Assembly: GCA_963971285.1 (NCBI GenBank) | Contig: OZ020254.1 | Coordinates: forward strand, 18,754,932-18,818,931 | Source of the DNA: Astropecten irregularis | Lineage: Eukaryota; Echinodermata; Asteroidea; Paxillosida; Astropectinidae | DNA: 64,000 nt | Direction of reading: 5' to 3' | Shown: positions 1 to 64,000 of the stretch, in pieces | Numbering within the stretch: position 1 is the stretch's first letter | How the letters are laid out: each line of letters begins with the position of its first letter | The notes under the pieces: generated by a model | Told to the model about the DNA's origin: nothing | Seen by the model: the letters and a program-made list of their open reading frames with translations, nothing else | Database searches by the model: none | Program-made: the position numbers and the translations under genes

Positions 1-1188
1 AGGTTGAGGTAGGTCTGAACTTGAACTTGAAAGTGTATTTTACATTTTGTCAAGGCGCTTTTACTGTTTGGTCATAGTTGGGACGCAACTGGGGAAGAAT
101 TTCATTGACGGACATTAAATAGGCCAATTGAGTATTGTATTTGTCCCTAGACCCAGCTAGTAGTACTAGTACTACCAGGCTGGGTTTGTTCGGTAAGAAA
201 TCGGGATTTTTCATTGAATTGAAGAAAATTGTACATTTTTTGATGTTAGGTGGGACAAAATGAAAACTCATTTATATGCCATTCATGCATGTGTACATTG
301 TTGGGTGCTGTGGCCTAGACCTTGTGGGGGGATTGTGATAATTAAGAAGGGATCCCCAAACACATTGATTTTTTTAGCTCTTAAATAGCTTCTACTCCTC
401 AAAAATGATACTTTTGACATTCAGCAAATGTTTCTGGGTCCTTAAAACCCTAGATTGAAGAAATTTGTGCAACATTTCGATGTAAAAAAAATATGCAATT
501 TTCTTAAGTGCTTCTTGCAAACTTGAAATCTAATCGTGTGAGGCCATTTTGTCTGGTCTGGCTAGTCTAGTGCCCAGACCCAACAGATCAAGAGTCTTCA
601 AAATGTCAGGCCATCTCCCACGTCACTTGACCTATCTCGGGGGTGGAAACCAGACTATTCTCGTCTGTGGCCGTCCGTGCGGCCGTGAAATGTTACATCT
701 TTGTTTCCTGTTTTTAGGGCCTACCCCATAATTTCCCTCAAAAAACAAAGCCCTGCCCTCTTTCCACAAAATTAACCTTGCTAATAGAAGAGGACGTCAC
801 CAAGGTATATTTAGGTAAGTAATTTTCCAAAAAGTAGTTTTCCTATCCTTTATAGTTTTGGGACCCGTCTTATCACAATCCCCCTAGTGGTCTGGCGTGT
901 CATACTCAAGGTCTTGTGGTCAATGTACAGATTGTGGGTTCGAATCCAGCCATGGGCTATCCAGTGGCTGTTCGCTGGGGCGTATTGTGTGAGTGAGGAT
1001 TGCCTGTTCGGTCAGGTGTGTCAGTAGTAAGCTGACACACTTGTGCGAACGATATAGAAGTGCGAAAGTATGAACGATTCTTACAAAGTGTTTCTGCAAT
1101 CCGATCCACATAGGCCTACCAATTGTCACCATGCAAAGCCTCAAATCTTTCTTGAGATTCTGCCTGTTTCGTACTTGTAGCTTTTCAG
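1..1188. repeat. Left-edge spacer: SINE split by a foldback element
   Basis: No exon is supported here. A tRNA-derived SINE begins near 302 (GTGCTGTGGCCTAG) and resumes near 884 (CTAGTGGTCTGGCG), running through a B-box GGTTCGAATCC near 938-950 to about 1145. Between the halves lies an insertion of about 560 bp (326-884) whose ends are inverted repeats (GGGGGATTGTGATAA and its complement). The insertion interior (about 541-840) matches, in reverse complement, the element at 55,558-56,385, including the ACTTACCTAAATATAC segment. The N-terminal half of the first lectin domain must lie left of the window. Confidence 0.6.
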
Positions 1189-1363
1189 GATGTTGATAAT
1201 GATGGTACTTGGATATGGGAGGATGGTGCTAGTGTCACCTACACCAATTGGAACAGCAATGAACCCAACGGGAACCACGAGAAGAACTGTGCCGGAATGT
1301 ATAAATCCAACGGACTATGGGACGACTTTACCTGCAGTTCTCAAATTGAGAGCGTCTGCAGAA
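1189..1363 (+). CDS. Gene 1 exon: C-type lectin domain, C-terminal half (CTLD1)
   Basis: Acceptor CTTTTCAG, donor GTAAGT; starts in phase 0 and ends in phase 1. The 58 residues show the CTLD core: GTWIW, TYTNWNSNEPN, NCAGMY, LWDDFTC and a final VCR. The EPN triplet is the mannose-type calcium/sugar motif; LWDD stands where WND usually is. The N-terminal half of the fold (first cysteines and WIGL) is not in the window, so the gene is truncated at its 5' end. Confidence 0.85.
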
Positions 1364-4300
1364 GTAAGTATAAAGAGACTATTAAGATACTGTGAAAAGT
1401 CAGGGCTTAAAGGTAATATCATACTTTGGTTTTTGTCAAAGAATACAGATTCATGGGCAAAAATATCAAGGAAGATACAGTAACAGTCATCTGTGAAAAT
1501 TTCAGTCCCATACGGTGCCCACTTTTTGAGAAAATAGTGAAAAAAAGACAAATTTTCTCTTTTATTTTTGATCTTTTGAAAGATCAAAAAGTTTTTTGGT
1601 CGTTGTTTTACTAATTTCTGGATAAATACACAATATTACACAATATACGGAAATATTTTAACGGTAGGTTTCTACCAGCACCATCTTCATACCCTTAAAG
1701 TTATACGTAAATCTGTGAACATTTCTGTTTTGGTTTCTTACCAAAGTATGATACTACCTTTAAAGGTAACTTCATACTTAATAGAATTAAAACAAATCAA
1801 ATCATGGTCGAATTCATTTCAGAAGACCTTTTCTCTTGTCAAGTTCACATCACTGAAATAGAACATGATACCACACTCTTCAAGTCAAATTTGATTGAAA
1901 CTGGAGCAATTATACTCAAATTAAGTTGTTTTGTATATATAGCACTTGAATTATGTTTGTGAACGTCTGTTGCAGCATGAGCCATAACGCAGATAATTGG
2001 AATGGTGGCTAAAAATTGGACATGTTGATGGCAATTTGCCTCTCATTTAGCGATGGAACTAAGTCAGAATGGACGTAATATTACTCCTAATATGATTACA
2101 TTCTCCCTGTTGTGCAGAGACACACTAATCAAGTCTAAAGTAACAATTAACGATGTTTTATAAGCAGAAGAATAAGAAAAACACTGTAACACACCAAAAT
2201 CTTGTTTTGTGACTACACGCCTCAGCCTGAAAGTTTTATTCTTCACAAATCGTGTAGCTATAATCTCATATTCATTCATAAGCCTGACCAGTGACCATCT
2301 GAGCACCAAGCCCAGCAAGGCTTTCATGTTATAACCATTTGAAGCCTGACCATCTGAGCACCAAGCCCAGCAAGGCATTCATTTGAAGCCTGACCATCTG
2401 AGCACCAAGCCCAGCAAGGCATTCATATCTCATATTCATTTGAAGCCTGACCATCTGAGCACCAAGCCCAGCAAGGCTTTCATGTTATAACCATTTGAAG
2501 CCTGACCATCTGAGCACCAAGCCCAGCAAGGCATTCATTTGAAGCCTGACCATCTGAGCACCAAGCCCAGCAAGGCATTCATATCTCATATTCATTTGAA
2601 GCCTGACCATCTGAGCACCAAGCCCAGCAAGGCATTCATTTGAAGCCTGACCATCTGAGCACCAAGCCCAGCAAGGCATTCATATCTCATATTCATTTGA
2701 AGCCTGACCATCTGAGCACCAAGCCCAGCAAGGCATTCAAATCATAAGCCTGACCATCTGAGCACCAAGCCCAGCAAGGCTTTTTATATCTCAATCATGT
2801 AAAGTCTGACCATCTGGGCACCATTAACCCAGCAGGCACCAAAGCTCTGAGCCCAAGAGCTCAGAGTCTGACAAATCATCATGAAGTTGGGCAGCAACAG
2901 CCCCAGGCACCAAAGCCTGAACCATATATCAAAACAATAAAATTTGCAAGTATAAAATGTGCAATTCGAACAGGTTAAAACAAGAATGCACATAACACTA
3001 AATATATACTACATAAAATAACAATTATAAGGCACTGCCCTTTGACCTTCGTTTGCACATACAGAAGGAAAGGGGCAGTTCTTCTCCCCTGTTGAACTGA
3101 CTCAGGGGAGAAGATGCTACGACTATTACATACATTAAACCTAGATTGTGTTTTTTCCTCAAATTACGAAACGTAATAAGGTAAATGCTGCAACTTGTAC
3201 AATTCGTTTCACATGCTTGATATGTATACATTTGCCTGTGCATTGTTCCCACATGACATTACATTAACGATATATGCTGGACTGTCTTGATCCGTTAACA
3301 AAAAAGCCACAGAGAAATTGACAAGATGGTGGAAGATGGGGAGGTGGCGGGCAAAGTTATAAAATTAATTCCAAGTTGTGAAGTGTAAACCATCAGATGG
3401 CTGAGACAAAAGTGACCCCAGCCAAAAGGTTTGCCAAAATTGGGTTTCATGCCTTTCCATAAGGAAAGCACCCGATCCCTCTGATTGGTCAATTGTTCCA
3501 GGCAGTGACCAGCCTCCCACACACACTGTCCCACAGGAGCTACACACAAACTGACTCTCCACAAGGATCTTATTGTTTGCATGATGTAGACAGGCTGGGC
3601 TTTGTAAGTCACATACATTATGATAAAGGCCACCCAAATTGAAGTCCTCTGCTTATAAATAATTTGATCATTGAAGTGATAAAATTTAGTTTCTGTGCTC
3701 CTTCAAGGTCATATCATACTTTGTTGTTGTTTTCCTTGCCTAACAGCCATCATTCAGTACACAGCAACGACTACTGGTTGTCCCTGTTCATGGGATTCAA
3801 CACGTAATGACTGTGCATGTTGCTACACGGGTGGTTGTCACTGTGGTGCCGATTACCCAGATAGATGTGTGCAGTGCGGTGGTGACTGCACATTGGACGA
3901 AGCTGAACCTCTTGAAGGTATGTATTGATTAATCTGATCATCAAATAACCACAAGGGAAACTGACTGGATTGATTATAAGTCATTGAAAAGTGAACAGAG
4001 AAATATTGACTGGAGCGGGATTCGAACCAGCGAACGCCGTAATTCCGTACCAGCGCTGTTACCAACTGAGCCACCATGTTGGTGGTGTTCCTAATAGTCT
4101 TTTATCTCAGGTTGCGGCATTGCTAATGTTTCACGTATCGATAAAATGATCCTTGGAATATAGCGATGTGTGCGTGGTTTCGTGGCTTCTGACTGCCAAA
4201 TGAACACAGATAATTGACTATTAGGAACACCACCAACGTAGGGCGCTGGATAGCTCAGTTGGTAAGAGCGACGGTATGGTATTCCGAAGGTCGCTGGTTC

Positions 4301-7300
4301 AAATCCTACTCCAGTCAATTTTTCTTTGTTCACTTTGCAATGACTTTTATAAATATCTTTATAAATGAGCACGCTGGTCAGACGTTTTGAGCATCGAGTC
4401 TACACTCGTGGTTCTTTTCGGAACTTGGTCTTGGTTCACGACGTACCCGCACACACAGCAGTGTTCTGCACGTACGTACTTACGTAATGACCTGTCTATA
4501 ACAACGTCTTGGGAATCCTGTAAAATCTCCCCCCGAAAATGAGGGGAAACACACTGTCAATGCATTACTTTTGAATCAGGCGCAGCCTATTAACATACAC
4601 GTACAATCGTACATCATCTGTGCATGCAGGCGAGTGCAGGTAATCATACATATTCAACAGTGTGTCATGGAGACAACATATAGTGCGCTACATAACAAGG
4701 TGCGCACGCAAATCACAGCCTTTACAGGATTCCCAAGACAATGTTACAGAAAGGTCTTTATGTACATGTACGTGCGTGCGGGTCAGTGTGGGTAATCGGT
4801 TCTTATGTTCGAGTAATAGCAATGTCGTGAATCAAAACTAGAGTACAATGGGCCTTTACGAAATGGGGCTTGAGGCTAGGCTTGGCATTTGTTGGTCTAC
4901 TGCCATTTTGTGTCCTAAATGAAATGAATGGCTTGAGATACATGGCGAAGCTGGAGCCTTTCCCCAGCTTCATCATGTGGCCCAAACCCTTCGTTTCATT
5001 TTGTGGGCTTCAAATGGCGGTAGTGAAATAAGTCCCAAGCCTAGCCTCAAGCCTAGTTACGTAAAGGCCCCTCGTGTATCTGAATCTTAAAGCCTTCTAT
5101 CTCATCTGTGTGTTTTTTCCCTCATTTATTCAGAGTGGACACTTGTCTTCAAGCACATTCGTTCCTCTGGGATAAATGTCAGGGATCTCTGGCAGGGAGG
5201 TGACACTTACAACGATGGATCGGATACGGCTCAGATAGTAACATCAACTGCTGCTCATTACAAGTCTAGTACGGCCAACAGCTATGATACCAACCAAATC
5301 CAATATGTAAGCGAACCAGCAATATCATAGCACCCCAATGTCATGATTGAAATACTAATCCAGTGATCATGTTAAGGCCTTTTCAAACGACGCTAAAAAA
5401 AACTCTCTTACGGTTAATACAAAAGCGTACTTGTGTGAAAGTGACCGACGGCCCTGATGAATCCGTGAGAGATTTTGACCGAGGTCCAGACCTACGACAA
5501 GGGACCCTTGCGAGGTACTTTGCAATGCGCATACGTGTGTTTTCTATATTGTGTTACATGGCTTTTGGGGACCGCGCACACTCCTGCACGCTTTACACGC
5601 AACCACGTAAGATTTCGCAACCATGAAATTTCTCAATGGTTGAGAGGTTTATTTTAGCGTTTGTGCGCCACTTTTTTTTTCTTTAAGGTCAAGTTTGCTT
5701 TCTACACCTCTGGTGGGACAGAGGTCATGTCTATGACCTTTGACACAGCCAACACCAACAAGAATTCCTGGTACTCCATCAATTCACTGGTGTACGCACC
5801 CTACACCGACATCTACACACACAGCATAAATTACTTCTCAATGGACGGGTAAGGAAACATTTTTATTTCAATTTGTTTCATTTCATGGTTTATTTGTCTT
5901 CAATTGTTACCCTAAAGGCCCAAATCAGGCGATTCTGAATAGTGGGCCACCAAGAGTTTGCAATCACAATTCACAGAATTTGTCGACAAAACGTGCATCT
6001 GAAAAGAGTCGCAGATTCCGCGTATTGTGATTGGCCAAGGCCAACACATTGCAAACGTTTTGGTTGCGTACTATAATATATATATCGCCCAAGTTCCGGA
6101 GGACAATTACAAAACTATTAAAAAAAACCAGAAAACACTTAATTAAAATAAAAAGTTAAATACAGACAAAGGGAAAAATACTTGTCTTAAAAATGCAAAT
6201 TAGGCTTGCCCTTCACTGACGTAGATGAGCAGTGCTTTTTGAGTACTCATGATAAAATCATACGCTGGCTCGGTTGGGATTCGAACCCACAACGACCTCC
6301 TGCTTACTAGTGCAGATGATATGGCTAGACCACCAGGCTAGCTGGGTCAGCAGTTAATCATTTCTTTTTTGGAAAACGTTTACTTTCAGCCAGGAAGTGA
6401 GTAATTTTTGTTGTTGTTCCACACATTTTTACCATGACTGGGTAACTTTGAAGGTTTTAAATCACTGAAAAGTGAAGAAAGAAAAATTGGCTGGAGCGGG
6501 ATTCAAACCAGCCAGTCAGTTTTTGTAGAGAGATAAAAGTGTTTATAACAAGAAGGACACTGGCCCTCTTTTGATACATTTCCACTAGCATTGGAGGGGT
6601 CGATTTCACAAAGCCCTACGGTCAATCTTAACTCGAGTTATGAAGGATAACCCATCGTATCCTACGTAGGGCTGCAATGCATCATAAGTCCTACGATCGA
6701 TAGTATGTTACGATGAGTTTGGTGAAATCGACCCCTTGACCCTTAATTAGTTCCAGTCTGTGGTGTAGAATCGTTAACTTTGGCAGGGTATATTTTGCCG
6801 GCACTGGCATTCGTCCTGCAAATGCTATTTTGATGTTCCTCTAGTACTCCCATTGGTCCGACAGCAACGTACCTCAAATAACATTTAGGGATCTTAACTC
6901 GAGTTACAACCCATCGTATCTACATAGGGCTGCAATGCATCATAAGTCCTACGCATGATAGAAAAGTAACGACGACTTTGGTGAAATCTTGTTGCTTTTG
7001 TTTTTATTTCTCAGGCATTATGATTATCGGCGGTGCTTCTTTATAAATGCCTACTATGCTGGATGCCACGCGGATGCAGGCTGGGTCATCATCAAAGACA
7101 CTGGGTATTCTGGAGGCTGCACGTATGATCAGTACTACAGCTATCCATTCTTCTCATATAACACAGCCACTACTGTGCAAGCATTCCAGGGAGGTAAATA
7201 GCCAACGAAATAGTCACCTCAGAAGTACAAGATCAATTCAGACGTAACCCTAACCCTCTGCACCAGTGCATCTACCACACAAGACAAGAGCTGCTTACCG

Positions 7301-10300
7301 CACATTACCAGTCTCCACAGGGGGACTGGATATTAACCCTAACCCTCTGCACCTACCACACAAGACAAGAGCTGGTTAACACACACTACAACAGTCTCCA
7401 CAGGGGGACTGGATATTAACCCTAACCCTCTGCACCTCCCACACAAGACAAGAGCTGGTTACCACACACTACCACAGTCTCCACAGGGGGACTGGATATT
7501 AACCCTAACCCTCTGCACCTCCCACACAAGACAAGAACTGCTTACCACACATTAACGGTCTCCACAGGGGGACTGGATATTAACCCTAACCCTCTGCACC
7601 TCCCACACAAGACAAGAGCTGGTTACCACACACTACCACAGTCTCCACAGGGGGACTGGATATTAACCCTTACCCTCTGCACCTCCCACACAAGACAAGA
7701 GCTGCTTACCACGCATTTCCAATCTACACACGGGGACTGGATCATAAACCATGCATTACCACACAAACCACACTGTGGTGTATTGTGTTATTCAGGATAC
7801 CACACTTACCACAGGAAAAAACCTATTTGTTAAAAAATTTAAGGATATATTCTACTTTTTGATTTTTTTTTTTTTGTAGGTAACTTCGCTTTTCCAGAGA
7901 TCATGGCGATATTCTACAAATATTATGGTAAGATATTTGTTAAATAACATGTAAAGTTACAGAGAATATTTCCAAAGTATTAAGAAAATATCAGCGTAGT
8001 ACCGGCACAGACAATGGACACACCATGCAATGTTAGCTGGTAACCTGCAGGGAGATCAAAACTCCTGTGAATAGATTTGAAAATACTCTGAGCGTCTTCC
8101 ATTGTTTTCTTAAAAAGTTGGCACCTTATGGGACTGGAAATTTCACAGATGACTGTTACTGTATCTTTCTTGATATTTCTGACTGTGAATCTGCATTTCT
8201 TTGATAAAAACCAAAGTATGAATTTCCATTCAAACTCATACGATACTCATGTGAATTTCCCAAAAGATTATTGGTAGTAGGCCTATTCCACCATCGTGCA
8301 AGTCCTGCTGAGGTTTTTTGCCGTCACTCATTTTGTGGTTTGTGATTTTCGCAGACACCTCAACCAACGAAGGAGTTTGCGACGATAGCTGGGACCTAGG
8401 CAACAACGCTCGGTCCTGTTACCGAGCGGTAGACTCCGCGGTATCCTGGCAAGATGCCCTCGATGCGTGTCGCAATCTGCGCTCCGATGCGGATCTTGTC
8501 AGTATCAACTCTGCTGACGAGAACGCCTTCGTCCTCACCATGTCACGGTAAGGACCTCACATCCTTCATTTCAATCATCTCCTGATGATGGCTAGAGCAG
8601 GCTAGTTGAAATCTTGAGACCCAGGCCCAATTTCATCGAATCCGTTACGGCCTATTTTTGTGCTTACGAAGACAGCTACTCGTGAAATCTATGTCATGGA
8701 ATCCGACAATCAGTAAGCAAAACTTTCGGTTAGTGAAGAATTTCTAGGGTAACCGTGATTATTTTCTGCTAACGCGCTGTCGTATGCATTCTGCAGAAAT
8801 TCCTTGCTTACCGTTACCAAAAAGGAAACTCTCCCGTGAAATACGCTGACCGTGACCAAACAAAATCTGCTACTGTAAGCAAAGAATTTATGTTAACTGT
8901 AAACAGATTCCATGAAAATGGGCCTAGACCAATTTGCTTAAACAGCTCTATGAAATTGACCCCAGAAGTGCAACGAAGTAAGAAGTCCAAATGTATGAAC
9001 GAGTATTACACAAGGGAAAATGCACTGAATTAATTTGAAGTCATTAAAAGGTGAACAAATAAAAATAATCCCAGTCAGTTGTGGTTATTTGATTATTGTA
9101 TTCATTCCTTCGTAGTATTCGCTGACTAAAAACTTCAGTCTGGTCTTGGAAAATGTGTCATGCCAAGTGTCTACATAAAATTGATACCCAACTTCTATGT
9201 GTTTGTGGATTTACAGCCGGACTTTATCCTTCAACCAGTATTGGATTGGTTTCAACGATCTGACTGAGGAAGGAACTTGGGAATGGTCTGACCAAAGCTC
9301 AACCTCCTACACCAACTGGAATACAAATGAGCCAAATGATAGTGAGTATTCTCTAGATCCAGTGAGGTGCTCTGGCCTAGAGGTCTGGCGTGTCGTACTC
9401 AAGATCTTGTAGTCAATCTACATATCATGGGTTCGAATCCAGCCATGAGCTAGTGGTGCTTGCATCCTTAGGCAAGACACTTTGTAACATATTGCTCCTC
9501 TTCACCCAGGAGTAAATGGGTACCTGTGAGGGTTGAGATGGCTTTGTGATTTGATTAGTCTCTGTGCACTTATTGTAGCCGGGGCTGTATACTCCCCAGG
9601 GAGTTGAGATGGTTTCAGGAATGTTAATGTAGCCCAATGACCAAGGATAATTTGCGCTTCAATACGTTACGTATGAAGCCTCTGTATGGTTGGTCTTTCA
9701 CATTGGGTTGTGCGTTGGGTTGGTCTTCATATGGTTATATAGCTTGTTAATCATAAGACAATTGTTATTGTTCTTACAGGTAATGACAAGGAGCACTGTG
9801 CCGTCATGGTATGGTCGACAGACGGAAAGTGGAACGATGCGAGCTGTTCGTCCGGTGTACGCTACATCTGTGAATATCCTCTCAACGCCGGTAAGTTCAA
9901 CTCCAAAATTCACTTTGATCATTGATTTGCTTTGACGATATTTCATTGGGGAGATAGAATTATGCAAATAAGGCTTGCCCTTCACCGACGTAGATGAGCA
10001 CTGCATGAAAAAATCATGCGCTGGCTCAAGTGGGATTTGAACCCACGACCAACTATAATTATTTGCACTACCCGCTGCGATATTGGATTCGACTAACCTT
10101 GCTTACCCCAGCTAGCTTGTTGCTATCATACTTTGGTATTAGAAAGCAAAACAGACACTTTCACAGATTTGCTTATTAATTTCAGGGTATAAAGATTGAC
10201 CTGGTACAAACATACCATTAAAAAATGTTCCGCCTAAAATGCTGTATTCATCCAGAAATTAGTAACACAAAAGACCAAAAAACAGTTTTGATCTCCGAAA

Positions 10301-13300
10301 TCCAAAACTCACAATTACATTACAATTTCATTTTTTTCGCTGTTTTCTACTGTTTCCAATGATCAATTGAGCTAAAGATTTCACAGGTTTGTTTATATTT
10401 CTTGACAAATCAAATGATGAACAGACCACAGCTGTTCTATGAAGGTAACTTCATACTTTAGTTTTTGTCAAAGAAATGCAGATTCATGGACAAAAATATC
10501 AAGGAAGATACAGTCATTTGTGAAATTTCTCAGTCCCATACGGTGCCCACTGTTTGAGAAAACAGTGAAAAACACCCACAGCATTTCAAAAAATTTTTCA
10601 CCGTTATTTTTGATCTTTAAAAGATCAATATTGTGTTTGGAATTTTATTTTACTCTTTTCTGGGTAAATACAGTATTTCAGGCAGAAAAAATGTAACGGC
10701 ATGTTTCTATCATTACCATCTTTATACCTAAAGTTATAGGTAAATCTGTGAAGATTTCTGTTTTGGTATGCTATCAAAGTACGATAGTACCTGAGATGTT
10801 GGTAGTGCCTGAAATGTTGGTCTTGAGAACAGAATTCTTTCTCGTAAATTGTGGAGCTTTTTTCACCGTATTTTTCTGCAGTATCCTGTGCGGAGTGGAG
10901 GCGCCTGGGTTATACAGGTAGTGGCTACTACACCATAGATCCTGATGGCCCGGGACGTGGCAATGATCCATACAAGATCTACTGTGATATGAGCTCCGAT
11001 GGAAACACCGGTAGGTCCTGGGGATTCCTGAGATTGCCGGCTCAGAAAGTCTGGCATAGCAGGGGATAATTGGACTGAGCTAGCATGGATTTGAACCTTA
11101 GACCTCTGGATTACTGAACCCAGTGCTCTACCATCTGAGCTAGCTAGTGATTTGATGGAGCCTCCCTGTAGTCAACTATCTTTGCTCAGGGTGCCAGTCA
11201 GAAGCCATAACCCATTAACTGCCATACCAGTGCTCTACAACCTGAGCTATCCAGCCCTGTGATGGGGCCTCCCTATAGTCAACTATTTTTGCTCAGGGTG
11301 CCAGTCAGAAGCCATAACCCATTAACTGCCATACCAGTGCTCTACCATCTGAGCTATCCAGCCCTGTGATGGGGCCTCCCTATAGTCAACTATTTTTGCT
11401 CAGGGTGCCAGTCAGAAGCCATAACCCATTAACTGCCATACCAGTGCTCTACCATCTGAGCTATCCAGCCCTATGATGGGGCCTCCCTATAGTCAACTAT
11501 CTTTGCTCAGGATGCCAGTCAGAAGCCATATAATTTGCCATACCAGTGCTCTACCCTCTGAGCTATCCAGCACTTTGATGGGGCCTCCCTATAGTCAACC
11601 ATTTTTGCTCAGGGTGCCAGTCATCAGAAGCCATACAGTACTGAAACATTTGTGTATGTTTGTCTGTTTGTATGTTGATTGTTTGTCCATATTGTTTGTC
11701 TGTAGGTATTACTGTTTTCCATCATAACCAGGAGATGAGGCAACATGTCAAAGGTTACGAGTCCGCTCGGTCATTCCTTCGGACGTTCGACTATCGTCCA
11801 CTCAGCATTAGTCAGGTCACGGCGCTGGCCGACATTTCCGGAGAATGCTACCAGCATATAAAGGTTTGTCATAATGATAAACACCTTAGTACTCAATGGT
11901 AAATGCAATTTTGTGTACAGTGGAACGCCGCTGTAACGAACATGGCATGATTCACAGATATTGTCCGTTATAGTGGTCATTCGTTATAGTGATTCAACAA
12001 ACCTTATTGGAGTTTATGATTTTTAATGGCCAGTTGTGCCCCAGAAGGGGCATTTTTTATCTTGGCAAGATCAAAAATGAGACAGCTATTCCCTCACAAT
12101 TTGGCGTGACAATTGCAATGTTTTTTTCGCTGTTTTCTACTGTTTTTCAAAGATCAATTGAGCTGAAATTGTTCACAGGTTTGTTTTTATTCCATGAGTA
12201 ATCAAATTATGAGCAGACTGCAGCTGCTCTGTCACCTTTACCAATGTTGTACATGCCATTTAATAGTAATAATGATGACAAGTTTGTTTGATCGTTGCAG
12301 TTTGAGTGTTACGGAGCCACCATGAATTCCGCTTACTACTCTGCGTGGTATAATCGCAACGGAGAAATGGCAACGTATTGGGGTGGGGCGCCCTCTACCA
12401 CTAATCTTTGTGCATGCGGATATCATGGTAATCGACGTCACTCTTATAATACACCGATCCAGTAGGCCACGCCCACCATAGCAACGGCCAAGCAACAACG
12501 CACACGCGCACAACATGTCACAATCGGTAAAACACGCTGCACGCTCTTAACCACCGAAAGCACTCCTCTCCTCTGACTTTTGGAAAAAGCCAAAAATATA
12601 CATTTCCTCTCAGCCAGGGCATCGAGAGTCAGAATTATTAAAATAAAAATATAAACACTGCTTTACCATGGTTAAGAATAAAACTCGGATTTGTAAAATA
12701 ATTGCCTATGCACATGAAAGAAAAATGTAAACTCAACGCAAAGTGTGATAAATTAATTGAGAACATTATGTCAGACAAAAGGTCAATCGGACCTTAAATT
12801 ATGCGTTGGTCAATTTGTCAAGGGGCGTGGCCTACTGGATCGGTGTATTCACAATTACTTTATTCTTAGAGATACCACAGACACAAGTATTTATATCTTG
12901 GAGTCCATTTGTATCCCTCATTTTTAATACTTTGTGAAGTGTTGTGGGGTGATGTGGCCTAGTGGTCTAGTGTGCCGTACTTAAAGTCTTGTGGTCAATC
13001 TACAGATTGTGGGTTCGAATCCAGCCATGGGTTAGTGGTGCTTGCATCCTTTGGCAAGACGCTTGGAGTAACTGGGTACCTGTGAGGGTAGAGATGGCTT
13101 TGTGTGCTTGATTAGCCTTCGTGCACAGTTGCACTAAATGCCAAACTTCATTACAAGTGTCATGCCACTGCCGTTCCGAATACCAATAGCACGGCAGACC
13201 CTGTCGAGCCAAAGGACTTGCTTAGAGTATTAAGGAGGGCCTGACGTTTCCATCCTAGCAGGATATTTCTCAAAGGTTTAATGCTCAGAGTTAGGAGGGC

Positions 13301-13644
13301 CTGACGTTTCCATCCTAGCAGGATCTTTCTCAAAGGTTTAAATCTTGGTGTATTATCTTGCAGGCAATTGTGACGGCGGATATTCGCGCTGTAACTGTGA
13401 GGTTAATGACTACAACTGGAGGACAGATGAAGGGTATCTGACGGACAAGACCGATCTACCCGTTACTCAGATCGGAGTTGGTGACACTGGCAACGGTGAT
13501 GAGCAGGCGTATTTCACCCTCGAGCCGCTGTACTGTAAATACGATGAAAGCAGTAAGTCAACTTCTCTTGACACTCCAGATGTTTGCTCGCAAGCCTGTG
13601 GGAACGGGGGTGCCGAGAAGACTACAGCACCCCCACTGTTATGA
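1189..13644 (+). CDS. Gene 1 (5' partial): secreted lectin / fibrinogen-like mosaic protein, 13 exons
   Basis: Exons: 1189-1363, 3747-3917, 5134-5306, 5688-5848, 7015-7193, 7880-7927, 8355-8547, 9217-9341, 9780-9890, 10882-11010, 11706-11863, 12301-12427, 13364-13552. All junctions are AG/GT and every exon length fits the incoming and outgoing phase, giving 646 residues. Domain order: CTLD C-terminal half (1-58), Cys-rich module (59-115), WTLVF...MAIF domain (116-302), complete CTLD (303-445), CNTNAP-type fibrinogen-like domain (446-646). The 5' end is outside the window. The 3' end is unresolved. If the donor at 13,553 is not used, the frame runs on to a TGA at 13,642-13,644 (676 residues). 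If it is used, the next in-phase acceptor is at 14,216-14,217 and the gene would continue into the PAN-lectin unit. The product is presumably extracellular. No transcript evidence; the model comes from splice sites, phase and homology. Confidence 0.85.
1407..1763. repeat. TTAA-flanked MITE, copy A (intron 1)
   Basis: About 357 bp with terminal inverted repeats reading TTAAAGGTAATATCATACTT and the complement ending CCTTTAA. It lies 43 bp after the lectin exon. TTAA at both ends fits piggyBac-type target duplication, shown directly for the copy at 41,173. Other copies or parts: 8,050-8,222; 10,129-10,795; 21,748-22,055; 25,950-26,243; 41,173-41,543; 59,290-59,894; 62,058-62,414; 63,240-63,815. 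They share an internal segment resembling AAGATGGTGCTGGTAGAAAC. No transposase is encoded. Confidence 0.8.
2281..2790. repeat. Intronic minisatellite (44/59-bp units)
   Basis: About eleven tandem units of TGACCATCTGAGCACCAAGC followed by CCAGCAAGGC, with or without a 15-bp spacer (ATCTCATATTCATTT), so units alternate between ~44 and ~59 bp. The array gives open frames on the minus strand, but these only reflect the repeat. A diverged tail continues to about 2,920. Lies in the intron between exons 1 and 2 of gene 1. Confidence 0.9.
3747..3917 (+). CDS. Gene 1 exon: cysteine-rich module
   Basis: Acceptor TAACAG, donor GTATGT, phase 1 to phase 1. The 57 residues hold eleven cysteines in the pattern C-x-C-x8-C-x-C-C-x4-C-x-C-x7-C-x2-C-x3-C, with short motifs NDCACC and RCVQCG, ending in an acidic linker. 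I believe this module often precedes the WTLVF-type domain found here in the next exons, but I cannot name a family. Extracellular disulfide-bonded linker is the likely role. Confidence 0.75.
3938..4360. repeat. Foldback element with two head-to-head tRNA-like ends
   Basis: Starts with CATCAAATAACCACAAGGGA and contains an inverted tRNA-like half (GGGATTCGAACC at about 4,018), then a direct tRNA-like half at 4,239-4,318 (GATAGCTCAGTTGGTAAGAG ... GGTTCAAATCC), then CAATTTTTCTTTGTTCAC, the complement of the left subterminal sequence. Same structure at 15,637-16,014; partial copies near 6,450-6,520, 9,025-9,095, 21,335-21,455, 22,712-22,803 and 31,737-31,890. No intact cloverleaf is evident, so these are not called tRNA genes. 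Confidence 0.65.
4440..4795. repeat. Foldback element with ~80-bp inverted ends
   Basis: The left end (CCGCACACACAGCAGTG ... AACAACGTCTTGGGAATCC) is mirrored on the right (GGATTCCCAAGACAATGTT ... GTGCGTGCGGGTCAGTG). Interior carries no coding signal. Intron of gene 1. Confidence 0.65.
4850..5070. repeat. Hairpin MITE, GGGCCTTTACG family
   Basis: About 221 bp, ends GGGCCTTTACGAAATGGGGC and CTAGTTACGTAAAGGCCC, continuing inward as the mirrored block GAGGCTAGGCTTGG / CCAAGCCTAGCCTC. A second clear copy is at 26,624-26,816. A diverged copy at about 22,361-22,665 has its arms replaced by hexanucleotide arrays. Confidence 0.75.
5134..5306 (+). CDS. Gene 1 exon: start of WTLVF-type extracellular domain
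   Basis: Acceptor TTATTCAG, donor GTAAGC, phase 1 in, phase 0 out. Begins EWTLVFKHIRSSG and continues with VRDLWQGGDTYNDG. This opening is known to me from uncharacterised invertebrate extracellular proteins; I cannot give it a Pfam name. Continues in the next three exons. Confidence 0.75.
5379..5668. repeat. Foldback element, intron of gene 1
   Basis: About 290 bp with imperfect inverted ends (CAAACGACGCTAAAAAAAAC and the complement of GTTTATTTTAGCGTTTGTGC). It abuts the acceptor tract of the exon at 5688. No coding content. Confidence 0.5.
5688..5848 (+). CDS. Gene 1 exon: WTLVF domain, second segment
   Basis: Acceptor CTTTAAG, donor GTAAGG, phase 0 in, phase 2 out. Reads VKFAFYTSGGTEVMSMTFD, then a NSWYSINSL segment, ending in FSMDG. 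Consistent with a beta-rich extracellular fold. Continues in phase into 7015. Confidence 0.75.
6187..6350 (-). repeat. tRNA-derived SINE, family 2
   Basis: On the minus strand: a tRNA-like head with CTGGTGGTCTAGCC and GTGGGTTCGAATCCCAACC, then a body ending AGGGCAAGCCTAATTTGCAT. Other copies, same orientation: 9,963-10,110; 35,985-36,105; 63,030-63,155. The copy inside the palindrome arm at 36.0 kb has no obvious partner in the other arm. Confidence 0.7.
6596..6735. repeat. 140-bp MITE, GGGGTCGATTTCA family
   Basis: Ends GGGGTCGATTTCACAAAG and GGTGAAATCGACCCC; interior has ACTCGAGTTA and GCAATGCATCATAAGTCCTA. A second full copy of identical length is at 19,661-19,800, and a fragment at 6,886-6,988. 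Confidence 0.8.
7015..7193 (+). CDS. Gene 1 exon: WTLVF domain, third segment
   Basis: Acceptor TTTCTCAG, donor GTAAAT, phase 2 in, phase 1 out. Contains HYDYRRCFFINAYYAGCHAD, GWVIIKD and GGCTYDQYY. The three cysteines could form one disulfide with one left over. Closes in the 48-nt exon at 7880. Confidence 0.75.
7243..7740. repeat. ~82-bp minisatellite containing a telomere-like motif
   Basis: About six tandem units, each with TAACCCTAACCCTCTGCACC, ACACAAGACAAGAGCTG and CTCCACAGGGGGACTGG. The TAACCCTAACCC core is two telomere repeats long but sits within a larger unit. Intronic. Confidence 0.85.
7880..7927 (+). CDS. Gene 1 micro-exon: end of WTLVF domain
   Basis: A 48-nt exon after a long T tract and GTAG acceptor, donor GTAAGA, phase 1 to phase 1. 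Encodes GNFAFPEIMAIFYKYY; the MAIF ending is what I recall as typical for this domain, which supports so small an exon. Confidence 0.7.
8355..8547 (+). CDS. Gene 1 exon: CTLD2 N-terminal half
   Basis: Acceptor TTTTCGCAG, donor GTAAGG, phase 1 in, phase 2 out. Carries the first CTLD cysteines and helices: VCDDSW, SCYRAVDSAVSWQDALDACR, ADLVSINSADENAFVL. Matches the long-form CTLD start with an extra N-terminal cysteine pair. Confidence 0.85.
8625..8926. repeat. MITE, GGCCCAATTTCAT family
   Basis: Starts GGCCCAATTTCATCGAATCC and ends near CCATGAAAATGGGCCTAG. The same element in inverted orientation is at 21,056-21,326, with shared interior TTCTGCAGAATGCAT and TAACCGTGATTATTTT. Intronic in both places. 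Confidence 0.7.
9217..9341 (+). CDS. Gene 1 exon: CTLD2 core
   Basis: Acceptor TTTACAG, donor GTGAGT, phase 2 in, phase 1 out. Contains YWIGFNDLTEEGTWEWSD and TNWNTNEPND. The EPN motif is intact. Joins the final CTLD2 exon at 9780. Confidence 0.85.
9366..9665 (+). repeat. tRNA-derived SINE, family 1
   Basis: About 300 bp: tRNA-like head (GGCCTAGAGGTCTGGCGTG; B box GGGTTCGAATCC), a central AAATGGGTACCTGTGAGG block, CTCCCCAGGGAGTTGAG, and a tail ending near AATACG. Other copies: 302-1145 (interrupted), 12,946-13,160, 14,913-15,215, and a 5'-truncated one at 25,080-25,260. All are on the + strand, like the gene. Confidence 0.8.
9780..9890 (+). CDS. Gene 1 exon: CTLD2 C-terminal end
   Basis: Acceptor TTCTTACAG, donor GTAAGT, phase 1 to phase 1. 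Contains HCAVMVWSTDGKWNDASCSS and YICEYPL. Both inner cysteines, the WND motif and the last cysteine are present. With EPN in the previous exon this is the one lectin domain here with a textbook mannose-type calcium site. Confidence 0.85.
10882..11010 (+). CDS. Gene 1 exon: CNTNAP-type fibrinogen-like domain, part 1
   Basis: Acceptor TTTTCTGCAG, donor GTAGGT, phase 1 to phase 1. Reads SCAEWRRLGYTGSGYYTIDP followed by DGPG and PYKIYCDM. This matches the opening of the fibrinogen-like domain found in contactin-associated proteins and related invertebrate proteins. Continues at 11706. Confidence 0.85.
11111..11640. repeat. ~107-bp tandem array of tRNA-like fragments
   Basis: About five units containing GCTCTACCATCTGAGCTATC and TATAGTCAACTATTTTTGCT. 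Starts of the GCCATACCAG motif fall at 11,221, 11,328, 11,435 and about 11,537. In reverse complement each unit carries a tRNA-like A-box region (GATAGCTCAGATGGTAGAGC). Looks like local amplification of part of the tRNA-like foldback family. Intron of gene 1. Confidence 0.8.
11706..11863 (+). CDS. Gene 1 exon: fibrinogen-like domain, part 2
   Basis: Acceptor CTGTAG, donor GTTTGT, phase 1 in, phase 0 out. Contains GITVFHHNQEMRQHVKGYES and ISQVTALADISGECYQHIK. The VxHH...VKGYE and the ECYQHIK stretch are characteristic of the CNTNAP-type domain. Confidence 0.85.
12301..12427 (+). CDS. Gene 1 exon: fibrinogen-like domain, part 3
   Basis: Acceptor ATCGTTGCAG, donor GTAATC, phase 0 in, phase 1 out. 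Contains FECYGATMNSAYYSAWYNRN, then TYWGGAP and LCACGYH. The YWGGA and CACG motifs match the family. Confidence 0.85.
12452..12845. repeat. 394-bp TIR element flanked by TA
   Basis: A perfect terminal inverted repeat begins CACCGATCCAGTAGGCCACG and continues 4 bp further; the complement ends at 12,845. TA flanks both sides (12,450-12,451 and 12,846-12,847), fitting a Tc1/mariner-type target duplication. Lies just after the donor at 12,428. No transposase. Confidence 0.8.
13230..13340. repeat. Two direct copies of a TIR fragment
   Basis: GTTAGGAGGGCCTGACG followed by CATCCTAGCAGGAT and TTTCTCAAAGGTTTA occurs twice about 61 bp apart. This is the terminal sequence of the foldback element at 20,506-20,733 and of the minisatellite at 23,791-24,357. 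Confidence 0.75.
13364..13552 (+). CDS. Gene 1 exon: fibrinogen-like domain, end
   Basis: Acceptor TATCTTGCAG, donor GTAAGT, phase 1 to phase 1. Contains SRCNCEVNDYNWRTDEGYLT, LPVTQIGVGDTG and FTLEPLYCKYD, the standard close of the CNTNAP-type domain. Reading through the donor adds about 30 residues, including DVCSQACGNGG, before TGA at 13,642-13,644, a possible alternative terminal exon. Confidence 0.85.
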
Positions 13645-13749
13645 TGGACCTTTTTAAGATCGCCTGTTTTCGGCACTACGCATTAGCGCGCAAAGGACAG
13701 TGCGTAATCTTGTGGCAAACAAGTTTTACATAGAAACATTGAAACATCC

Positions 13750-13933
13750 GCCAGTACAGCAGTGTCCCCGCCTGTATTTTGTCCGGCAACAGAAGAATTT
13801 ACGTCCGCTGCACTCTATACTGCAGGGTGTACGTGTCCTAATCATGGGACGTACACCCTGCAATTATAGAGTGCGGCGGAGCATAAATTCTTTTGTTGCC
13901 GGACAAAAGGCAGGTGGGGACACTGCAGTAATG
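13750..13933. repeat. Hairpin foldback element between the two lectin units
   Basis: Two ~85-bp arms with a 14-nt loop. Inner arms TGCAGGGTGTACGT and ACGTACACCCTGCA lie at 13,821-13,834 and 13,849-13,862. Outer ends are CAGTGTCCCCGCCTG and CAGGTGGGGACACTG. No coding capacity. Confidence 0.8.
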
Positions 13934-14171
13934 TTGGACATTATATCGTGCCGTCGGATCGGTCTATAAGCCTGCAAAGTTTTAGTTCAAGAAAGAAGCC
14001 TTTATACTTTATTCATGACGCTGTTACACAACGACCCATGGAATGTCACTGTCGAGTCACTTGTTCCAGTGGTGTGAAATTGAGTACTTATACTTAGTTG
14101 AATCTTATGTCCGTTCGTACTATGCGTAAGTACATCGCTTAACGCAACCCCTAGCAAATATTTTACCCAGA

Positions 14172-14460
14172 ATGAACACCATCATCATAACCGTCGTATT
14201 TATTTTCTTCTCTCAAGCCGTCCTAACTGACAGGACAGATTTCGTCATGACGGCCAACAGTTATATCCTCGACAACAATGATGAGATCATTGAAGGCACT
14301 ACGTTGTCTAACTGTGCCAGTCAGTGCGTCGCTCGTACCTCGTTCATCTGTCGTTCATTTGACTTCCACCCGAGCAACGGTAACTGTTACCTCAGCTCCG
14401 AGACGGACGAGACCATCGCCCTGTCTTCCAGTACCTCCTTTACGTTCTTCCGTCGAAAGT
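14172..14460 (+). CDS. Gene 2 exon 1: signal peptide and first PAN/apple domain
   Basis: ATG at 14,172, donor GTAAGT at 14,461, phase 1 out. After the signal peptide come [43 protein letters not shown] and FFRRKC, with the cysteine spacing of a PAN domain. An internal acceptor, TTCTTCTCTCAAG ending at 14,217 after a pyrimidine tract, is in phase with the upstream exon at 13,552, so the exon could also be internal and start at 14,218. An acceptor at 14,169-14,170 would hit TGA at once if joined to the upstream exon. Confidence 0.8.
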
Positions 14461-17400
14461 GTAAGTTTATTCCTTTGTCCAATCAGGGGCTAATTTCATA
14501 GAGCTGCTTAAACACCTTTGTCCAATCAGGAGCAGTTTCATAGAGCTGCTTAAACACCTTTGTCCTATCAGGGGCCAATTTCATAGAGCTCTTTAAACAC
14601 CTTTTTCCAATCAGGGGCCAATTTCATAGAGCTGCTTAAGCAGCAAAATTTGCTTAAGCACCACAAACCTTGTTAAATAAAATCAGTATGCCAGCCAAAA
14701 CTCCTTGTGAATGTTTCATATGCTCAGCAAACAATGGTCGAATACAAGTCAAAAGCAGTAAACATCACATGAAAATTTGGTTGGTGATCCTGTTTGATCA
14801 AGGAAGACTTTTCGTGCTAATGAGCAAATTTTCTTCTTAAGCAGCTCTATAAAATTTGATCCTGATCTGTTTCCCCACTACATGATTTGAGCACAAAAAA
14901 AGCTAATCATGGGATGCTGTGGCCTAGTGGTCTGGCGTGTCGTACTCAAGGTCTTGTGGTCAATCTACAGATTGTGGGTTTGAATCCAGCCATGGGTTAG
15001 TGGTGCTTGCATCCTTGGGCAAGACGCTTTGTCACATATTGCTCCTCTTCACCCAGGTGTAAATGGGTAGCTGTGAGGGTAGAGATGGCTTTGTGTGCTT
15101 GATTAGCCTTTGTGTGCTTTACAGCAGCCGTGGCTGTATACTCCCCAGGGAGCTGAGATGGTTTCAGGAATGTTAATGTAGCCCAATGACCAGGGATAAT
15201 AGTAATACGTGTGCACAGTAAGCGTCAAAAGACAGAAAGTGTGCTTTATAGGAATAAGTACCCACCATTATTATTATTATTAATCCACAAAGCAGTCCGA
15301 GTTGGATGTGAACCCGGTTCATAGTGGTAAATTGCTTGACAAAGTTTTGTGTTTTTTGTGTCCCATACAGTTACAAGAGCAGAAAACCCCAATCGAGGTA
15401 AGAACCTATAAATGAACGTTTTTTTACCACACTTTTGTTTCAGATTATTTTTTATTGTGTGCCAATTTTAACCCTTCAAAATATTTTTAAGAAAATGTTC
15501 CAGATTTCATCAAACGTTTCTTTCAAGATGACTGAAAACAAAATACCTTGGGGAAAACTCAAATTGTTCAACAAAATCACTTTTAAAATGTTCTTCAAAA
15601 TTCCATGCTCAGCAAAAGTTATCACAGATCGATGAAATGACTGGATTGGAGAGTGAACAAATTGACTGGAGCGGGATTCGAACCCGCGACCTCCTGAATA
15701 CCGTACCGGTGCTCTTACCAACTGAGCTATCCAGCCCTATGTTGGTGGTGACCCCAATGGTCAATTATCTTTGTTCGTTTGGTAGTCAGAAGCCATGAAA
15801 CCACTCACATACCGCTATATCCCAAGGATCATTTTATCGATACTCGCAGCAATGCTGCAACCTGGGAACGGTACATGGGGGATCACTGAAAGAGGATGCA
15901 GCTTTTTTATCAATATAACCGGGTCGCTGGTTCGAATCCTGCTGCAGTCACTTTTACTTTGTTCACTTTTCAATGATTTAATCCAGTCAGTTTCCCTTGT
16001 GGTTATTTGATGATTTTTGATTCCTTTGTTTTTTTGTAAAATTGTTCTAGAATCCAACCACTGTGCTAGTGGATGGGCTGAATATAACTCACATTGTTAC
16101 TATGCTGGAACCAGCAAGAAATCTTGGTACAATGCTGAGCTGCAATGCGAGACGCAAGGAGGTAAGCAAAGTTTCAAATACCGCTTAGCAAGTTAAGGAG
16201 CTTTGAATACCGCTTAGCAAGTTAAGGAGCTATGAATACCGCTTAGCAAGTTTAAGAGCTTTGAATACTGCTTAGCAAGTTAAGGAGCTTTGAATACCGC
16301 TTATCAACTTTAGGAGCTTTGAATACCGCTTAGCAAGGTAAGGAGCTTTGAATACCGCTTAGCAAGTTTAGGAGCTTTGAATACCGCTTATCAACTTTAG
16401 GAGCTTTGAATACCGCTTAGCAAGGTAAGGAGCTTTGAATACCGCTTAGCAAGTTAAGGAGCTTTGAATACCGCTTAGCAAGTTTTTCACCCAAAAAGAG
16501 TATAATTTATGGCTGTGTCCGAAATTGTTGTCTAGAGCTATGGTCTAGGTCTACAGCTACAGCTACGTCTATGGAAGCGCTTTAGCCATTGGAATTCGGA
16601 CGCTGCTTCGGCTACGTATTGCGCCCTCAAGTGATATTTAGCTGTTTCGCATGCAGCGGAACAGCTTTTGTTTTTGTTATTTTTTTTTTCTTCTTTTTTT
16701 TTTTTTATTTTTTCTTTTTCCACTTTTTTCCCATAGACTTTACACAGGGATTTTCTACAAGTCACTTCTACCATTATGCCAATTCCGATCAACTTCATAC
16801 TTGGCACATAGTTAGACCACCACCCCGAATAGTGTCCCGCGTATGTACGTCATCGTGACGTCATCATGTGCACAATTACGTCATCATTAAAGTGCAAATG
16901 TTAGGGCTCTTTATCTCTGGAACGGCAAGTCCGATGCAACTCAAACTTGGTATGTAAGTATACGGGGACGTGTTATAGACAAAAATTGCAGTCACGTGTT
17001 GATGACGTCATCATGTGATTTTATACGAATTATTAAATTTTTGGACCTTTTCTTTATATCTCATGAACGACAAAAGGTATTTTCGAAATTCTTTCTGCAA
17101 AATGTTTGTTAGGTTATAGGCATATGCCACAATTTACCAAAAAGGTGTGACGTCATGATGACGTCATCAAAAAGCCGATTTTCAGATTAACATATAAGGG
17201 AATATCCAATGGTGATGAAACTTGGTGGGTAGGTAGGGAATGATACTAGTATTGCAAATGTGAAATGACGTCACGATGACGTCATCGGCTGATTTTTTAT
17301 TGATTTTTGAATAATTAATTTTGCCAGTTTTTCCCAGAAACACATATACCCGGTAAGCGAATATCTGATCGTAATGAAACTTTGTGGGTAGGTAGGAAAC

Positions 17401-20400
17401 GGTACTAGTATCCTAAATGTGAAGTGACGTCGATTGAATTTTTATTGATTTTTTTAAATCATTAATTTTGCCATTTAGAGTCAAACATAACACAAAACAC
17501 GAGCCTTGGAAATTCTTGGACCGCTGATATGGCTATCCATAGTAGTGGGCCAATTGTGTACATGTAAACGTAGTACGACGAGCTAGAAAATCAGTCATTT
17601 TGCTGTTTCCACCGCCCATGCACAACCATACATACTTTGCGCGGTGGCCTATAGTAGACTCTGCCATTTCTGTGTTTCTCATGGTCGTGTGTATTTACAT
17701 GTATCTATATGTATATTAATGGACGAGTGACGACGCTCCTTATAGTTGTTTACGACAATTAAAACACCGCAATTTCTCTGTACTGGGACAATTGCGTTCA
17801 TGTTTGTTTTTCATATTATTTATAAAAAAAAAAGCGAAACAGCTCAGTGTTTGTCAACAAACACATCTAGTTAAGTTTATTTTTCTGACGTCATCGAATT
17901 ATCGTCTGCTCGAACAACTCGATCGTCCGTGTTGAGCAAAATGTTTGTTTACAACGGGCGATCAACTTCATCAGGATGGATGATTATGATAAACTCGAAG
18001 AACAGTAATTCTGACAGTAAAACCAGAACCGAACAAAAAATTCACATTTGTGTGTTTCCGTTGACCCCGAACAACTCAGCATGATCAGTCGCCATTTTGC
18101 GCAGATCAAGACAACACTTCTTACAGCTAGATTTTGATGACGTCATAGCCGTAGCTCTAGCTGTAGACAGCATTTCGGACAGCGCTTCAAAATGGCCGCT
18201 GTAGACAATAGCCGTAGACCTAGCTCTAGACAACCCTTTCGGACAAGGCCTTAGTCTCATGGTGTTACAATTATTTTATGTACTTCCGCCATGCAAAGCT
18301 TTAAATCTGAATTATCCTTTGTTCTTCTGCTTCTCTGTCTATTCTGGTTTAGAATCTCTTTTGTTTGAGCACAGCCGCATCTCTCACTGTATGATGTATC
18401 TTTGTAGGTTACCTGGTTACCGTTGACGACGATGCGGAACATCAATTCCTGACGGAGATTGGTCGATGGGCGAATCCTTCCGAAGAATATTTCTGGATCG
18501 GGATCAATGACATCGAAAATGACGGTAAATATTACAAAAATTAAATTTGTTTCAACTTAATGTTAACATTTTACAAAATATGAACAAATTGTGCGTTTGT
18601 TTTGGTAACAAACGTCATTGAAATAATCCTAGTTGCCCTGCAAACAATATACAGTTAAACGCTGATATAACAAACACTGCTTTACAGAACATTCGGCTTT
18701 TACCAAACATTATCCCTGGCTCCCAATTTGTGTGTACAAACTTCCCTTTTGAAAAAAATCAGAAGATTTCACAGAAACAGGAAAATGAATACTTGTTCAA
18801 ATCAAATTTTGGCCGTTTGTAATTCCTGAAAAATTATGAAAAATTTTCAAAGAACATGTAAGTGAAAAACAATCAAAAGAGGGCGCCCTTCATTGGACAA
18901 GAGGGTGCTTTTTAAAAATAGCTGCTTGAAAAATTATGGAAAATTTTCATTCATGTATGTACGTACAGCGACACAAATGTAGAACATGTATGTGAAAAGC
19001 AAACAAAAGAGGGCGCACTTCATTGGAAAAGAGGGCGCTTTATAAAAATGACTGCCATACCAAACAAATTTTGTGCATCCCAATTTTGTTATATAAGCGT
19101 TCCACTGTATCGCACAAGTTCCTCTATCTTCCTGTTTTGCGGCAGTTTTCATTTACATATTTTTTGCTCAGATTCATGGGTAAACGTGGACCAATCAAGT
19201 GCCAGCTATTCAAGATGGCGATCTGGCGAGCCAAACGGCGGTGAGCTTGAGAACGGAGCAGTCATGTCGGCTTACACCAATCTGGACTGGATCGACGTTG
19301 GAGTAGATCTTACTTACCAGTTCTTCTGTGAAACCACCATTGGTAAGAGGAAACCGCGGAACCGATTTCACAAAACACCACGATTGATCTTACATTTATG
19401 TTGTCAATATCACCATAGTGATAGACTATGCAAATTAGGCTTAGGCTGCATCTGTTGTTTAGAGGTACTGTAGGCCTAGGTCTTCGCTTCATTGGAAATA
19501 TGCGGAGACGCCAAGACAATAGACCTAGCCATAGCTCTGGAAGCCTGTTTCGGACACAATCTTAATTTGCGTATTCGTTACCCGCTGTGATATTGGATTG
19601 GACTTACCCTGCTGGGGTAGTCGGTAGTCGGTAGCTCGGTAGTCTAGTAGTATGACATCTGGGGTCGATTTCATGAAGCCCTACGAGCGATCGTAACTCG
19701 AGTTACGAAGGATAATCCATTGTATCATATGTAGGTCTACAATGCATCATAAGTCCTATGACTGATAGTAAGTTACGATAAGTTTGGTTAGATCAACCCC
19801 AGGTTTAGTAAGCAGAATCCCACATTGCATGATTTTTTTCATGCCCTCTCGAAAACAACTTTTTATTCTTTTAAGTCCTCACTGTCAGTGGCTTTCTGGG
19901 GCCCTGTGTTGGACGATTTCCATTTAAAGTGCGTTCGAGTAGGTCACCTAGGTCGCTCCAAGTCCCAAGCTCCAAGCCCCCGTACCGTTTGATTAGGTCT
20001 GACGTCATACTCGGGGTTCACCCAGGGCAGCCACCAGTGGCAAACACCTCACATGAATTTAAGATGGCGGAAAGGTATTAAGCAAGCGTTCGATAAGCCC
20101 GGCTGTGGTGGCTGATCTGGGTGACGTGACCCGTATTGACCGAGGGAAGCTACTCGAACGCACCTTAAAAGAGTTTCTTCTCTAACCCCTCCTTTGCCTG
20201 CTTTCCCTTTCTCTTAATCAGGCGCCGGTGCCATTCCTGCTCCCACCACCCATTCCCTCTGCAAATCGGGCTGGCTCTACGACGATCACAGCTGCTACTT
20301 GTTCTCTACCGGCACCCACAGCTGGCAGAATGCCCGGTCAACCTGCCAGGGCAGCGACTCTGACCTGGTGGTCATCCAGTCGGACCGAGAGTGGACCTTT

Positions 20401-22418
20401 TTGGTCAACGCCTGGCGGTATCGCTTCTCCACCCAGCGGTTCTGGATCGGGCTGACTGATGCGGCGGAAGAAGGTAACCATTCCTCTTTTTTTGTTTATA
20501 AAATTCTTGGAGTTAGGAGGGCCTGACGCGTTTAGATCCTAGGATCTTTCTCAAAGGCTAAATGACAAGGGGACAAGAACATGCAAGAACCCCCCCCCCC
20601 CCCGCCTTTGTCCCGATCCTCTCATCCATTTATGTGTATCTTTACTTGCATGTTCCTGTCCTCTTGTCATTTAGCCTTTGAGAAAGATCCTGCTAGGATC
20701 AAAACACATCGATCAGACCCTCCTAACTCCAAGCGTTTCATAGATTCAGGCCATTTTTGGCTGATAAGCAGTTTGCTCATCAGAACTTCTAATCACAAGT
20801 ACATTTCGAACATAAATGCTTTAGGCACTTGCCTCTCACCAATGTGGCCCGGGTTCGATCTTGGCTTGGGTCATATGTGAGTAGAGTTGTGTGTTGGTTC
20901 TCTCCTATGCTACAAGGGTTTTTCTCCAGGTTCTCCGCTTTTCCTCCCTCCACAAAAATCAAACACTTTCGATCTCAGGCTGTGCTCAATGATCATATAT
21001 GGGTTGATGCGGTTGGCAGCCAAGGGTGCTAATGAAGTAGGGCTGGATACTTCATGGCCCAATTTCATGGAATCTGCGCTTACGGTATCAGACGGTTACG
21101 GTTAATAGCGTATTTCACAGGAGAGTTTTCTTTTTGGTAACAGTAAGCAAGGAATTTCTGCAGAATGCATATATGACAGCACGTTAGCATAAAATAATCA
21201 CGGTTACCCTAAAAATTCTTCGCTTAAACCAAAAGTCTTGCTTACGGATTCCATGAAATAGATTTCACGCATAGCAGTGCCCGCTAGCACAAAATAGGCT
21301 ATTATGGATTCCATGAAATTGGGCCCAGTTGGTAAGAGAGCCGGTACAGTAATCTGGAGGTCACTAGTTCAAATCCCACTCCACTAAATTTTTCAATGTT
21401 CACTTTTCTATGACTTAAAGTTAATCCAGTCAGTTTCCCTTGTGTTTATTTGAAGTATGTTTCATAGCTCATGGGGTATTTAGTGTCACACCATCGATGT
21501 ATAGATTCTTTAATAAGTGTCGTCATTTCTTAACCTGTAGGCAATTTTGCGTGGATTAACGATGAAGCCATTCCCCAGTCTTCCTACATGTGGGGAACCG
21601 ATAAACCGGATGACTCTAGTTCCAGCGAGAATTGCGGAGAATTCAGCAACTATCAGTACATAGAAGATACAGACTGTAACAGTGGCCTCTACTATATCTG
21701 TGAAGATGACTTGTGTAAGTAAAATCTGTTTTGAATTACAAACTCCCTTAAAGGTAACTTCATACATTGCTTTTTGTCAAAGAAATTCGGATTCATGGGC
21801 ACAAATATCAAGAAAAATACAGTAATAGTCATCTGTTAAATTTTCAGTCCCATACGGTGCCCATGTTTTGAGAAAACAGTGAAAAACGTATTTTCAAATC
21901 TATTCACAGAAGTTTTGATCTTACTCCGAGATCAAAACTGTTTTTGGTCTTCGTTTTTACTCATTTCTGGATAAATACACCATTTCAGGTAGACAAATTG
22001 TAACGGTATGTTTCTACCACCACCATCTTTATACCCTATTAGTTACAGGTAAATCTGTGACACATTGTGTTACAAAAGATGTAAGTATGTTTTTATTGTA
22101 TTCTTTGATTTCATTGTTTCCAAAATTCTTGAGATTGATTTTTACCACCAACGTTTGTGAATTTCAGATCCTCTCACGCCTCCGGAAAACTTCAATGTCG
22201 AGACTAAAAGCACCCGGCAAGTTGAGATCACATGGGATGCCACAGCCCTGTCTGGTGGCCAAGATAACGATGTCACTGGATATAGGGTAAGGTGCAGTGA
22301 TTGCTGCTCTGTCCATCAAGGCACCAGACTATGTCATTAGAGATGTCATTCTACTTTATAGGGGGTTTACGAAACAGAGGCTCACTGGCTGAGACTCGGG
22401 CTGAGACTCGGGCTGAGA

Positions 22419-22469
<51 letters not shown>

Positions 22470-24680
22470 CACTTTGTGAATCCATTCTAAAATTATGGGT
22501 ATCAAAATACAGGCTTTTGGCTGTGGTTCTGAAGTAGATTCTCTGGTTTGAAAAGGAAAACAGAGCTTCAGCTTCAATGAAACATCACAACCTATATTTT
22601 CAGCATATGGATGACAGAGCCAGAGCCTGAGCCTGAGCCTGAGCTTTAGCCTTCGTTTCGTAAGGGTGCAGACCAGTAAATAATTTCCCATAGGCTCCCA
22701 TGACATTTGATATAATCATCAAATAACCACAAGGGAAACTGACTGGTATGTGAGTGGTTTCATGGCTTCTGACTGCTAAACGAACATAGATAATTGACTC
22801 TCTTCAAAATTACAGCTTACAATACACACAAATTTAAGATATTTTGAAATTCCCCTTCTCTGTTTTATAGATCTATTACTGGATTGTGGATCAGATGAAC
22901 GAAACCATCGCCAATACTTCAGTCGACGAGACCACATTCCGCTACCTTCTGTCTACTCTGACAGCCGGGACTGCGTATGAGTTCAGCATAGCAGCCTACA
23001 CTCCACAGGGGGAAGGGCCCTGGGTAGACCCTCCAGTCATCGCCGTGACTCAGTCCTCAGGTGAGCCCACACACCAGAGACCAAGTTCTTAAATTTGTTA
23101 AACTCCTTCCGCCCAGGAAGCTTCTATAGCAGTTCGCCTCTTTAATCAGTCAATCAGTGGGAGCATGTGCCGTGGCAGCACGTTGCTGCATCTACCTTCG
23201 AGCGGTAATCCTTCAGTCTCCTGATAGCCAACCCCCAGCCAGCCAAGCGACCCATCCCCATCTCAGCAAAATAACCATCTATCTGATGCAACCATGTGTC
23301 ATGCAGACACCCTACTGGGCGAGTCCTACCAGTCCTCTCAAAGAGAGAATCTGCCTGGCAGGATCACTCGCAGTGAATCTAGCCACATGATCGTACAGTC
23401 GCAACTGGCGACTCATTTGCTCATTATGGTACATTTACCCCTTTGACTTGCATTTGAATAGATCAGCATTTATTAGCAGACCGCAGTCTGTGAGCATTGA
23501 ACCCCGCTGCAGTGACACTGATTACATCTGCCTGGAATTTGGGATGTTGTATTTTCACTATTTTGGTATTCAACCATTTTGTGATTGCATTATTTACACC
23601 GAATTCAAATCCTGTAAAGTTCAAATTCTACTCAGTGTGCATTTGAACCCACAACCGTATGACTCCCAGTGCAGTCTCTCAACCAGATACTGCAGTAATA
23701 ATCATATTAATTAATGTCAATACAATTAATATACTTCTGCAAACTGTTAATCAGCAAAAAAATTACCTGAAATTTTATAAAACGCTTTGTGTTAGGAGGG
23801 CCTGACGCATTTTGATCCTAGCAGGATCTTTCTCAAAACGCGTCAGGCCTTTGAAAAAGATCCTGCTAGGATCGAAACACGTCAGGTCTTTGAGAAAGAT
23901 CCTGCTAAGATCAAAACATCAGGCCTTTGAGAAAGATCCTGCTAGGATTGAAACACGTCAGGCCTTTGAAAAAGCTCCTGCTAGGATCGAAACACATCAG
24001 GTCTTTGAGAAAGATCCTGGTAGGATCGAAACACGTCAGGTCTTTGAGAAAGATCCTGCTGGGATCGAAACGCGTCAGGCCTTTGAGAAAGTTTCTGCTA
24101 GGATCGAAACACGTCAGGTCTTTGAGAAAGATCCTGCTAAGATCAAAACATCAGGCCTTTGTGAAAGATCCTGCTAGGATCGAAACACGTCAGGTCTTTG
24201 AGAAAGATCCTGCTAGGATCGAAACTCGTCAGGCCTTTGAGAAAGATCCTGGTAGGATCGAAACGCGTCAGGCCTTTGAGAAAGATCCTGCTAGGATCGA
24301 AACGCGTCAGGCCTTTGAGAAAGATCCTGCTAGGATCGAAACACGTCAGGCTTCCTTACTCCAAGCAATCCTATGAATGATTAGTGTTTGTTTCTTTCCT
24401 TTTAACAGTGATCAGGACGGATTCTCAGCGCCTGAAAGTCTTTGTCGCTCAGACCGGTTACCGTCTACGTCAACACGTCCTGTCTAGCTTCACAATTGCA
24501 ACCTTCTCACAGTGCACCAACGCCTGCACATCAGACGAGAACTGTCTCTCTGTCAACTTCCACGACAAGTCACAGGACACGCTCAAAACCTGCGAGCTGA
24601 ACGATGACACGCACACCAGTAACTCCATTGATATGGAAAGCGACAGGGAATACATGTATGCTTCGGTGGAAGGCTATTGA
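14172..24680 (+). CDS. Gene 2: secreted PAN - CTLD - CTLD - FN3 - PAN protein, 10 exons, 573 residues
   Basis: Exons: 14172-14460, 15371-15397, 16051-16161, 18408-18524, 19172-19342, 20222-20473, 21541-21714, 22168-22286, 22871-23060, 24409-24680. Total 1,722 nt including the stop codon, with every junction phase-consistent (nearly all phase 1). Residues 1-19 form a signal peptide (hydrophobic [16 protein letters not shown] after MNT). PAN/apple spans about 22-97, a linker 98-105, CTLD3 106-238, CTLD4 239-380, FN3 381-483 and a second PAN 484-573. No membrane segment or GPI signal is seen at the end, so a secreted product is expected. Domain content suggests carbohydrate or protein binding outside the cell; no substrate can be named. 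The same unit could be the 3' half of gene 1 if splicing enters at 14,218. Confidence 0.85.
14470..14870. repeat. 46-bp tandem array plus foldback MITE (AATTTCATAGAGCTGCTTAA family)
   Basis: Four copies of a ~46-bp unit (GTCCAATCAGGGGC ... TTCATAGAGCTGCTTAAACA) start 10 bp after exon 1. They run into a foldback element whose ends are CCAATTTCATAGAGCTGC and the complement of AAGCAGCTCTATAAAATTTG. Other members: 25,585-25,822 (variant), 56,870-57,104 and 61,641-61,864. Confidence 0.75.
15371..15397 (+). CDS. Gene 2 exon 2: 27-nt linker micro-exon
   Basis: Acceptor CCCATACAG, donor GTAAGA, phase 1 to phase 1. Encodes about nine linker residues (TRAENPNR) between PAN and CTLD3. The gene also reads in phase without it, so it could be optional or spurious. 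Kept because both splice sites are strong. Confidence 0.5.
15637..16014. repeat. Foldback element with head-to-head tRNA-like ends, best copy
   Basis: Left half in reverse: GACTGGAGCGGGATTCGAAC, CTCTTACCAACTGAGCTATC. Right half direct: GGTCGCTGGTTCGAATCC. Ends mirror each other (ATGACTGGATTGGA... and ...ATTTAATCCAGTCAGTTTCC). The donor-side half retains A- and B-box-like sequence. It ends about 36 bp before the next exon. Confidence 0.7.
16051..16161 (+). CDS. Gene 2 exon 3: CTLD3 start
   Basis: Acceptor TTGTTCTAG, donor GTAAGC, phase 1 to phase 1. Reads [20 protein letters not shown] and [14 protein letters not shown]: the N-terminal cysteine pair plus the first core cysteine of a long-form CTLD. 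Confidence 0.85.
16165..16490. repeat. 28-29-bp minisatellite in gene 2 intron 3
   Basis: About eleven copies of TTGAATACCGCTTAGCAAGT followed by TAAGGAGC, starting three bases after the exon donor. Variants with TTATCAACTTTAGG alternate, showing higher-order duplication. Confidence 0.9.
16511..18250. repeat. 1.74-kb foldback element with an internal Helitron-like end
   Basis: Ends GGCTGTGTCCGAAA and, in reverse complement, GGCCTTGTCCGAAA, followed inward by mirrored GTCTAGAGCTA / TAGCTCTAGAC and related blocks. The interior (about 16,840-17,450) repeats GACGTCATCATGACGTCATC-like motifs and ACTTGGTGGGTAGGTAG. At 17,847-17,864 a perfect hairpin (GTGTTTGT-CA-ACAAACAC) is followed by AT-CTAG and then T, the layout of a Helitron 3' end. 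A remnant of the foldback end is at about 19,505-19,560. No helicase/Rep coding is seen. Confidence 0.65.
18408..18524 (+). CDS. Gene 2 exon 4: CTLD3 middle
   Basis: Acceptor TCTTTGTAG, donor GTAAAT, phase 1 to phase 1. Contains [20 protein letters not shown] and [13 protein letters not shown], the second helix and WIG strand of a CTLD. Confidence 0.85.
18825..19050. repeat. Tandem duplication in gene 2 intron 4
   Basis: A segment with GAAAAATTATG, GAACATGTA and AAAAGAGGGCGC is repeated about 95-130 bp apart. No further structure recognised. Confidence 0.6.
19172..19342 (+). CDS. Gene 2 exon 5: CTLD3 end, lacking the inner cysteine pair
   Basis: Acceptor TTTTGCTCAG, donor GTAAGA, phase 1 to phase 1. 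Contains [32 protein letters not shown] and [16 protein letters not shown]. Where CTLDs normally have a cysteine before AVM, glycine is present (ENGAVM), and where WND is followed by a cysteine the sequence is WIDVG. Both partners of the inner disulfide are therefore missing while the outer one (QC ... FFC) is kept. EPN remains. Confidence 0.85.
19926..20166. repeat. MITE with AAGTGCGTTCGAGTAG ends
   Basis: About 241 bp, ends AAGTGCGTTCGAGTAGG and CTACTCGAACGCACCTT, ending about 55 bp before exon 6. A related element (AGTGCATTCGTTTAGCT ends) is at 57,934-58,062. Confidence 0.65.
20222..20473 (+). CDS. Gene 2 exon 6: CTLD4 N-terminal two-thirds
   Basis: Acceptor CTTAATCAG, donor GTAACC, phase 1 to phase 1. 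Contains [37 protein letters not shown] and [13 protein letters not shown]. All expected cysteines are present. GC content is higher than in neighbouring exons. Confidence 0.85.
20506..20733. repeat. Foldback element carrying the CTTGGAGTTAGGAGGGCCTG terminus
   Basis: Two ~80-bp arms (CTTGGAGTTAGGAGGGCCTG, AAAGGCTAAATGACAAGGGG ... and the complement ending CCTCCTAACTCCAAG) around a C-homopolymer loop. The subterminal TTTGAGAAAGATCCTGCTAG is the unit amplified at 23,791-24,357. Solo fragments are at 13,230-13,340, 26,405-26,460, 36,325-36,372 and 62,480-62,525. Confidence 0.8.
20816..21055 (+). repeat. tRNA-derived SINE, third family
   Basis: CACTTGCCTCTCACCAATGTGGCC with CGGGTTCGATCTTGGCTTGG (B-box-like), then GGTCATATGTGAGTAGAGTT, GGTTCTCTCCTATGCTAC and CTCCAGGTTCTCCGCTTTTC. 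I recall this body from SINE-like repeats in several marine invertebrates. Intronic, + strand. Confidence 0.55.
21541..21714 (+). CDS. Gene 2 exon 7: CTLD4 end
   Basis: Acceptor TTAACCTGTAG, donor GTAAGT, phase 1 to phase 1. Contains [38 protein letters not shown] and LYYICEDD. All inner cysteines are present, but EPN is replaced by KPD and WND by IED, so canonical mannose-type calcium binding is unlikely. Confidence 0.85.
22168..22286 (+). CDS. Gene 2 exon 8: fibronectin type III domain, first half
   Basis: Acceptor GAATTTCAG, donor GTAAGG, phase 1 in, phase 0 out. Starts [17 protein letters not shown] and contains the FN3 core tryptophan in EITWDA, followed by DNDVTGYR. Completed by the next exon. 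Confidence 0.85.
22361..22665. repeat. Foldback with CAGGCT/GAGACT hexanucleotide arms
   Basis: Left part: GGTTTACGAAACAGAGGCTC, then repeated GGGCTGAGACTC and about nine CAGGCT units (22,384-22,472). Right part: GAGCCTGAGCCTGAGC, then AGCCTTCGTTTCGTAAGGGT. The outer parts match the GGGCCTTTACG MITE family; the arms appear to have expanded as simple repeats. Confidence 0.65.
22871..23060 (+). CDS. Gene 2 exon 9: fibronectin type III domain, second half
   Basis: Acceptor GTTTTATAG, donor GTGAGC, phase 0 in, phase 1 out. Contains [31 protein letters not shown] and [10 protein letters not shown]. The L-x-P/A-G-T-x-Y-x-F pattern and G-x-GP ending are diagnostic of FN3. Confidence 0.9.
23154..23430 (-). 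pseudogene. Non-LTR retrotransposon ORF2 C-terminal fragment (decayed)
   Basis: On the minus strand the last ~47 codons read [20 protein letters not shown] ... [14 protein letters not shown] and stop at 23,154-23,156. This is the tail I recall for reverse-transcriptase ORFs of invertebrate non-LTR elements. Upstream, [15 protein letters not shown] is recognisable but in another frame with an in-frame stop, so it is broken. Antisense to gene 2 in its last intron; not a functional gene. Confidence 0.6.
23791..24357. repeat. 38-39-bp minisatellite derived from a transposon terminus
   Basis: About fourteen copies of GGCCTTTGAGAAAGATCCTG followed by CTAGGATCGAAACACGTCA. The unit equals the subterminal part of the foldback arms at 20,506-20,733. 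It gives long open frames on the + strand because the unit is stop-free, but there is no codon or homology support. It ends 51 bp before the last exon. Confidence 0.9.
24409..24680 (+). CDS. Gene 2 last exon: second PAN/apple domain and stop
   Basis: Acceptor CTTTTAACAG, phase 1 in; TGA at 24,678-24,680. Contains [28 protein letters not shown] and [11 protein letters not shown], with PAN cysteine spacing. No hydrophobic tail follows. Confidence 0.9.
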
Positions 24681-24682
24681 AA

Positions 24683-24950
24683 TCCATCAAACCTATAAAA
24701 TTCCATCTAAACCGTACAAAATCTACCAAGACCTATCAAATTCCATCAAAATCTATCAGAATCTATCAAAATCTATCAGAATTTATCAAAATCTATCAGA
24801 ATTTATCAAAATCTATCAGAATCTATCAAAATCTATCAGAATTTATCAAAATCTATCAGAATCTATCAAAATCTATCAGAATCTATCAGAATCTATCAAA
24901 ATCTATCAGAATCCATCAAAATCTATCAGAATCTATCAAAATCCATCCAA
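24683..24950 (+). repeat. Decamer array in the 3' UTR of gene 2
   Basis: About 27 copies of a 10-bp unit, alternating AATCTATCAA and AATCTATCAG with TTTATC and TCCATC variants, starting three bases after the stop codon. Open in several frames only because the unit has no stop. Confidence 0.9.
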
Positions 24951-24988
24951 ATAATTATAATAGAGAATGTATTGTATATACCACTTCT

Positions 24989-24994
24989 ATTAAA
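24989..24994 (+). terminator. Candidate polyadenylation signal for gene 2 (ATTAAA)
   Basis: First ATTAAA after the stop, ~310 bp downstream and just past the decamer array. A canonical AATAAA occurs at 25,648-25,653, but within a foldback repeat. The true site is not determinable from sequence alone. Confidence 0.35.
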
Positions 24995-27038
24995 ATCGGA
25001 TTTTTGTATTATCTTTTGCATTGGTATGCTATCAAAATGATCAAAGTCTTCGAATTTATGTGTATTATTTGTAACATATATTTCTCCTCTTCACCCAGGT
25101 GTAAATGGGTACCTGTGAGGGTAGAGATGGCTTTGTGTGCTTGAGTAGCCTTTGTGTGCTTTACAGCAGCCAGGGGCTGTATACTCCCCAGGGAGTTGAG
25201 ATTGTTTTAGGAATGTAAATGTAGCCCAATGACCAGGGATAATAGTAATACGCGCATAGATACATCATTGATTGTGATATGTGCTGTATAGAAGCGGTTT
25301 ATTCTTTATGTTAAGACAAAGAATTCTTCTTCTTATCATGTCCATATTATTATTATTATTAATATTCATAATTGGACAATTAGAATCCATACACCTCTGG
25401 ATTTCATCACAGCCATTCAAATTCCATCAGAATTTATACATAATTAAACAAACAAATATGATTCAAACTTTCCCTTTTGTAAATGTACATGTAAATAATG
25501 ATTAAATGTGAATTTATAGATAGAATTTGTAGCTGTATTTGCAGTTTGACAGATTTGTGCAAATTTTGATATTATTCGACCTTGGGCCAATTTCATGCAG
25601 CTGCTAAGCACAAAAAAAAAAGCTAAGCACAAACGTTTTTTTTGCTCAATAAAACAAACCACCATTAAAAATACCTTTTGATATTCATGGTCAGCAAACG
25701 ACAGCCAAAGAACAATCACAAGTTATACACAACACATGGAAAATTGTTTATCCTGTTTTTATTAAGACAGAAATTTCATGGTTAGCAAATGTTTGTGCTA
25801 AGCAGGGCTGTGAAATTGACCCGGACTTGTATCCATTGTAAATGGTTAGGAGTTACCTTTTAGTGACTTCATGTAGGCAGTGACGATTTCTCTGACAACA
25901 CAATTTTTAAGAATTCTGCGTCCTGTATTAGTTCAGTTTGGTAGTATAACACGTATTTATAACTTACCGGGTTTAAAGATGGTGATAAAAACATACCATT
26001 ATGTTTTTTATGCCTGAAATGCTGTATTTATCCAGAAAAGAGTAAAAACCAGTGACCAAAAACTGTGAATAGATTTGGAAATTCTGTGAGTGTTTTTCAC
26101 TGTTTTCTCTTTAAAAAAAGTGGGCAACGTATGGGACTGGAAATTTCACAGATGACTGTTTAATACTGTATCTTCCTTGATATATTTTTGTCCATGAATC
26201 TGCATTTCTATGACAAAAAACCAAAGTATGATATTACCTTTAACTAATGGCATCTTCTGCACAGTTTATGCAATGTATTTCATTATTTTTGAGATACATC
26301 GACTAGTGTAGTGGACTTAGTGTAACTGTAAATACATGACTAGATCTTAGTTTACGTTGTGGATGATTTTATGTCAATTTTTCCTCAGTTACAAACGATG
26401 CTGGTGATTTCGGTCCTACTAGAATCGAAACGTCAGGCCCTCTAACTCCAAGCATTTTATATAAAATTTCAGGTCATTATTTTGGTTGATGAGCAATTTT
26501 CAGCAGTTTATTACTTGTATTAATTAGAAACGGTTTTTGTTCACTATAAAGACAAGAATAGCTGTTTTTATTTTAATTTCTCAACGTTTATGCCTAACTA
26601 CAAATGTATTGGGGTTTAAATATGGGCCTTTACGAAATGAGGCTTGAGACTAGGCTTGGGATTTATTTTGTTACCGCCATTTTGTTTCCCATAAATGAAG
26701 GGGCTTGAGATACATGGCGAAGCTGTGGCCTAATCCCTTCGTTTCATTTTGTGGGCCTCAATGGCGGTAGCGAAATAAGTCCCAAGCCTAGCCTCAAGCC
26801 TCGTTTCGTAAAGGCCTTACGTTTGGAAATCAGAAACAAAACAAAATGAAGGACATTAGATACTACAGTTCAACGGTAACAATTTATCTTTATTTGAAAA
26901 ATCGCGATTTACCACTTTTTATGTGATTTTGTCATGAAGAAAGGTATGAATAAAAACAAGAGTAGTCAAAATTAGTTTATACTTTTGGCGAGAATGCAGT
27001 TCGGCAAGTGTAGGATCGTTGCAGTTGGTGGTAGAAAG
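24995..27038. repeat. Spacer: truncated SINE, foldbacks and MITE
   Basis: Contents: family-1 SINE 3' part at 25,080-25,260; foldback of the TTTCATGCAGCTGCTAAGC type at about 25,585-25,822; TTAA-family MITE at about 25,950-26,243; GGATCGAAACGTCAGGCC-type fragment near 26,415-26,460; hairpin MITE at 26,624-26,816. A minus-strand AATAAA (TTTATT at 26,889-26,894) belongs to the ORF at 27,039. No other gene seen. Confidence 0.6.
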
Positions 27039-27875
27039 TCATTTTGACTTTTCTGATTTAATTCCTTTTTCCAACCACTTTAAAATGTCATTTTTCTGAT
27101 CATCATTAATCACTTTTGGTATTTGCACCTTAGGATTCTCGCGATTTTTCGTTTTCCTGTAAGACTCGCGAGTTGGAGGCACACCGTCCATGTCCTCCGT
27201 GACGTCAGTGTAATTTGAGAAACTTTCAAGAAGTTCTTTAATCCTCGGACCAATGGTCATCGAGGTTCTGCGCAGGCGTCGTGGTGGTATGGACGAACTT
27301 GGTAGGAGGATGTCCTGTTTCTGAGGTTGTGTGGACATTTGGTGATGTCTGGTTGTGTTGGGAGGCGTCAGGGCAAATTCAGGAGGGACTTTGTCTTCCC
27401 GTGGGCTGATAAAGTTGCTGCTTCTTTTTCGAATCTCGGAGAGATCTCGGCATAGTCGAGGTACGTCTCTTGGCGATACCACACCCGGACGATGGTTGAA
27501 AAGAGTGGCGTCTTTCTTCGGTAATTCCTTCGCAATGGCCGCCGACAAATTTGGCCTGAAGACATTCTCTACCGATATCCTCTCCCTGTTGAATGGTATC
27601 ATATAACTAATCCCCCTCTCCGTGAGCATGTGTCTTCCCAGCGCGTTCCGGAGCTCGTCTAGACGGTGCTGACGCTCCGTTTCCCCGGCAGAACGTACCT
27701 CCCCCTCCACTCTGCATTCCTCCTCTTCCTCGGGGAAATCAGCAAACGTAACTCTCTTGGAGTTGCAACTCTCCGTCGAAGGCAGGGAACTCAGCCGAAG
27801 CTCCTCTCTGTCGATTTCGCTCAGTCGCCGAGTGAACTTGTTCGAAATATTATTTGGTTTTGGTTCGTAAGCCAT
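27039..27875 (-). CDS. Intronless gene: uncharacterised protein with RVTF PP1-docking motif
   Basis: Start ATG is at 27,875 (an upstream in-frame TTG at 27,884 is not a likely start), giving about 278 residues. The composition is charged and serine/proline-rich with little predicted fold. Near residues 40-50 it reads KRVTFADFPEEEEE, a canonical RVxF docking motif for protein phosphatase 1 with a trailing acidic run. The middle has HRPGVVSPRDVPRLCRDLSE and a PPRRLRRTSMTIGPR segment; the end is DDQKNDILKWLEKG and a lysine-rich tail. No family recognised beyond the motif. A minus-strand AATAAA lies ~145 bp after the stop. Intracellular PP1 regulatory role is inference. Confidence 0.75.
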   Translation of the reverse strand: MAYEPKPNNISNKFTRRLSEIDREELRLSSLPSTESCNSKRVTFADFPEEEEECRVEGEVRSAGETERQHRLDELRNALGRHMLTERGISYMIPFNRERISVENVFRPNLSAAIAKELPKKDATLFNHRPGVVSPRDVPRLCRDLSEIRKRSSNFISPREDKVPPEFALTPPNTTRHHQMSTQPQKQDILLPSSSIPPRRLRRTSMTIGPRIKELLESFSNYTDVTEDMDGVPPTRESYRKTKNRENPKVQIPKVINDDQKNDILKWLEKGIKSEKSK

Positions 27876-30388
27876 TTTTTCCAAAGGAATCTTGGTTAAT
27901 GTAGAACTGTCTTTCCTTCCAAATGCCTAGGCAAAAAGCATCAAGCTATAGGTGGGCCTAGTTCACGAAGTTCTTGGGTACAGTGTTTCAACAAACATCA
28001 GGCATTCTTCCTTGGAACTTAGATAATTTTCCAGGCTTGTGGCGGCGCGGCAACAGCCTGAATCTTATTATAGTTCCAACAACCTGCCCCAATTCGAGCG
28101 ATTTGCGATGTGTAATGCATTAGCCAGTTCACCCATGTAAGTCGCCATCTTGGACAAGTTGTAATCTGAGTTTACACAATGAAACGCCATCTTTATCAAG
28201 TTATACATACAGACCACAGAGCGTATAAGTTATTTAGTCATCAACACACAGTACATGGCCCAATTATCGATCGTCTTGGAAAATTCGGCAGACGTGACAG
28301 AATGTACACGGCGGGGATTATATCGATATTTCTTGCCACTTAGCAACCGTCTCTAAGAACTGGATCGATCAGGGCTCTCCAAAAGTAAACAGCAAAAAAG
28401 TACAAGTTCGATTTTTTTAGTAGGCCCTACTTAGCAGTTTTGCCTTTCAACTTTTAAGATTTTGGTCATTAGGCCTAATTTGTGCACTGCCTAATTATCA
28501 TATTAGAACAAGTGACGGCCAGATAAGCTTATATAAAATATTCAGTACAATTAGACATTAACTGAATAGAAAGATTCAAATCGATTTCGTTCATTTTGAT
28601 CGATCAATTATTTTTCAGGTTTAACTTGAGCGATAGAGGGCAGCACCACACTAAAATTAATAAACTCCCATTGAATTTTATAGTGTAAGTTTTTTGTATA
28701 TATTCTATGGTAAAAACCCTCAACTTCAAAGTTAAAAAAAACTCATCCAAAAATCTCTCAGTTTTTGGTGCAATACTGCAGATAGTAGTTTGAACCCTCA
28801 TCTACCCAATTATTTTTATTTTTTTGGTTTGTTCCTCCGATTTTTGTTTTGCTAATTGCCCTTAAAGAAAACACCCTCGAATGTGCTTTTCCAGTAACCA
28901 ATTTGCTACCAGTTTCCATGAACCCTTGACGTTCAAAGCAATGTAGGGCCAGATTTTAAGCCAATATTTCTCAAGTCTGAAGTCTCCACAACAGGTTGAA
29001 GCCCTGAACCCCCAGGTTGTGATAACTCGTCATAATCACACAATATAGTACCTGCATGACGCCCAAAAATGCATATTAAATAAGAAATTTGATAATCAGT
29101 TCGGCGCATTGATTTTGGAGCTGTTACTGTGATGCGGTGCCAAGCGCACCCAAAATTATTTTAAATAGCGCCACCAAGAATTTTTTAATTTACAGGAAAC
29201 GAAACCAAGATGGCGCCCATTTCGAATGTCACGGGAGTTGTTGGTGAGAACAAAATTCACATTTTTTAAGAAACACTGGCTAGCAGGCTCATTTCAATTT
29301 ATTGTTCCAAATCTTAAAAGTATGAATTATGATGGGGACGAGTTTCACTGACGGACATCTCTTTGACACCCTTTGCTCAAAGCTACAAACTCATGTCAAA
29401 ATTCTGCAGAATGGACGTGCCCGACTAGACTAGAGAGGGCGTTTTGAGAAATTGCTTCGAAGTTCAAAGTGTATCGTTGTGGTTGTAAATCAAGTAAGAA
29501 AAAATGGGGCCTAAAACTACATTTATAGCAAAAGCAGATGAGAAAATTGTACTTTTCACTGAAATATTGGAGACATTTCTTCAATCTAGGCCTAGGCTAA
29601 GGTTTTACTTTTAAGAACTCGGGAATAGGCCTAGGCCCTATTTGCTGAAAGTGAAAGTCAAAAATGTCGTTTGGTTGGGAGCAGTAGTCAGTAGAAGCTA
29701 TAAAAATTGCTTTTCTTTCATATAACTTTATAATTTTTGAAACCACTGGTCCTTTCCTTTATACTTTTTGAAACCACTTGTCCACAATTACCAAAAACAG
29801 CCTGTAAAACCAACATGTATTGTAGACAGCGCAAGCTAAGCCCCACTGACAAATCACGTACAAAAAATAGCACACCGTCCGTCGTCAAGTCACGATTGAG
29901 GATTTTGTCCTGAGTATTTTTGTCAAGAAGCAGAGATCATGTTCGGTATGACTTCCACTGTCTAGTCATAGTTTGTCCTACAAATAATCCTTCTTGGAAG
30001 TATCATATTGGCCTACTAAAATTAAACAATCCTGGCAGCTTATTGTCTTAAAAACCATACAACTTGCTGCTTTGTTTTCATCGCTACAAGATCGGCAAGT
30101 TCTTTGCAATTTGAAATGACGTCACTCCGTGCCGACCAAGAGTATACTTAACTTTTTTTCCCTCGACACTACACCCAGCAGTCTCGGGACAGACACTACA
30201 CCCAGCAGTCTCGGGACAGAAGGGTCAAGCAATCAGAAATTGATGGGGTTCAAATATTTCAGTAGCCCACCTCATTTGGGGGTGTGTCCTATTTAGCCCC
30301 GCCCCCAACAGTATGTCAGCCATTTAACAACTGATTTCTATGATTATTGAGGAGTCATGTGGGTTTATAAATATTATTTTTTTTCACA
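27876..30388. other. Spacer between the RVTF gene and the palindrome
   Basis: Mostly AT-rich unique-looking DNA. Possible 5' exon on the + strand near 29,200-29,246: AACCAAGATGGCGCC (good Kozak context, also YY1-like) with a GTGAGA donor after 38 nt of frame. If joined to the acceptor at 30,388 the frame stops after ~13 codons, so a coding role is doubtful. A 27-bp direct repeat (ACTACACCCAGCAGTCTCGG) lies at 30,167-30,222. A stretch at 29,400-29,700 weakly resembles 56,160-56,340 in the same orientation. Confidence 0.45.
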
Positions 30389-31184
30389 GGTTTGACTTTA
30401 TTCAACATGGTTCAGCCTAATCTCAACTGATGCCAAGATCACAGATGCTGTCAAGGCAACCAGTCATTTAACAGGTACCAGCCATCCAGCCAGTCATCCA
30501 ACCAGTCAAAGCATTCAGAACTATCCTACAAGACTACCTCCCCACCTGCCGGGGAGCCAGCCAACCAGCCTTCCAACCAACCTGTCAACCAACTGGACAG
30601 CTTTCTGGTTTGCTTGGAGACAGTCACCAGCCATCCAGCCAGTCATCCAACCAGTCAAAGCAGTCATGACTATCCTACAAGACTACCTACCAGGCTACCA
30701 ACCAACCAACCTGCTAATCAGCCAACCAGCCTGCCAACCTGCCAACCAACTGGACAACTTTCTGGTTTATTGGGGAGACAGTCTCCAGCCATCCAGCCAA
30801 CCAGTCATAGCATTCATGACTATCCTACAACTACAAGACTACCTACCAGCCAACCAACCTGCCAGCCAACCTGCCAGCCAACCTGCCAGCCTGCCAGCCT
30901 GCCGGGGAGCCAGCCAACCAGCCTGCCGACCAGCATGCCGACCAGCCAACCAGCCAACCGAACAGCCAGCCGACCAGCCTGCGGGGGAGCCTGTCGAGGA
31001 GCCAGCCAACCAGCCTGCCGACCAGCCGGACAGTCAACCAACTGGACAGCTCCCCGGTATATGGAAGACAGTCACCAGCCACCCAGCCATTGAGAGTGTG
31101 ACTGTCCAACTAGCCAGCCTCTAAGAAAGCAGTCATCCAGCCATTCAGCCAGCCAAGAAGATGCCTTACTTGGATTGGGACAGG
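30389..31184 (+). repeat. Left-arm exon-like block, CCAGC-rich minisatellite
   Basis: Bounded by TTTTTTTCACAG and AGGTAC splice-like signals. Filled with CAGTCATCCAACCAG / CCAGCCAACCAGCC units; ends AAGAAGATGCCTTACTTGGA and GGGACAG. The right-arm equivalent (54,331-55,357, minus strand) is bounded by GATGTTGCAG and GGTAAATT and ends with the same conserved tail, though its repeat interior has expanded differently. Open in all frames because of the repeat; no protein claimed. Confidence 0.65.
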
Positions 31185-31478
31185 TACATTTGAACAATTA
31201 TTGATAGATTTTCAGACTTGTTCATCCATACTTTATTATCAGTTACTGATGTTAGGCTGATGGTAGGTTAGTTTACCTGGGGACCACTTGAGAACAACCA
31301 TCCATTTATCTTATGGGACATGTAGTTTAGACGTTTAGTTTTTTACCAGGTGGTACTTGCAGGACTAAAATACGGATGTACTTCGTGAAATGAGACAGTG
31401 GCCGATGTGCTGTTTGATTCAGTTTCATTTGCAATTTTGTTAACTCTCTGTTAATTTCCAATGTTGTTTTCTTGTCAC

Positions 31479-31710
31479 AGGTTCGATCTTAGTCAACTTT
31501 GCTGGACCTGATGTCCTGATCTGAGCTGATGCCAGACCCCCTGATTCCAGCAAGGCAACCAGTTATCTGTCCATCAGTCAAGGGAGACAGTCATCATGCA
31601 GCCACCTAGCCCAGCCATCTAGTCTGACTGTTCAACTAGCCATCCCCTTAGGAAGCAGTCATCCAGTTATTCAGCCAGCCAAGAAGATGCTACACTTGGA
31701 CTGCCACAGG
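31479..31710 (+). other. Left-arm second exon-like block
   Basis: Begins after TTCTTGTCACAG with GTTCGATCTTAGTCAAC and ends CCACAG before GTACGAA; the tail AAGAAGATGCTACACTTGGA resembles the end of the previous block, so these look like duplicated exons. The right arm keeps the acceptor and start (near 54,087 down, minus strand) but diverges after about 60 bp. A further conserved acceptor (GTATTAG then GTGATCTTGTCAAGGC) is at about 32,037 and mirrored at about 53,325. Likely noncoding. Confidence 0.45.
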
Positions 31711-32741
31711 TACGAAATAGAAGTCATACATTCACAAAATAACCACAAGGGAAACTGACGAGATTGATATTGAAAAGTCATTGAAAAGTTGACACAGAAA
31801 AGTTGAAGCGGGATTCGAACCAGCCATCACCCTTTCAGTGACTTTAAATATATCCAGTCAGTTTCCCTTTTTGATGATTATTTCATGTACATGCGAGTGC
31901 GGTTCTGTGACCTTCACCAAATATGTTATTCCTTAAAACAACAAATGGTCCATCAATGAATTTATGTTTGATGTTTATTTAGTCAGTTTATGTAAAATTA
32001 TTTACCAAATTATGTATCTTTGACTGTATTAGGTGATCTTGTCAAGGCATTCTACCAATGAGATGTCACCCATTCCAGTGATGTTGCCTGTCCAGTACTA
32101 GAGTCATCATAAAGTAAATAGAATTATTTCATTGATTATTGCAACAATATTTGTGCATTAGAATTGTAAGTTTTTATGTAACTATGTAATGTCAGATGTT
32201 AATGTAGGTGGTAAATCTCAGCAGGATTACTCCTAAAAACTTGCAGCTATCAGGCTCCTCTGGTGGGATTTGAACCAGGGACTATTAGGTTACTGCTTAG
32301 GCATGTTAATTTGTGGAGCTTACATTGTGAAGTAGAGAACTCAATCTACATTGGTTCCTCTGGTGGGATTTGAACTAGAGACCCTGTTTATGCTCATAGG
32401 TGAGAGTTTAGGTGATCAAAGACAATTGTGTGATTGTGGTGAATGATGGCAGATCCACATGGTGCCCCTGGTGGGATTTGAACCAGACACCCCTTAACTT
32501 GAAAACAAAAAAACTGTTAAATGAACCTTTTCTTGTGAACCTAGCTAACCAAGTGGGCTTTGGTTTACCTCCATACATTGACATCTAGTTTTGTTTATTT
32601 CATTGATGTGTAATTTATTGTATCATACATTTGTATTTTGTGCTTGTTGTACTGGAGAAACACTCAATGCTATGACAGCTGAATGTTCGTGTTAATCATT
32701 GCTGAACAAGGAAAGGATTATTCGTTGCGGTAATTACAGTT

Positions 32742-33072
32742 AAGGAAAAAGGTGATCGATGTCACGCGATGTTGTATTGCTGGTAGCGATGTTTCGGCTG
32801 CTGGAACTGTACATCCCCGGATTCCGGCTTCCCACCATCCAGCAACATGACCACCGCAAGGCCACTGACTGAACCACCGAAGCCACACCAAGGACACGCC
32901 CCCAACCACCCACGGAGTGAAGCTTACGACGCCCACCCAAGCGGACCAACAGGATATAACAGACACCGCAGCATACAGTTCTTCAGTTGCCTGATGAAGG
33001 CTAGCAGTTCCAACAGCCGAAACGTCGCTACCAGCAACACAACATCACGTGACATCGCTCACCTATTTCCTT
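32742..33072. repeat. Foldback element, left-arm copy
   Basis: Ends AAGGAAAAAGGTGATCGATG and the complement CACCTATTTCCTT, with inner mirrored TGCTGGTAGCGA / TCGCTACCAGCA and GTTTCGGCTGCTGGAACTG blocks. Same element at the mirror position 52,167-52,479, so it was present before the arms separated. Confidence 0.75.
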
Positions 33073-35109
33073 ATTGCTGAACAAGTTGGCTTTTGCAATT
33101 TATGTAAAAAAAAATTCAAATTCTTGCCTGAGATGGCCATGATATGATGAGGAAAATAATTTGTAGATTTGGTCTTTCTTGGTCCAAACTATGTACAGGT
33201 TTTATGCATACAAACAAATGCCAACAACTCTTAAACTTGTGAATTTCGTCAAATGCCGTGTAAAGTGGTCATGTGCATTGTGTGTTTCTGACAGCTAGAT
33301 AGGGTTTATGTCAAAGTTGGGATGGATTCATGATATTTGAGTATTTTTTTTTTAAGTCCTTGGTGGCAAATCAATTTCAATTCTGTATTGTGTGTCACAC
33401 CTTGTGTCCATATAACACAAACAGAATTTCCCCTGGGTGGGAACCGTTCATCAGGTCCACTTGTTACTTTGTATTTTTGCTCATGTTAGTCCCTTTTCCC
33501 CTGGTTGGGGCAACTTTCCACAATGATCAGGCTTTTCCTCTGAAACATTCTAAATGTGGCATTTGTGAATCCCCAATTCTACCATCAAGTTTGATCATGC
33601 TGCAGCGCCATCAGTTTTGTTTTGGACATTTCACTTTCCTCATTTCCTTCACAAATGGATCCATCCCTTCTCATTGTAAAAGGTTCTAAAACTTGCATCT
33701 ATAGTGGTTTAGGATTTGGTATCACATTTAGACGTGTAGAAAATATCCATTTTTATTTCCCTTTCTTGCATAAATTAACTTGAGAGCTATTTTGGAACTT
33801 TTTTCTCTATTTGATCTCCATTTCTAAAACTTCAATTCTAGTCATTTTTGGAATTGTTCTGAAATGTCAGCATCATTTTCCTCTTCATGGACATAATGCA
33901 TGTAATTAGACAGTATTGAGTCCATATGTTTTCACTCATTATCCCTCTGCATATTTCACATAAATTTCTCATCCTCAATTTCAAACTCTTACCAGTTGTA
34001 CCCCTGGGTGGGACTTGAAACAAACCTTTTTTATGGCAAAATTCTATCTCCACATAATATTTGAATGTGATTCACAATCCTGAACCATATCTTTGCTAAG
34101 GAATCTTAAGTATATTGTTTTTGCGTGTTTTAGGGGTCATTGATTTGAAGTGATAGGAGTTGAAGTTTGTGTCTGATGTCAAAAAAATATGGGTTTGATA
34201 AAAGTTTCAAATTCATCTTTCAAAAATTCTTTTCAAATTCTTGTAATCGAATCACGGATCATTTATGGGTTGGGTACATATTATTTATCACATTTTTATT
34301 CTTTTTTCTTGTCTTGGTTTTCATTTTTTTTTTGGGGGGGGTTGCAATGATTTTTGTTTTGCAAAATTCTTTTCCAGACCTTATGAGCAACTCCATCATT
34401 TGAAATGAATGCACTCTAAAATTCTATTTTATTGCCTTTTTCTTAAAAATGTTTTCTCTTTGTGGGTGTGTGAGTTTCTCCAACAGACAGATTGATCATG
34501 CGCTGCTATGCAACAATAACAAGCTAAAATTCTTATGTACTCGTACAAGAAAATGCATGAAAATTCATGCAGAATCGCTGAAATAAGCATGCATGTCTTT
34601 GTTCATGTTGCGCGCTCAATACTATCATTTTCTACATACAAATGCTACGTTAAAAAAAAAAAATTATTCAAAACTTCTTCGATATCATGACAAAATTGAT
34701 TTTTGCAAGCAAATCTAAAATGATCTATTTAAAACTAAAGACACCAAAAGCATTTTTTTTTTCATCAGGACAACTCCCAAAATTAATGTTTCCTACAAAA
34801 ATTATGTGCCAAATTCCTTGAACTGTGTGTATCTTAAAATTCAAAACTTTTTCAAAACATCATGACAAAATTGATTGATGGAAACAAAATCTAAAAATGA
34901 TCTTTTCAAAACTAAAGTTGCCAAAAGCAACTTTCCTATCAGGACAGAACAAAACCTTTCTTGTTTAAAATGTTCTTCCCATGTAGATTGACACATGTTA
35001 AGGAGCTGATATCAACTCTGTTTGTTGGAGTAATTCTCATACTGTTAATTAAAACTGTTCTAATCTGCTGTTAAAGTGTTTAAATCCTGTACAGATCAAA
35101 TACACATAG

Positions 35110-35700
35110 GAAAGAAGCTCAGACGAGCATGTGAGTGCCGGTTGGTGCGTTCCTCTGCTGTCTATAGGATGTGGAGCAACTTTAATGACCCGGGTGCATT
35201 GGTTGATATGCGTCAGCTTGAGTGAAACCTGTCTTCAGTGTTGCTGGTATTCTACTCTGTAAGTGTTCTGCCTCACATGATTTGACAAGCTCATACCCAA
35301 ATTCTGCTTGCGGCAAAAACTAGAAGAAAGGAATTGATTGTTGTACACTAAGATGCTGATAGCGCTTGTATGATTGGTGCGAAGGACAGAGGACCCTTTT
35401 TTTCGCACAGTTTTTTTCGCACTGATACTTTTGTTATCCTAAGTTGGTACCCTTCATCTTACTGTTCCTGTGTAACCAGGTCTCTTTTTAGGCCGGTCAT
35501 GATGACCAACCCTTTTGCATAGGACATCTGCTTCTGATCTGAGGGGGCTCTTGACCTGATAGATGATGGTGACCTCTGCTCAGTTGTTGATGTGATGATT
35601 AGAGAAACAGTTTTTTGGCATTGCTGGTTTACTTCGTTACAGTTCTCAGGTTTTGACCATTGGTTTCACTTGTGTAGTAGAAATTAGGGTTGTGTAGGAA
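35110..35700. repeat. Diverged inverted partner of 37,640-38,290 inside the left arm
   Basis: GTGCCGGTTGGTGCG, TTTAATGACCC, GTGTTGCTGGTATTCTACTC and TTCACTTGTGTAGTAGAA recur in reverse complement at 37,640-38,290 in the same arm, roughly 65-70% identical by eye, centred near 36,700. Both are mirrored in the right arm (49,530-50,070 and 47,010-47,680), so the unit occurs four times in alternating orientation. Confidence 0.65.
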
Positions 35701-36923
35701 GGCAAGAGGGACCACTTAAAATATTAAGCAAGCTGTAGTGCTGTGGTAAAATGATAACATAAAAATAAATATATAATTTTACTAAGAAGACCACAGTAAT
35801 TTAACCAATGGACAGAAATTAAAATAAGCTAAAATAACCATAATGTAACCAAATCTTCATATTAACTTCACCCTAAAAATACTGACAAAATCAGTACATT
35901 TACCGCGATTGAAATTTTAAAAAAACTTAGTGAAAACATATAAAAGAATAATCTGATAACAATAACGAAATATGCAAATAATTTATCACCCTTCACTGAC
36001 ATAGATATGCATTTCACTAAATGCTTTTTGAGAGCACATGAACAAATCATGCGCTGGCTCAGGTGGGGTTTCGAACCCACGACCTCCTGCTTATTAGTGC
36101 AGATGCAACGAAAAAAATAAGGAACAAACCAATATGAGGGCATTTTTAGAAGCCTCAAATATAAATGGCCAAAATGCAGATGATGTTGCAGCAGAAAGAA
36201 ATAATAATAAAAAAAATATCAAGTTAAAGAAAGATACACAATACAAGTAATAAACTGCTGCAAACTGCTCATCATCCAAAATAATATAATAAATATCAAA
36301 TGTTTAGCTTTCCATAAAAATGAATGATCCTGCTAGGATCGAAATGGTCAGGGCCCTCCTAACTCCAAGCATTTATGAAAGATACATTAACTTCAACCTA
36401 AATATTAGTTTGTGATTTTAAATAATAATTCTATTATTCTATTCTATTTCATCCTTAAAAAAACTCACTGAACAATTTCCAGTATAAATGTAATGTAAAT
36501 AATCTGTAAGGACATGCATCTTCACAACATTTTAACTAATATGCATCAAGATTAATTTATTCGTGCAGATCCAGAATAAATCAATAAATCACTCTAAACT
36601 ATTAATGCTACCAGTACCATAGGATACCTTGATACTTGAGACTAGAGAATGCAATAGGTTTAGGATTCCTAAACCTATGATACACCATCTATCTACATTA
36701 GGAGTCAATTCACTTAAGTTCACTTCAGTATTTATTTCCACATAGGAAAACATATTGATAAATGCAGTATAATTATCAAGATTAAAAAAAAAGCAAGAAC
36801 TAAATAAAAACATTTAAAAACAATCATAAAAGGCAACAAAATGAATAGGTTAGAACAATAGGTATAAAAATGGCCATCAACAAAAACATAGACGATCCAT
36901 GTTACAACAGAAACAAATAATAA

Positions 36924-36959
36924 CCAGACATTTAAGTGTTCGTCCCATGGACGAACACT
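36924..36959 (-). repeat. Helitron-like 3' terminus in the left arm
   Basis: A 10-bp perfect stem AGTGTTCGTC / GACGAACACT with 5-nt loop. On the minus strand it is followed by TAAATGT-CTGG and T. The mirror in the right arm (48,331-48,360) has a decayed stem but ends CTAG then T. Nearby GATGTCATAATGACATCATC and ACTTGGTGGGTA-type motifs resemble the element at 16.8-17.9 kb. Suggestive of a nonautonomous Helitron. Confidence 0.45.
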
Positions 36960-37863
36960 AAGCTGTTCCGATTTTGTTTCAATTGGCTTATTAGGCTGCT
37001 ACCAGAGAATTGTCTATATCTGTAAGCACGGATTCTACACTTAGAGTAAGCAATGCCCTTCAGACGATGGCTTCTACACATTGTATGAATTTCCTATTTC
37101 AATGCATATTTGCATCCGTAGCTATGGTTACAAAAATGTCATCGACAATGGACGTTTTTTCTCAATATCTGATGATGTCATAATGACATCATCATTAAAT
37201 AGGTAGATTATAGGTAGATCATACACACTGAGTTTCAAGGTGGCAGCATGCATATCTACAGCAATCTGTAGGAATGCTATTGTGCTAACAAATTGATTAA
37301 CCAATTAAGCATTTAAATGACTCTCACATGCCTAAATAATTAATTGATGAAGAAAATAAGTTTTCAATGCAAATTTGCCAGATAAGCTCTCATATTATTT
37401 ACCTTTAGAGCTTTTAAAATAAAGCTAAGTATAAGTAGTGAATGAAATAATAATCCAAACATGATGTTAATAATAAATAAAAATAAAAAGAAGGAAATAA
37501 TCACAAGCTATTTAAAACTTGTTCCACCCTGGAACACATCGGATTAGCCAATCAAATTTGAGCACCAGGATATAATTCAAAGTTAAGGTATAAAATTAAC
37601 AGATAAATGTAAAAAATACTGGTAGCATTCTTCTATTACACAAGTGAAACCAAGAAATCCATGAGGACATGATTGTTTCATTGCTGCGCATGAGTTCATG
37701 TTTTTTCAGTGGGGAATTTTTGATTCAGAATACATAAACTATCAAATTTGGGGGCAAAAACATTAATTCAAAATTTGAAGTAAGCTGCATGTTGAAATTT
37801 TGTTTCTCTGGTCAGCACATCATCATCTGGGCTGAAGTTGTTGTCATTTTGAAGGTCAAGGAC

Positions 37864-38124
37864 TCAATTAGTGATGGAGTGGAAGTGTCCAAATGAATCG
37901 GTCTTTATTTTTGCTTTTTTGCCACCAAAGTTCACAACCAAAATGTCTTCTAAGAACATATAGCGGCCTGGTTGCCCGAACAGGGGGTGAAGTCTGAAGT
38001 ACACCCATGCAGGTCTATTAAGATTAAAGTGTACAACAATGAATCCTTTTTGAGCTTTGTTCAGGCCTTTGTTAGTCTTTACAATGCGCGGCATTTGCAT
38101 GCCAACAAAAGCCTGCATAGGCAA
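37864..38124 (-). pseudogene. Left-arm open frame of unknown family
   Basis: Protein-like stretch VYFRLHPLFGQPGRYMFLED, VVNFGGKKAKIKTD. The right-arm copy (47,160-47,420, + strand) is interrupted by a stop and frameshifts, and the more distant copies near 35.1 and 50.0 kb are not open. No family recognised. Probably a remnant; weak evidence of coding. Confidence 0.3.
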
Positions 38125-38719
38125 TGAGCTTGTTGAAATGTGTGTTGCAGAACGCCTATGGAGCAGAATACCAGGAACACTAAGTCTGGTTTCAACTCAA
38201 GAGGGCGCTTTATCAGCCGATGTACTTGGGTCATTAAGTTGCTTCATGTTCTGGACAGTAGAGGGCGCACCAACCGGCACTTGCATTTAAAAAAAAAATA
38301 ATAAAAAAAATAATTGACACGATAGACAGTGATCTCTTTTTGCATTTTTATTTTGTCAATACTTTAACTACCCCCTCTATGTACAAATATGTGTGGTTAA
38401 CCAAGAGTACACTTAACTGGTTTTAAAGGGACTACATTGCAAACAGCATCTCTGAAAAATGGACAACAGTAAGAGGGCGCTATTTCAGCAGACTTTATCC
38501 AGCATCAACAGCGCCCTCTCGCTATGAACCATTTTCAAAGATGCTTATTGAAACAGTTCCAACAATACAAACTTCTGGCAATTTCCATGTGACCTCCATA
38601 CATATTAACCTGACACAGCACAGAGGTCATATGTAAATTACCTAAAGGTTGTATGACTGGGACACATTTCAACTTGCAATGCAGACCCTTTGCAAAGATG
38701 CCATTTAAAACCTAACCTA

Positions 38720-39411
38720 TGACCTTGTTTTTCTTATTACAGCGCAAGCAATGCACGAGAATATGAAGGCTTGTATGAATGAGAGAACTTGCAAATTAGC
38801 AGAACAGATGCAAAGAATATCGACTTTTGAATGTTGACGCGCATATCTAAGTTTCTTTCTTTGTATTTGCAGGAAAGTGTTTTGGTATGCAACACGATGA
38901 TTCTAACGTGAATGAACAAAGTCAAGCAATACGCAATAGCGTTCCGCACTAATGACGTCACACCATGCATGCACGCGCACACATACCCCCACTCAATGCA
39001 CGTTTGCATGGCCAGTTGCAATGTTTGTCCGAGGTTCGGTGCTATTTTTAGTGCAAGTGCGCAGTGCTATTCTGATGTTACTTTTGAATGTTGACGCGCA
39101 TATCAAAGTTTCTTTCTTTGTATTCCTTTTTGTATTTGCAGGAAAGTGCTTTTGGGTGTAACACGATGATTCTAATGCGAACGAACAAAGTCAAGCAATA
39201 CGCAATTCTGATGTTACTTTTGAATGTTGATGCAGATATCATAGTTTCTTTCTTTGTATTCCTTTTTGTATTTGCAGGAAAATGCTCTTGTATGCAACAC
39301 GATGATTCTAATGTGGACGAACAAAGTCAAGCAATACGCAATTCTGATGTTGGAGCGCAGACAATTTGGAAAGGTCATAGAATAATACATGAATGGATCG
39401 GCACCCTTTAA
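38720..39411 (+). pseudogene. Tandem exon-like units, left arm
   Basis: Three ~136-bp units, each with TTTGTATTTGCAG (acceptor-like) followed by a frame reading GKC..., QHDDSNV and EQSQAIRN. The last runs on to SDVGAQTIWKGHRII and a stop at 39,409-39,411. The first copy is broken by a MITE at 38,935-39,071 and the second by an extra base. The right arm has three mirrored units (46,090-46,460, minus strand). Unknown protein; could be a terminal coding exon or noncoding satellite. Confidence 0.35.
38935..39071. repeat. 137-bp MITE inside the first tandem unit
   Basis: Ends AATAGCGTTCCGCACT and AGTGCGCAGTGCTATT. Neighbouring units show the uninterrupted site (ACGCAATTCTGATG), which defines the insertion. 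A related element with the same termini sits at a non-mirrored place in the right arm (44,047-44,225), so the two are separate insertions. Confidence 0.75.
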
Positions 39412-41172
39412 ACCAGTAGTAACCTGCTACCTTAAGTGAGTCAGATTCAAATTGTCGCTTGAGAATTTGGTTTCCTTTTTCTCTAAACCCAAATGAAAAA
39501 TGTGCAATTCAAAATGAAAAATGTATCAGGAACTAAGTAATTATTTTGGATGATAATTTTTTTTTTCGCTGTGCAATGTGTAAAAAGTCAGGTGAATATT
39601 TCTGGCTGGAAATGTATTTGCAAAACAGTTGATTTCAGATGCAGGTTATTAAATATTTTAAAGATTGTGGGCACTGCGCATGCACATAAAACAAATTGAA
39701 AGCATAATTTGTAAAATGCCAAGAAAAGTTGTCAATTTTAGCACAAGTAATACTTATTTGAATTTGCTTGAAACCGACTCAGTTTATGGTAACAGATTAC
39801 ATGTACCTATGGTTAACCACTTAAGGTATGGTGACAATTTGCCAGCTGATAACGTAACTCTTGTTAATTGTTGATGAGGTTTTTTGTTTATTATTCCAAA
39901 ATTGCACCAAATAACCTTATTTCATGAAAAATACTTTTCTATGCAGCTGAATAGTAGCCGAACAATGTTGCACTATTTGACACAAAACCATCTCAGAATC
40001 AACTGTCAAATTTGTGACTTTTGGACATGTACAATCTAGAGCCCTTTTGTGAAAAAAAAACGATTTTGTTCAGTACATGGGCCATTTTTTAAGAGAAAAA
40101 TCAAAATTTTCTATAAAGTATTTATTTTTTGTAATTTCAAAAATCTTTCAAGAAAATACCTTTCACTTAATATTCATTCATTGTGACAGCTTAAATCATT
40201 ACTTAAAAAGATAGGTAACAAGGTCAAGGATATCAACTGGCAAATTACCAACCATTCACATCGTTTCAATGCAATGCCAAAAAAAGACTGGAATCTGGTC
40301 AATAACGCGCATTTCTAATACTTCATTACTGCTCAATTTGTAAGTTTGGTACATGCACATGAATCAATCTAATTTTAGATTGTAACAGATTTGCATAGAA
40401 TTCAATAATTGCTTGCGTTTGATACTCATCAACGAAAACTATAAGTACTTCAGGTCCATTTTGTTTGGTAGTGACAAGAATTTTCATATTCTGAATAAAT
40501 TTAAAAGCCAAAAAATGGCACACAATTGAAAAGTTGAAAGGAAAATTTCAAAAAGAACACTTGGCCTAAAATTCTTTGCCACATTTATTTCAAAGTAAAT
40601 ATGACCAGATACCAGAATTATTTTGGTTCAAATAAAGCACACAACAAATGAGTGCACCAGGCACTCATATCTTTAATCACTTCAATGTACAATAACTGTT
40701 AACGAGTCCATCTAACTGTGAAACACAGTTTGCCAAATTCAGTCCTTGAAGTTGCATATTGCATTGTAAAGTTTCTTCCAAGGCAGGAGTCTCTGGTTCA
40801 GATGGAGGCATAAATATTTCTTGAATATTTTGATGTTAAATTGATATCTGGTAGCTGAAGAAATGTCGAGTTGTCCAAACAAATGCCGACACTTCACTTC
40901 TGATGTCATTCAGGTAGATTTACACGGAAGTCATCTCTTGCGTCTTTAAAGCCAGACCATCTCAGCATTTTAAAGATCTGAACAAGAAACAAAACAGAAT
41001 ATTATTTACATAAAATATTATGCTTCTTTGAAATGGAAATTAACTTGAGCAGAATGCACATTCTGGGAATCTTTCGCAAATGCCGAGAACAACCCTTCTG
41101 TGATTGAAAATTGAAATACTAGACACCCCTTTCTTTTTAATTGCTTTTAAAAACCTGGTAGTTTTCATGTTC

Positions 41173-41543
41173 TTAAAGGAAGTATCATACTTTGGTAAGA
41201 AACCAAAACAGAAATGTTCACAGATTTACGTATTACTTTTAGGGTATGAAGATGGTGCTGGTAGAAACCCACCGTTAAAATTGTTTTGCCTGAAATGGTG
41301 TGTTTATCCAGAAATTAGTAAAACAATGACCGAAACTCTAATTTTTGATCTTTTAAAAGATCAAAAATAAAAGAGAAAAGACTTAAGAAATACTGTGGCA
41401 GTTTTTCACGATTTTCTCAAAAAAAAATGGGCACCGTATGGGACTGAAATTTTCACAGATGACTGCGACTGTATCTTCCTTGATATTTTTGCCCATGAAT
41501 CTGTACTTCTTTGACAAAAACCAAAGTATGATACTACCTTTAA
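41173..41543. repeat. TTAA MITE, left arm only, with empty site in the right arm
   Basis: Flank plus element: GTTC-TTAA-AGGAAGTATCATACTTTGG ... CCAAAGTATGATACTACCT-TTAA-AGAG. The right arm at the mirror position (43,979-43,993) reads, in reverse complement, ATGTTC-TTAA-AGAGT with no element. This shows a TTAA target duplication and places insertion after the arms existed. Confidence 0.9.
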
Positions 41544-41660
41544 AGAGTGGAAGAGTTGCACAGATGACCATTTACAAAATATTTTCAAATTGTGTGTGTG
41601 ATTTTAGGCAGAAATATGTACATGTATATGGAAGTCTGAAATCTGAGCTGTTTCTCAGAC

Positions 41661-41668
41661 AATAAAGA
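41661..41668 (+). terminator. Inward polyadenylation-type signal, left arm
   Basis: TTTCTCAGACAATAAAGAAT contains AATAAA just outside the centre. The right arm has the mirror (ATTCTTTATTGTCTGAGAAA near 43,677-43,696, AATAAA on minus). Any transcripts of the exon-like blocks would thus converge and end ~0.6-1 kb from the centre. Confidence 0.35.
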
Positions 41669-41842
41669 ATATTGTTGAAAAATGACCTAAGCCATTGTGA
41701 CTTCAATTGTGTGACTTCATTGTTATAATTGTTTTATTCCCTTAACATCTCTGTTAAAAATGTGTTTTATAAAGAACTACAAGTCCTAATGTTATTAACA
41801 TTATAAGGTGATTATTGTAAGCATACGGTTGAATGTTTCAGC

Positions 41843-42199
41843 CTAAAAACGGCATGGTGCCACACATTGCGGCTCTCGGCAATAAATTGTCATAATTTGG
41901 TCAGGAGAGTAATAAAACCTACCCTTTTGGCGTTCAGTGTTTCTTAAAAGACAGACCAAGTCAAGAGCTTTCTCAAAATAACGGGAACCTTCCATTTTAT
42001 TGGAGTTTGTAAAAACATGGATGAAGAAATTGGTGTGATTTCTCCCGTGGAGCAGACATGGTGTTACCTCGACGGAACGCAGGCGTGAAATGGCGCGTCT
42101 TGATTTGAACAAAGCATTATTCCCATCATGCTCTAAAAACCATTCAGAATCACTGGGGCATTCAATAAAACAGCGCCCTCTATCTATTGTTTCAGGCAA
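41843..42199 (-). pseudogene. Left-arm copy of an outward-reading frame next to the centre
   Basis: About 118 codons starting PETIDRGRCFIECPSDSEW and including RRAISRLRSVEVT and FFIHVFTNSNKMEGSR. The right-arm copy (43,134-43,508) is ~96% identical in DNA. Of the dozen or so differences most change the amino acid, and a short indel shifts the frame of the last ~15 residues. No family recognised; no sign of protein-level constraint. Confidence 0.35.
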
Positions 42200-42233
42200 A
42201 AAACAATAAGCTTGAGGCTACGTCACTCTGTTG

Positions 42234-43114
42234 CTAGTCTTGTTTCAAGTCGGTACTATCCCGGGCGCGCCCCAAAAGACCGTACTTTGCGGTCTTTTTC
42301 ACCACGATCGGAATATTAACGACTTGAAAAAAGACTAGAATTAGTCGGTTAGTAGTTAGTCTCTTTTCAAGTTCTTTGCACTTGAAATAAGACTAGACGC
42401 CGACCACGCGGTCCTTGTCTTATAAAGACGGTAGTTAGTCTCTTTTCAAGTATGATCTATTCCGAGCGTCCTGAAATAGACCGCAAATCACGGTCTTTTT
42501 AGGCGTGCCATGGATAGTGCGTACTTGAAACAAGACTAGACACTGATCACGTGTTCCTTGTTTTTTGGTCGGTAGGTATTCTCTTTTCAAGTCTTAATTA
42601 TTCTGTGCGTCCTAATATGGACCGCAAATTATGGTGTTTTTAGCTTTTCCTGAGATAGTGCATACTAGAAACAAGACTAGACACCTTAGTCGTGATTTTG
42701 TCAATTTTTAACCGTTTTTGAGGTTTCTTTATCACAGTATTGGCTAAAAAGCCGTTGTTACATAATCAAAATACTAGCAGGCGTTTAAGACTTATTTTCA
42801 AGTATCTGAATCAAGCAAACAGCTAAAAAGATCGTAATTTGCAGTCCGTTAAATTTAAAAATAGACAAGGAACACGTGGTCAATGTCTAGTCTTGTTTCA
42901 AGTACCAACTATCTCGGGCGCGGCTGAAAAGACCGTACTTTGCGGTCCATTTTACTACGCACAGTATAGTTAAGACTTGAAAAGAGACTAGCTATACGGA
43001 CTAAATATTTATAGTCTTTTTTCAAGTCTTTACTATCCCGATCGTGGTGAAAAGGACCGCAAAGTACGGTCTTTTAAGGCGCGCCCAGGATATACCGACT
43101 CGAAACAAGACTAG
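42234..43114. repeat. Central array of ~104-bp quasi-palindromic modules
   Basis: Five complete modules: 42,234-42,338; 42,436-42,539; 42,579-42,680; 42,887-42,990; 43,012-43,114. Each is framed by CTAGTCTTGTTTCAAGT-type and ACTTGAAA-AGACTAG-type inverted ends. Most hold a hairpin core GACCG...CGGTC (42,278-42,294; 42,479-42,495; 42,931-42,947; 43,055-43,071), some a CCGGGCGCGCC block. Extra half-modules lie at 42,357-42,396 and 42,789-42,803. The outermost modules mirror each other exactly in position about 42,674. Confidence 0.85.
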
Positions 43115-43133
43115 CAACAAAGCAACGTAGCCC

Positions 43134-43508
43134 TTGGCCTATTGTTTTTTGCCTGAAACAATAGATAGAGGGCGCTGTTTTATTGAATGCCCCAGTGATT
43201 CTGAATGGATTTTAGAGCATGATGGGAATAATGCTTTGTTCAAATCAAGACGCGCCATTTCACGCCTGCGTTCAGTCGAGGTAACACGATGTCTGCACCA
43301 CGGGAGAAATCACACCAATTTCTTCATCCATGTTTTCACAAACTCCAATAAAATGGAAGGTTCCCGCCATATTGAGAAAGCTCTTGACTTGATTTGTCTT
43401 TTAAGAAACTCTGAAGGCCAAAAGGGTAGGTTTTATTACTCTCCTGACCAAATTATTATATTATTGCCGAGAGCCGCAATGTGTGGCACCATGCCGTTTT
43501 TAGGCTGA
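43134..43508 (+). pseudogene. Right-arm copy of the outward-reading frame
   Basis: Same frame as 41,843-42,199, opening PETIDRGRCFIECPSDSEW; the extra N-terminal MAYCFL comes from arm DNA outside the shared frame and is probably not real. Ends differently from the left copy because of the indel near 43,461. Function unknown. Confidence 0.35.
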
Positions 43509-43802
43509 AACATTCAACCATATGCTTACAATATCACCTTATAATCTTAATAACCTTACTGTAGAAGGCATATATTTTCTTATCAAACACATTAGACAAA
43601 GATGTTAAAGAAATGAAACATTAATAACAAAGAGGACAAATTTAAGTCACAAAGTCTTAGGTAATTTTTCAACAGTATTCTTTATTGTCTGAGAAACAGC
43701 TCAGATCTCTGGCTTCCATATACTACATATTCCTGCCTAAATCACATACGAAATTCCAAACCATTTGTAAATTCAGGGAAAGACTTTCATATATATTTTT
43801 AG

Positions 43803-43939
43803 GCATTCCCGGAGATTAGTCCACTCTGGTTAGCTGGTACCCAGACCCAACAGATGAAGAGTCATATCTAGTAGAGTTTAATTACTGTAGGAGCTGGGTA
43901 CCAGCTAAAGTACCAGTGTGGACTAATCTCCAGGAATGC
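43803..43939. repeat. 137-bp hairpin MITE, right arm only
   Basis: Ends GCATTCCCGGAGATTAGTCC and GGACTAATCTCCAGGAATGC, inner mirrored AGCTGGTACCCA / TGGGTACCAGCT. Absent at the mirror place in the left arm (about 41,560-41,610). Its interior CCCAGACCCAACAGATGAAG resembles a segment near 572-600. Confidence 0.8.
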
Positions 43940-44046
43940 TGATTTTTCAGACTTTCATAGTGATGGTCATCTGTGGAACTCTTTAAGAACATGACAACTA
44001 CCATGACAAAAACAGCAATTAAAAGGAAAAGAGTGCCTAGTGTTTC

Positions 44047-44225
44047 AATAGCACTCCGCACTTGTGCTAAAAATAGCACACCGGAACTCAGACAAAATTA
44101 CATTGCAACCATGCAAATGTGTGGTATGTGCGCGTGCATGCATGGTGTACACTACATGCGTGAGTCAATGTTTGTCTGACATCCGGCCGGGGACTCGTGT
44201 CACGTCATTAGTGCGGTACGCTATT
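44047..44225. repeat. MITE related to 38,935-39,071
   Basis: Ends AATAGCACTCCGCACT and AGTGCGGTACGCTATT. Interior contains CATGCATGGTG and GTGCGCGTGCATG, shared with the left-arm copy. Its own mirror position in the left arm is empty. Confidence 0.7.
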
Positions 44226-46089
44226 TTCAATCACAGCAGGGTTGTTCTCAGCATTTGTGAAAGATTCCCAGAATATGCATTCTGCTCAAATTAATTTCCA
44301 TTTCAAAGAAGCATTATATTTGTGATGTCTGAAAAATCACTGTTTTTCTTTCTTTGTTCAGATCCTTAAAAGGCTGAGATGGTTTGACTTTGGAGACGCA
44401 AGAGATGACTTCCGTGTAAATCTACCTGAATGACATCAGAAGTGAAGTGTCGGCATACGTTTGGACATCTCAACATTTCTTCAGCTACAAGATCTCAATT
44501 TAACATCAAAAGATGGAAGAAATATTTCAAAGTATTCTACAAAAGTATCTTCAAACATCAGAAGTAAATCTTGAGGATTGCCACATGACAGAATTCTTTT
44601 ACCAAGATGAACATAAACAACCTATTCATTTGTAGAAAAACTGGAGCGTTCAACTTTATTTAAGAAATATTTTTGCCTCCATCTGAACCAGAGACTCCTG
44701 CCTTGGAAGAAACTTTAAAACTTCAAGGACTGAATTTGGCAAACTGTGTTTCACAGTTAGATGGACTCGTTAACAGTTATTGTACATTGAAGTGATTAAA
44801 GATATGAGTGCCTGGTGCACTCAGTTGTTGTGTGCTTTATTTGAACCAAAATAATTCTGGTATCTGGTCATGTTCACTTTCACATAGCTGCGGCAAAGAC
44901 TTTTAGGCCAAGCGTTCTTTTTGGAATTTTCTTTTCAACTGTTCAGGTTTCTTTTTTTGTTTTAAATTTATTCAGAAAATTTAAATTCTTTTCACTACCA
45001 AAAAATGAAAAAGCTTGAAAAACCTGAAAAAACTTGTAGATTTCATTGACGAGTACCAAATGCAAGTAGTTATTGAATTTTACGCAAATCTGTTACAATC
45101 TGAGAGCAAAAATCGACGGTGTTTAACATGACTTCATATGCATGTAGCAAAACTTACAAATGCACGTTATTGACCAGATTCCAGTCTTTTTTTGGCATTT
45201 GCATTGAAACGATGTGAATGGTTGGTAATTTGCCAGTTGATATCCTTGACCTTGTTACCTATCTTTTCAAGTAATGATTTAAGCTGTCACGATAGATTTT
45301 TGGAATTAAAAAAAAGAAATGCATTAAAGAAAATCTTGATTTGTCTCAACAAATGGCCCATGTACTGATCAAAATCAAATATTTTTAATAGCAGTAGATT
45401 GTACATCTCCAAAATTCGAAAATTAGACGGTTGATTCTGAGATGGTTGTGTTAAATAGTGCAACATTGTTCAGCAACTATTCAGCTGCAAACAAAGTAAT
45501 TTTCATTCAATAAGGATGTTTGGGGCAATTTGGGAATAATAAACACAAATTCTCAACAATTAACAAGAGTCAGGTTATCAGCTGGCAAATTGTCACCATA
45601 CCTTAAGTGGTTAACCATAAGTACATGTAACCTGTTACCATTAACTGAGTCAGTAAGCGAATTCAAATAAGTATTACTTGTGCTAAAATAGACAACCTCT
45701 CTTGGCATTTTGAAATTTATTTTTTTCATTTGTATGATGTGCCCAATTTCTTTTTAAAAAATCAAATAACCTGCATCTGAAATCAACTGTTTGTTTTGCA
45801 AATACATTTCCGGCCAGAAATTTTCACCTGACTTTTTACACATTGCAGAGCGAAAAAAAAAATTCATCCTCCAAAATAATTTTGGATACATTTTTCATTT
45901 CAAGTTACGCATTTTTTATTTTCAATTGCGCATTTTACGTTTGGGTTTTAGAGAAAAAGAAAACTAAATTCTCAAGTGACAATTTGAATCTGACTCACTT
46001 AAGGTAGCAGGTTACTACTGGTTTAAAGGGTGCCGATCCATACATGTATATTATTCTTTGACCTTTCCAAATTGTCTGCGCTCCAACAT

Positions 46090-46460
46090 CAGAATTGCGT
46101 ATTGCTTGACTTTGTTCGTTCACATTAGAATCATCGTGTTGCACCCAAAAGCACTTTCCTGCAAATACAAAAAGGAATACAAAGAAAGAAACTTAGATAT
46201 GCGCGTCAACATTCAAAAGTAACATCAGAAATGCGTATTGCTTGACTTTGTTCGTTCACATTAGAATCATCGTGTTGCACCCAAAAGCACTTTTCTGCAA
46301 ATACAAAAAGGAATACAAAGAAAGAAACTTTGATATGCGCTTCAACATTCAAAAATAACATCAGAATTGCGTATTTGCTTGACTTTGTTCGTTCACATTA
46401 GAATCATCGTGTTGCACCCCCAAAAAAGAAACTTTGATATGTGCGTCAACATTCAAAAGT
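46090..46460 (-). repeat. Right-arm tandem units mirroring 38.8-39.4 kb
   Basis: Three ~136-bp units (TTGACTTTGTTCGTTCACAT ... GCACTTTCCTGCAAATAC), the third shortened. Read on the minus strand the first keeps the frame GKC, QHDDSNV, EQSQAIRNSDVGAQTIWKG and then ends differently from the left-arm copy. Confidence 0.7.
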
Positions 46461-49400
46461 CATTCTTTGCATCTGTTCTGCTATTTTGCAAGTTCTCTTA
46501 TTCAAACGAACATAAAAACTAAAAATTTCTTTTGCTTTAGTTGCGCTATAATGAGAAAAATAAGGTCATAGGTTAGGTTTTAAATGGCATCTTTGCAAAG
46601 GGTCTGCATTGCAAGTTGAATTGTGTCCCAGTCATACAACCTTTAGGTAATTTACATATGACCTCTGTGCAGTGCCAGGTTAATGTGTATGGAGGTCACA
46701 TGGAAATTGCCAGAAGTTTGTATTGTTGGAACTGTTTCAATAAGCATCTTTGAAAATGGTTCATAGCGAGAGGGCGCTGTTGATGCAGGATAAAGTCTGC
46801 TCAAATAGCGCCCTCTTACTGTTGTCCATTTTTCAGAGAGGCTGTTTGCAATGAAGTCCCTTTAAAACCAGTTAAGTGTACTCTTGGTTAACCACACATA
46901 TTTGTACATAGAGGGGGTACTTCAGGTATTGACAAAATAAAAATGCAAAAAGAGATCACTGTCTGTTGTGTCAATTATTTTTTTTATTATTTTTTTTTTA
47001 ATTGCAAGTGCCGGTTGGTGCGCCCTCTGCTGTCCAGAACATGAAGCAACTTAATGACCCAAGTATATCGGCTGATAAAGCGCCCTCTTGAGTTGAAACC
47101 AGACTTAGTGTTCCTGGTATTCTGCTCCATAGGCGTTCTGCAACACACATTTCAACAACCTCATTGCCTATGCAGGCTTTTGTTGGCATGCAAATGCCGC
47201 GCATTGAAAAGACTAACAAAGCCTGAACAAAGCTCAGAAAGGATTCATTGTTGTACACTTAAATCTTAATAGACCTGCATGGGTGTACTTCAGACTTCAC
47301 CCCCTGTTCGGGCAACCAGGCCACTATGTTCTTAGAAGACATTTTGGGGGTAAACTTTGGGGTAAAAAAAGGAAAAAATAAAGACCGATTCATTTGGACA
47401 CTTCCACTCCATCACTAATTGAGTCCTTGACCTTCAAAATGACAACAACTTCAGCCCAGATGATGATGTGCTGACCAGAGAAACAAAATTTCAACATGCA
47501 GCTTACTTAAAATTTTGGATTAACTTTTTTTACCCCCAAATTTGATAATTTTTATATGCATTCTGAATCAAAATGTACCCACTGAAAAAACATGAACTCA
47601 TATGCGCAGTAATGAAACAATCATGTCCTCATGGATTTCTTGGTTTTACTTGTGTAATAGAAGAATGTTATCCTATTATTTTCTACGCTAATCACTTAAT
47701 ACCTTAACTTAACCTTTAACTGGCCTGATGCTTAAATTTGTATTTAAATTTGCTGTTCTGATACGTTCCAGGTTGGAACAGGTTTCAAATAGCTTGGGAT
47801 TTTTTTAGTTATTTCTTTTCATAATTAATTATCACCCTCCTCACTTTTTTGTTGCATCTTCTTCTTATTCTTAGCTTTATTTTAAGAGCGTCAAAGTTAA
47901 ATCCTATGTAAGCTTATCAGATATCAAATCTGCAATGAAAACTGATTTTGTTTAATGTTCCATCAATTAGGCATGTGACAGTCGTTTAAATGTTTAATTA
48001 ATTAATTTTGTTAGCACCCTTTTTTTTTTTAAATAGCATTGCTACAGATTGCTGTAGATATGCATGCTGCCACGAAAATTATTGTGACATCATCATGACG
48101 TCATCAAAAAGACAATTTCTACTTTATCCCCTCTACAACGGCTAATCACCTTGAAACTTGGTGGGTATGATCAAAATGTTTCTTATAATTTACCAGTTAT
48201 TATGATGTCATTATGACATCATCAGATTTTTACTTGATAACTTGGCAATAACTGCTAAATCGGTACATATGGAAATAGACAATTCACTGTTATCAGCCTA
48301 ATAAGCAACTTAAGACAAATCGGAACAGCTAAGTGTTTGTCCAAGAGATAAATGTCTAGTTATTATTTGTTTCTGTTGCAATATAGTCATTTCTATACAA
48401 GCCTATTAGGGCATCTGAAAATGCCGAATATTAGTTTATTCCATTTTGTTACAGTGATCTAATTATTTTTAATCTCATTAATCATACTGACTTTGTCAAT
48501 ATGTTTACCTATGTGGAGATAAATACTGCAAAGTGAACTAAAGTGAATTGAATCCTAATGTAGATAGATGGTTTATACCATAGGTTTAGGAATCCTAGAC
48601 CTAGTGCCTTTCTCTTTCAAAATCTAGATTACTGGTTTCCTACGTTAGTATATTTTTCAAACTAATTGACTGATTATTATTGATGTGTTTAAATAAACCT
48701 GATTAATTTTTGATAAAATATGGCGTACACTAGTCAAAATGTTGAGAGGACCACTGGTTACATAACGCCTTGATGCGACTCATTAAAGATTATTTACATG
48801 GATTTTACTGGAAATTGTTCATTTGTTTCGGGTTTTTTAGGTGAAAAATGTTCTTGTGTTCCGACTACCCTATTAGAATTGAAGTATCATTCCCTAAGTT
48901 TGATTTGATTACTATTTGTTATTTTTATTATTATTATTATCAATCATCCGCATGATTTTTGTCTAAGGCCATAGCCCAATTTTTATGGAAATGCCCCATT
49001 ATTGATTTGTTTAGATATTAATAATGTTATTATTCTTATGATTTCCTTATTGTGATCTGATTATTCCTTATTGTTTTTATTTAGTTTTTGTATGTTTTCA
49101 ATCTCAATTATTGTACTGACTTTATCAGTATTTTTTAGGGTTACATTTATATAAAGATATTAAACTTGCTGTGGATATATTATGGTTATTTCAGCCTTTT
49201 TTGTTTCTGTCCTTTGGTTAAATCACAGTGGCCTTCTTAGCAAGACTCAATATCAACTGTTTCCAAACTGAAGAAAATTATGCTCATCTACATCGGTGAA
49301 GGGTAATAAATTATTTGCATATTTTGTTATTGTTATCTGATTATTCTTTGATATATAGTTATTTTAGCTTATTTTAATTTCTGTCCTTTGGTTAAATTAC

Positions 49401-50202
49401 TGTGGTCTTCTTACTAAAATTTAATATTTATTTTTATGTTATCATTTTATCACAGCACTACAGCTTGCTTTATATTTTAAGTGGTCCCTCTTGCCTTCCT
49501 ACACAACCCTAATTTCTACTACACAAGTGAAACCAATGGTCAAAACCTGAGAACTGTAACAAAGTAAACCAGCAATGCCAAAAAACTGTTTCTCTAATCA
49601 TCACATCAACAACTGAGTAGAGGTCACCATCATCTATCAGGTCAAGAGCCCCCTCAGATCAGAAGCAGATGTCCTATGCAAAAGGGTTGGTCATCGTGAC
49701 CGGCCTAAAAAGAGACCTGGTTACACAGGAACAGTAAGATGAAGGGTACCAACTTAGGATAACAAAAGTATCAGTGCGAAAAAAACTGTGCGAAAAAAGG
49801 GTCCTCTGTCCTTCGCACCAATCATACAAGCGCTATCAGCATCTTAGTGTACAACAATCAATTCCTTTCTTCTAGTTTTTGCCGCAAGCAGAATTTGGGT
49901 ATGAGCTTGTCAAATCATGTGAGGCAGAACACTTACAGAGTAGAATACCAGCAACACTGAAGACAGGTTTCACTCAAGCTGACGCATATCAACCAATGCA
50001 CCCGGGTCATTAAAGTTGCTCCACATCCTATAGACAGCAGAGGAACGCACCAACCGGCACTCACATGCTCGTCTGAGCTTCTTTCCTATGTGTATTTGAT
50101 CTGTACAGGATTTAAACACTTTAACAACAGATTATAACAGTTTGAAATAACAGTATGAGAATTACTCCAACAAACAGAGTTGATATCAGCTCCTTAATAT
50201 GT

Positions 50203-50583
50203 GTCAATCTACATGGGAAGAAAATTTTAGACAAGACAGGTTTTGTTCTGTCCTGATGAAAAATTGCTTTTGGCAACTTTAGTTTTGAAAAGATTATTTT
50301 AGATTTTGTTGGCAAAAATACATTTTGTCATGATGTTTTGAAAAAGTTTCGAATTTTCAGATACACACAGTCCAAGGGATTTGGCACACAATTTAGTAGG
50401 AAACATCGGTATTTCGAGAGCAACACGAGCAAATATTCGCAGCTTTTTCGGTGCTTCTGCATGAATATTCATGCATTTTCGTGTATGTGTACATACAATT
50501 TTAGTTGTGTCAATCTACATGGGAAGAACATTTTAGACAAGACAGGTTTTGTTCTGTCCTGATGAAAAATTGCTTTTGGCGTT
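50203..50583. repeat. Local duplication in the right arm
   Basis: TGTGTCAATCTACATGGGAAG and GACAAGACAGGTTTTGTTCT occur at about 50,203-50,290 and again at 50,507-50,583. The left arm has one version (34,920-35,010), so this duplication is private to the right arm. Confidence 0.7.
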
Positions 50584-52166
50584 TGCAGTTTTGGAAAGAA
50601 CATAAATAAATTTTGTCATGTTTTTGAAAACGTTTTGAATTTTAAGATTAACAAAGTTCAGGCCATGAAATAATAGTATTGAGTGTGAAATATGCAAATA
50701 TATACTAGTTTTTCAGTGGTTCTGCATGAATTTTCATGCATTTTCTTGTACGAGACTACAAGTACATACAATTTTATGTAGTTAGTTATTGTTGCATAGC
50801 ATGCAGCGCATGATCAATCTGTCTGTTGAAGAAACTCACATACCGACATGCAGAAAACATTTTTTAAACAGCAATAATATAGAATTTTAGAGTGCATTCA
50901 CTTGAAATGATGGAGTTGATCATACGGTCTTTAAAACAATTTTTGGAAAAATTCCCCCCCCCCAAAAAAAAAAAAAAACATGAAAAGAATAAAAAAGAAC
51001 AAAAAAAAAACCCGAAAATGAATAAAAAAGAATTTGAAAAGTATAAATTTGAAACTTTTGTCAAACCCACATTTTGGACATCAGACACATACAACTCCTG
51101 TCACTTGAAATGAATGAACCCTAAAAACGTGTACATACATAGTAAGAAAATATGGTTCAGGATTGTGAATCACATTCTAACATAAAATGGAGATGGAATT
51201 TTGCTATAAAAAAGGTTTGTTTCAAGTCCCACCCAGGGGTACAATTGGTAAGAGTCTGAGATTGTGCAGAGGATGAGAAATTTATGCAGAAAATGTAGAA
51301 AGGATTATGAGTGAAACATACTGTCTCAATACTATCTAAATACATGTTTTATGTCCATGAAGAGGATTGATGCTGACATTTCAGAACAATTCCAAAAATG
51401 ACTAGAATTGATGTTTTAGAACTAGAGATCAAACGATGGAAAAGACTTCCAAAAAAGCTCTGAAAAAATTGATGACAGAAAGTAGTGATAATTGATCTTT
51501 TTTTCAACTCTAAACAGCTTAACTGTGATACCAAATCCTGAACCACTATGCAAGTTGAAATATTTTACAATGAGAAGGGATGGATCCATTTGTGAAAGAA
51601 ATTACGAAAGTGAAGTGGATAACAAATTGATGGTGCAGCAGCATGATAAAAATTTGATGGTAGAATTTGGAAATCATACTAAGAATGTTTCAGAGAAAAA
51701 GCCTGATCATTGTGGAAAGTTGCCCCAACCAGGGGAAAAGGGACTAACATGAGCAAAAATACAAAGTAGCAAGTGGACCTGATAAATAGTTCCCACCCAG
51801 GAGAAATTGTTTTGTGTTATATGGACACAAGGTGTGACACACAATACATAATTGATTTGCCACCAAGGCAGTGTGATAATTTGGGGACTTAAATACTACT
51901 ACAATGTCATGAATCCATCCCAACTTTGACATAAACCCTAGCTTGCTGTCAGAAACACACAATGCACATGACCACTTTACACTGCATTTGACAAAATTCA
52001 CAAGTTTAAGAGTTGTTGGCATTTGTTTGTATGCATTAAACCTGTACATAGTTTTGAGTTAAGAAAGACCAAATCTAAAAATTATTTTCCTCTTCATATC
52101 ATGGCCATCTCAGGCAAGAATTTGAATTTTTTTAGATAAATTGCAAAAGCCAACTTGTTCAGCAAT

Positions 52167-52479
52167 AAGGAAAAAGGTGATCGATGTCACGCGGTGTTGT
52201 GTTGCTGGTAGCGACGCTTGGGCTGCTGGAACTGCTAGCCTTCATCAGGCAACTGAAGAACTGGATGCAGCAGTGTCACTCTGGTGGGCGTTGGATGCTT
52301 CACTCCGTGGGTGGTTGGGGGCGGGTCCTCGGCGTGGCTTCGGTGGTTCCGTCAGTGGCGTTGTGGTGGTCATGTTGCCGGATGGTGAGAAGGCAGAATC
52401 CGGGGATGTAGCAATTCCAGCAGCTGAAACGTCGCTACCAGCAACACAACATCGCGTGACATCGATCACCTTTTTCCTT
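52167..52479. repeat. Foldback element, right-arm copy
   Basis: Mirror of 32,742-33,072: AAGGAAAAAGGTGATCGATG ... GATCACCTTTTTCCTT. A 120-codon open frame over it is a product of the foldback sequence and is not called as a gene. Confidence 0.75.
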
Positions 52480-54330
52480 AACTGTAATTTCCGCGATGAA
52501 TAATCCTTTCCTTGTTCAGCAATGATTAACACAAACATTCAGCTGTCATAGCATTGAGTATTTCTTCAGTACAGCAAGCAAACAATACAAATGTATGACA
52601 ATAAATTACACATCAATGAAGTAAACAAAACTAGATGTCAATGTATGGAGGTAAACCAAAGCCCACTTGGTTAGCTAGGCTCATAAGGTAAGGTTCATTT
52701 CATAGTTTTTCAGTTGAGGGGTGTCTGGTTCAAATCCCACCAGGGGCACCATGTGGATCTGCCATCATTCACCACTGTCACAAAATTGTCTTTGATCACC
52801 TTAACTCTCACCTATGAGCATAAACTGGGTTTCTGGTTCAAATCCCACCAGAGGCACCAATGTGGATTGGGTTTTCACTTGATCAGACAAGTTTATTCAA
52901 TAATCTAACCTAACGTTTCTGGTTCAAATCCCACCAGAGGAACTATATCAGTGTTGAAATCCTTATGTCAAAGTAATTGTCTTTCAGCAATGCTACACAT
53001 TCTTGATCACAGAATTGTTGTTGTTTTGGGTTTTTCTCTTGAAGATATTTGGTTGGTCTCTGGTTCAAATCCCACCAGAGGAGCCTGATAGCTGCAAGTT
53101 TTTATGAGTAATCCTACTGAGATTTACCACCTACATTGACATCCGACATTACATAGTTACATAATTACATAAAAAACTTACAATTCTAATGCACAAATAT
53201 TGTAGTAATAATAGATAAAATAATTCAATTTACTTTATGATGACTCCTTCTAGTACTGGACAGGCAACATCACTTGAATGGGTGACATCTCATTGGTAGA
53301 ATGCCTTGACAAGATCACCTAATACAATAATAGAAATAGAGAGAGATTGGTTAACCATTTAACACGCACTGATATGACTATGTACATCCATAACAAATAC
53401 AAATTCATTTCAATTGTTTGTTTTACAGGAAAACACATGATTAGTTGAAATCATTAGTTGAGGTGGAAAGTAGAAGAGAGGGTCTTAGCCAAAGAGAGCT
53501 TCAGGCGCTGAAGATGTTGTGAGTGAGGGAATCTGTCCAGGATGCAAAGTCAAGGTCTGGGTTGGACATGAAAGATGATGAGTCTTTTGGGTTAAATAGA
53601 AGCACACCATCGGCTGAGGAAGACCACTCTGCTAGGAATTCGCCATCTTAGGGTGAGGTCTTGTATCCCTAGTCAATGCATTGGCTATTGAAGTCGTTAG
53701 TAGTGAGCCTTGGTCTACTCTGCTCGCTGGTGGCTTGTAGACATTGATTACAGTCGTCTCTTTGTACCTTGGTGGCGATCCACTCAACCTCTTCACGAAA
53801 CATTGTGTCTGTTCACATGTCACAAAAGACTCATGACTATCTGTGAAGATTCCTGTTTTTGGATCTTTCCAGTCATGTGTTATCCTTTTTAAGGTTAAAC
53901 ATCTTGACTAACATTTAGCAGTAGAAGTCACACTTACTTGATTGATGGATAACTGATATCAGATGATGCTCATAGTACCAGCCATGTTGTGTACTGATGG
54001 GAAATACAGTGAGTACAGGCGCTGGTATGTAGGGTCTTGGCATCAGTTGAGATCAGGCTGAGCCAGGTTGAAAAAGATCTAACCTGTGATCATAAGAAAA
54101 CAACATTAAAATAATTTAATGCAATGAGATCACAATGTACATGTACTAACAAGTACCAGCCAAACATCAGTGACTGACAAGGTACAGGAATGGAAATTCA
54201 TTAACTCCTGGTTCAAATTCCCCAGAACTTAATTGTGATAGCAATAAATCGTAGTAACTCAATAATAGGCCAAAGGTAAGATACATGAGATGAACAAGTC
54301 TAAGAATGATTCAATACTTGTCAAAATTTA

Positions 54331-55357
54331 CCTGTCCCAATCCAAGTATGCCATCTTCTTGAATAGATGGGTGACTGCTTGTTGCTGCTTCCCAAGAGGC
54401 TGGCTGGTTGGACAGTCACACTCTCACTGGTTTGATGACTCCAAGGATGGCTGGTGACTGTCTTTCCTTGTTAGACTAGATGGCTGGGCTGACTGGTTAG
54501 CTGGCTCCCTCGGTGGATGGTCATAGTCTTACTGGTTTGATGACTCCAAGGATGACTGGTGACTGTCTTTCCATGTTAGACTAGATGGCTAGGCTGGCTG
54601 GTTAGCTGGCTCCCTAGTTGGATGGTCATAGTCTTACTGGTTTGATGACTCCAAGGATGACTGGTGACTGTCTTTTCTTGTTGGACTAGATGGCTGGGCT
54701 GGCTGGTTAGCTGGCTCCCTAGTTGGATGGTCATAGTCTTACTGGTTTGATGACTCCAAGGATGACTGGTGACTGTCTTTCCTTGTTAGACTAGATGGCT
54801 GGGTTGGCTGGTTAGCTGGCTCCCTAGTTGGATGGTCATAGTCTTACTGGTTTGATGACTCCAAGGATGGCTGGTGTCTGTCTTTCCTTGTTAGACTAGA
54901 TGGCTGGGCTGGCTGGTTGGCTGACTCCCTAGTTGGATGGTCATAGTTTCACTGGTTTGATGACTCCAAGGATGACTGGTGACTGTCTTTCCTTGTTAGA
55001 CTAGATGGCTGGGTTGGCTGGTTAGCTGGCTCCCTAGTTGGATGGTGACAGTGTTACTGGTTTGATGACTCCAAGGATGACTGGTGACTGGCAGACAAGA
55101 TAGCTGGTTGGAAGGCTGGTGACTGTCTCTCCTGATGGACAGCCAGATGACTGGTTGTGTTGGTGGTTTACTTGCTGGGTAGCTGAGTGGGTCACATTAC
55201 ATGGTTGTACCCTTTGTAGATGGACAACCAGCAAGCCCATTCTCTATCTGGCTGGGTAGAATTAGTCATAGGTCATCTTCCACTAGGTCTGTGGCTGGTG
55301 ATGGATGAATTTCCCATGGTCTGCTGTTTCAAACAGATCTCTCATTGTGGCTCACTG
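54331..55357 (-). repeat. Right-arm exon-like block, CCAGC-rich (minus strand)
   Basis: Units of ~120 bp carrying, on the + strand, GGCTGGTTAGCTGGCTCCCT and TTTGATGACTCCAAGGATGA repeat about seven times (54,400-55,080). Minus-strand edges are acceptor-like (GATGTTGCAG) and donor-like (GGGACAG-GTAAAT). The unit sequence differs from the left arm's shorter repeats although the exon ends are conserved. Confidence 0.65.
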
Positions 55358-55557
55358 CAACATCAAACAATAAAGACGGGAACATTTCTTTAAAAGCAAT
55401 GGATTTTGGACAGATTCGGGAAAATTTGAATGTAAAAAGTAAGAAGAATGCCAGAGTCTTTTTCTTCAAGATCCACTGAACAATTCCAACTCACAGAACA
55501 AAAATTCCCATGGTTGGAGCTATAGTAATAATTCACAGTGAAGTGCACAGAAATTGG

Positions 55558-56385
55558 TAAGGGTTACTTTTAGGATCCGATACCTATGAAGGGAATAAAA
55601 ACAACATTTTCTAAGGAGACTTACCTAAATATACGTTTGTGGTGTCCTCTTCAATATTATAACAGGGCTCGAATTTCGTGAAAAAAAACTTTTGACAGCA
55701 GGTCTAGTATCTGAAGCATTTTACTTGACCTGAACTTTTTTAACTAGACCTGTGCAATTCATGTACATAGGAAAACTGTAATTGTATGCAATGTTGTGTC
55801 CAAAATCATCAATTTAGGCACCATTTTAACTGTGCAAGGAAAACAAAATCACTAGACAGCCGGACTAGTGCAGTACACACTTTACTAGACCGACACTGAA
55901 ATCACTAGACTCGGTCCAAGGTCTAGTGGATATTTCGAGCCCTGTATTAGCAAGGTTAAATTAATTTGTGGAAAGAGGGCAGGGCTTTGATTCTTGAGGT
56001 AAATTATAGGATGAAAAACGGTAACGAAGATGTGGCTTTTCACAGATGCACGTAATGGCCGCAGACGAGAATATTATTAGCCTAACGTTACTCTAGTTTC
56101 TGCTTTCATTGTGTGAACTTTTGATACGTTAGGTGTAGGTACCAGACTATAGCTAGACTAGCCTGACCAGACAAAATGGCAGACGGGCTGTTTTCAAGTT
56201 CGCAACAAGCGCGAAGAAAATTTTATTTTTACTCTGAAATGTTAGGACTAACGTTACGTTTGGATTTTAACTTTTAGGAACATTTTTATTTTGCCGAGTG
56301 AAAGTCCAAAATATCATTTTTGGAACAGCAGAAGCTGTTTTTATTCCCTTTATAGGTACCGTTTCGTACTTAAAAGTAACCCTTA
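55558..56385. repeat. Foldback element interrupted by a hAT-like MITE
   Basis: Ends TAAGGGTTACTTTTAGGATC and the complement of TACTTAAAAGTAACCCTTA, with inner CCTATGAAGGGAATAAAAAC mirrored. Without the insertion it is ~546 bp, similar to the related element at 326-884. Lies just outside the palindrome. Confidence 0.7.
55663..55944. mobile_element. hAT-like MITE, 282 bp, with 8-bp target duplication
   Basis: Ends CAGGGCTCGAA and TTCGAGCCCTG. Flanks TATTATAA (55,655-55,662) and TATTAGCA (55,945-55,952) agree at 6 of 8 positions. The related element at 326-884 carries the empty site TGCTAATA at 779-786, the complement of TATTAGCA. TIR, 8-bp duplication and empty site together fit a nonautonomous hAT. 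Confidence 0.8.
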
Positions 56386-56819
56386 TCCACAAATTCATCC
56401 ATAAGCTTGTACTTTTTTGTAGGCCTACTTCGCAGTAAAATGAATGGATTATTTCTTACGCCACCAACACACAATACACAGACGAGGCCTCCAGCTGTAC
56501 ATCAGTACGTGTATGTTTACAAATAAAAACGCGTGCTTGCAAAACATTGCAAACATCCAAATTCACGTTTTTACCGACCAATTAGTGTAATTAATGCATG
56601 GTAAAACGGTTCTGGAAGGGTAAATTTATCAACTTTTAGCAGAATTATACCAAGATACATTACCTGTTACTTGAACCATGGAGAAATAAATTGTCTTTTC
56701 TTGTGTTTATGTGAGGAAATTGCCATTCGTCTGCTGCCTGGCTTCTAAATGAAAGCCGCCCTCTATAGTTGAGTCCTCACTAGACGCAGAATTCAAGGGA
56801 GTTTAGTTACGCCTATATT

Positions 56820-57303
56820 GGCCAATTTCACGGCGCTGCTTAGCACACAAATTTGCTAACCATGGGCCAATTTCATAGAGCTGCTTAAGCACAAAATTTG
56901 CTTAAGCACCAAAAACCTTCGTAAATAAAATCAGTATGCCAGCCAAAACTAATTGTGAATGTTATGCTCAGCAAACAATGGCCGAATACAAGTCAAAAGC
57001 AGTAAACATCACATGAGAATTTGGTTGGCAATCCTGTTTGATCAAGGAAGACTTTTCATGCTTAAGCAAATTTTGTGCTTAAGCAACTCTATGAAATTGG
57101 CTCCATGACATTTCTGTCTTCATAAAAACAAGATTAACAACCAATTTTCCATGTGTTGTGTATCACTTGCAATTGCTCTTTGGCTGTTGTTCGCTGACCA
57201 TGAATATCAAATGGGATTTGTAATGGTGGTTTGTTTTATTGGGCAAGCTATTTTTGTGCTAAGCAATATATTTGTGCTAAGCAGCTCTATGAAATTGGCC
57301 CCA
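56820..57303. repeat. Nested foldback elements
   Basis: Outer element: GGCCAATTTCACGGCGCTGC ... AGCAGCTCTATGAAATTGGC. Inside it, 56,870-57,104 is a complete member of the CCAATTTCATAGAGCTGC family, so one relative inserted into another. Confidence 0.7.
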
Positions 57304-57933
57304 GGTGACCGATCCAAGTTCTCTTCGAAATGAACACTTCAGTAAAATAATGAAAACACTTAATTGTCATTAATAGAATATGATTATTATTTTATTCCAT
57401 TATACACTGTACATTTTATTAATTTCAAATAAAATTTACATTTCCTTCGATGATAGAAACAAACCACTTAGTATATTTCTTTTCAATTTCTCACCCCCCC
57501 CCCCCCCCCCCGTCATGGACACGCCCACCCGTCACCCTGCACGTATTCTCATGTCTCATGTTCGATTGTTGTTTTGCTTATAACTCGTGAAATGTTCAGT
57601 GAACAAAATATCGACACATGCACGAATAATTATGATGATGTTTTTTATTGAAGTTTTTTTTTTCAAGTTTAGATGTATGTACTGTATGTCGTATGGAGGA
57701 ATGCCATTTTCTTGTTTATCAAATTTTTCAGAAGTGGTGAAAAGCCATTGAATTATCAACAAAATATTTGGCACATGATGTGCCGATGTTTTATTAAGGC
57801 CAAGTAAAGAACACGTTAAGCGTCCTGCCTTTTTGGCAAAAAGGAAAGAGGAAGCCCTATTTTGCCTTTCCCTTTTCCCCCAAATTGGAAACAACTGGCC
57901 GGACCCGCAGGCCAGGAAATGACTACAAATGCA

Positions 57934-58062
57934 AGTGCATTCGTTTAGCTAACACGGGTCAGCCCTTACTGGAAATGGTCGCGTTTTACTGCACAAAACA
58001 AGCGAGAGAATGGGGACGAGGTTGACTGGTGTCGACCCGGGAGGAGCTAAACGAATGCACCC
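57934..58062. repeat. Short MITE, AGTGCATTCGTTTAGCT ends
   Basis: 129 bp with ends AGTGCATTCGTTTAGCT and AGCTAAACGAATGCACC. Related to the element at 19,926-20,166. The neighbouring stretch 57,305-57,930 has a C homopolymer (about 57,494-57,513) and a minus-strand AATAAA at 57,790-57,795, possibly for the gene at 58,251. Confidence 0.65.
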
Positions 58063-58250
58063 AATGTTTGAGTTTTTATCGGAAAAGCCGTAAAAATCAT
58101 TTTCCCGAAGCAAAAAGCAGGTCACCTCTTAAAGGGAGAGGCGGGACCGCTAAACATGTTTTTGTTTTTTTTTGCCTACAAGGTTCTTGTTGAATGTATA
58201 CGGTTATTGGTATGAAGATGGTGGTTGATTAGGGAGGATAAGTTGATAGC

Positions 58251-59048
58251 TTATGTCAGAGCAACCAGTGAAATCCCACTGGCTAAATCCTCGCTGGGAT
58301 CTCTTTTTAATCTCTCTACATCCTCCAGCCATCGACTAATCCTCTCCACCATTTCAGTAGCTGCTTCGTCTTCGTTTGGCTGGTGATCTGGTGGAAGTCC
58401 GTACGATGCATGGTGTGGTGTGGGTTGAGGTGAGGCCTCGCCTAGGTAGCTGTCCCGTTGCTGGTTAACAGCGCCCGGTGAAGCCTGGCCAATGTTCGGC
58501 ATGAAACCCGGTCGTCTCTGCCTCCGTAACACGGTGTTATTCATGAACAACCTCTCCGCAGCGATGTCACTGTCTTCCATGCAGTCGACAGTGTCGATCA
58601 GTCCGTCGACGCGTTGTTCGACACTCGCTGCAGCGGCGCGCGTGCAGAAGTCGCTCACTTTGGCCGACACGGCTCTGAATTCTCTCTCAGCTCGACGGAA
58701 TCGCATGTCCATTCGTTTAGTCTCCTCGAGTTGTTCCTGGTCGTGGTCAATCTTGGTGAATGACCCACGGGAGTTAACATCCAGACCCCGTTTGATCTGG
58801 ACATCGGTGAGACTTAACGACAGTCCGGGCACCGACATGGATCGTTTCAGAGACCGCCGTCGACCAGCGAGCTTGGCCCGGTCGACAGCGGGCGGTGAGG
58901 GCTCGATGCTCCCGGGGAGGCTGCCTCGCATGGACCCGGTGGAAATCCGTCTCCGTTTCTGCTCGGTTTGTTGTGTTTGTTGTTCAGAAGACGCCGTAGA
59001 CCTTGAGCAAGTTGAGTCACTGATCTTCGGCAGACGAAATGTCGCCAT
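58251..59048 (-). CDS. Intronless gene: uncharacterised 265-residue protein
   Basis: ATG at 59,048 in good context (AAGATGGCGAC on the minus strand). N-terminal ~100 residues are basic and serine-rich (EQKRRRISTGSMRGSLPG, RRRSLKRSMSVPG) with several RxxS sites. Residues ~105-150 look helical, possibly coiled coil (EQLEETKRMDMRFRRAEREF). The C-terminus has an acidic helix with VERISRWLEDVERLKRD. GC is higher than in the surrounding DNA, supporting real coding. No family recognised. Both this gene and 27,039-27,875 are single-exon, minus-strand, RRxS-rich and end in a helix with I-x-x-WLE; relatedness is only a possibility. Confidence 0.75.
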   Translation of the reverse strand: MATFRLPKISDSTCSRSTASSEQQTQQTEQKRRRISTGSMRGSLPGSIEPSPPAVDRAKLAGRRRSLKRSMSVPGLSLSLTDVQIKRGLDVNSRGSFTKIDHDQEQLEETKRMDMRFRRAEREFRAVSAKVSDFCTRAAAASVEQRVDGLIDTVDCMEDSDIAAERLFMNNTVLRRQRRPGFMPNIGQASPGAVNQQRDSYLGEASPQPTPHHASYGLPPDHQPNEDEAATEMVERISRWLEDVERLKRDPSEDLASGISLVALT

Positions 59049-62000
59049 CTTAGAATTATGACTCTTTCCTCGTCTTCTATGTTTGTACCATCTTTCCCGC
59101 TAATATCTTTTCTCTGGATTTAAGTTATCTACAAAAGAGATGAGAAAAAAAAAGTCCATACTTTTAAAAGACATTACACTCATAATGCATAATGCGTGAT
59201 TGGTAAAGGCCACAGAGCTGCACTCACTCTTTTTGTCTGATCCAACATAGGCCTACATGGAATGAAATAAACCTGTGAAAATTTGAGAAAAATAGCAAAA
59301 CCCCGTTTCAATTTTTCTTATAAAACATAAAGTGGTTTTGGTCTTACTGCCCGAGATCAAAATATATTGTTTTCGGTCTTTGTTTGACTAATTTCTGGAT
59401 AAATACACCATTTTAGGCGGAAATATTTTAACGATATGTTTCTACCAGCACCATCTTCATACCCTGCGTTATAGGAAAATCTGTGAACATTTCTATTTGG
59501 GTATAATTATGTTACCAATCCTGTACTGTACCTTTAAAGGTACTACCATACCTTAGTATAGAGAATACCAAAACAAATAGTCACAAAATAATGTACCTGT
59601 TACTTACAAGGTATAAAGATGATGCTGGTAGAAACATACCGTTAAAATCTTTCTGCCTGAAATGCATTCTTTATGCAGAAAAGAGTAAAACCAAAGACCA
59701 AAAATCAGTTCAGTTGATTTCAGGGAGATCAAAATACCGTAGGGGACTTTCACTGTTTTCTCAAAAAGTGCATAGGTACCATTGTGGGACTGGGAATTTC
59801 ACAGATGACTGTTACTGTATCTTTCTTGATATTTTCATCCATGAATCTCCATTTCTTTGGGCAAAAACCAAAGTATAAAATTACCTTAAAACGGAAGTCA
59901 TCTTATCTTACAAGTAAAACGAAAACCAACCTAGGATATTATTCTGAAAGACTTTCCACGCCTCAACCAATAAATTAATTTCGATTGAGCGTAGCTGCTA
60001 AATAATTGTCAGCCATTGTGTCATATTGAAAGGTGTATACTACTGTTGTGTGTATCGACCCTGAAGTTAATCCGAATATAACGGTATACAGCTAGCCCAC
60101 TAATCGATGTACAGTTATAAGCGATTAGCAGATCAATAAGCCATTTTGGTTTTCCTGCCACACAATCGTTACCTTTGCAGTGCAAATAAGCTCGAATATT
60201 GTCTTGTTTAATGTTGTTATGTTGACTTGACCATGGAGGAAGGCAATGGAATGTCTCTATAATTTGATTAAGTTCAACTGTCTGCACGCATATTGTCGAT
60301 CCGTACGCACGTGGTTCGACGTATAGGGAACTATTCATTGTCGACACACAATGGCCTATTGTATAACCTATTCTTTATAGTTAACACCGTGTTTCACACA
60401 ATTGAGCGAAATTGATCGACTTGTTATAAGGCGTGAATAATTCATATAGGACGTCCTTGCATTATCAGGTCGTGACGTCAGAGCGACCTATTGCTCAAAA
60501 TGCCTCAAAAAAGATCCATAACATGCGATGTTTTATGCTTTACTTTTGCTGTTAGAAATATAGTAAATGAATAGAATCGAAGAATTATAACAAATGCAAG
60601 TGCCCCTGTATACTTGAATTGCAGGTGTTCGTCTGTAGTGGAACTTATTGACGGTCTCAAAATGAAGGTTTTTTAAAAACGACTCCCATTGGCCTATAGT
60701 AGTTCCGTCTTGTCCATTAGAAATACATAGGTTTCATATCATTCAATAAAATTCTGGGTGGCCGTGCCAGTCTATCGAAATGATAAAGAAAATTAGGGTA
60801 GCACTAAAAGACTAACTAGGAGAATAACTACATGAGCTTTCGTAGTAACAACTATTTCCATCTGAAGAAGTAAAGTTACGAAAGCTTAGTTATTCTCCTA
60901 GTTAGTTTTTAACTGAGTGCTACTATATAAAATTTGCAATATCATTCAATGTAATTCGTAGTTACACTATTTCGTTTTCATATGAGGCACACTCATTTAA
61001 AGAAGAATAAAGATTGTATATGTCAACTTTCCCTGTATATTTTGTAAGAGTTGAGACTTCGTATTCTAACTTGGTGAAATGGCTCATAACTTTTCTGAGC
61101 GTAAAGGCCAACATGTATACTAACGCACTCTAGTAATTGAACACAAGTTGGTTGCTTATTGATCGAAGTACTTGTGAACAATTAGCTAGCCCGACCTCAC
61201 CATACCCCCTGAAAAAACGTATATTGACATTGTACAAGAATTTACCGTGGATCTTTACGCCTTTTGTGTTTCATTGCTCAGTCAACACCACTTCAATCTT
61301 GAAGTAAAACTTCTTCTTTAGTTCCATGCTAAACACAAGGACTTGGCGTAAGCAAATAAAGTTAGGCTCTTTGGACAGCATTTTTATCCATAGGGCTGAT
61401 TATACAAACCAACATAGTCATTTCTTGTGACCGTAATACCCTGGTGATTTTGCAGAACATGGAATTTTACTAAGCAAATGTTTTACTTCTTAGCAGCTTA
61501 ATAAAATGAAACGAGGGGTCCGGTCTTCGAAAATGCGAACTTGTGTATATAGTTTGAGATATTTCGTGGGGATGGTCATTTTCGTCTTTTTGATTAATTA
61601 CTTTTTGATAACTCTGCCCGAGCCTGGATTGTTTAGTACAGGGGTCAATTTCATAGAGAGTCTTTAGCACCAAAAACCTTGGTAAATAAAATTAGTATGC
61701 CAGCCAAAACTCCTTGTGAATGTTATGCTCAGCAAACAATGGCTGAATACAAGTCAAAAGCAGTAAACATCACATGAAAATTTGGTTGGTAATCCTTTTT
61801 GATCAAGGAAGACTTTTCATGCTTAAGCAAATTTTGTGGTTAATCAGTTCTATGAAATTGGCTGCCAGTAAAATGTTCGTAAACTCCCTTGCAAACATCG
61901 AGTTCTTCAATTCTCAATTACATTAATGTGTGCCATGCTTTACAGATCATAAACCAATTCACAGTAATCGACTCAATCACCAAATATAGCCTATCAAGTC

Positions 62001-64000
62001 ACAGTTAAATTTCACATTACAATCTGGGGCATTTGCAATATCTTTCGAAGTTTGTAAAGATAATATCATACTTTGGTTTTTGTCAAAGAAATGCAGATTC
62101 ATGGGTAATATCAAGGAAGATACAATAACAGTCATCTGTGGAAATTTCAGTCCCATACGGTGCCCACTTTTTGAGAAAACAGTGAAAAACTGCCACAGTA
62201 TTTCTTAAGTCTTTTCTCGTTTTATTTTTGATTTTTAAAAGATCAAAAATAATGTTAATTGGTCACTAGTTTTACTCTTTTCTGGATAAATACAGCATTT
62301 CATGCAGACAAAATGTTAATGGTATGTTTCTACCGTCACCATCTTTATACCATAAGTTATAGGTAAATCTGTGAAGATTTCTGTTTCGGTATACTACCAA
62401 AGTACCTTTAAAGTTATTGATATCGCGTCACAAAATACAGCTCAATGAGCAACGAAACCTGTTTTCATTGGTACATGCTTAGAGTTAGGATCAAAACGCA
62501 TCAGGTCCTCCTAACTTCAAGTATTTTGATAAATTTCAGGTCATCTTTTAGCTAATGAGCAGTTTGCGGCAGTGTATTTAGCCTATACTTGTATTGTCCA
62601 TTTGTATACGGTAATAAATAACCAATCTGATAGCTTGACGATAACATAGCTTGCGTGGTATTTCTTGGTGTGCGTGGAAAATTCTATCCAAAATGTTATC
62701 AATCCTAATTTTTCACTAAAAGTTCACCCTTGAGTGGTCTTAATCTTGCAAATCTTGCAAAATAACTTACCTGATGTGTTCTTTCTCAACGGCATCCTAC
62801 TTGGATCATGGTCACAAATTGGAAGTGGGAAATTTTCGACACGTCCGCCCATTGTCCATGATTGGCGTGTACTAAAGTCATAAAGTTGGGGCTCCTTTTT
62901 GGTACGCGAATCTTGTTACGTAACTGAACGACATACCGCCCTCTGCTGACCGGGTGCGTTGTATTTGGAAGAATGAGCCAATTAAATTAAAATTGTTTTT
63001 ATTTATTAATATTCGTTGAGGAGATAGAATTATGCAAACAATTTTTTGCCCTTCAACGACGTAGATAAGCACTTCACTAAGTGCCATTTGAGTGCAGATG
63101 AAAACAATCATGCGCTGGTTCAGGTGGGATTCGAACCCACGACCTCCTGCTTAGATTAAATGTGTTTCAATTTATTTCACTGTCTACTTAACGAATTAAA
63201 ATTTAACAATTGTACCTATTTTTATTCTATTATGTTAGTTACTATCATACTTTGGTAGCAAACCAAAACAGGAAACTCCACAGATTTACCTATAACTTAC
63301 AGGGTATAAAGATGGTGTTGGTAGAAACATACCGTTAAAAATCTTCAGCCTGATATGCTGTATTTATCCAGAAAAGAGTACAACTGAAAGACCAAAGGTT
63401 TTGATCTCATAGTGATCAATATTAACTCCTGTGAATAGATTTAATATATCTTGAGCGTTTTTCGCTGTTATCTCAAAAAGTGTGGGCACCGTATGGGACT
63501 AATATTTTCACAGATGACTGTTACTGTATCTTCCTTGATATTTTTGCCCATGAATCTGTATTTCTTTTTTCAAAAACCAAAGTATGATATTATCTTTAGT
63601 ATCTTGATTTGGGCCATTTCTGTAATAGTCTTTAAAAGATCAAACATAATTTTGGTCACTGGTTTTACTCTTTTCTGGATAAATACAGCATTTCAGGCAC
63701 AACAATTTTAACAGTATGTTTCTATCATCACCATCTTTATAACCCGTAAGTTATAGGTAAATCTGTGAAGATTTCTGTTTTGGTATGCTATAAACAAATT
63801 ATGATACCACCTAAAATGAAACCAGTTCCCAATGATACAGTAGCTCTGTAAGTGTATATACAAATGTTCCACTATATGAAACTTAATGACTTTTGTTGAT
63901 CCAATATAAAAAACAAACAACATAATTACTTTTTTCATTCACAACAACAAACAGAAACCAATAAAATGAAATAATGATTGATTCGTACAATATTTTTAAG
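59049..64000. repeat. Right-end spacer with MITE and SINE copies
   Basis: TTAA-family MITEs at 59,290-59,894 (two head-to-tail), 62,058-62,414, 63,240-63,598 and 63,600-63,815. Hairpin element 60,798-60,923 (GTAGCACT ... AGTGCTAC; inner GACTAACTAGGAGAATAAC mirrored). Foldback 61,641-61,864. GGATCAAAACGCATCAGG fragment at 62,480-62,525. SINE family 2 at 63,030-63,155. No convincing gene seen. Confidence 0.6.

Follow-up and report, generated by a model that had tools for sequence, protein, structure and literature searches.

A large inverted repeat lies within the 64,000-nucleotide stretch of Astropecten irregularis DNA analysed here (the window). A gene in the flanking DNA points to a sea star. 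We read the repeat as an inverted segmental duplication of old date, with fold-back at short inverted repeats as its probable start and patchy rewriting by arm-to-arm gene conversion since then, and we put the probability of this reading at roughly 0.65. For the palindrome as such, no function need be assumed.

Arms, outer zones and insertions

Inverted similarity runs long and collinear about an axis near position 42,674. Comparison by blastn of the left half (30300–42673) with the reverse complement of the right half (42675–55450) returned 34 pieces, with a total of 11,722 bits and a longest piece of 2,350 columns. As a control, the right half reversed without complementing gave 0 pieces against the left half, and the two halves in direct orientation gave 6 pieces and 533 bits. 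The inverted similarity of the halves is not chance, and the two arms inverted about ~42,674 that an earlier note on this DNA had proposed are borne out. The robust part of the left arm (32025–42337, forward strand, ~10.3 kb) holds 21 alignable islands and pairs with an inverted copy in the right arm (43012–53326, reverse strand, ~10.3 kb). Across the islands, 477 of 7209 ungapped aligned columns are mismatched (6.6%), a mean that is lowered because the islands were picked for similarity, which bears equally on the distance test and change-point scan given below. In the assembled sequence the large inverted repeat is genuine, but it is less regular and less strange than had been described.

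Outside these robust parts the two sides align weakly. The outer left zone (30384–32024, forward strand) stands at 45–69% in a global alignment (30300–32049) and holds CCAGCCAACC-type low-complexity repeats, with a 12-bp period at 30845–31027, together with splice-like sites pointing inward, the exons being drawn by eye only. Within the outer right zone (53327–55357, reverse strand) is a 105-bp tandem repeat of 6.5 copies (54407–55090). Low-complexity tandem repeats are thus present near both outer ends, with a unit that differs by arm (12 bp versus 105 bp). The discrete ends previously placed at 30389 and 55357 do not hold: they show no alignment to each other, 30384–30438 pairs with 54089–54035 rather than with 55357, and collinearity is reliable only between 32025–42337 and 53326–43012.

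Among the 85 inverted pairs not wholly within the palindrome, two lie no more than 150 bases from the axis sum (21749–22059 with 63598–63279, and 25969–26063 with 59464–59369). Both are members of a dispersed repeat with other copies in the window, and a continuation of the symmetry past the arms was rejected for that reason. The outer flanks are unlike each other, as had been stated before, and what is found is two collinear inverted copies between unrelated flanks, the form of an inverted duplication.

Each arm carries insertions of its own, which the earlier note had also seen, and empty sites were found in the opposite arm. An inverted-repeat element confined to the left arm (41173–41543, forward strand) has TTAA at both ends; at its empty site the right arm is uninterrupted and has one TTAA (within 43979–43990), and 11 other stretches matching the element are spread over about 8 further places in the window. 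A short AT-flanked element, likewise confined to the left arm (38938–39068, forward strand), has its empty site near 46367. Related to it, at another place and again with AT on both sides, is a right-arm insertion (44050–44222, reverse strand) whose empty site lies near 41110 in the left arm; the ends of both were set by eye. A self-complementary stretch of the right arm (43803–43939) has no left-arm match and is read as an insertion. Arm-specific insertions facing empty sites are what separate evolution of the arms leaves, and their presence in one copy and absence from the other would also fit two alleles.

Divergence between the arms

Similarity had been thought to peak at the centre and drop outward, and stepwise growth had been offered as one cause. 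In 72 windows of 100 aligned columns, drawn from the islands only, divergence shows no relation to distance from the axis (Spearman rho −0.005, p 0.97), and the best-preserved tract lies ~7 kb from the axis. An outward fall is seen in the outermost ~1.7 kb only (45–69%) and not in the alignable islands; neither a gradient from the centre nor stepwise growth is supported.

Preservation is instead patchy. The best-preserved tract (35070–35724), a candidate gene-conversion tract whose right-arm partner is 49472–50125 (ends from the listed alignment differences), has 3 mismatches in 654 ungapped columns; on its sides, 192 of 2354 columns are mismatched outside (8.2%) and 61 of 816 inside (7.5%). 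A change-point scan gave this tract a log-likelihood gain of 35.5, compared with 5.4–10.5 in 12 shuffles, and the longest identical run is 430 ungapped columns (35069–35499, across one 1-bp indel), where 2000 shuffles gave at most 196. A second low-divergence tract, 37938–38726, has 21 mismatches in 786 columns (2.7%), and three short stretches between the arms are 15–25% diverged in the change-point scan. Identity above 99% throughout the arms, as in mammalian palindromes, was not found.

Abrupt tracts of low divergence are what gene conversion between the arms, already suggested in the earlier note, would produce. Selection would fit them too, in which case they would be conserved noncoding sequence: the shuffles rule out uniform divergence and do not separate conversion from such conservation. 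The GC content of the left-arm tract 35070–35724 is 0.43, where the neighbouring kilobases have 0.31 and 0.30; this rise is what GC-biased conversion would give and could equally mark a functional stretch.

A Pfam scan of ten frames, six from the palindrome and four from the flanks, had a low-complexity PT repeat (30396–31121) as its sole match above cut-off. Translation of two islands, 34938–35842 and 38001–38850, met stops in all six frames, as it did in their right-arm partners, and a protein-coding origin of the islands was rejected on these stops. The right-arm counterpart of the open reading frame at 37864–38196 is shifted and interrupted. The frame at 41843–42217 is open in the right arm too (124 and 125 aa), and coding is possible there, but its 19 mismatches do not clearly favour the third position (phases 8, 4 and 7).

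The centre and the origin of the palindrome

The structured centre described earlier is confirmed as a quasi-palindrome, or hairpin, of ~880 bp (42234–43114). Folded as single-stranded DNA it reaches −254.2 kcal/mol, whereas 20 shuffles average −94.5 kcal/mol and none is as low. It contains five quasi-palindromic units of ~105 bp: P1 (42234–42338, forward; −29.5 kcal/mol), P2 (42435–42539, reverse), P3 (42575–42680), P4 (42887–42991, forward) and P5 (43011–43114, reverse). Four of the five fold better than all of 200 shuffles each, and the decayed P3 is equalled by 31 of 200. P1 and P5 occupy mirror positions about the arm axis, and the units are unequally shared, three to the left and two to the right. 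Paired cells make up 83.1% of the central units and 36–43% of slid versions, an excess to be expected when the structure is derived from a single unit. No support was found for selection acting on the hairpin: only 3 of 39 pairs are altered on both sides, a number reached by 486 of 500 shuffles. Among RNA families, a single microRNA match in the centre stayed below threshold (E 1.1).

Short inverted repeats with a spacer at the axis are the arrangement expected of fold-back, a documented route to inverted duplications in the available text of two reports (PMC3907307, PMC10622511). We propose a model where an end left by breakage or stalling paired with itself through the short inverted repeats that today occupy the centre, and copying of the folded-back end would have produced the mirror copy. 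The arms would then have diverged through substitutions and transposon insertions, with occasional arm-to-arm gene conversion overwriting short tracts, probably most recently 35070–35724 and earlier 37938–38726. The one observation that suggests a fold-back origin is the position of the central units; counting against it, these could have multiplied after the duplication instead, they are split three to two, and their pairing carries no excess of compensatory changes. A more speculative and, in our view, quite improbable extension is that this is a long-lived non-mammalian palindrome in which patchy conversion saves only short noncoding tracts, nested at three levels (105 bp, 880 bp and ~21 kb), with the centre as a standing fold-back site that repeatedly joins the arms.

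It has to be considered that the two tracts are noncoding exons (35.07–35.72 kb and 37.94–38.73 kb) of an inverted pair of genes or RNA genes, kept alike by purifying selection. Splice-like sites seen by eye, an AATAAA at 35764 just past the best-preserved tract, the higher GC of both tracts and the 18 mismatches of 34938–35842, spread unevenly over the three phases (1, 11 and 6) as coding might show, all lend themselves to this explanation. We nevertheless judge it unlikely, given the stops in all six frames of the translated islands in both arms and a divergence ~17 times lower across 654 noncoding columns, which would need nearly every site to be constrained. The RNA fold of 34950–35842, moreover, is no better than that of shuffles (20 of 20 equal or surpass it), and no Rfam family reaches gathering score in the palindrome, the two tRNAs detected both lying outside it. 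Purifying selection of this kind would bear on the tracts and leaves room for the duplication itself to be old and inverted.

More doubtful still is an assembly fold-back, the inverse joining of a locus's two haplotypes or of a chimeric read. High heterozygosity is common in marine invertebrates, sea stars among them, and the insertion pattern is equally expected of two alleles. However, usual allelic difference is below the divergence between these arms, with 6.6% mismatches even in islands picked for similarity, 15–25% in the three short stretches and further segments that align poorly; the outer flanks differ, the low-divergence tract is set off more sharply than uniform divergence would allow, and near-identical arms would be expected if a single molecule had simply folded back. 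Foldback transposons have long inverted repeats with sub-repeats, and in this the palindrome is like them. A giant element of that type, with ~12-kb terminal inverted repeats and outer tandem repeats resembling foldback-element ends, would account for the nested inverted repeats and for the low-complexity tandem repeats of the outer zones. Yet the units of those repeats differ between the arms, and the proposed ends fail to align, leaving no common terminus and therefore no definable target-site duplication. Six palindrome frames scanned with Pfam, where 47 stop-to-stop frames of at least 70 aa overlap 30000–55400, matched nothing above cut-off but the PT repeat, and we regard such an element as very improbable.

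Known systems and implications

As a genome structure, the starfish palindrome is of a known kind. The earlier note knew of nothing described in this form, but the accessible portions of the literature report both large inverted duplications whose junctions carry short inverted repeats (PMC3907307) and gene conversion acting on the arms of palindromes (PMC3723533). In the human germline and in yeast, fold-back inverted duplications with a spacer are likewise inverted copies about a short centre with short inverted repeats (PMC3907307, PMC10622511). As the available text presents them, they are new and involve a dicentric intermediate, whereas the starfish palindrome is interstitial in the window and its islands, picked for similarity, are 6.6% diverged. 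With mammalian sex-chromosome palindromes the starfish palindrome shares large inverted arms and tracts that look converted, as far as the accessible text of those reports extends (PMC3723533, PMC8981503). There the arms are more than 99% identical, which those of the starfish are only in patches, and the starfish palindrome is without known sex linkage and yielded no convincing gene in its arms to the Pfam scan of six palindrome frames and the translation of two islands. From foldback transposons such as Tetris of Drosophila virilis, in the available part of its description (PMC4079207), it differs in that neither a terminus nor a target-site duplication can be defined for the unit as a whole.

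In large repeats, an apparent gradient or sharp end judged by eye needs an alignment. If our reading is correct, this is a natural echinoderm palindrome whose arms preserve a record of how they diverged, took up insertions and were locally rewritten, and a second individual or species would allow the length and bias of conversion tracts to be measured.

Inverted arms and what each carries

The inverted arms that the earlier note placed around 42,674 were recovered in a self-comparison of the window, where inverted matches form a chain about an axis near that position. Blastn of the left half against the reverse-complemented right half gave 34 pieces (11,722 bits), against none for a reversed, uncomplemented control and 6 (533 bits) in direct orientation. 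Global alignment with island extraction defined a robust left arm at 32025-42337 and a robust right arm at 43012-53326. Over the 21 alignable islands the arms diverge by 6.6% (477 mismatches in 7209 ungapped aligned columns), a figure counted after removal of the zone 30300-32024 and of columns outside the islands; it is lower than whole-arm divergence would be, because the dropped columns align worse in the global alignment (45-69% in the outer zone, for example).

Each arm holds insertions of its own, as had been suggested. An inverted-repeat element whose two ends each carry TTAA, as those of piggyBac-type elements do, occupies 41173-41543 of the left arm; at the corresponding site the right arm is intact and has a single TTAA, within 43979-43990. 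Short related elements, delimited by eye and with AT on both sides, lie at 38938-39068 (left arm) and 44050-44222 (right arm); they align at 78% across 76 columns and 93% across 29, and each faces an empty site. Self-complementary 43803-43939 in the right arm has no match in the left arm. Insertions in one arm with empty sites opposite suggest that the arms have evolved independently. The 41173-41543 element, roughly 350 bp, is dispersed, matching 11 other stretches of the window at about 8 places (1407-1763, 8053-8234, 10124-10792, 21748-22066, 25958-26264, 59354-59891, 62055-62404 and 63243-63812).

Other repeats are common to both arms. A 136-bp tandem repeat occupies 39069-39351 (2.1 copies) and 46085-46419 (2.5 copies), with acceptor-like sites inside it, by eye. 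Repeated 'GGTGGGATTTGAACCAG' stretches at 32240-32500 and 52720-53090 look, also by eye, like the tRNA T arm found in short interspersed elements of tRNA origin. By raw count on both strands, 10 of the 14 window occurrences of AGAGGGCGC, which we take to resemble the core of CTCF sites, lie inside the palindrome, mirrored between arms (38200, 38260, 38472, 38511, 42173, 43167, 46769, 46808, 47020 and 47080).

Outer ends and flanks

The discrete ends proposed at 30389 and 55357 did not hold up: 30384-30438 pairs with 54089-54035 at 87% identity, and 55090-55360 has only short matches (31-82 bases) in the left zone. Both proposed ends are acceptor-like sites by eye, within or beside sequence rich in CCAGCCAACC-type repeats, and the outer tandem-repeat unit differs by arm (12 bp versus 105 bp). 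Splice-like sites alone suggest putative exons in these zones.

Outside the palindrome, 2080 candidate proteins compared with a minus-strand ORF at 58254-59048 included just 3 at E <= 0.001. All 3 are uncharacterised, from Patiria miniata (61%), Acanthaster planci (58%) and Asterias amurensis (48%), in keeping with a sea-star source. Two tRNA-Thr genes are predicted at 4244-4317 (+) and 15663-15736 (-); their anticodon, GGT, is unusual for an animal threonine tRNA gene, and they are possibly tRNA-derived repeats. Reading frames in 18922-20526 resemble C-type lectin exons by eye.

Patchy divergence between the arms

Similarity had been described as highest near the centre and falling outward. 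Within the islands, distance from the axis bears no such relation to divergence (rho -0.005, p 0.97, 72 windows of 100 island columns), which is instead patchy. A change-point scan found 3 mismatches in 654 columns at 35070-35724, flanked by 192/2354 and 61/816; the gain was 35.5 against 5.4-10.5 in 12 shuffles, and the longest identical run was 430 ungapped columns (with one 1-bp indel inside), a length that never exceeded 196 when columns were shuffled 2000 times. These comparisons address uniform divergence only and do not separate conversion from selection. The scan also marked low divergence at 37938-38726 (21/786) and 40139-40473 (2/150), and high divergence at 39854-40138 (41/272), 40474-40601 (about 20% of 122 columns) and 41692-41790 (about 25% of 94).

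We favor patchy arm-to-arm gene conversion for this pattern, and it is possible that selection on a noncoding transcript has kept the 35070-35724 tract instead. Stops fill all six of its frames in both arms, no Rfam match at gathering scores covers it, and all 20 shuffles of 34950-35842 folded as RNA at least as well as the real sequence. Mismatch phases in 34938-35842 are uneven (1, 11 and 6 of 18), which counts against the noncoding and conversion evidence. GC is 0.43 in the left-arm tract and 0.31 and 0.30 in the adjoining kilobases. Mammalian conversion tracts typically span tens of bases to 1 kb, with a reported GC bias, according to PMC3723533; by analogy, the length and GC of the tract would fit gene conversion.

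The centre and a possible route to duplication

The structured centre is borne out by a predicted fold of 42220-43130 into a single long hairpin at -254.2 kcal/mol, against an average of -94.5 for 20 shuffles. Inside it lie five units of about 105 bp with a mean column identity of 77%; 11 of 12 window matches to their outer motif (at most 3 mismatches) and all 4 to their inner stem fall in the centre. Four of the five fold better than all 200 shuffles, the exception being P3, the unit at 42575-42680 (31 of 200 as low). Compensatory change in the hairpin pairs is not in excess, so selection for the hairpin is unsupported. We read the hairpin as a by-product of duplication; possibly it was the trigger.

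No comparable sea-star palindrome is among the matches listed, as excerpted, from the open-licence literature, and that literature yielded no sea-star inverted segmental duplication; we claim absence from print for neither. Human inverted duplications that arise by fold-back at short inverted repeats and copying, with a central spacer, are described (PMC3907307), as is this route in yeast (PMC10622511). The anatomy here suggests that the inverted duplication in Astropecten irregularis may have arisen when DNA folded back at such repeats and was copied.
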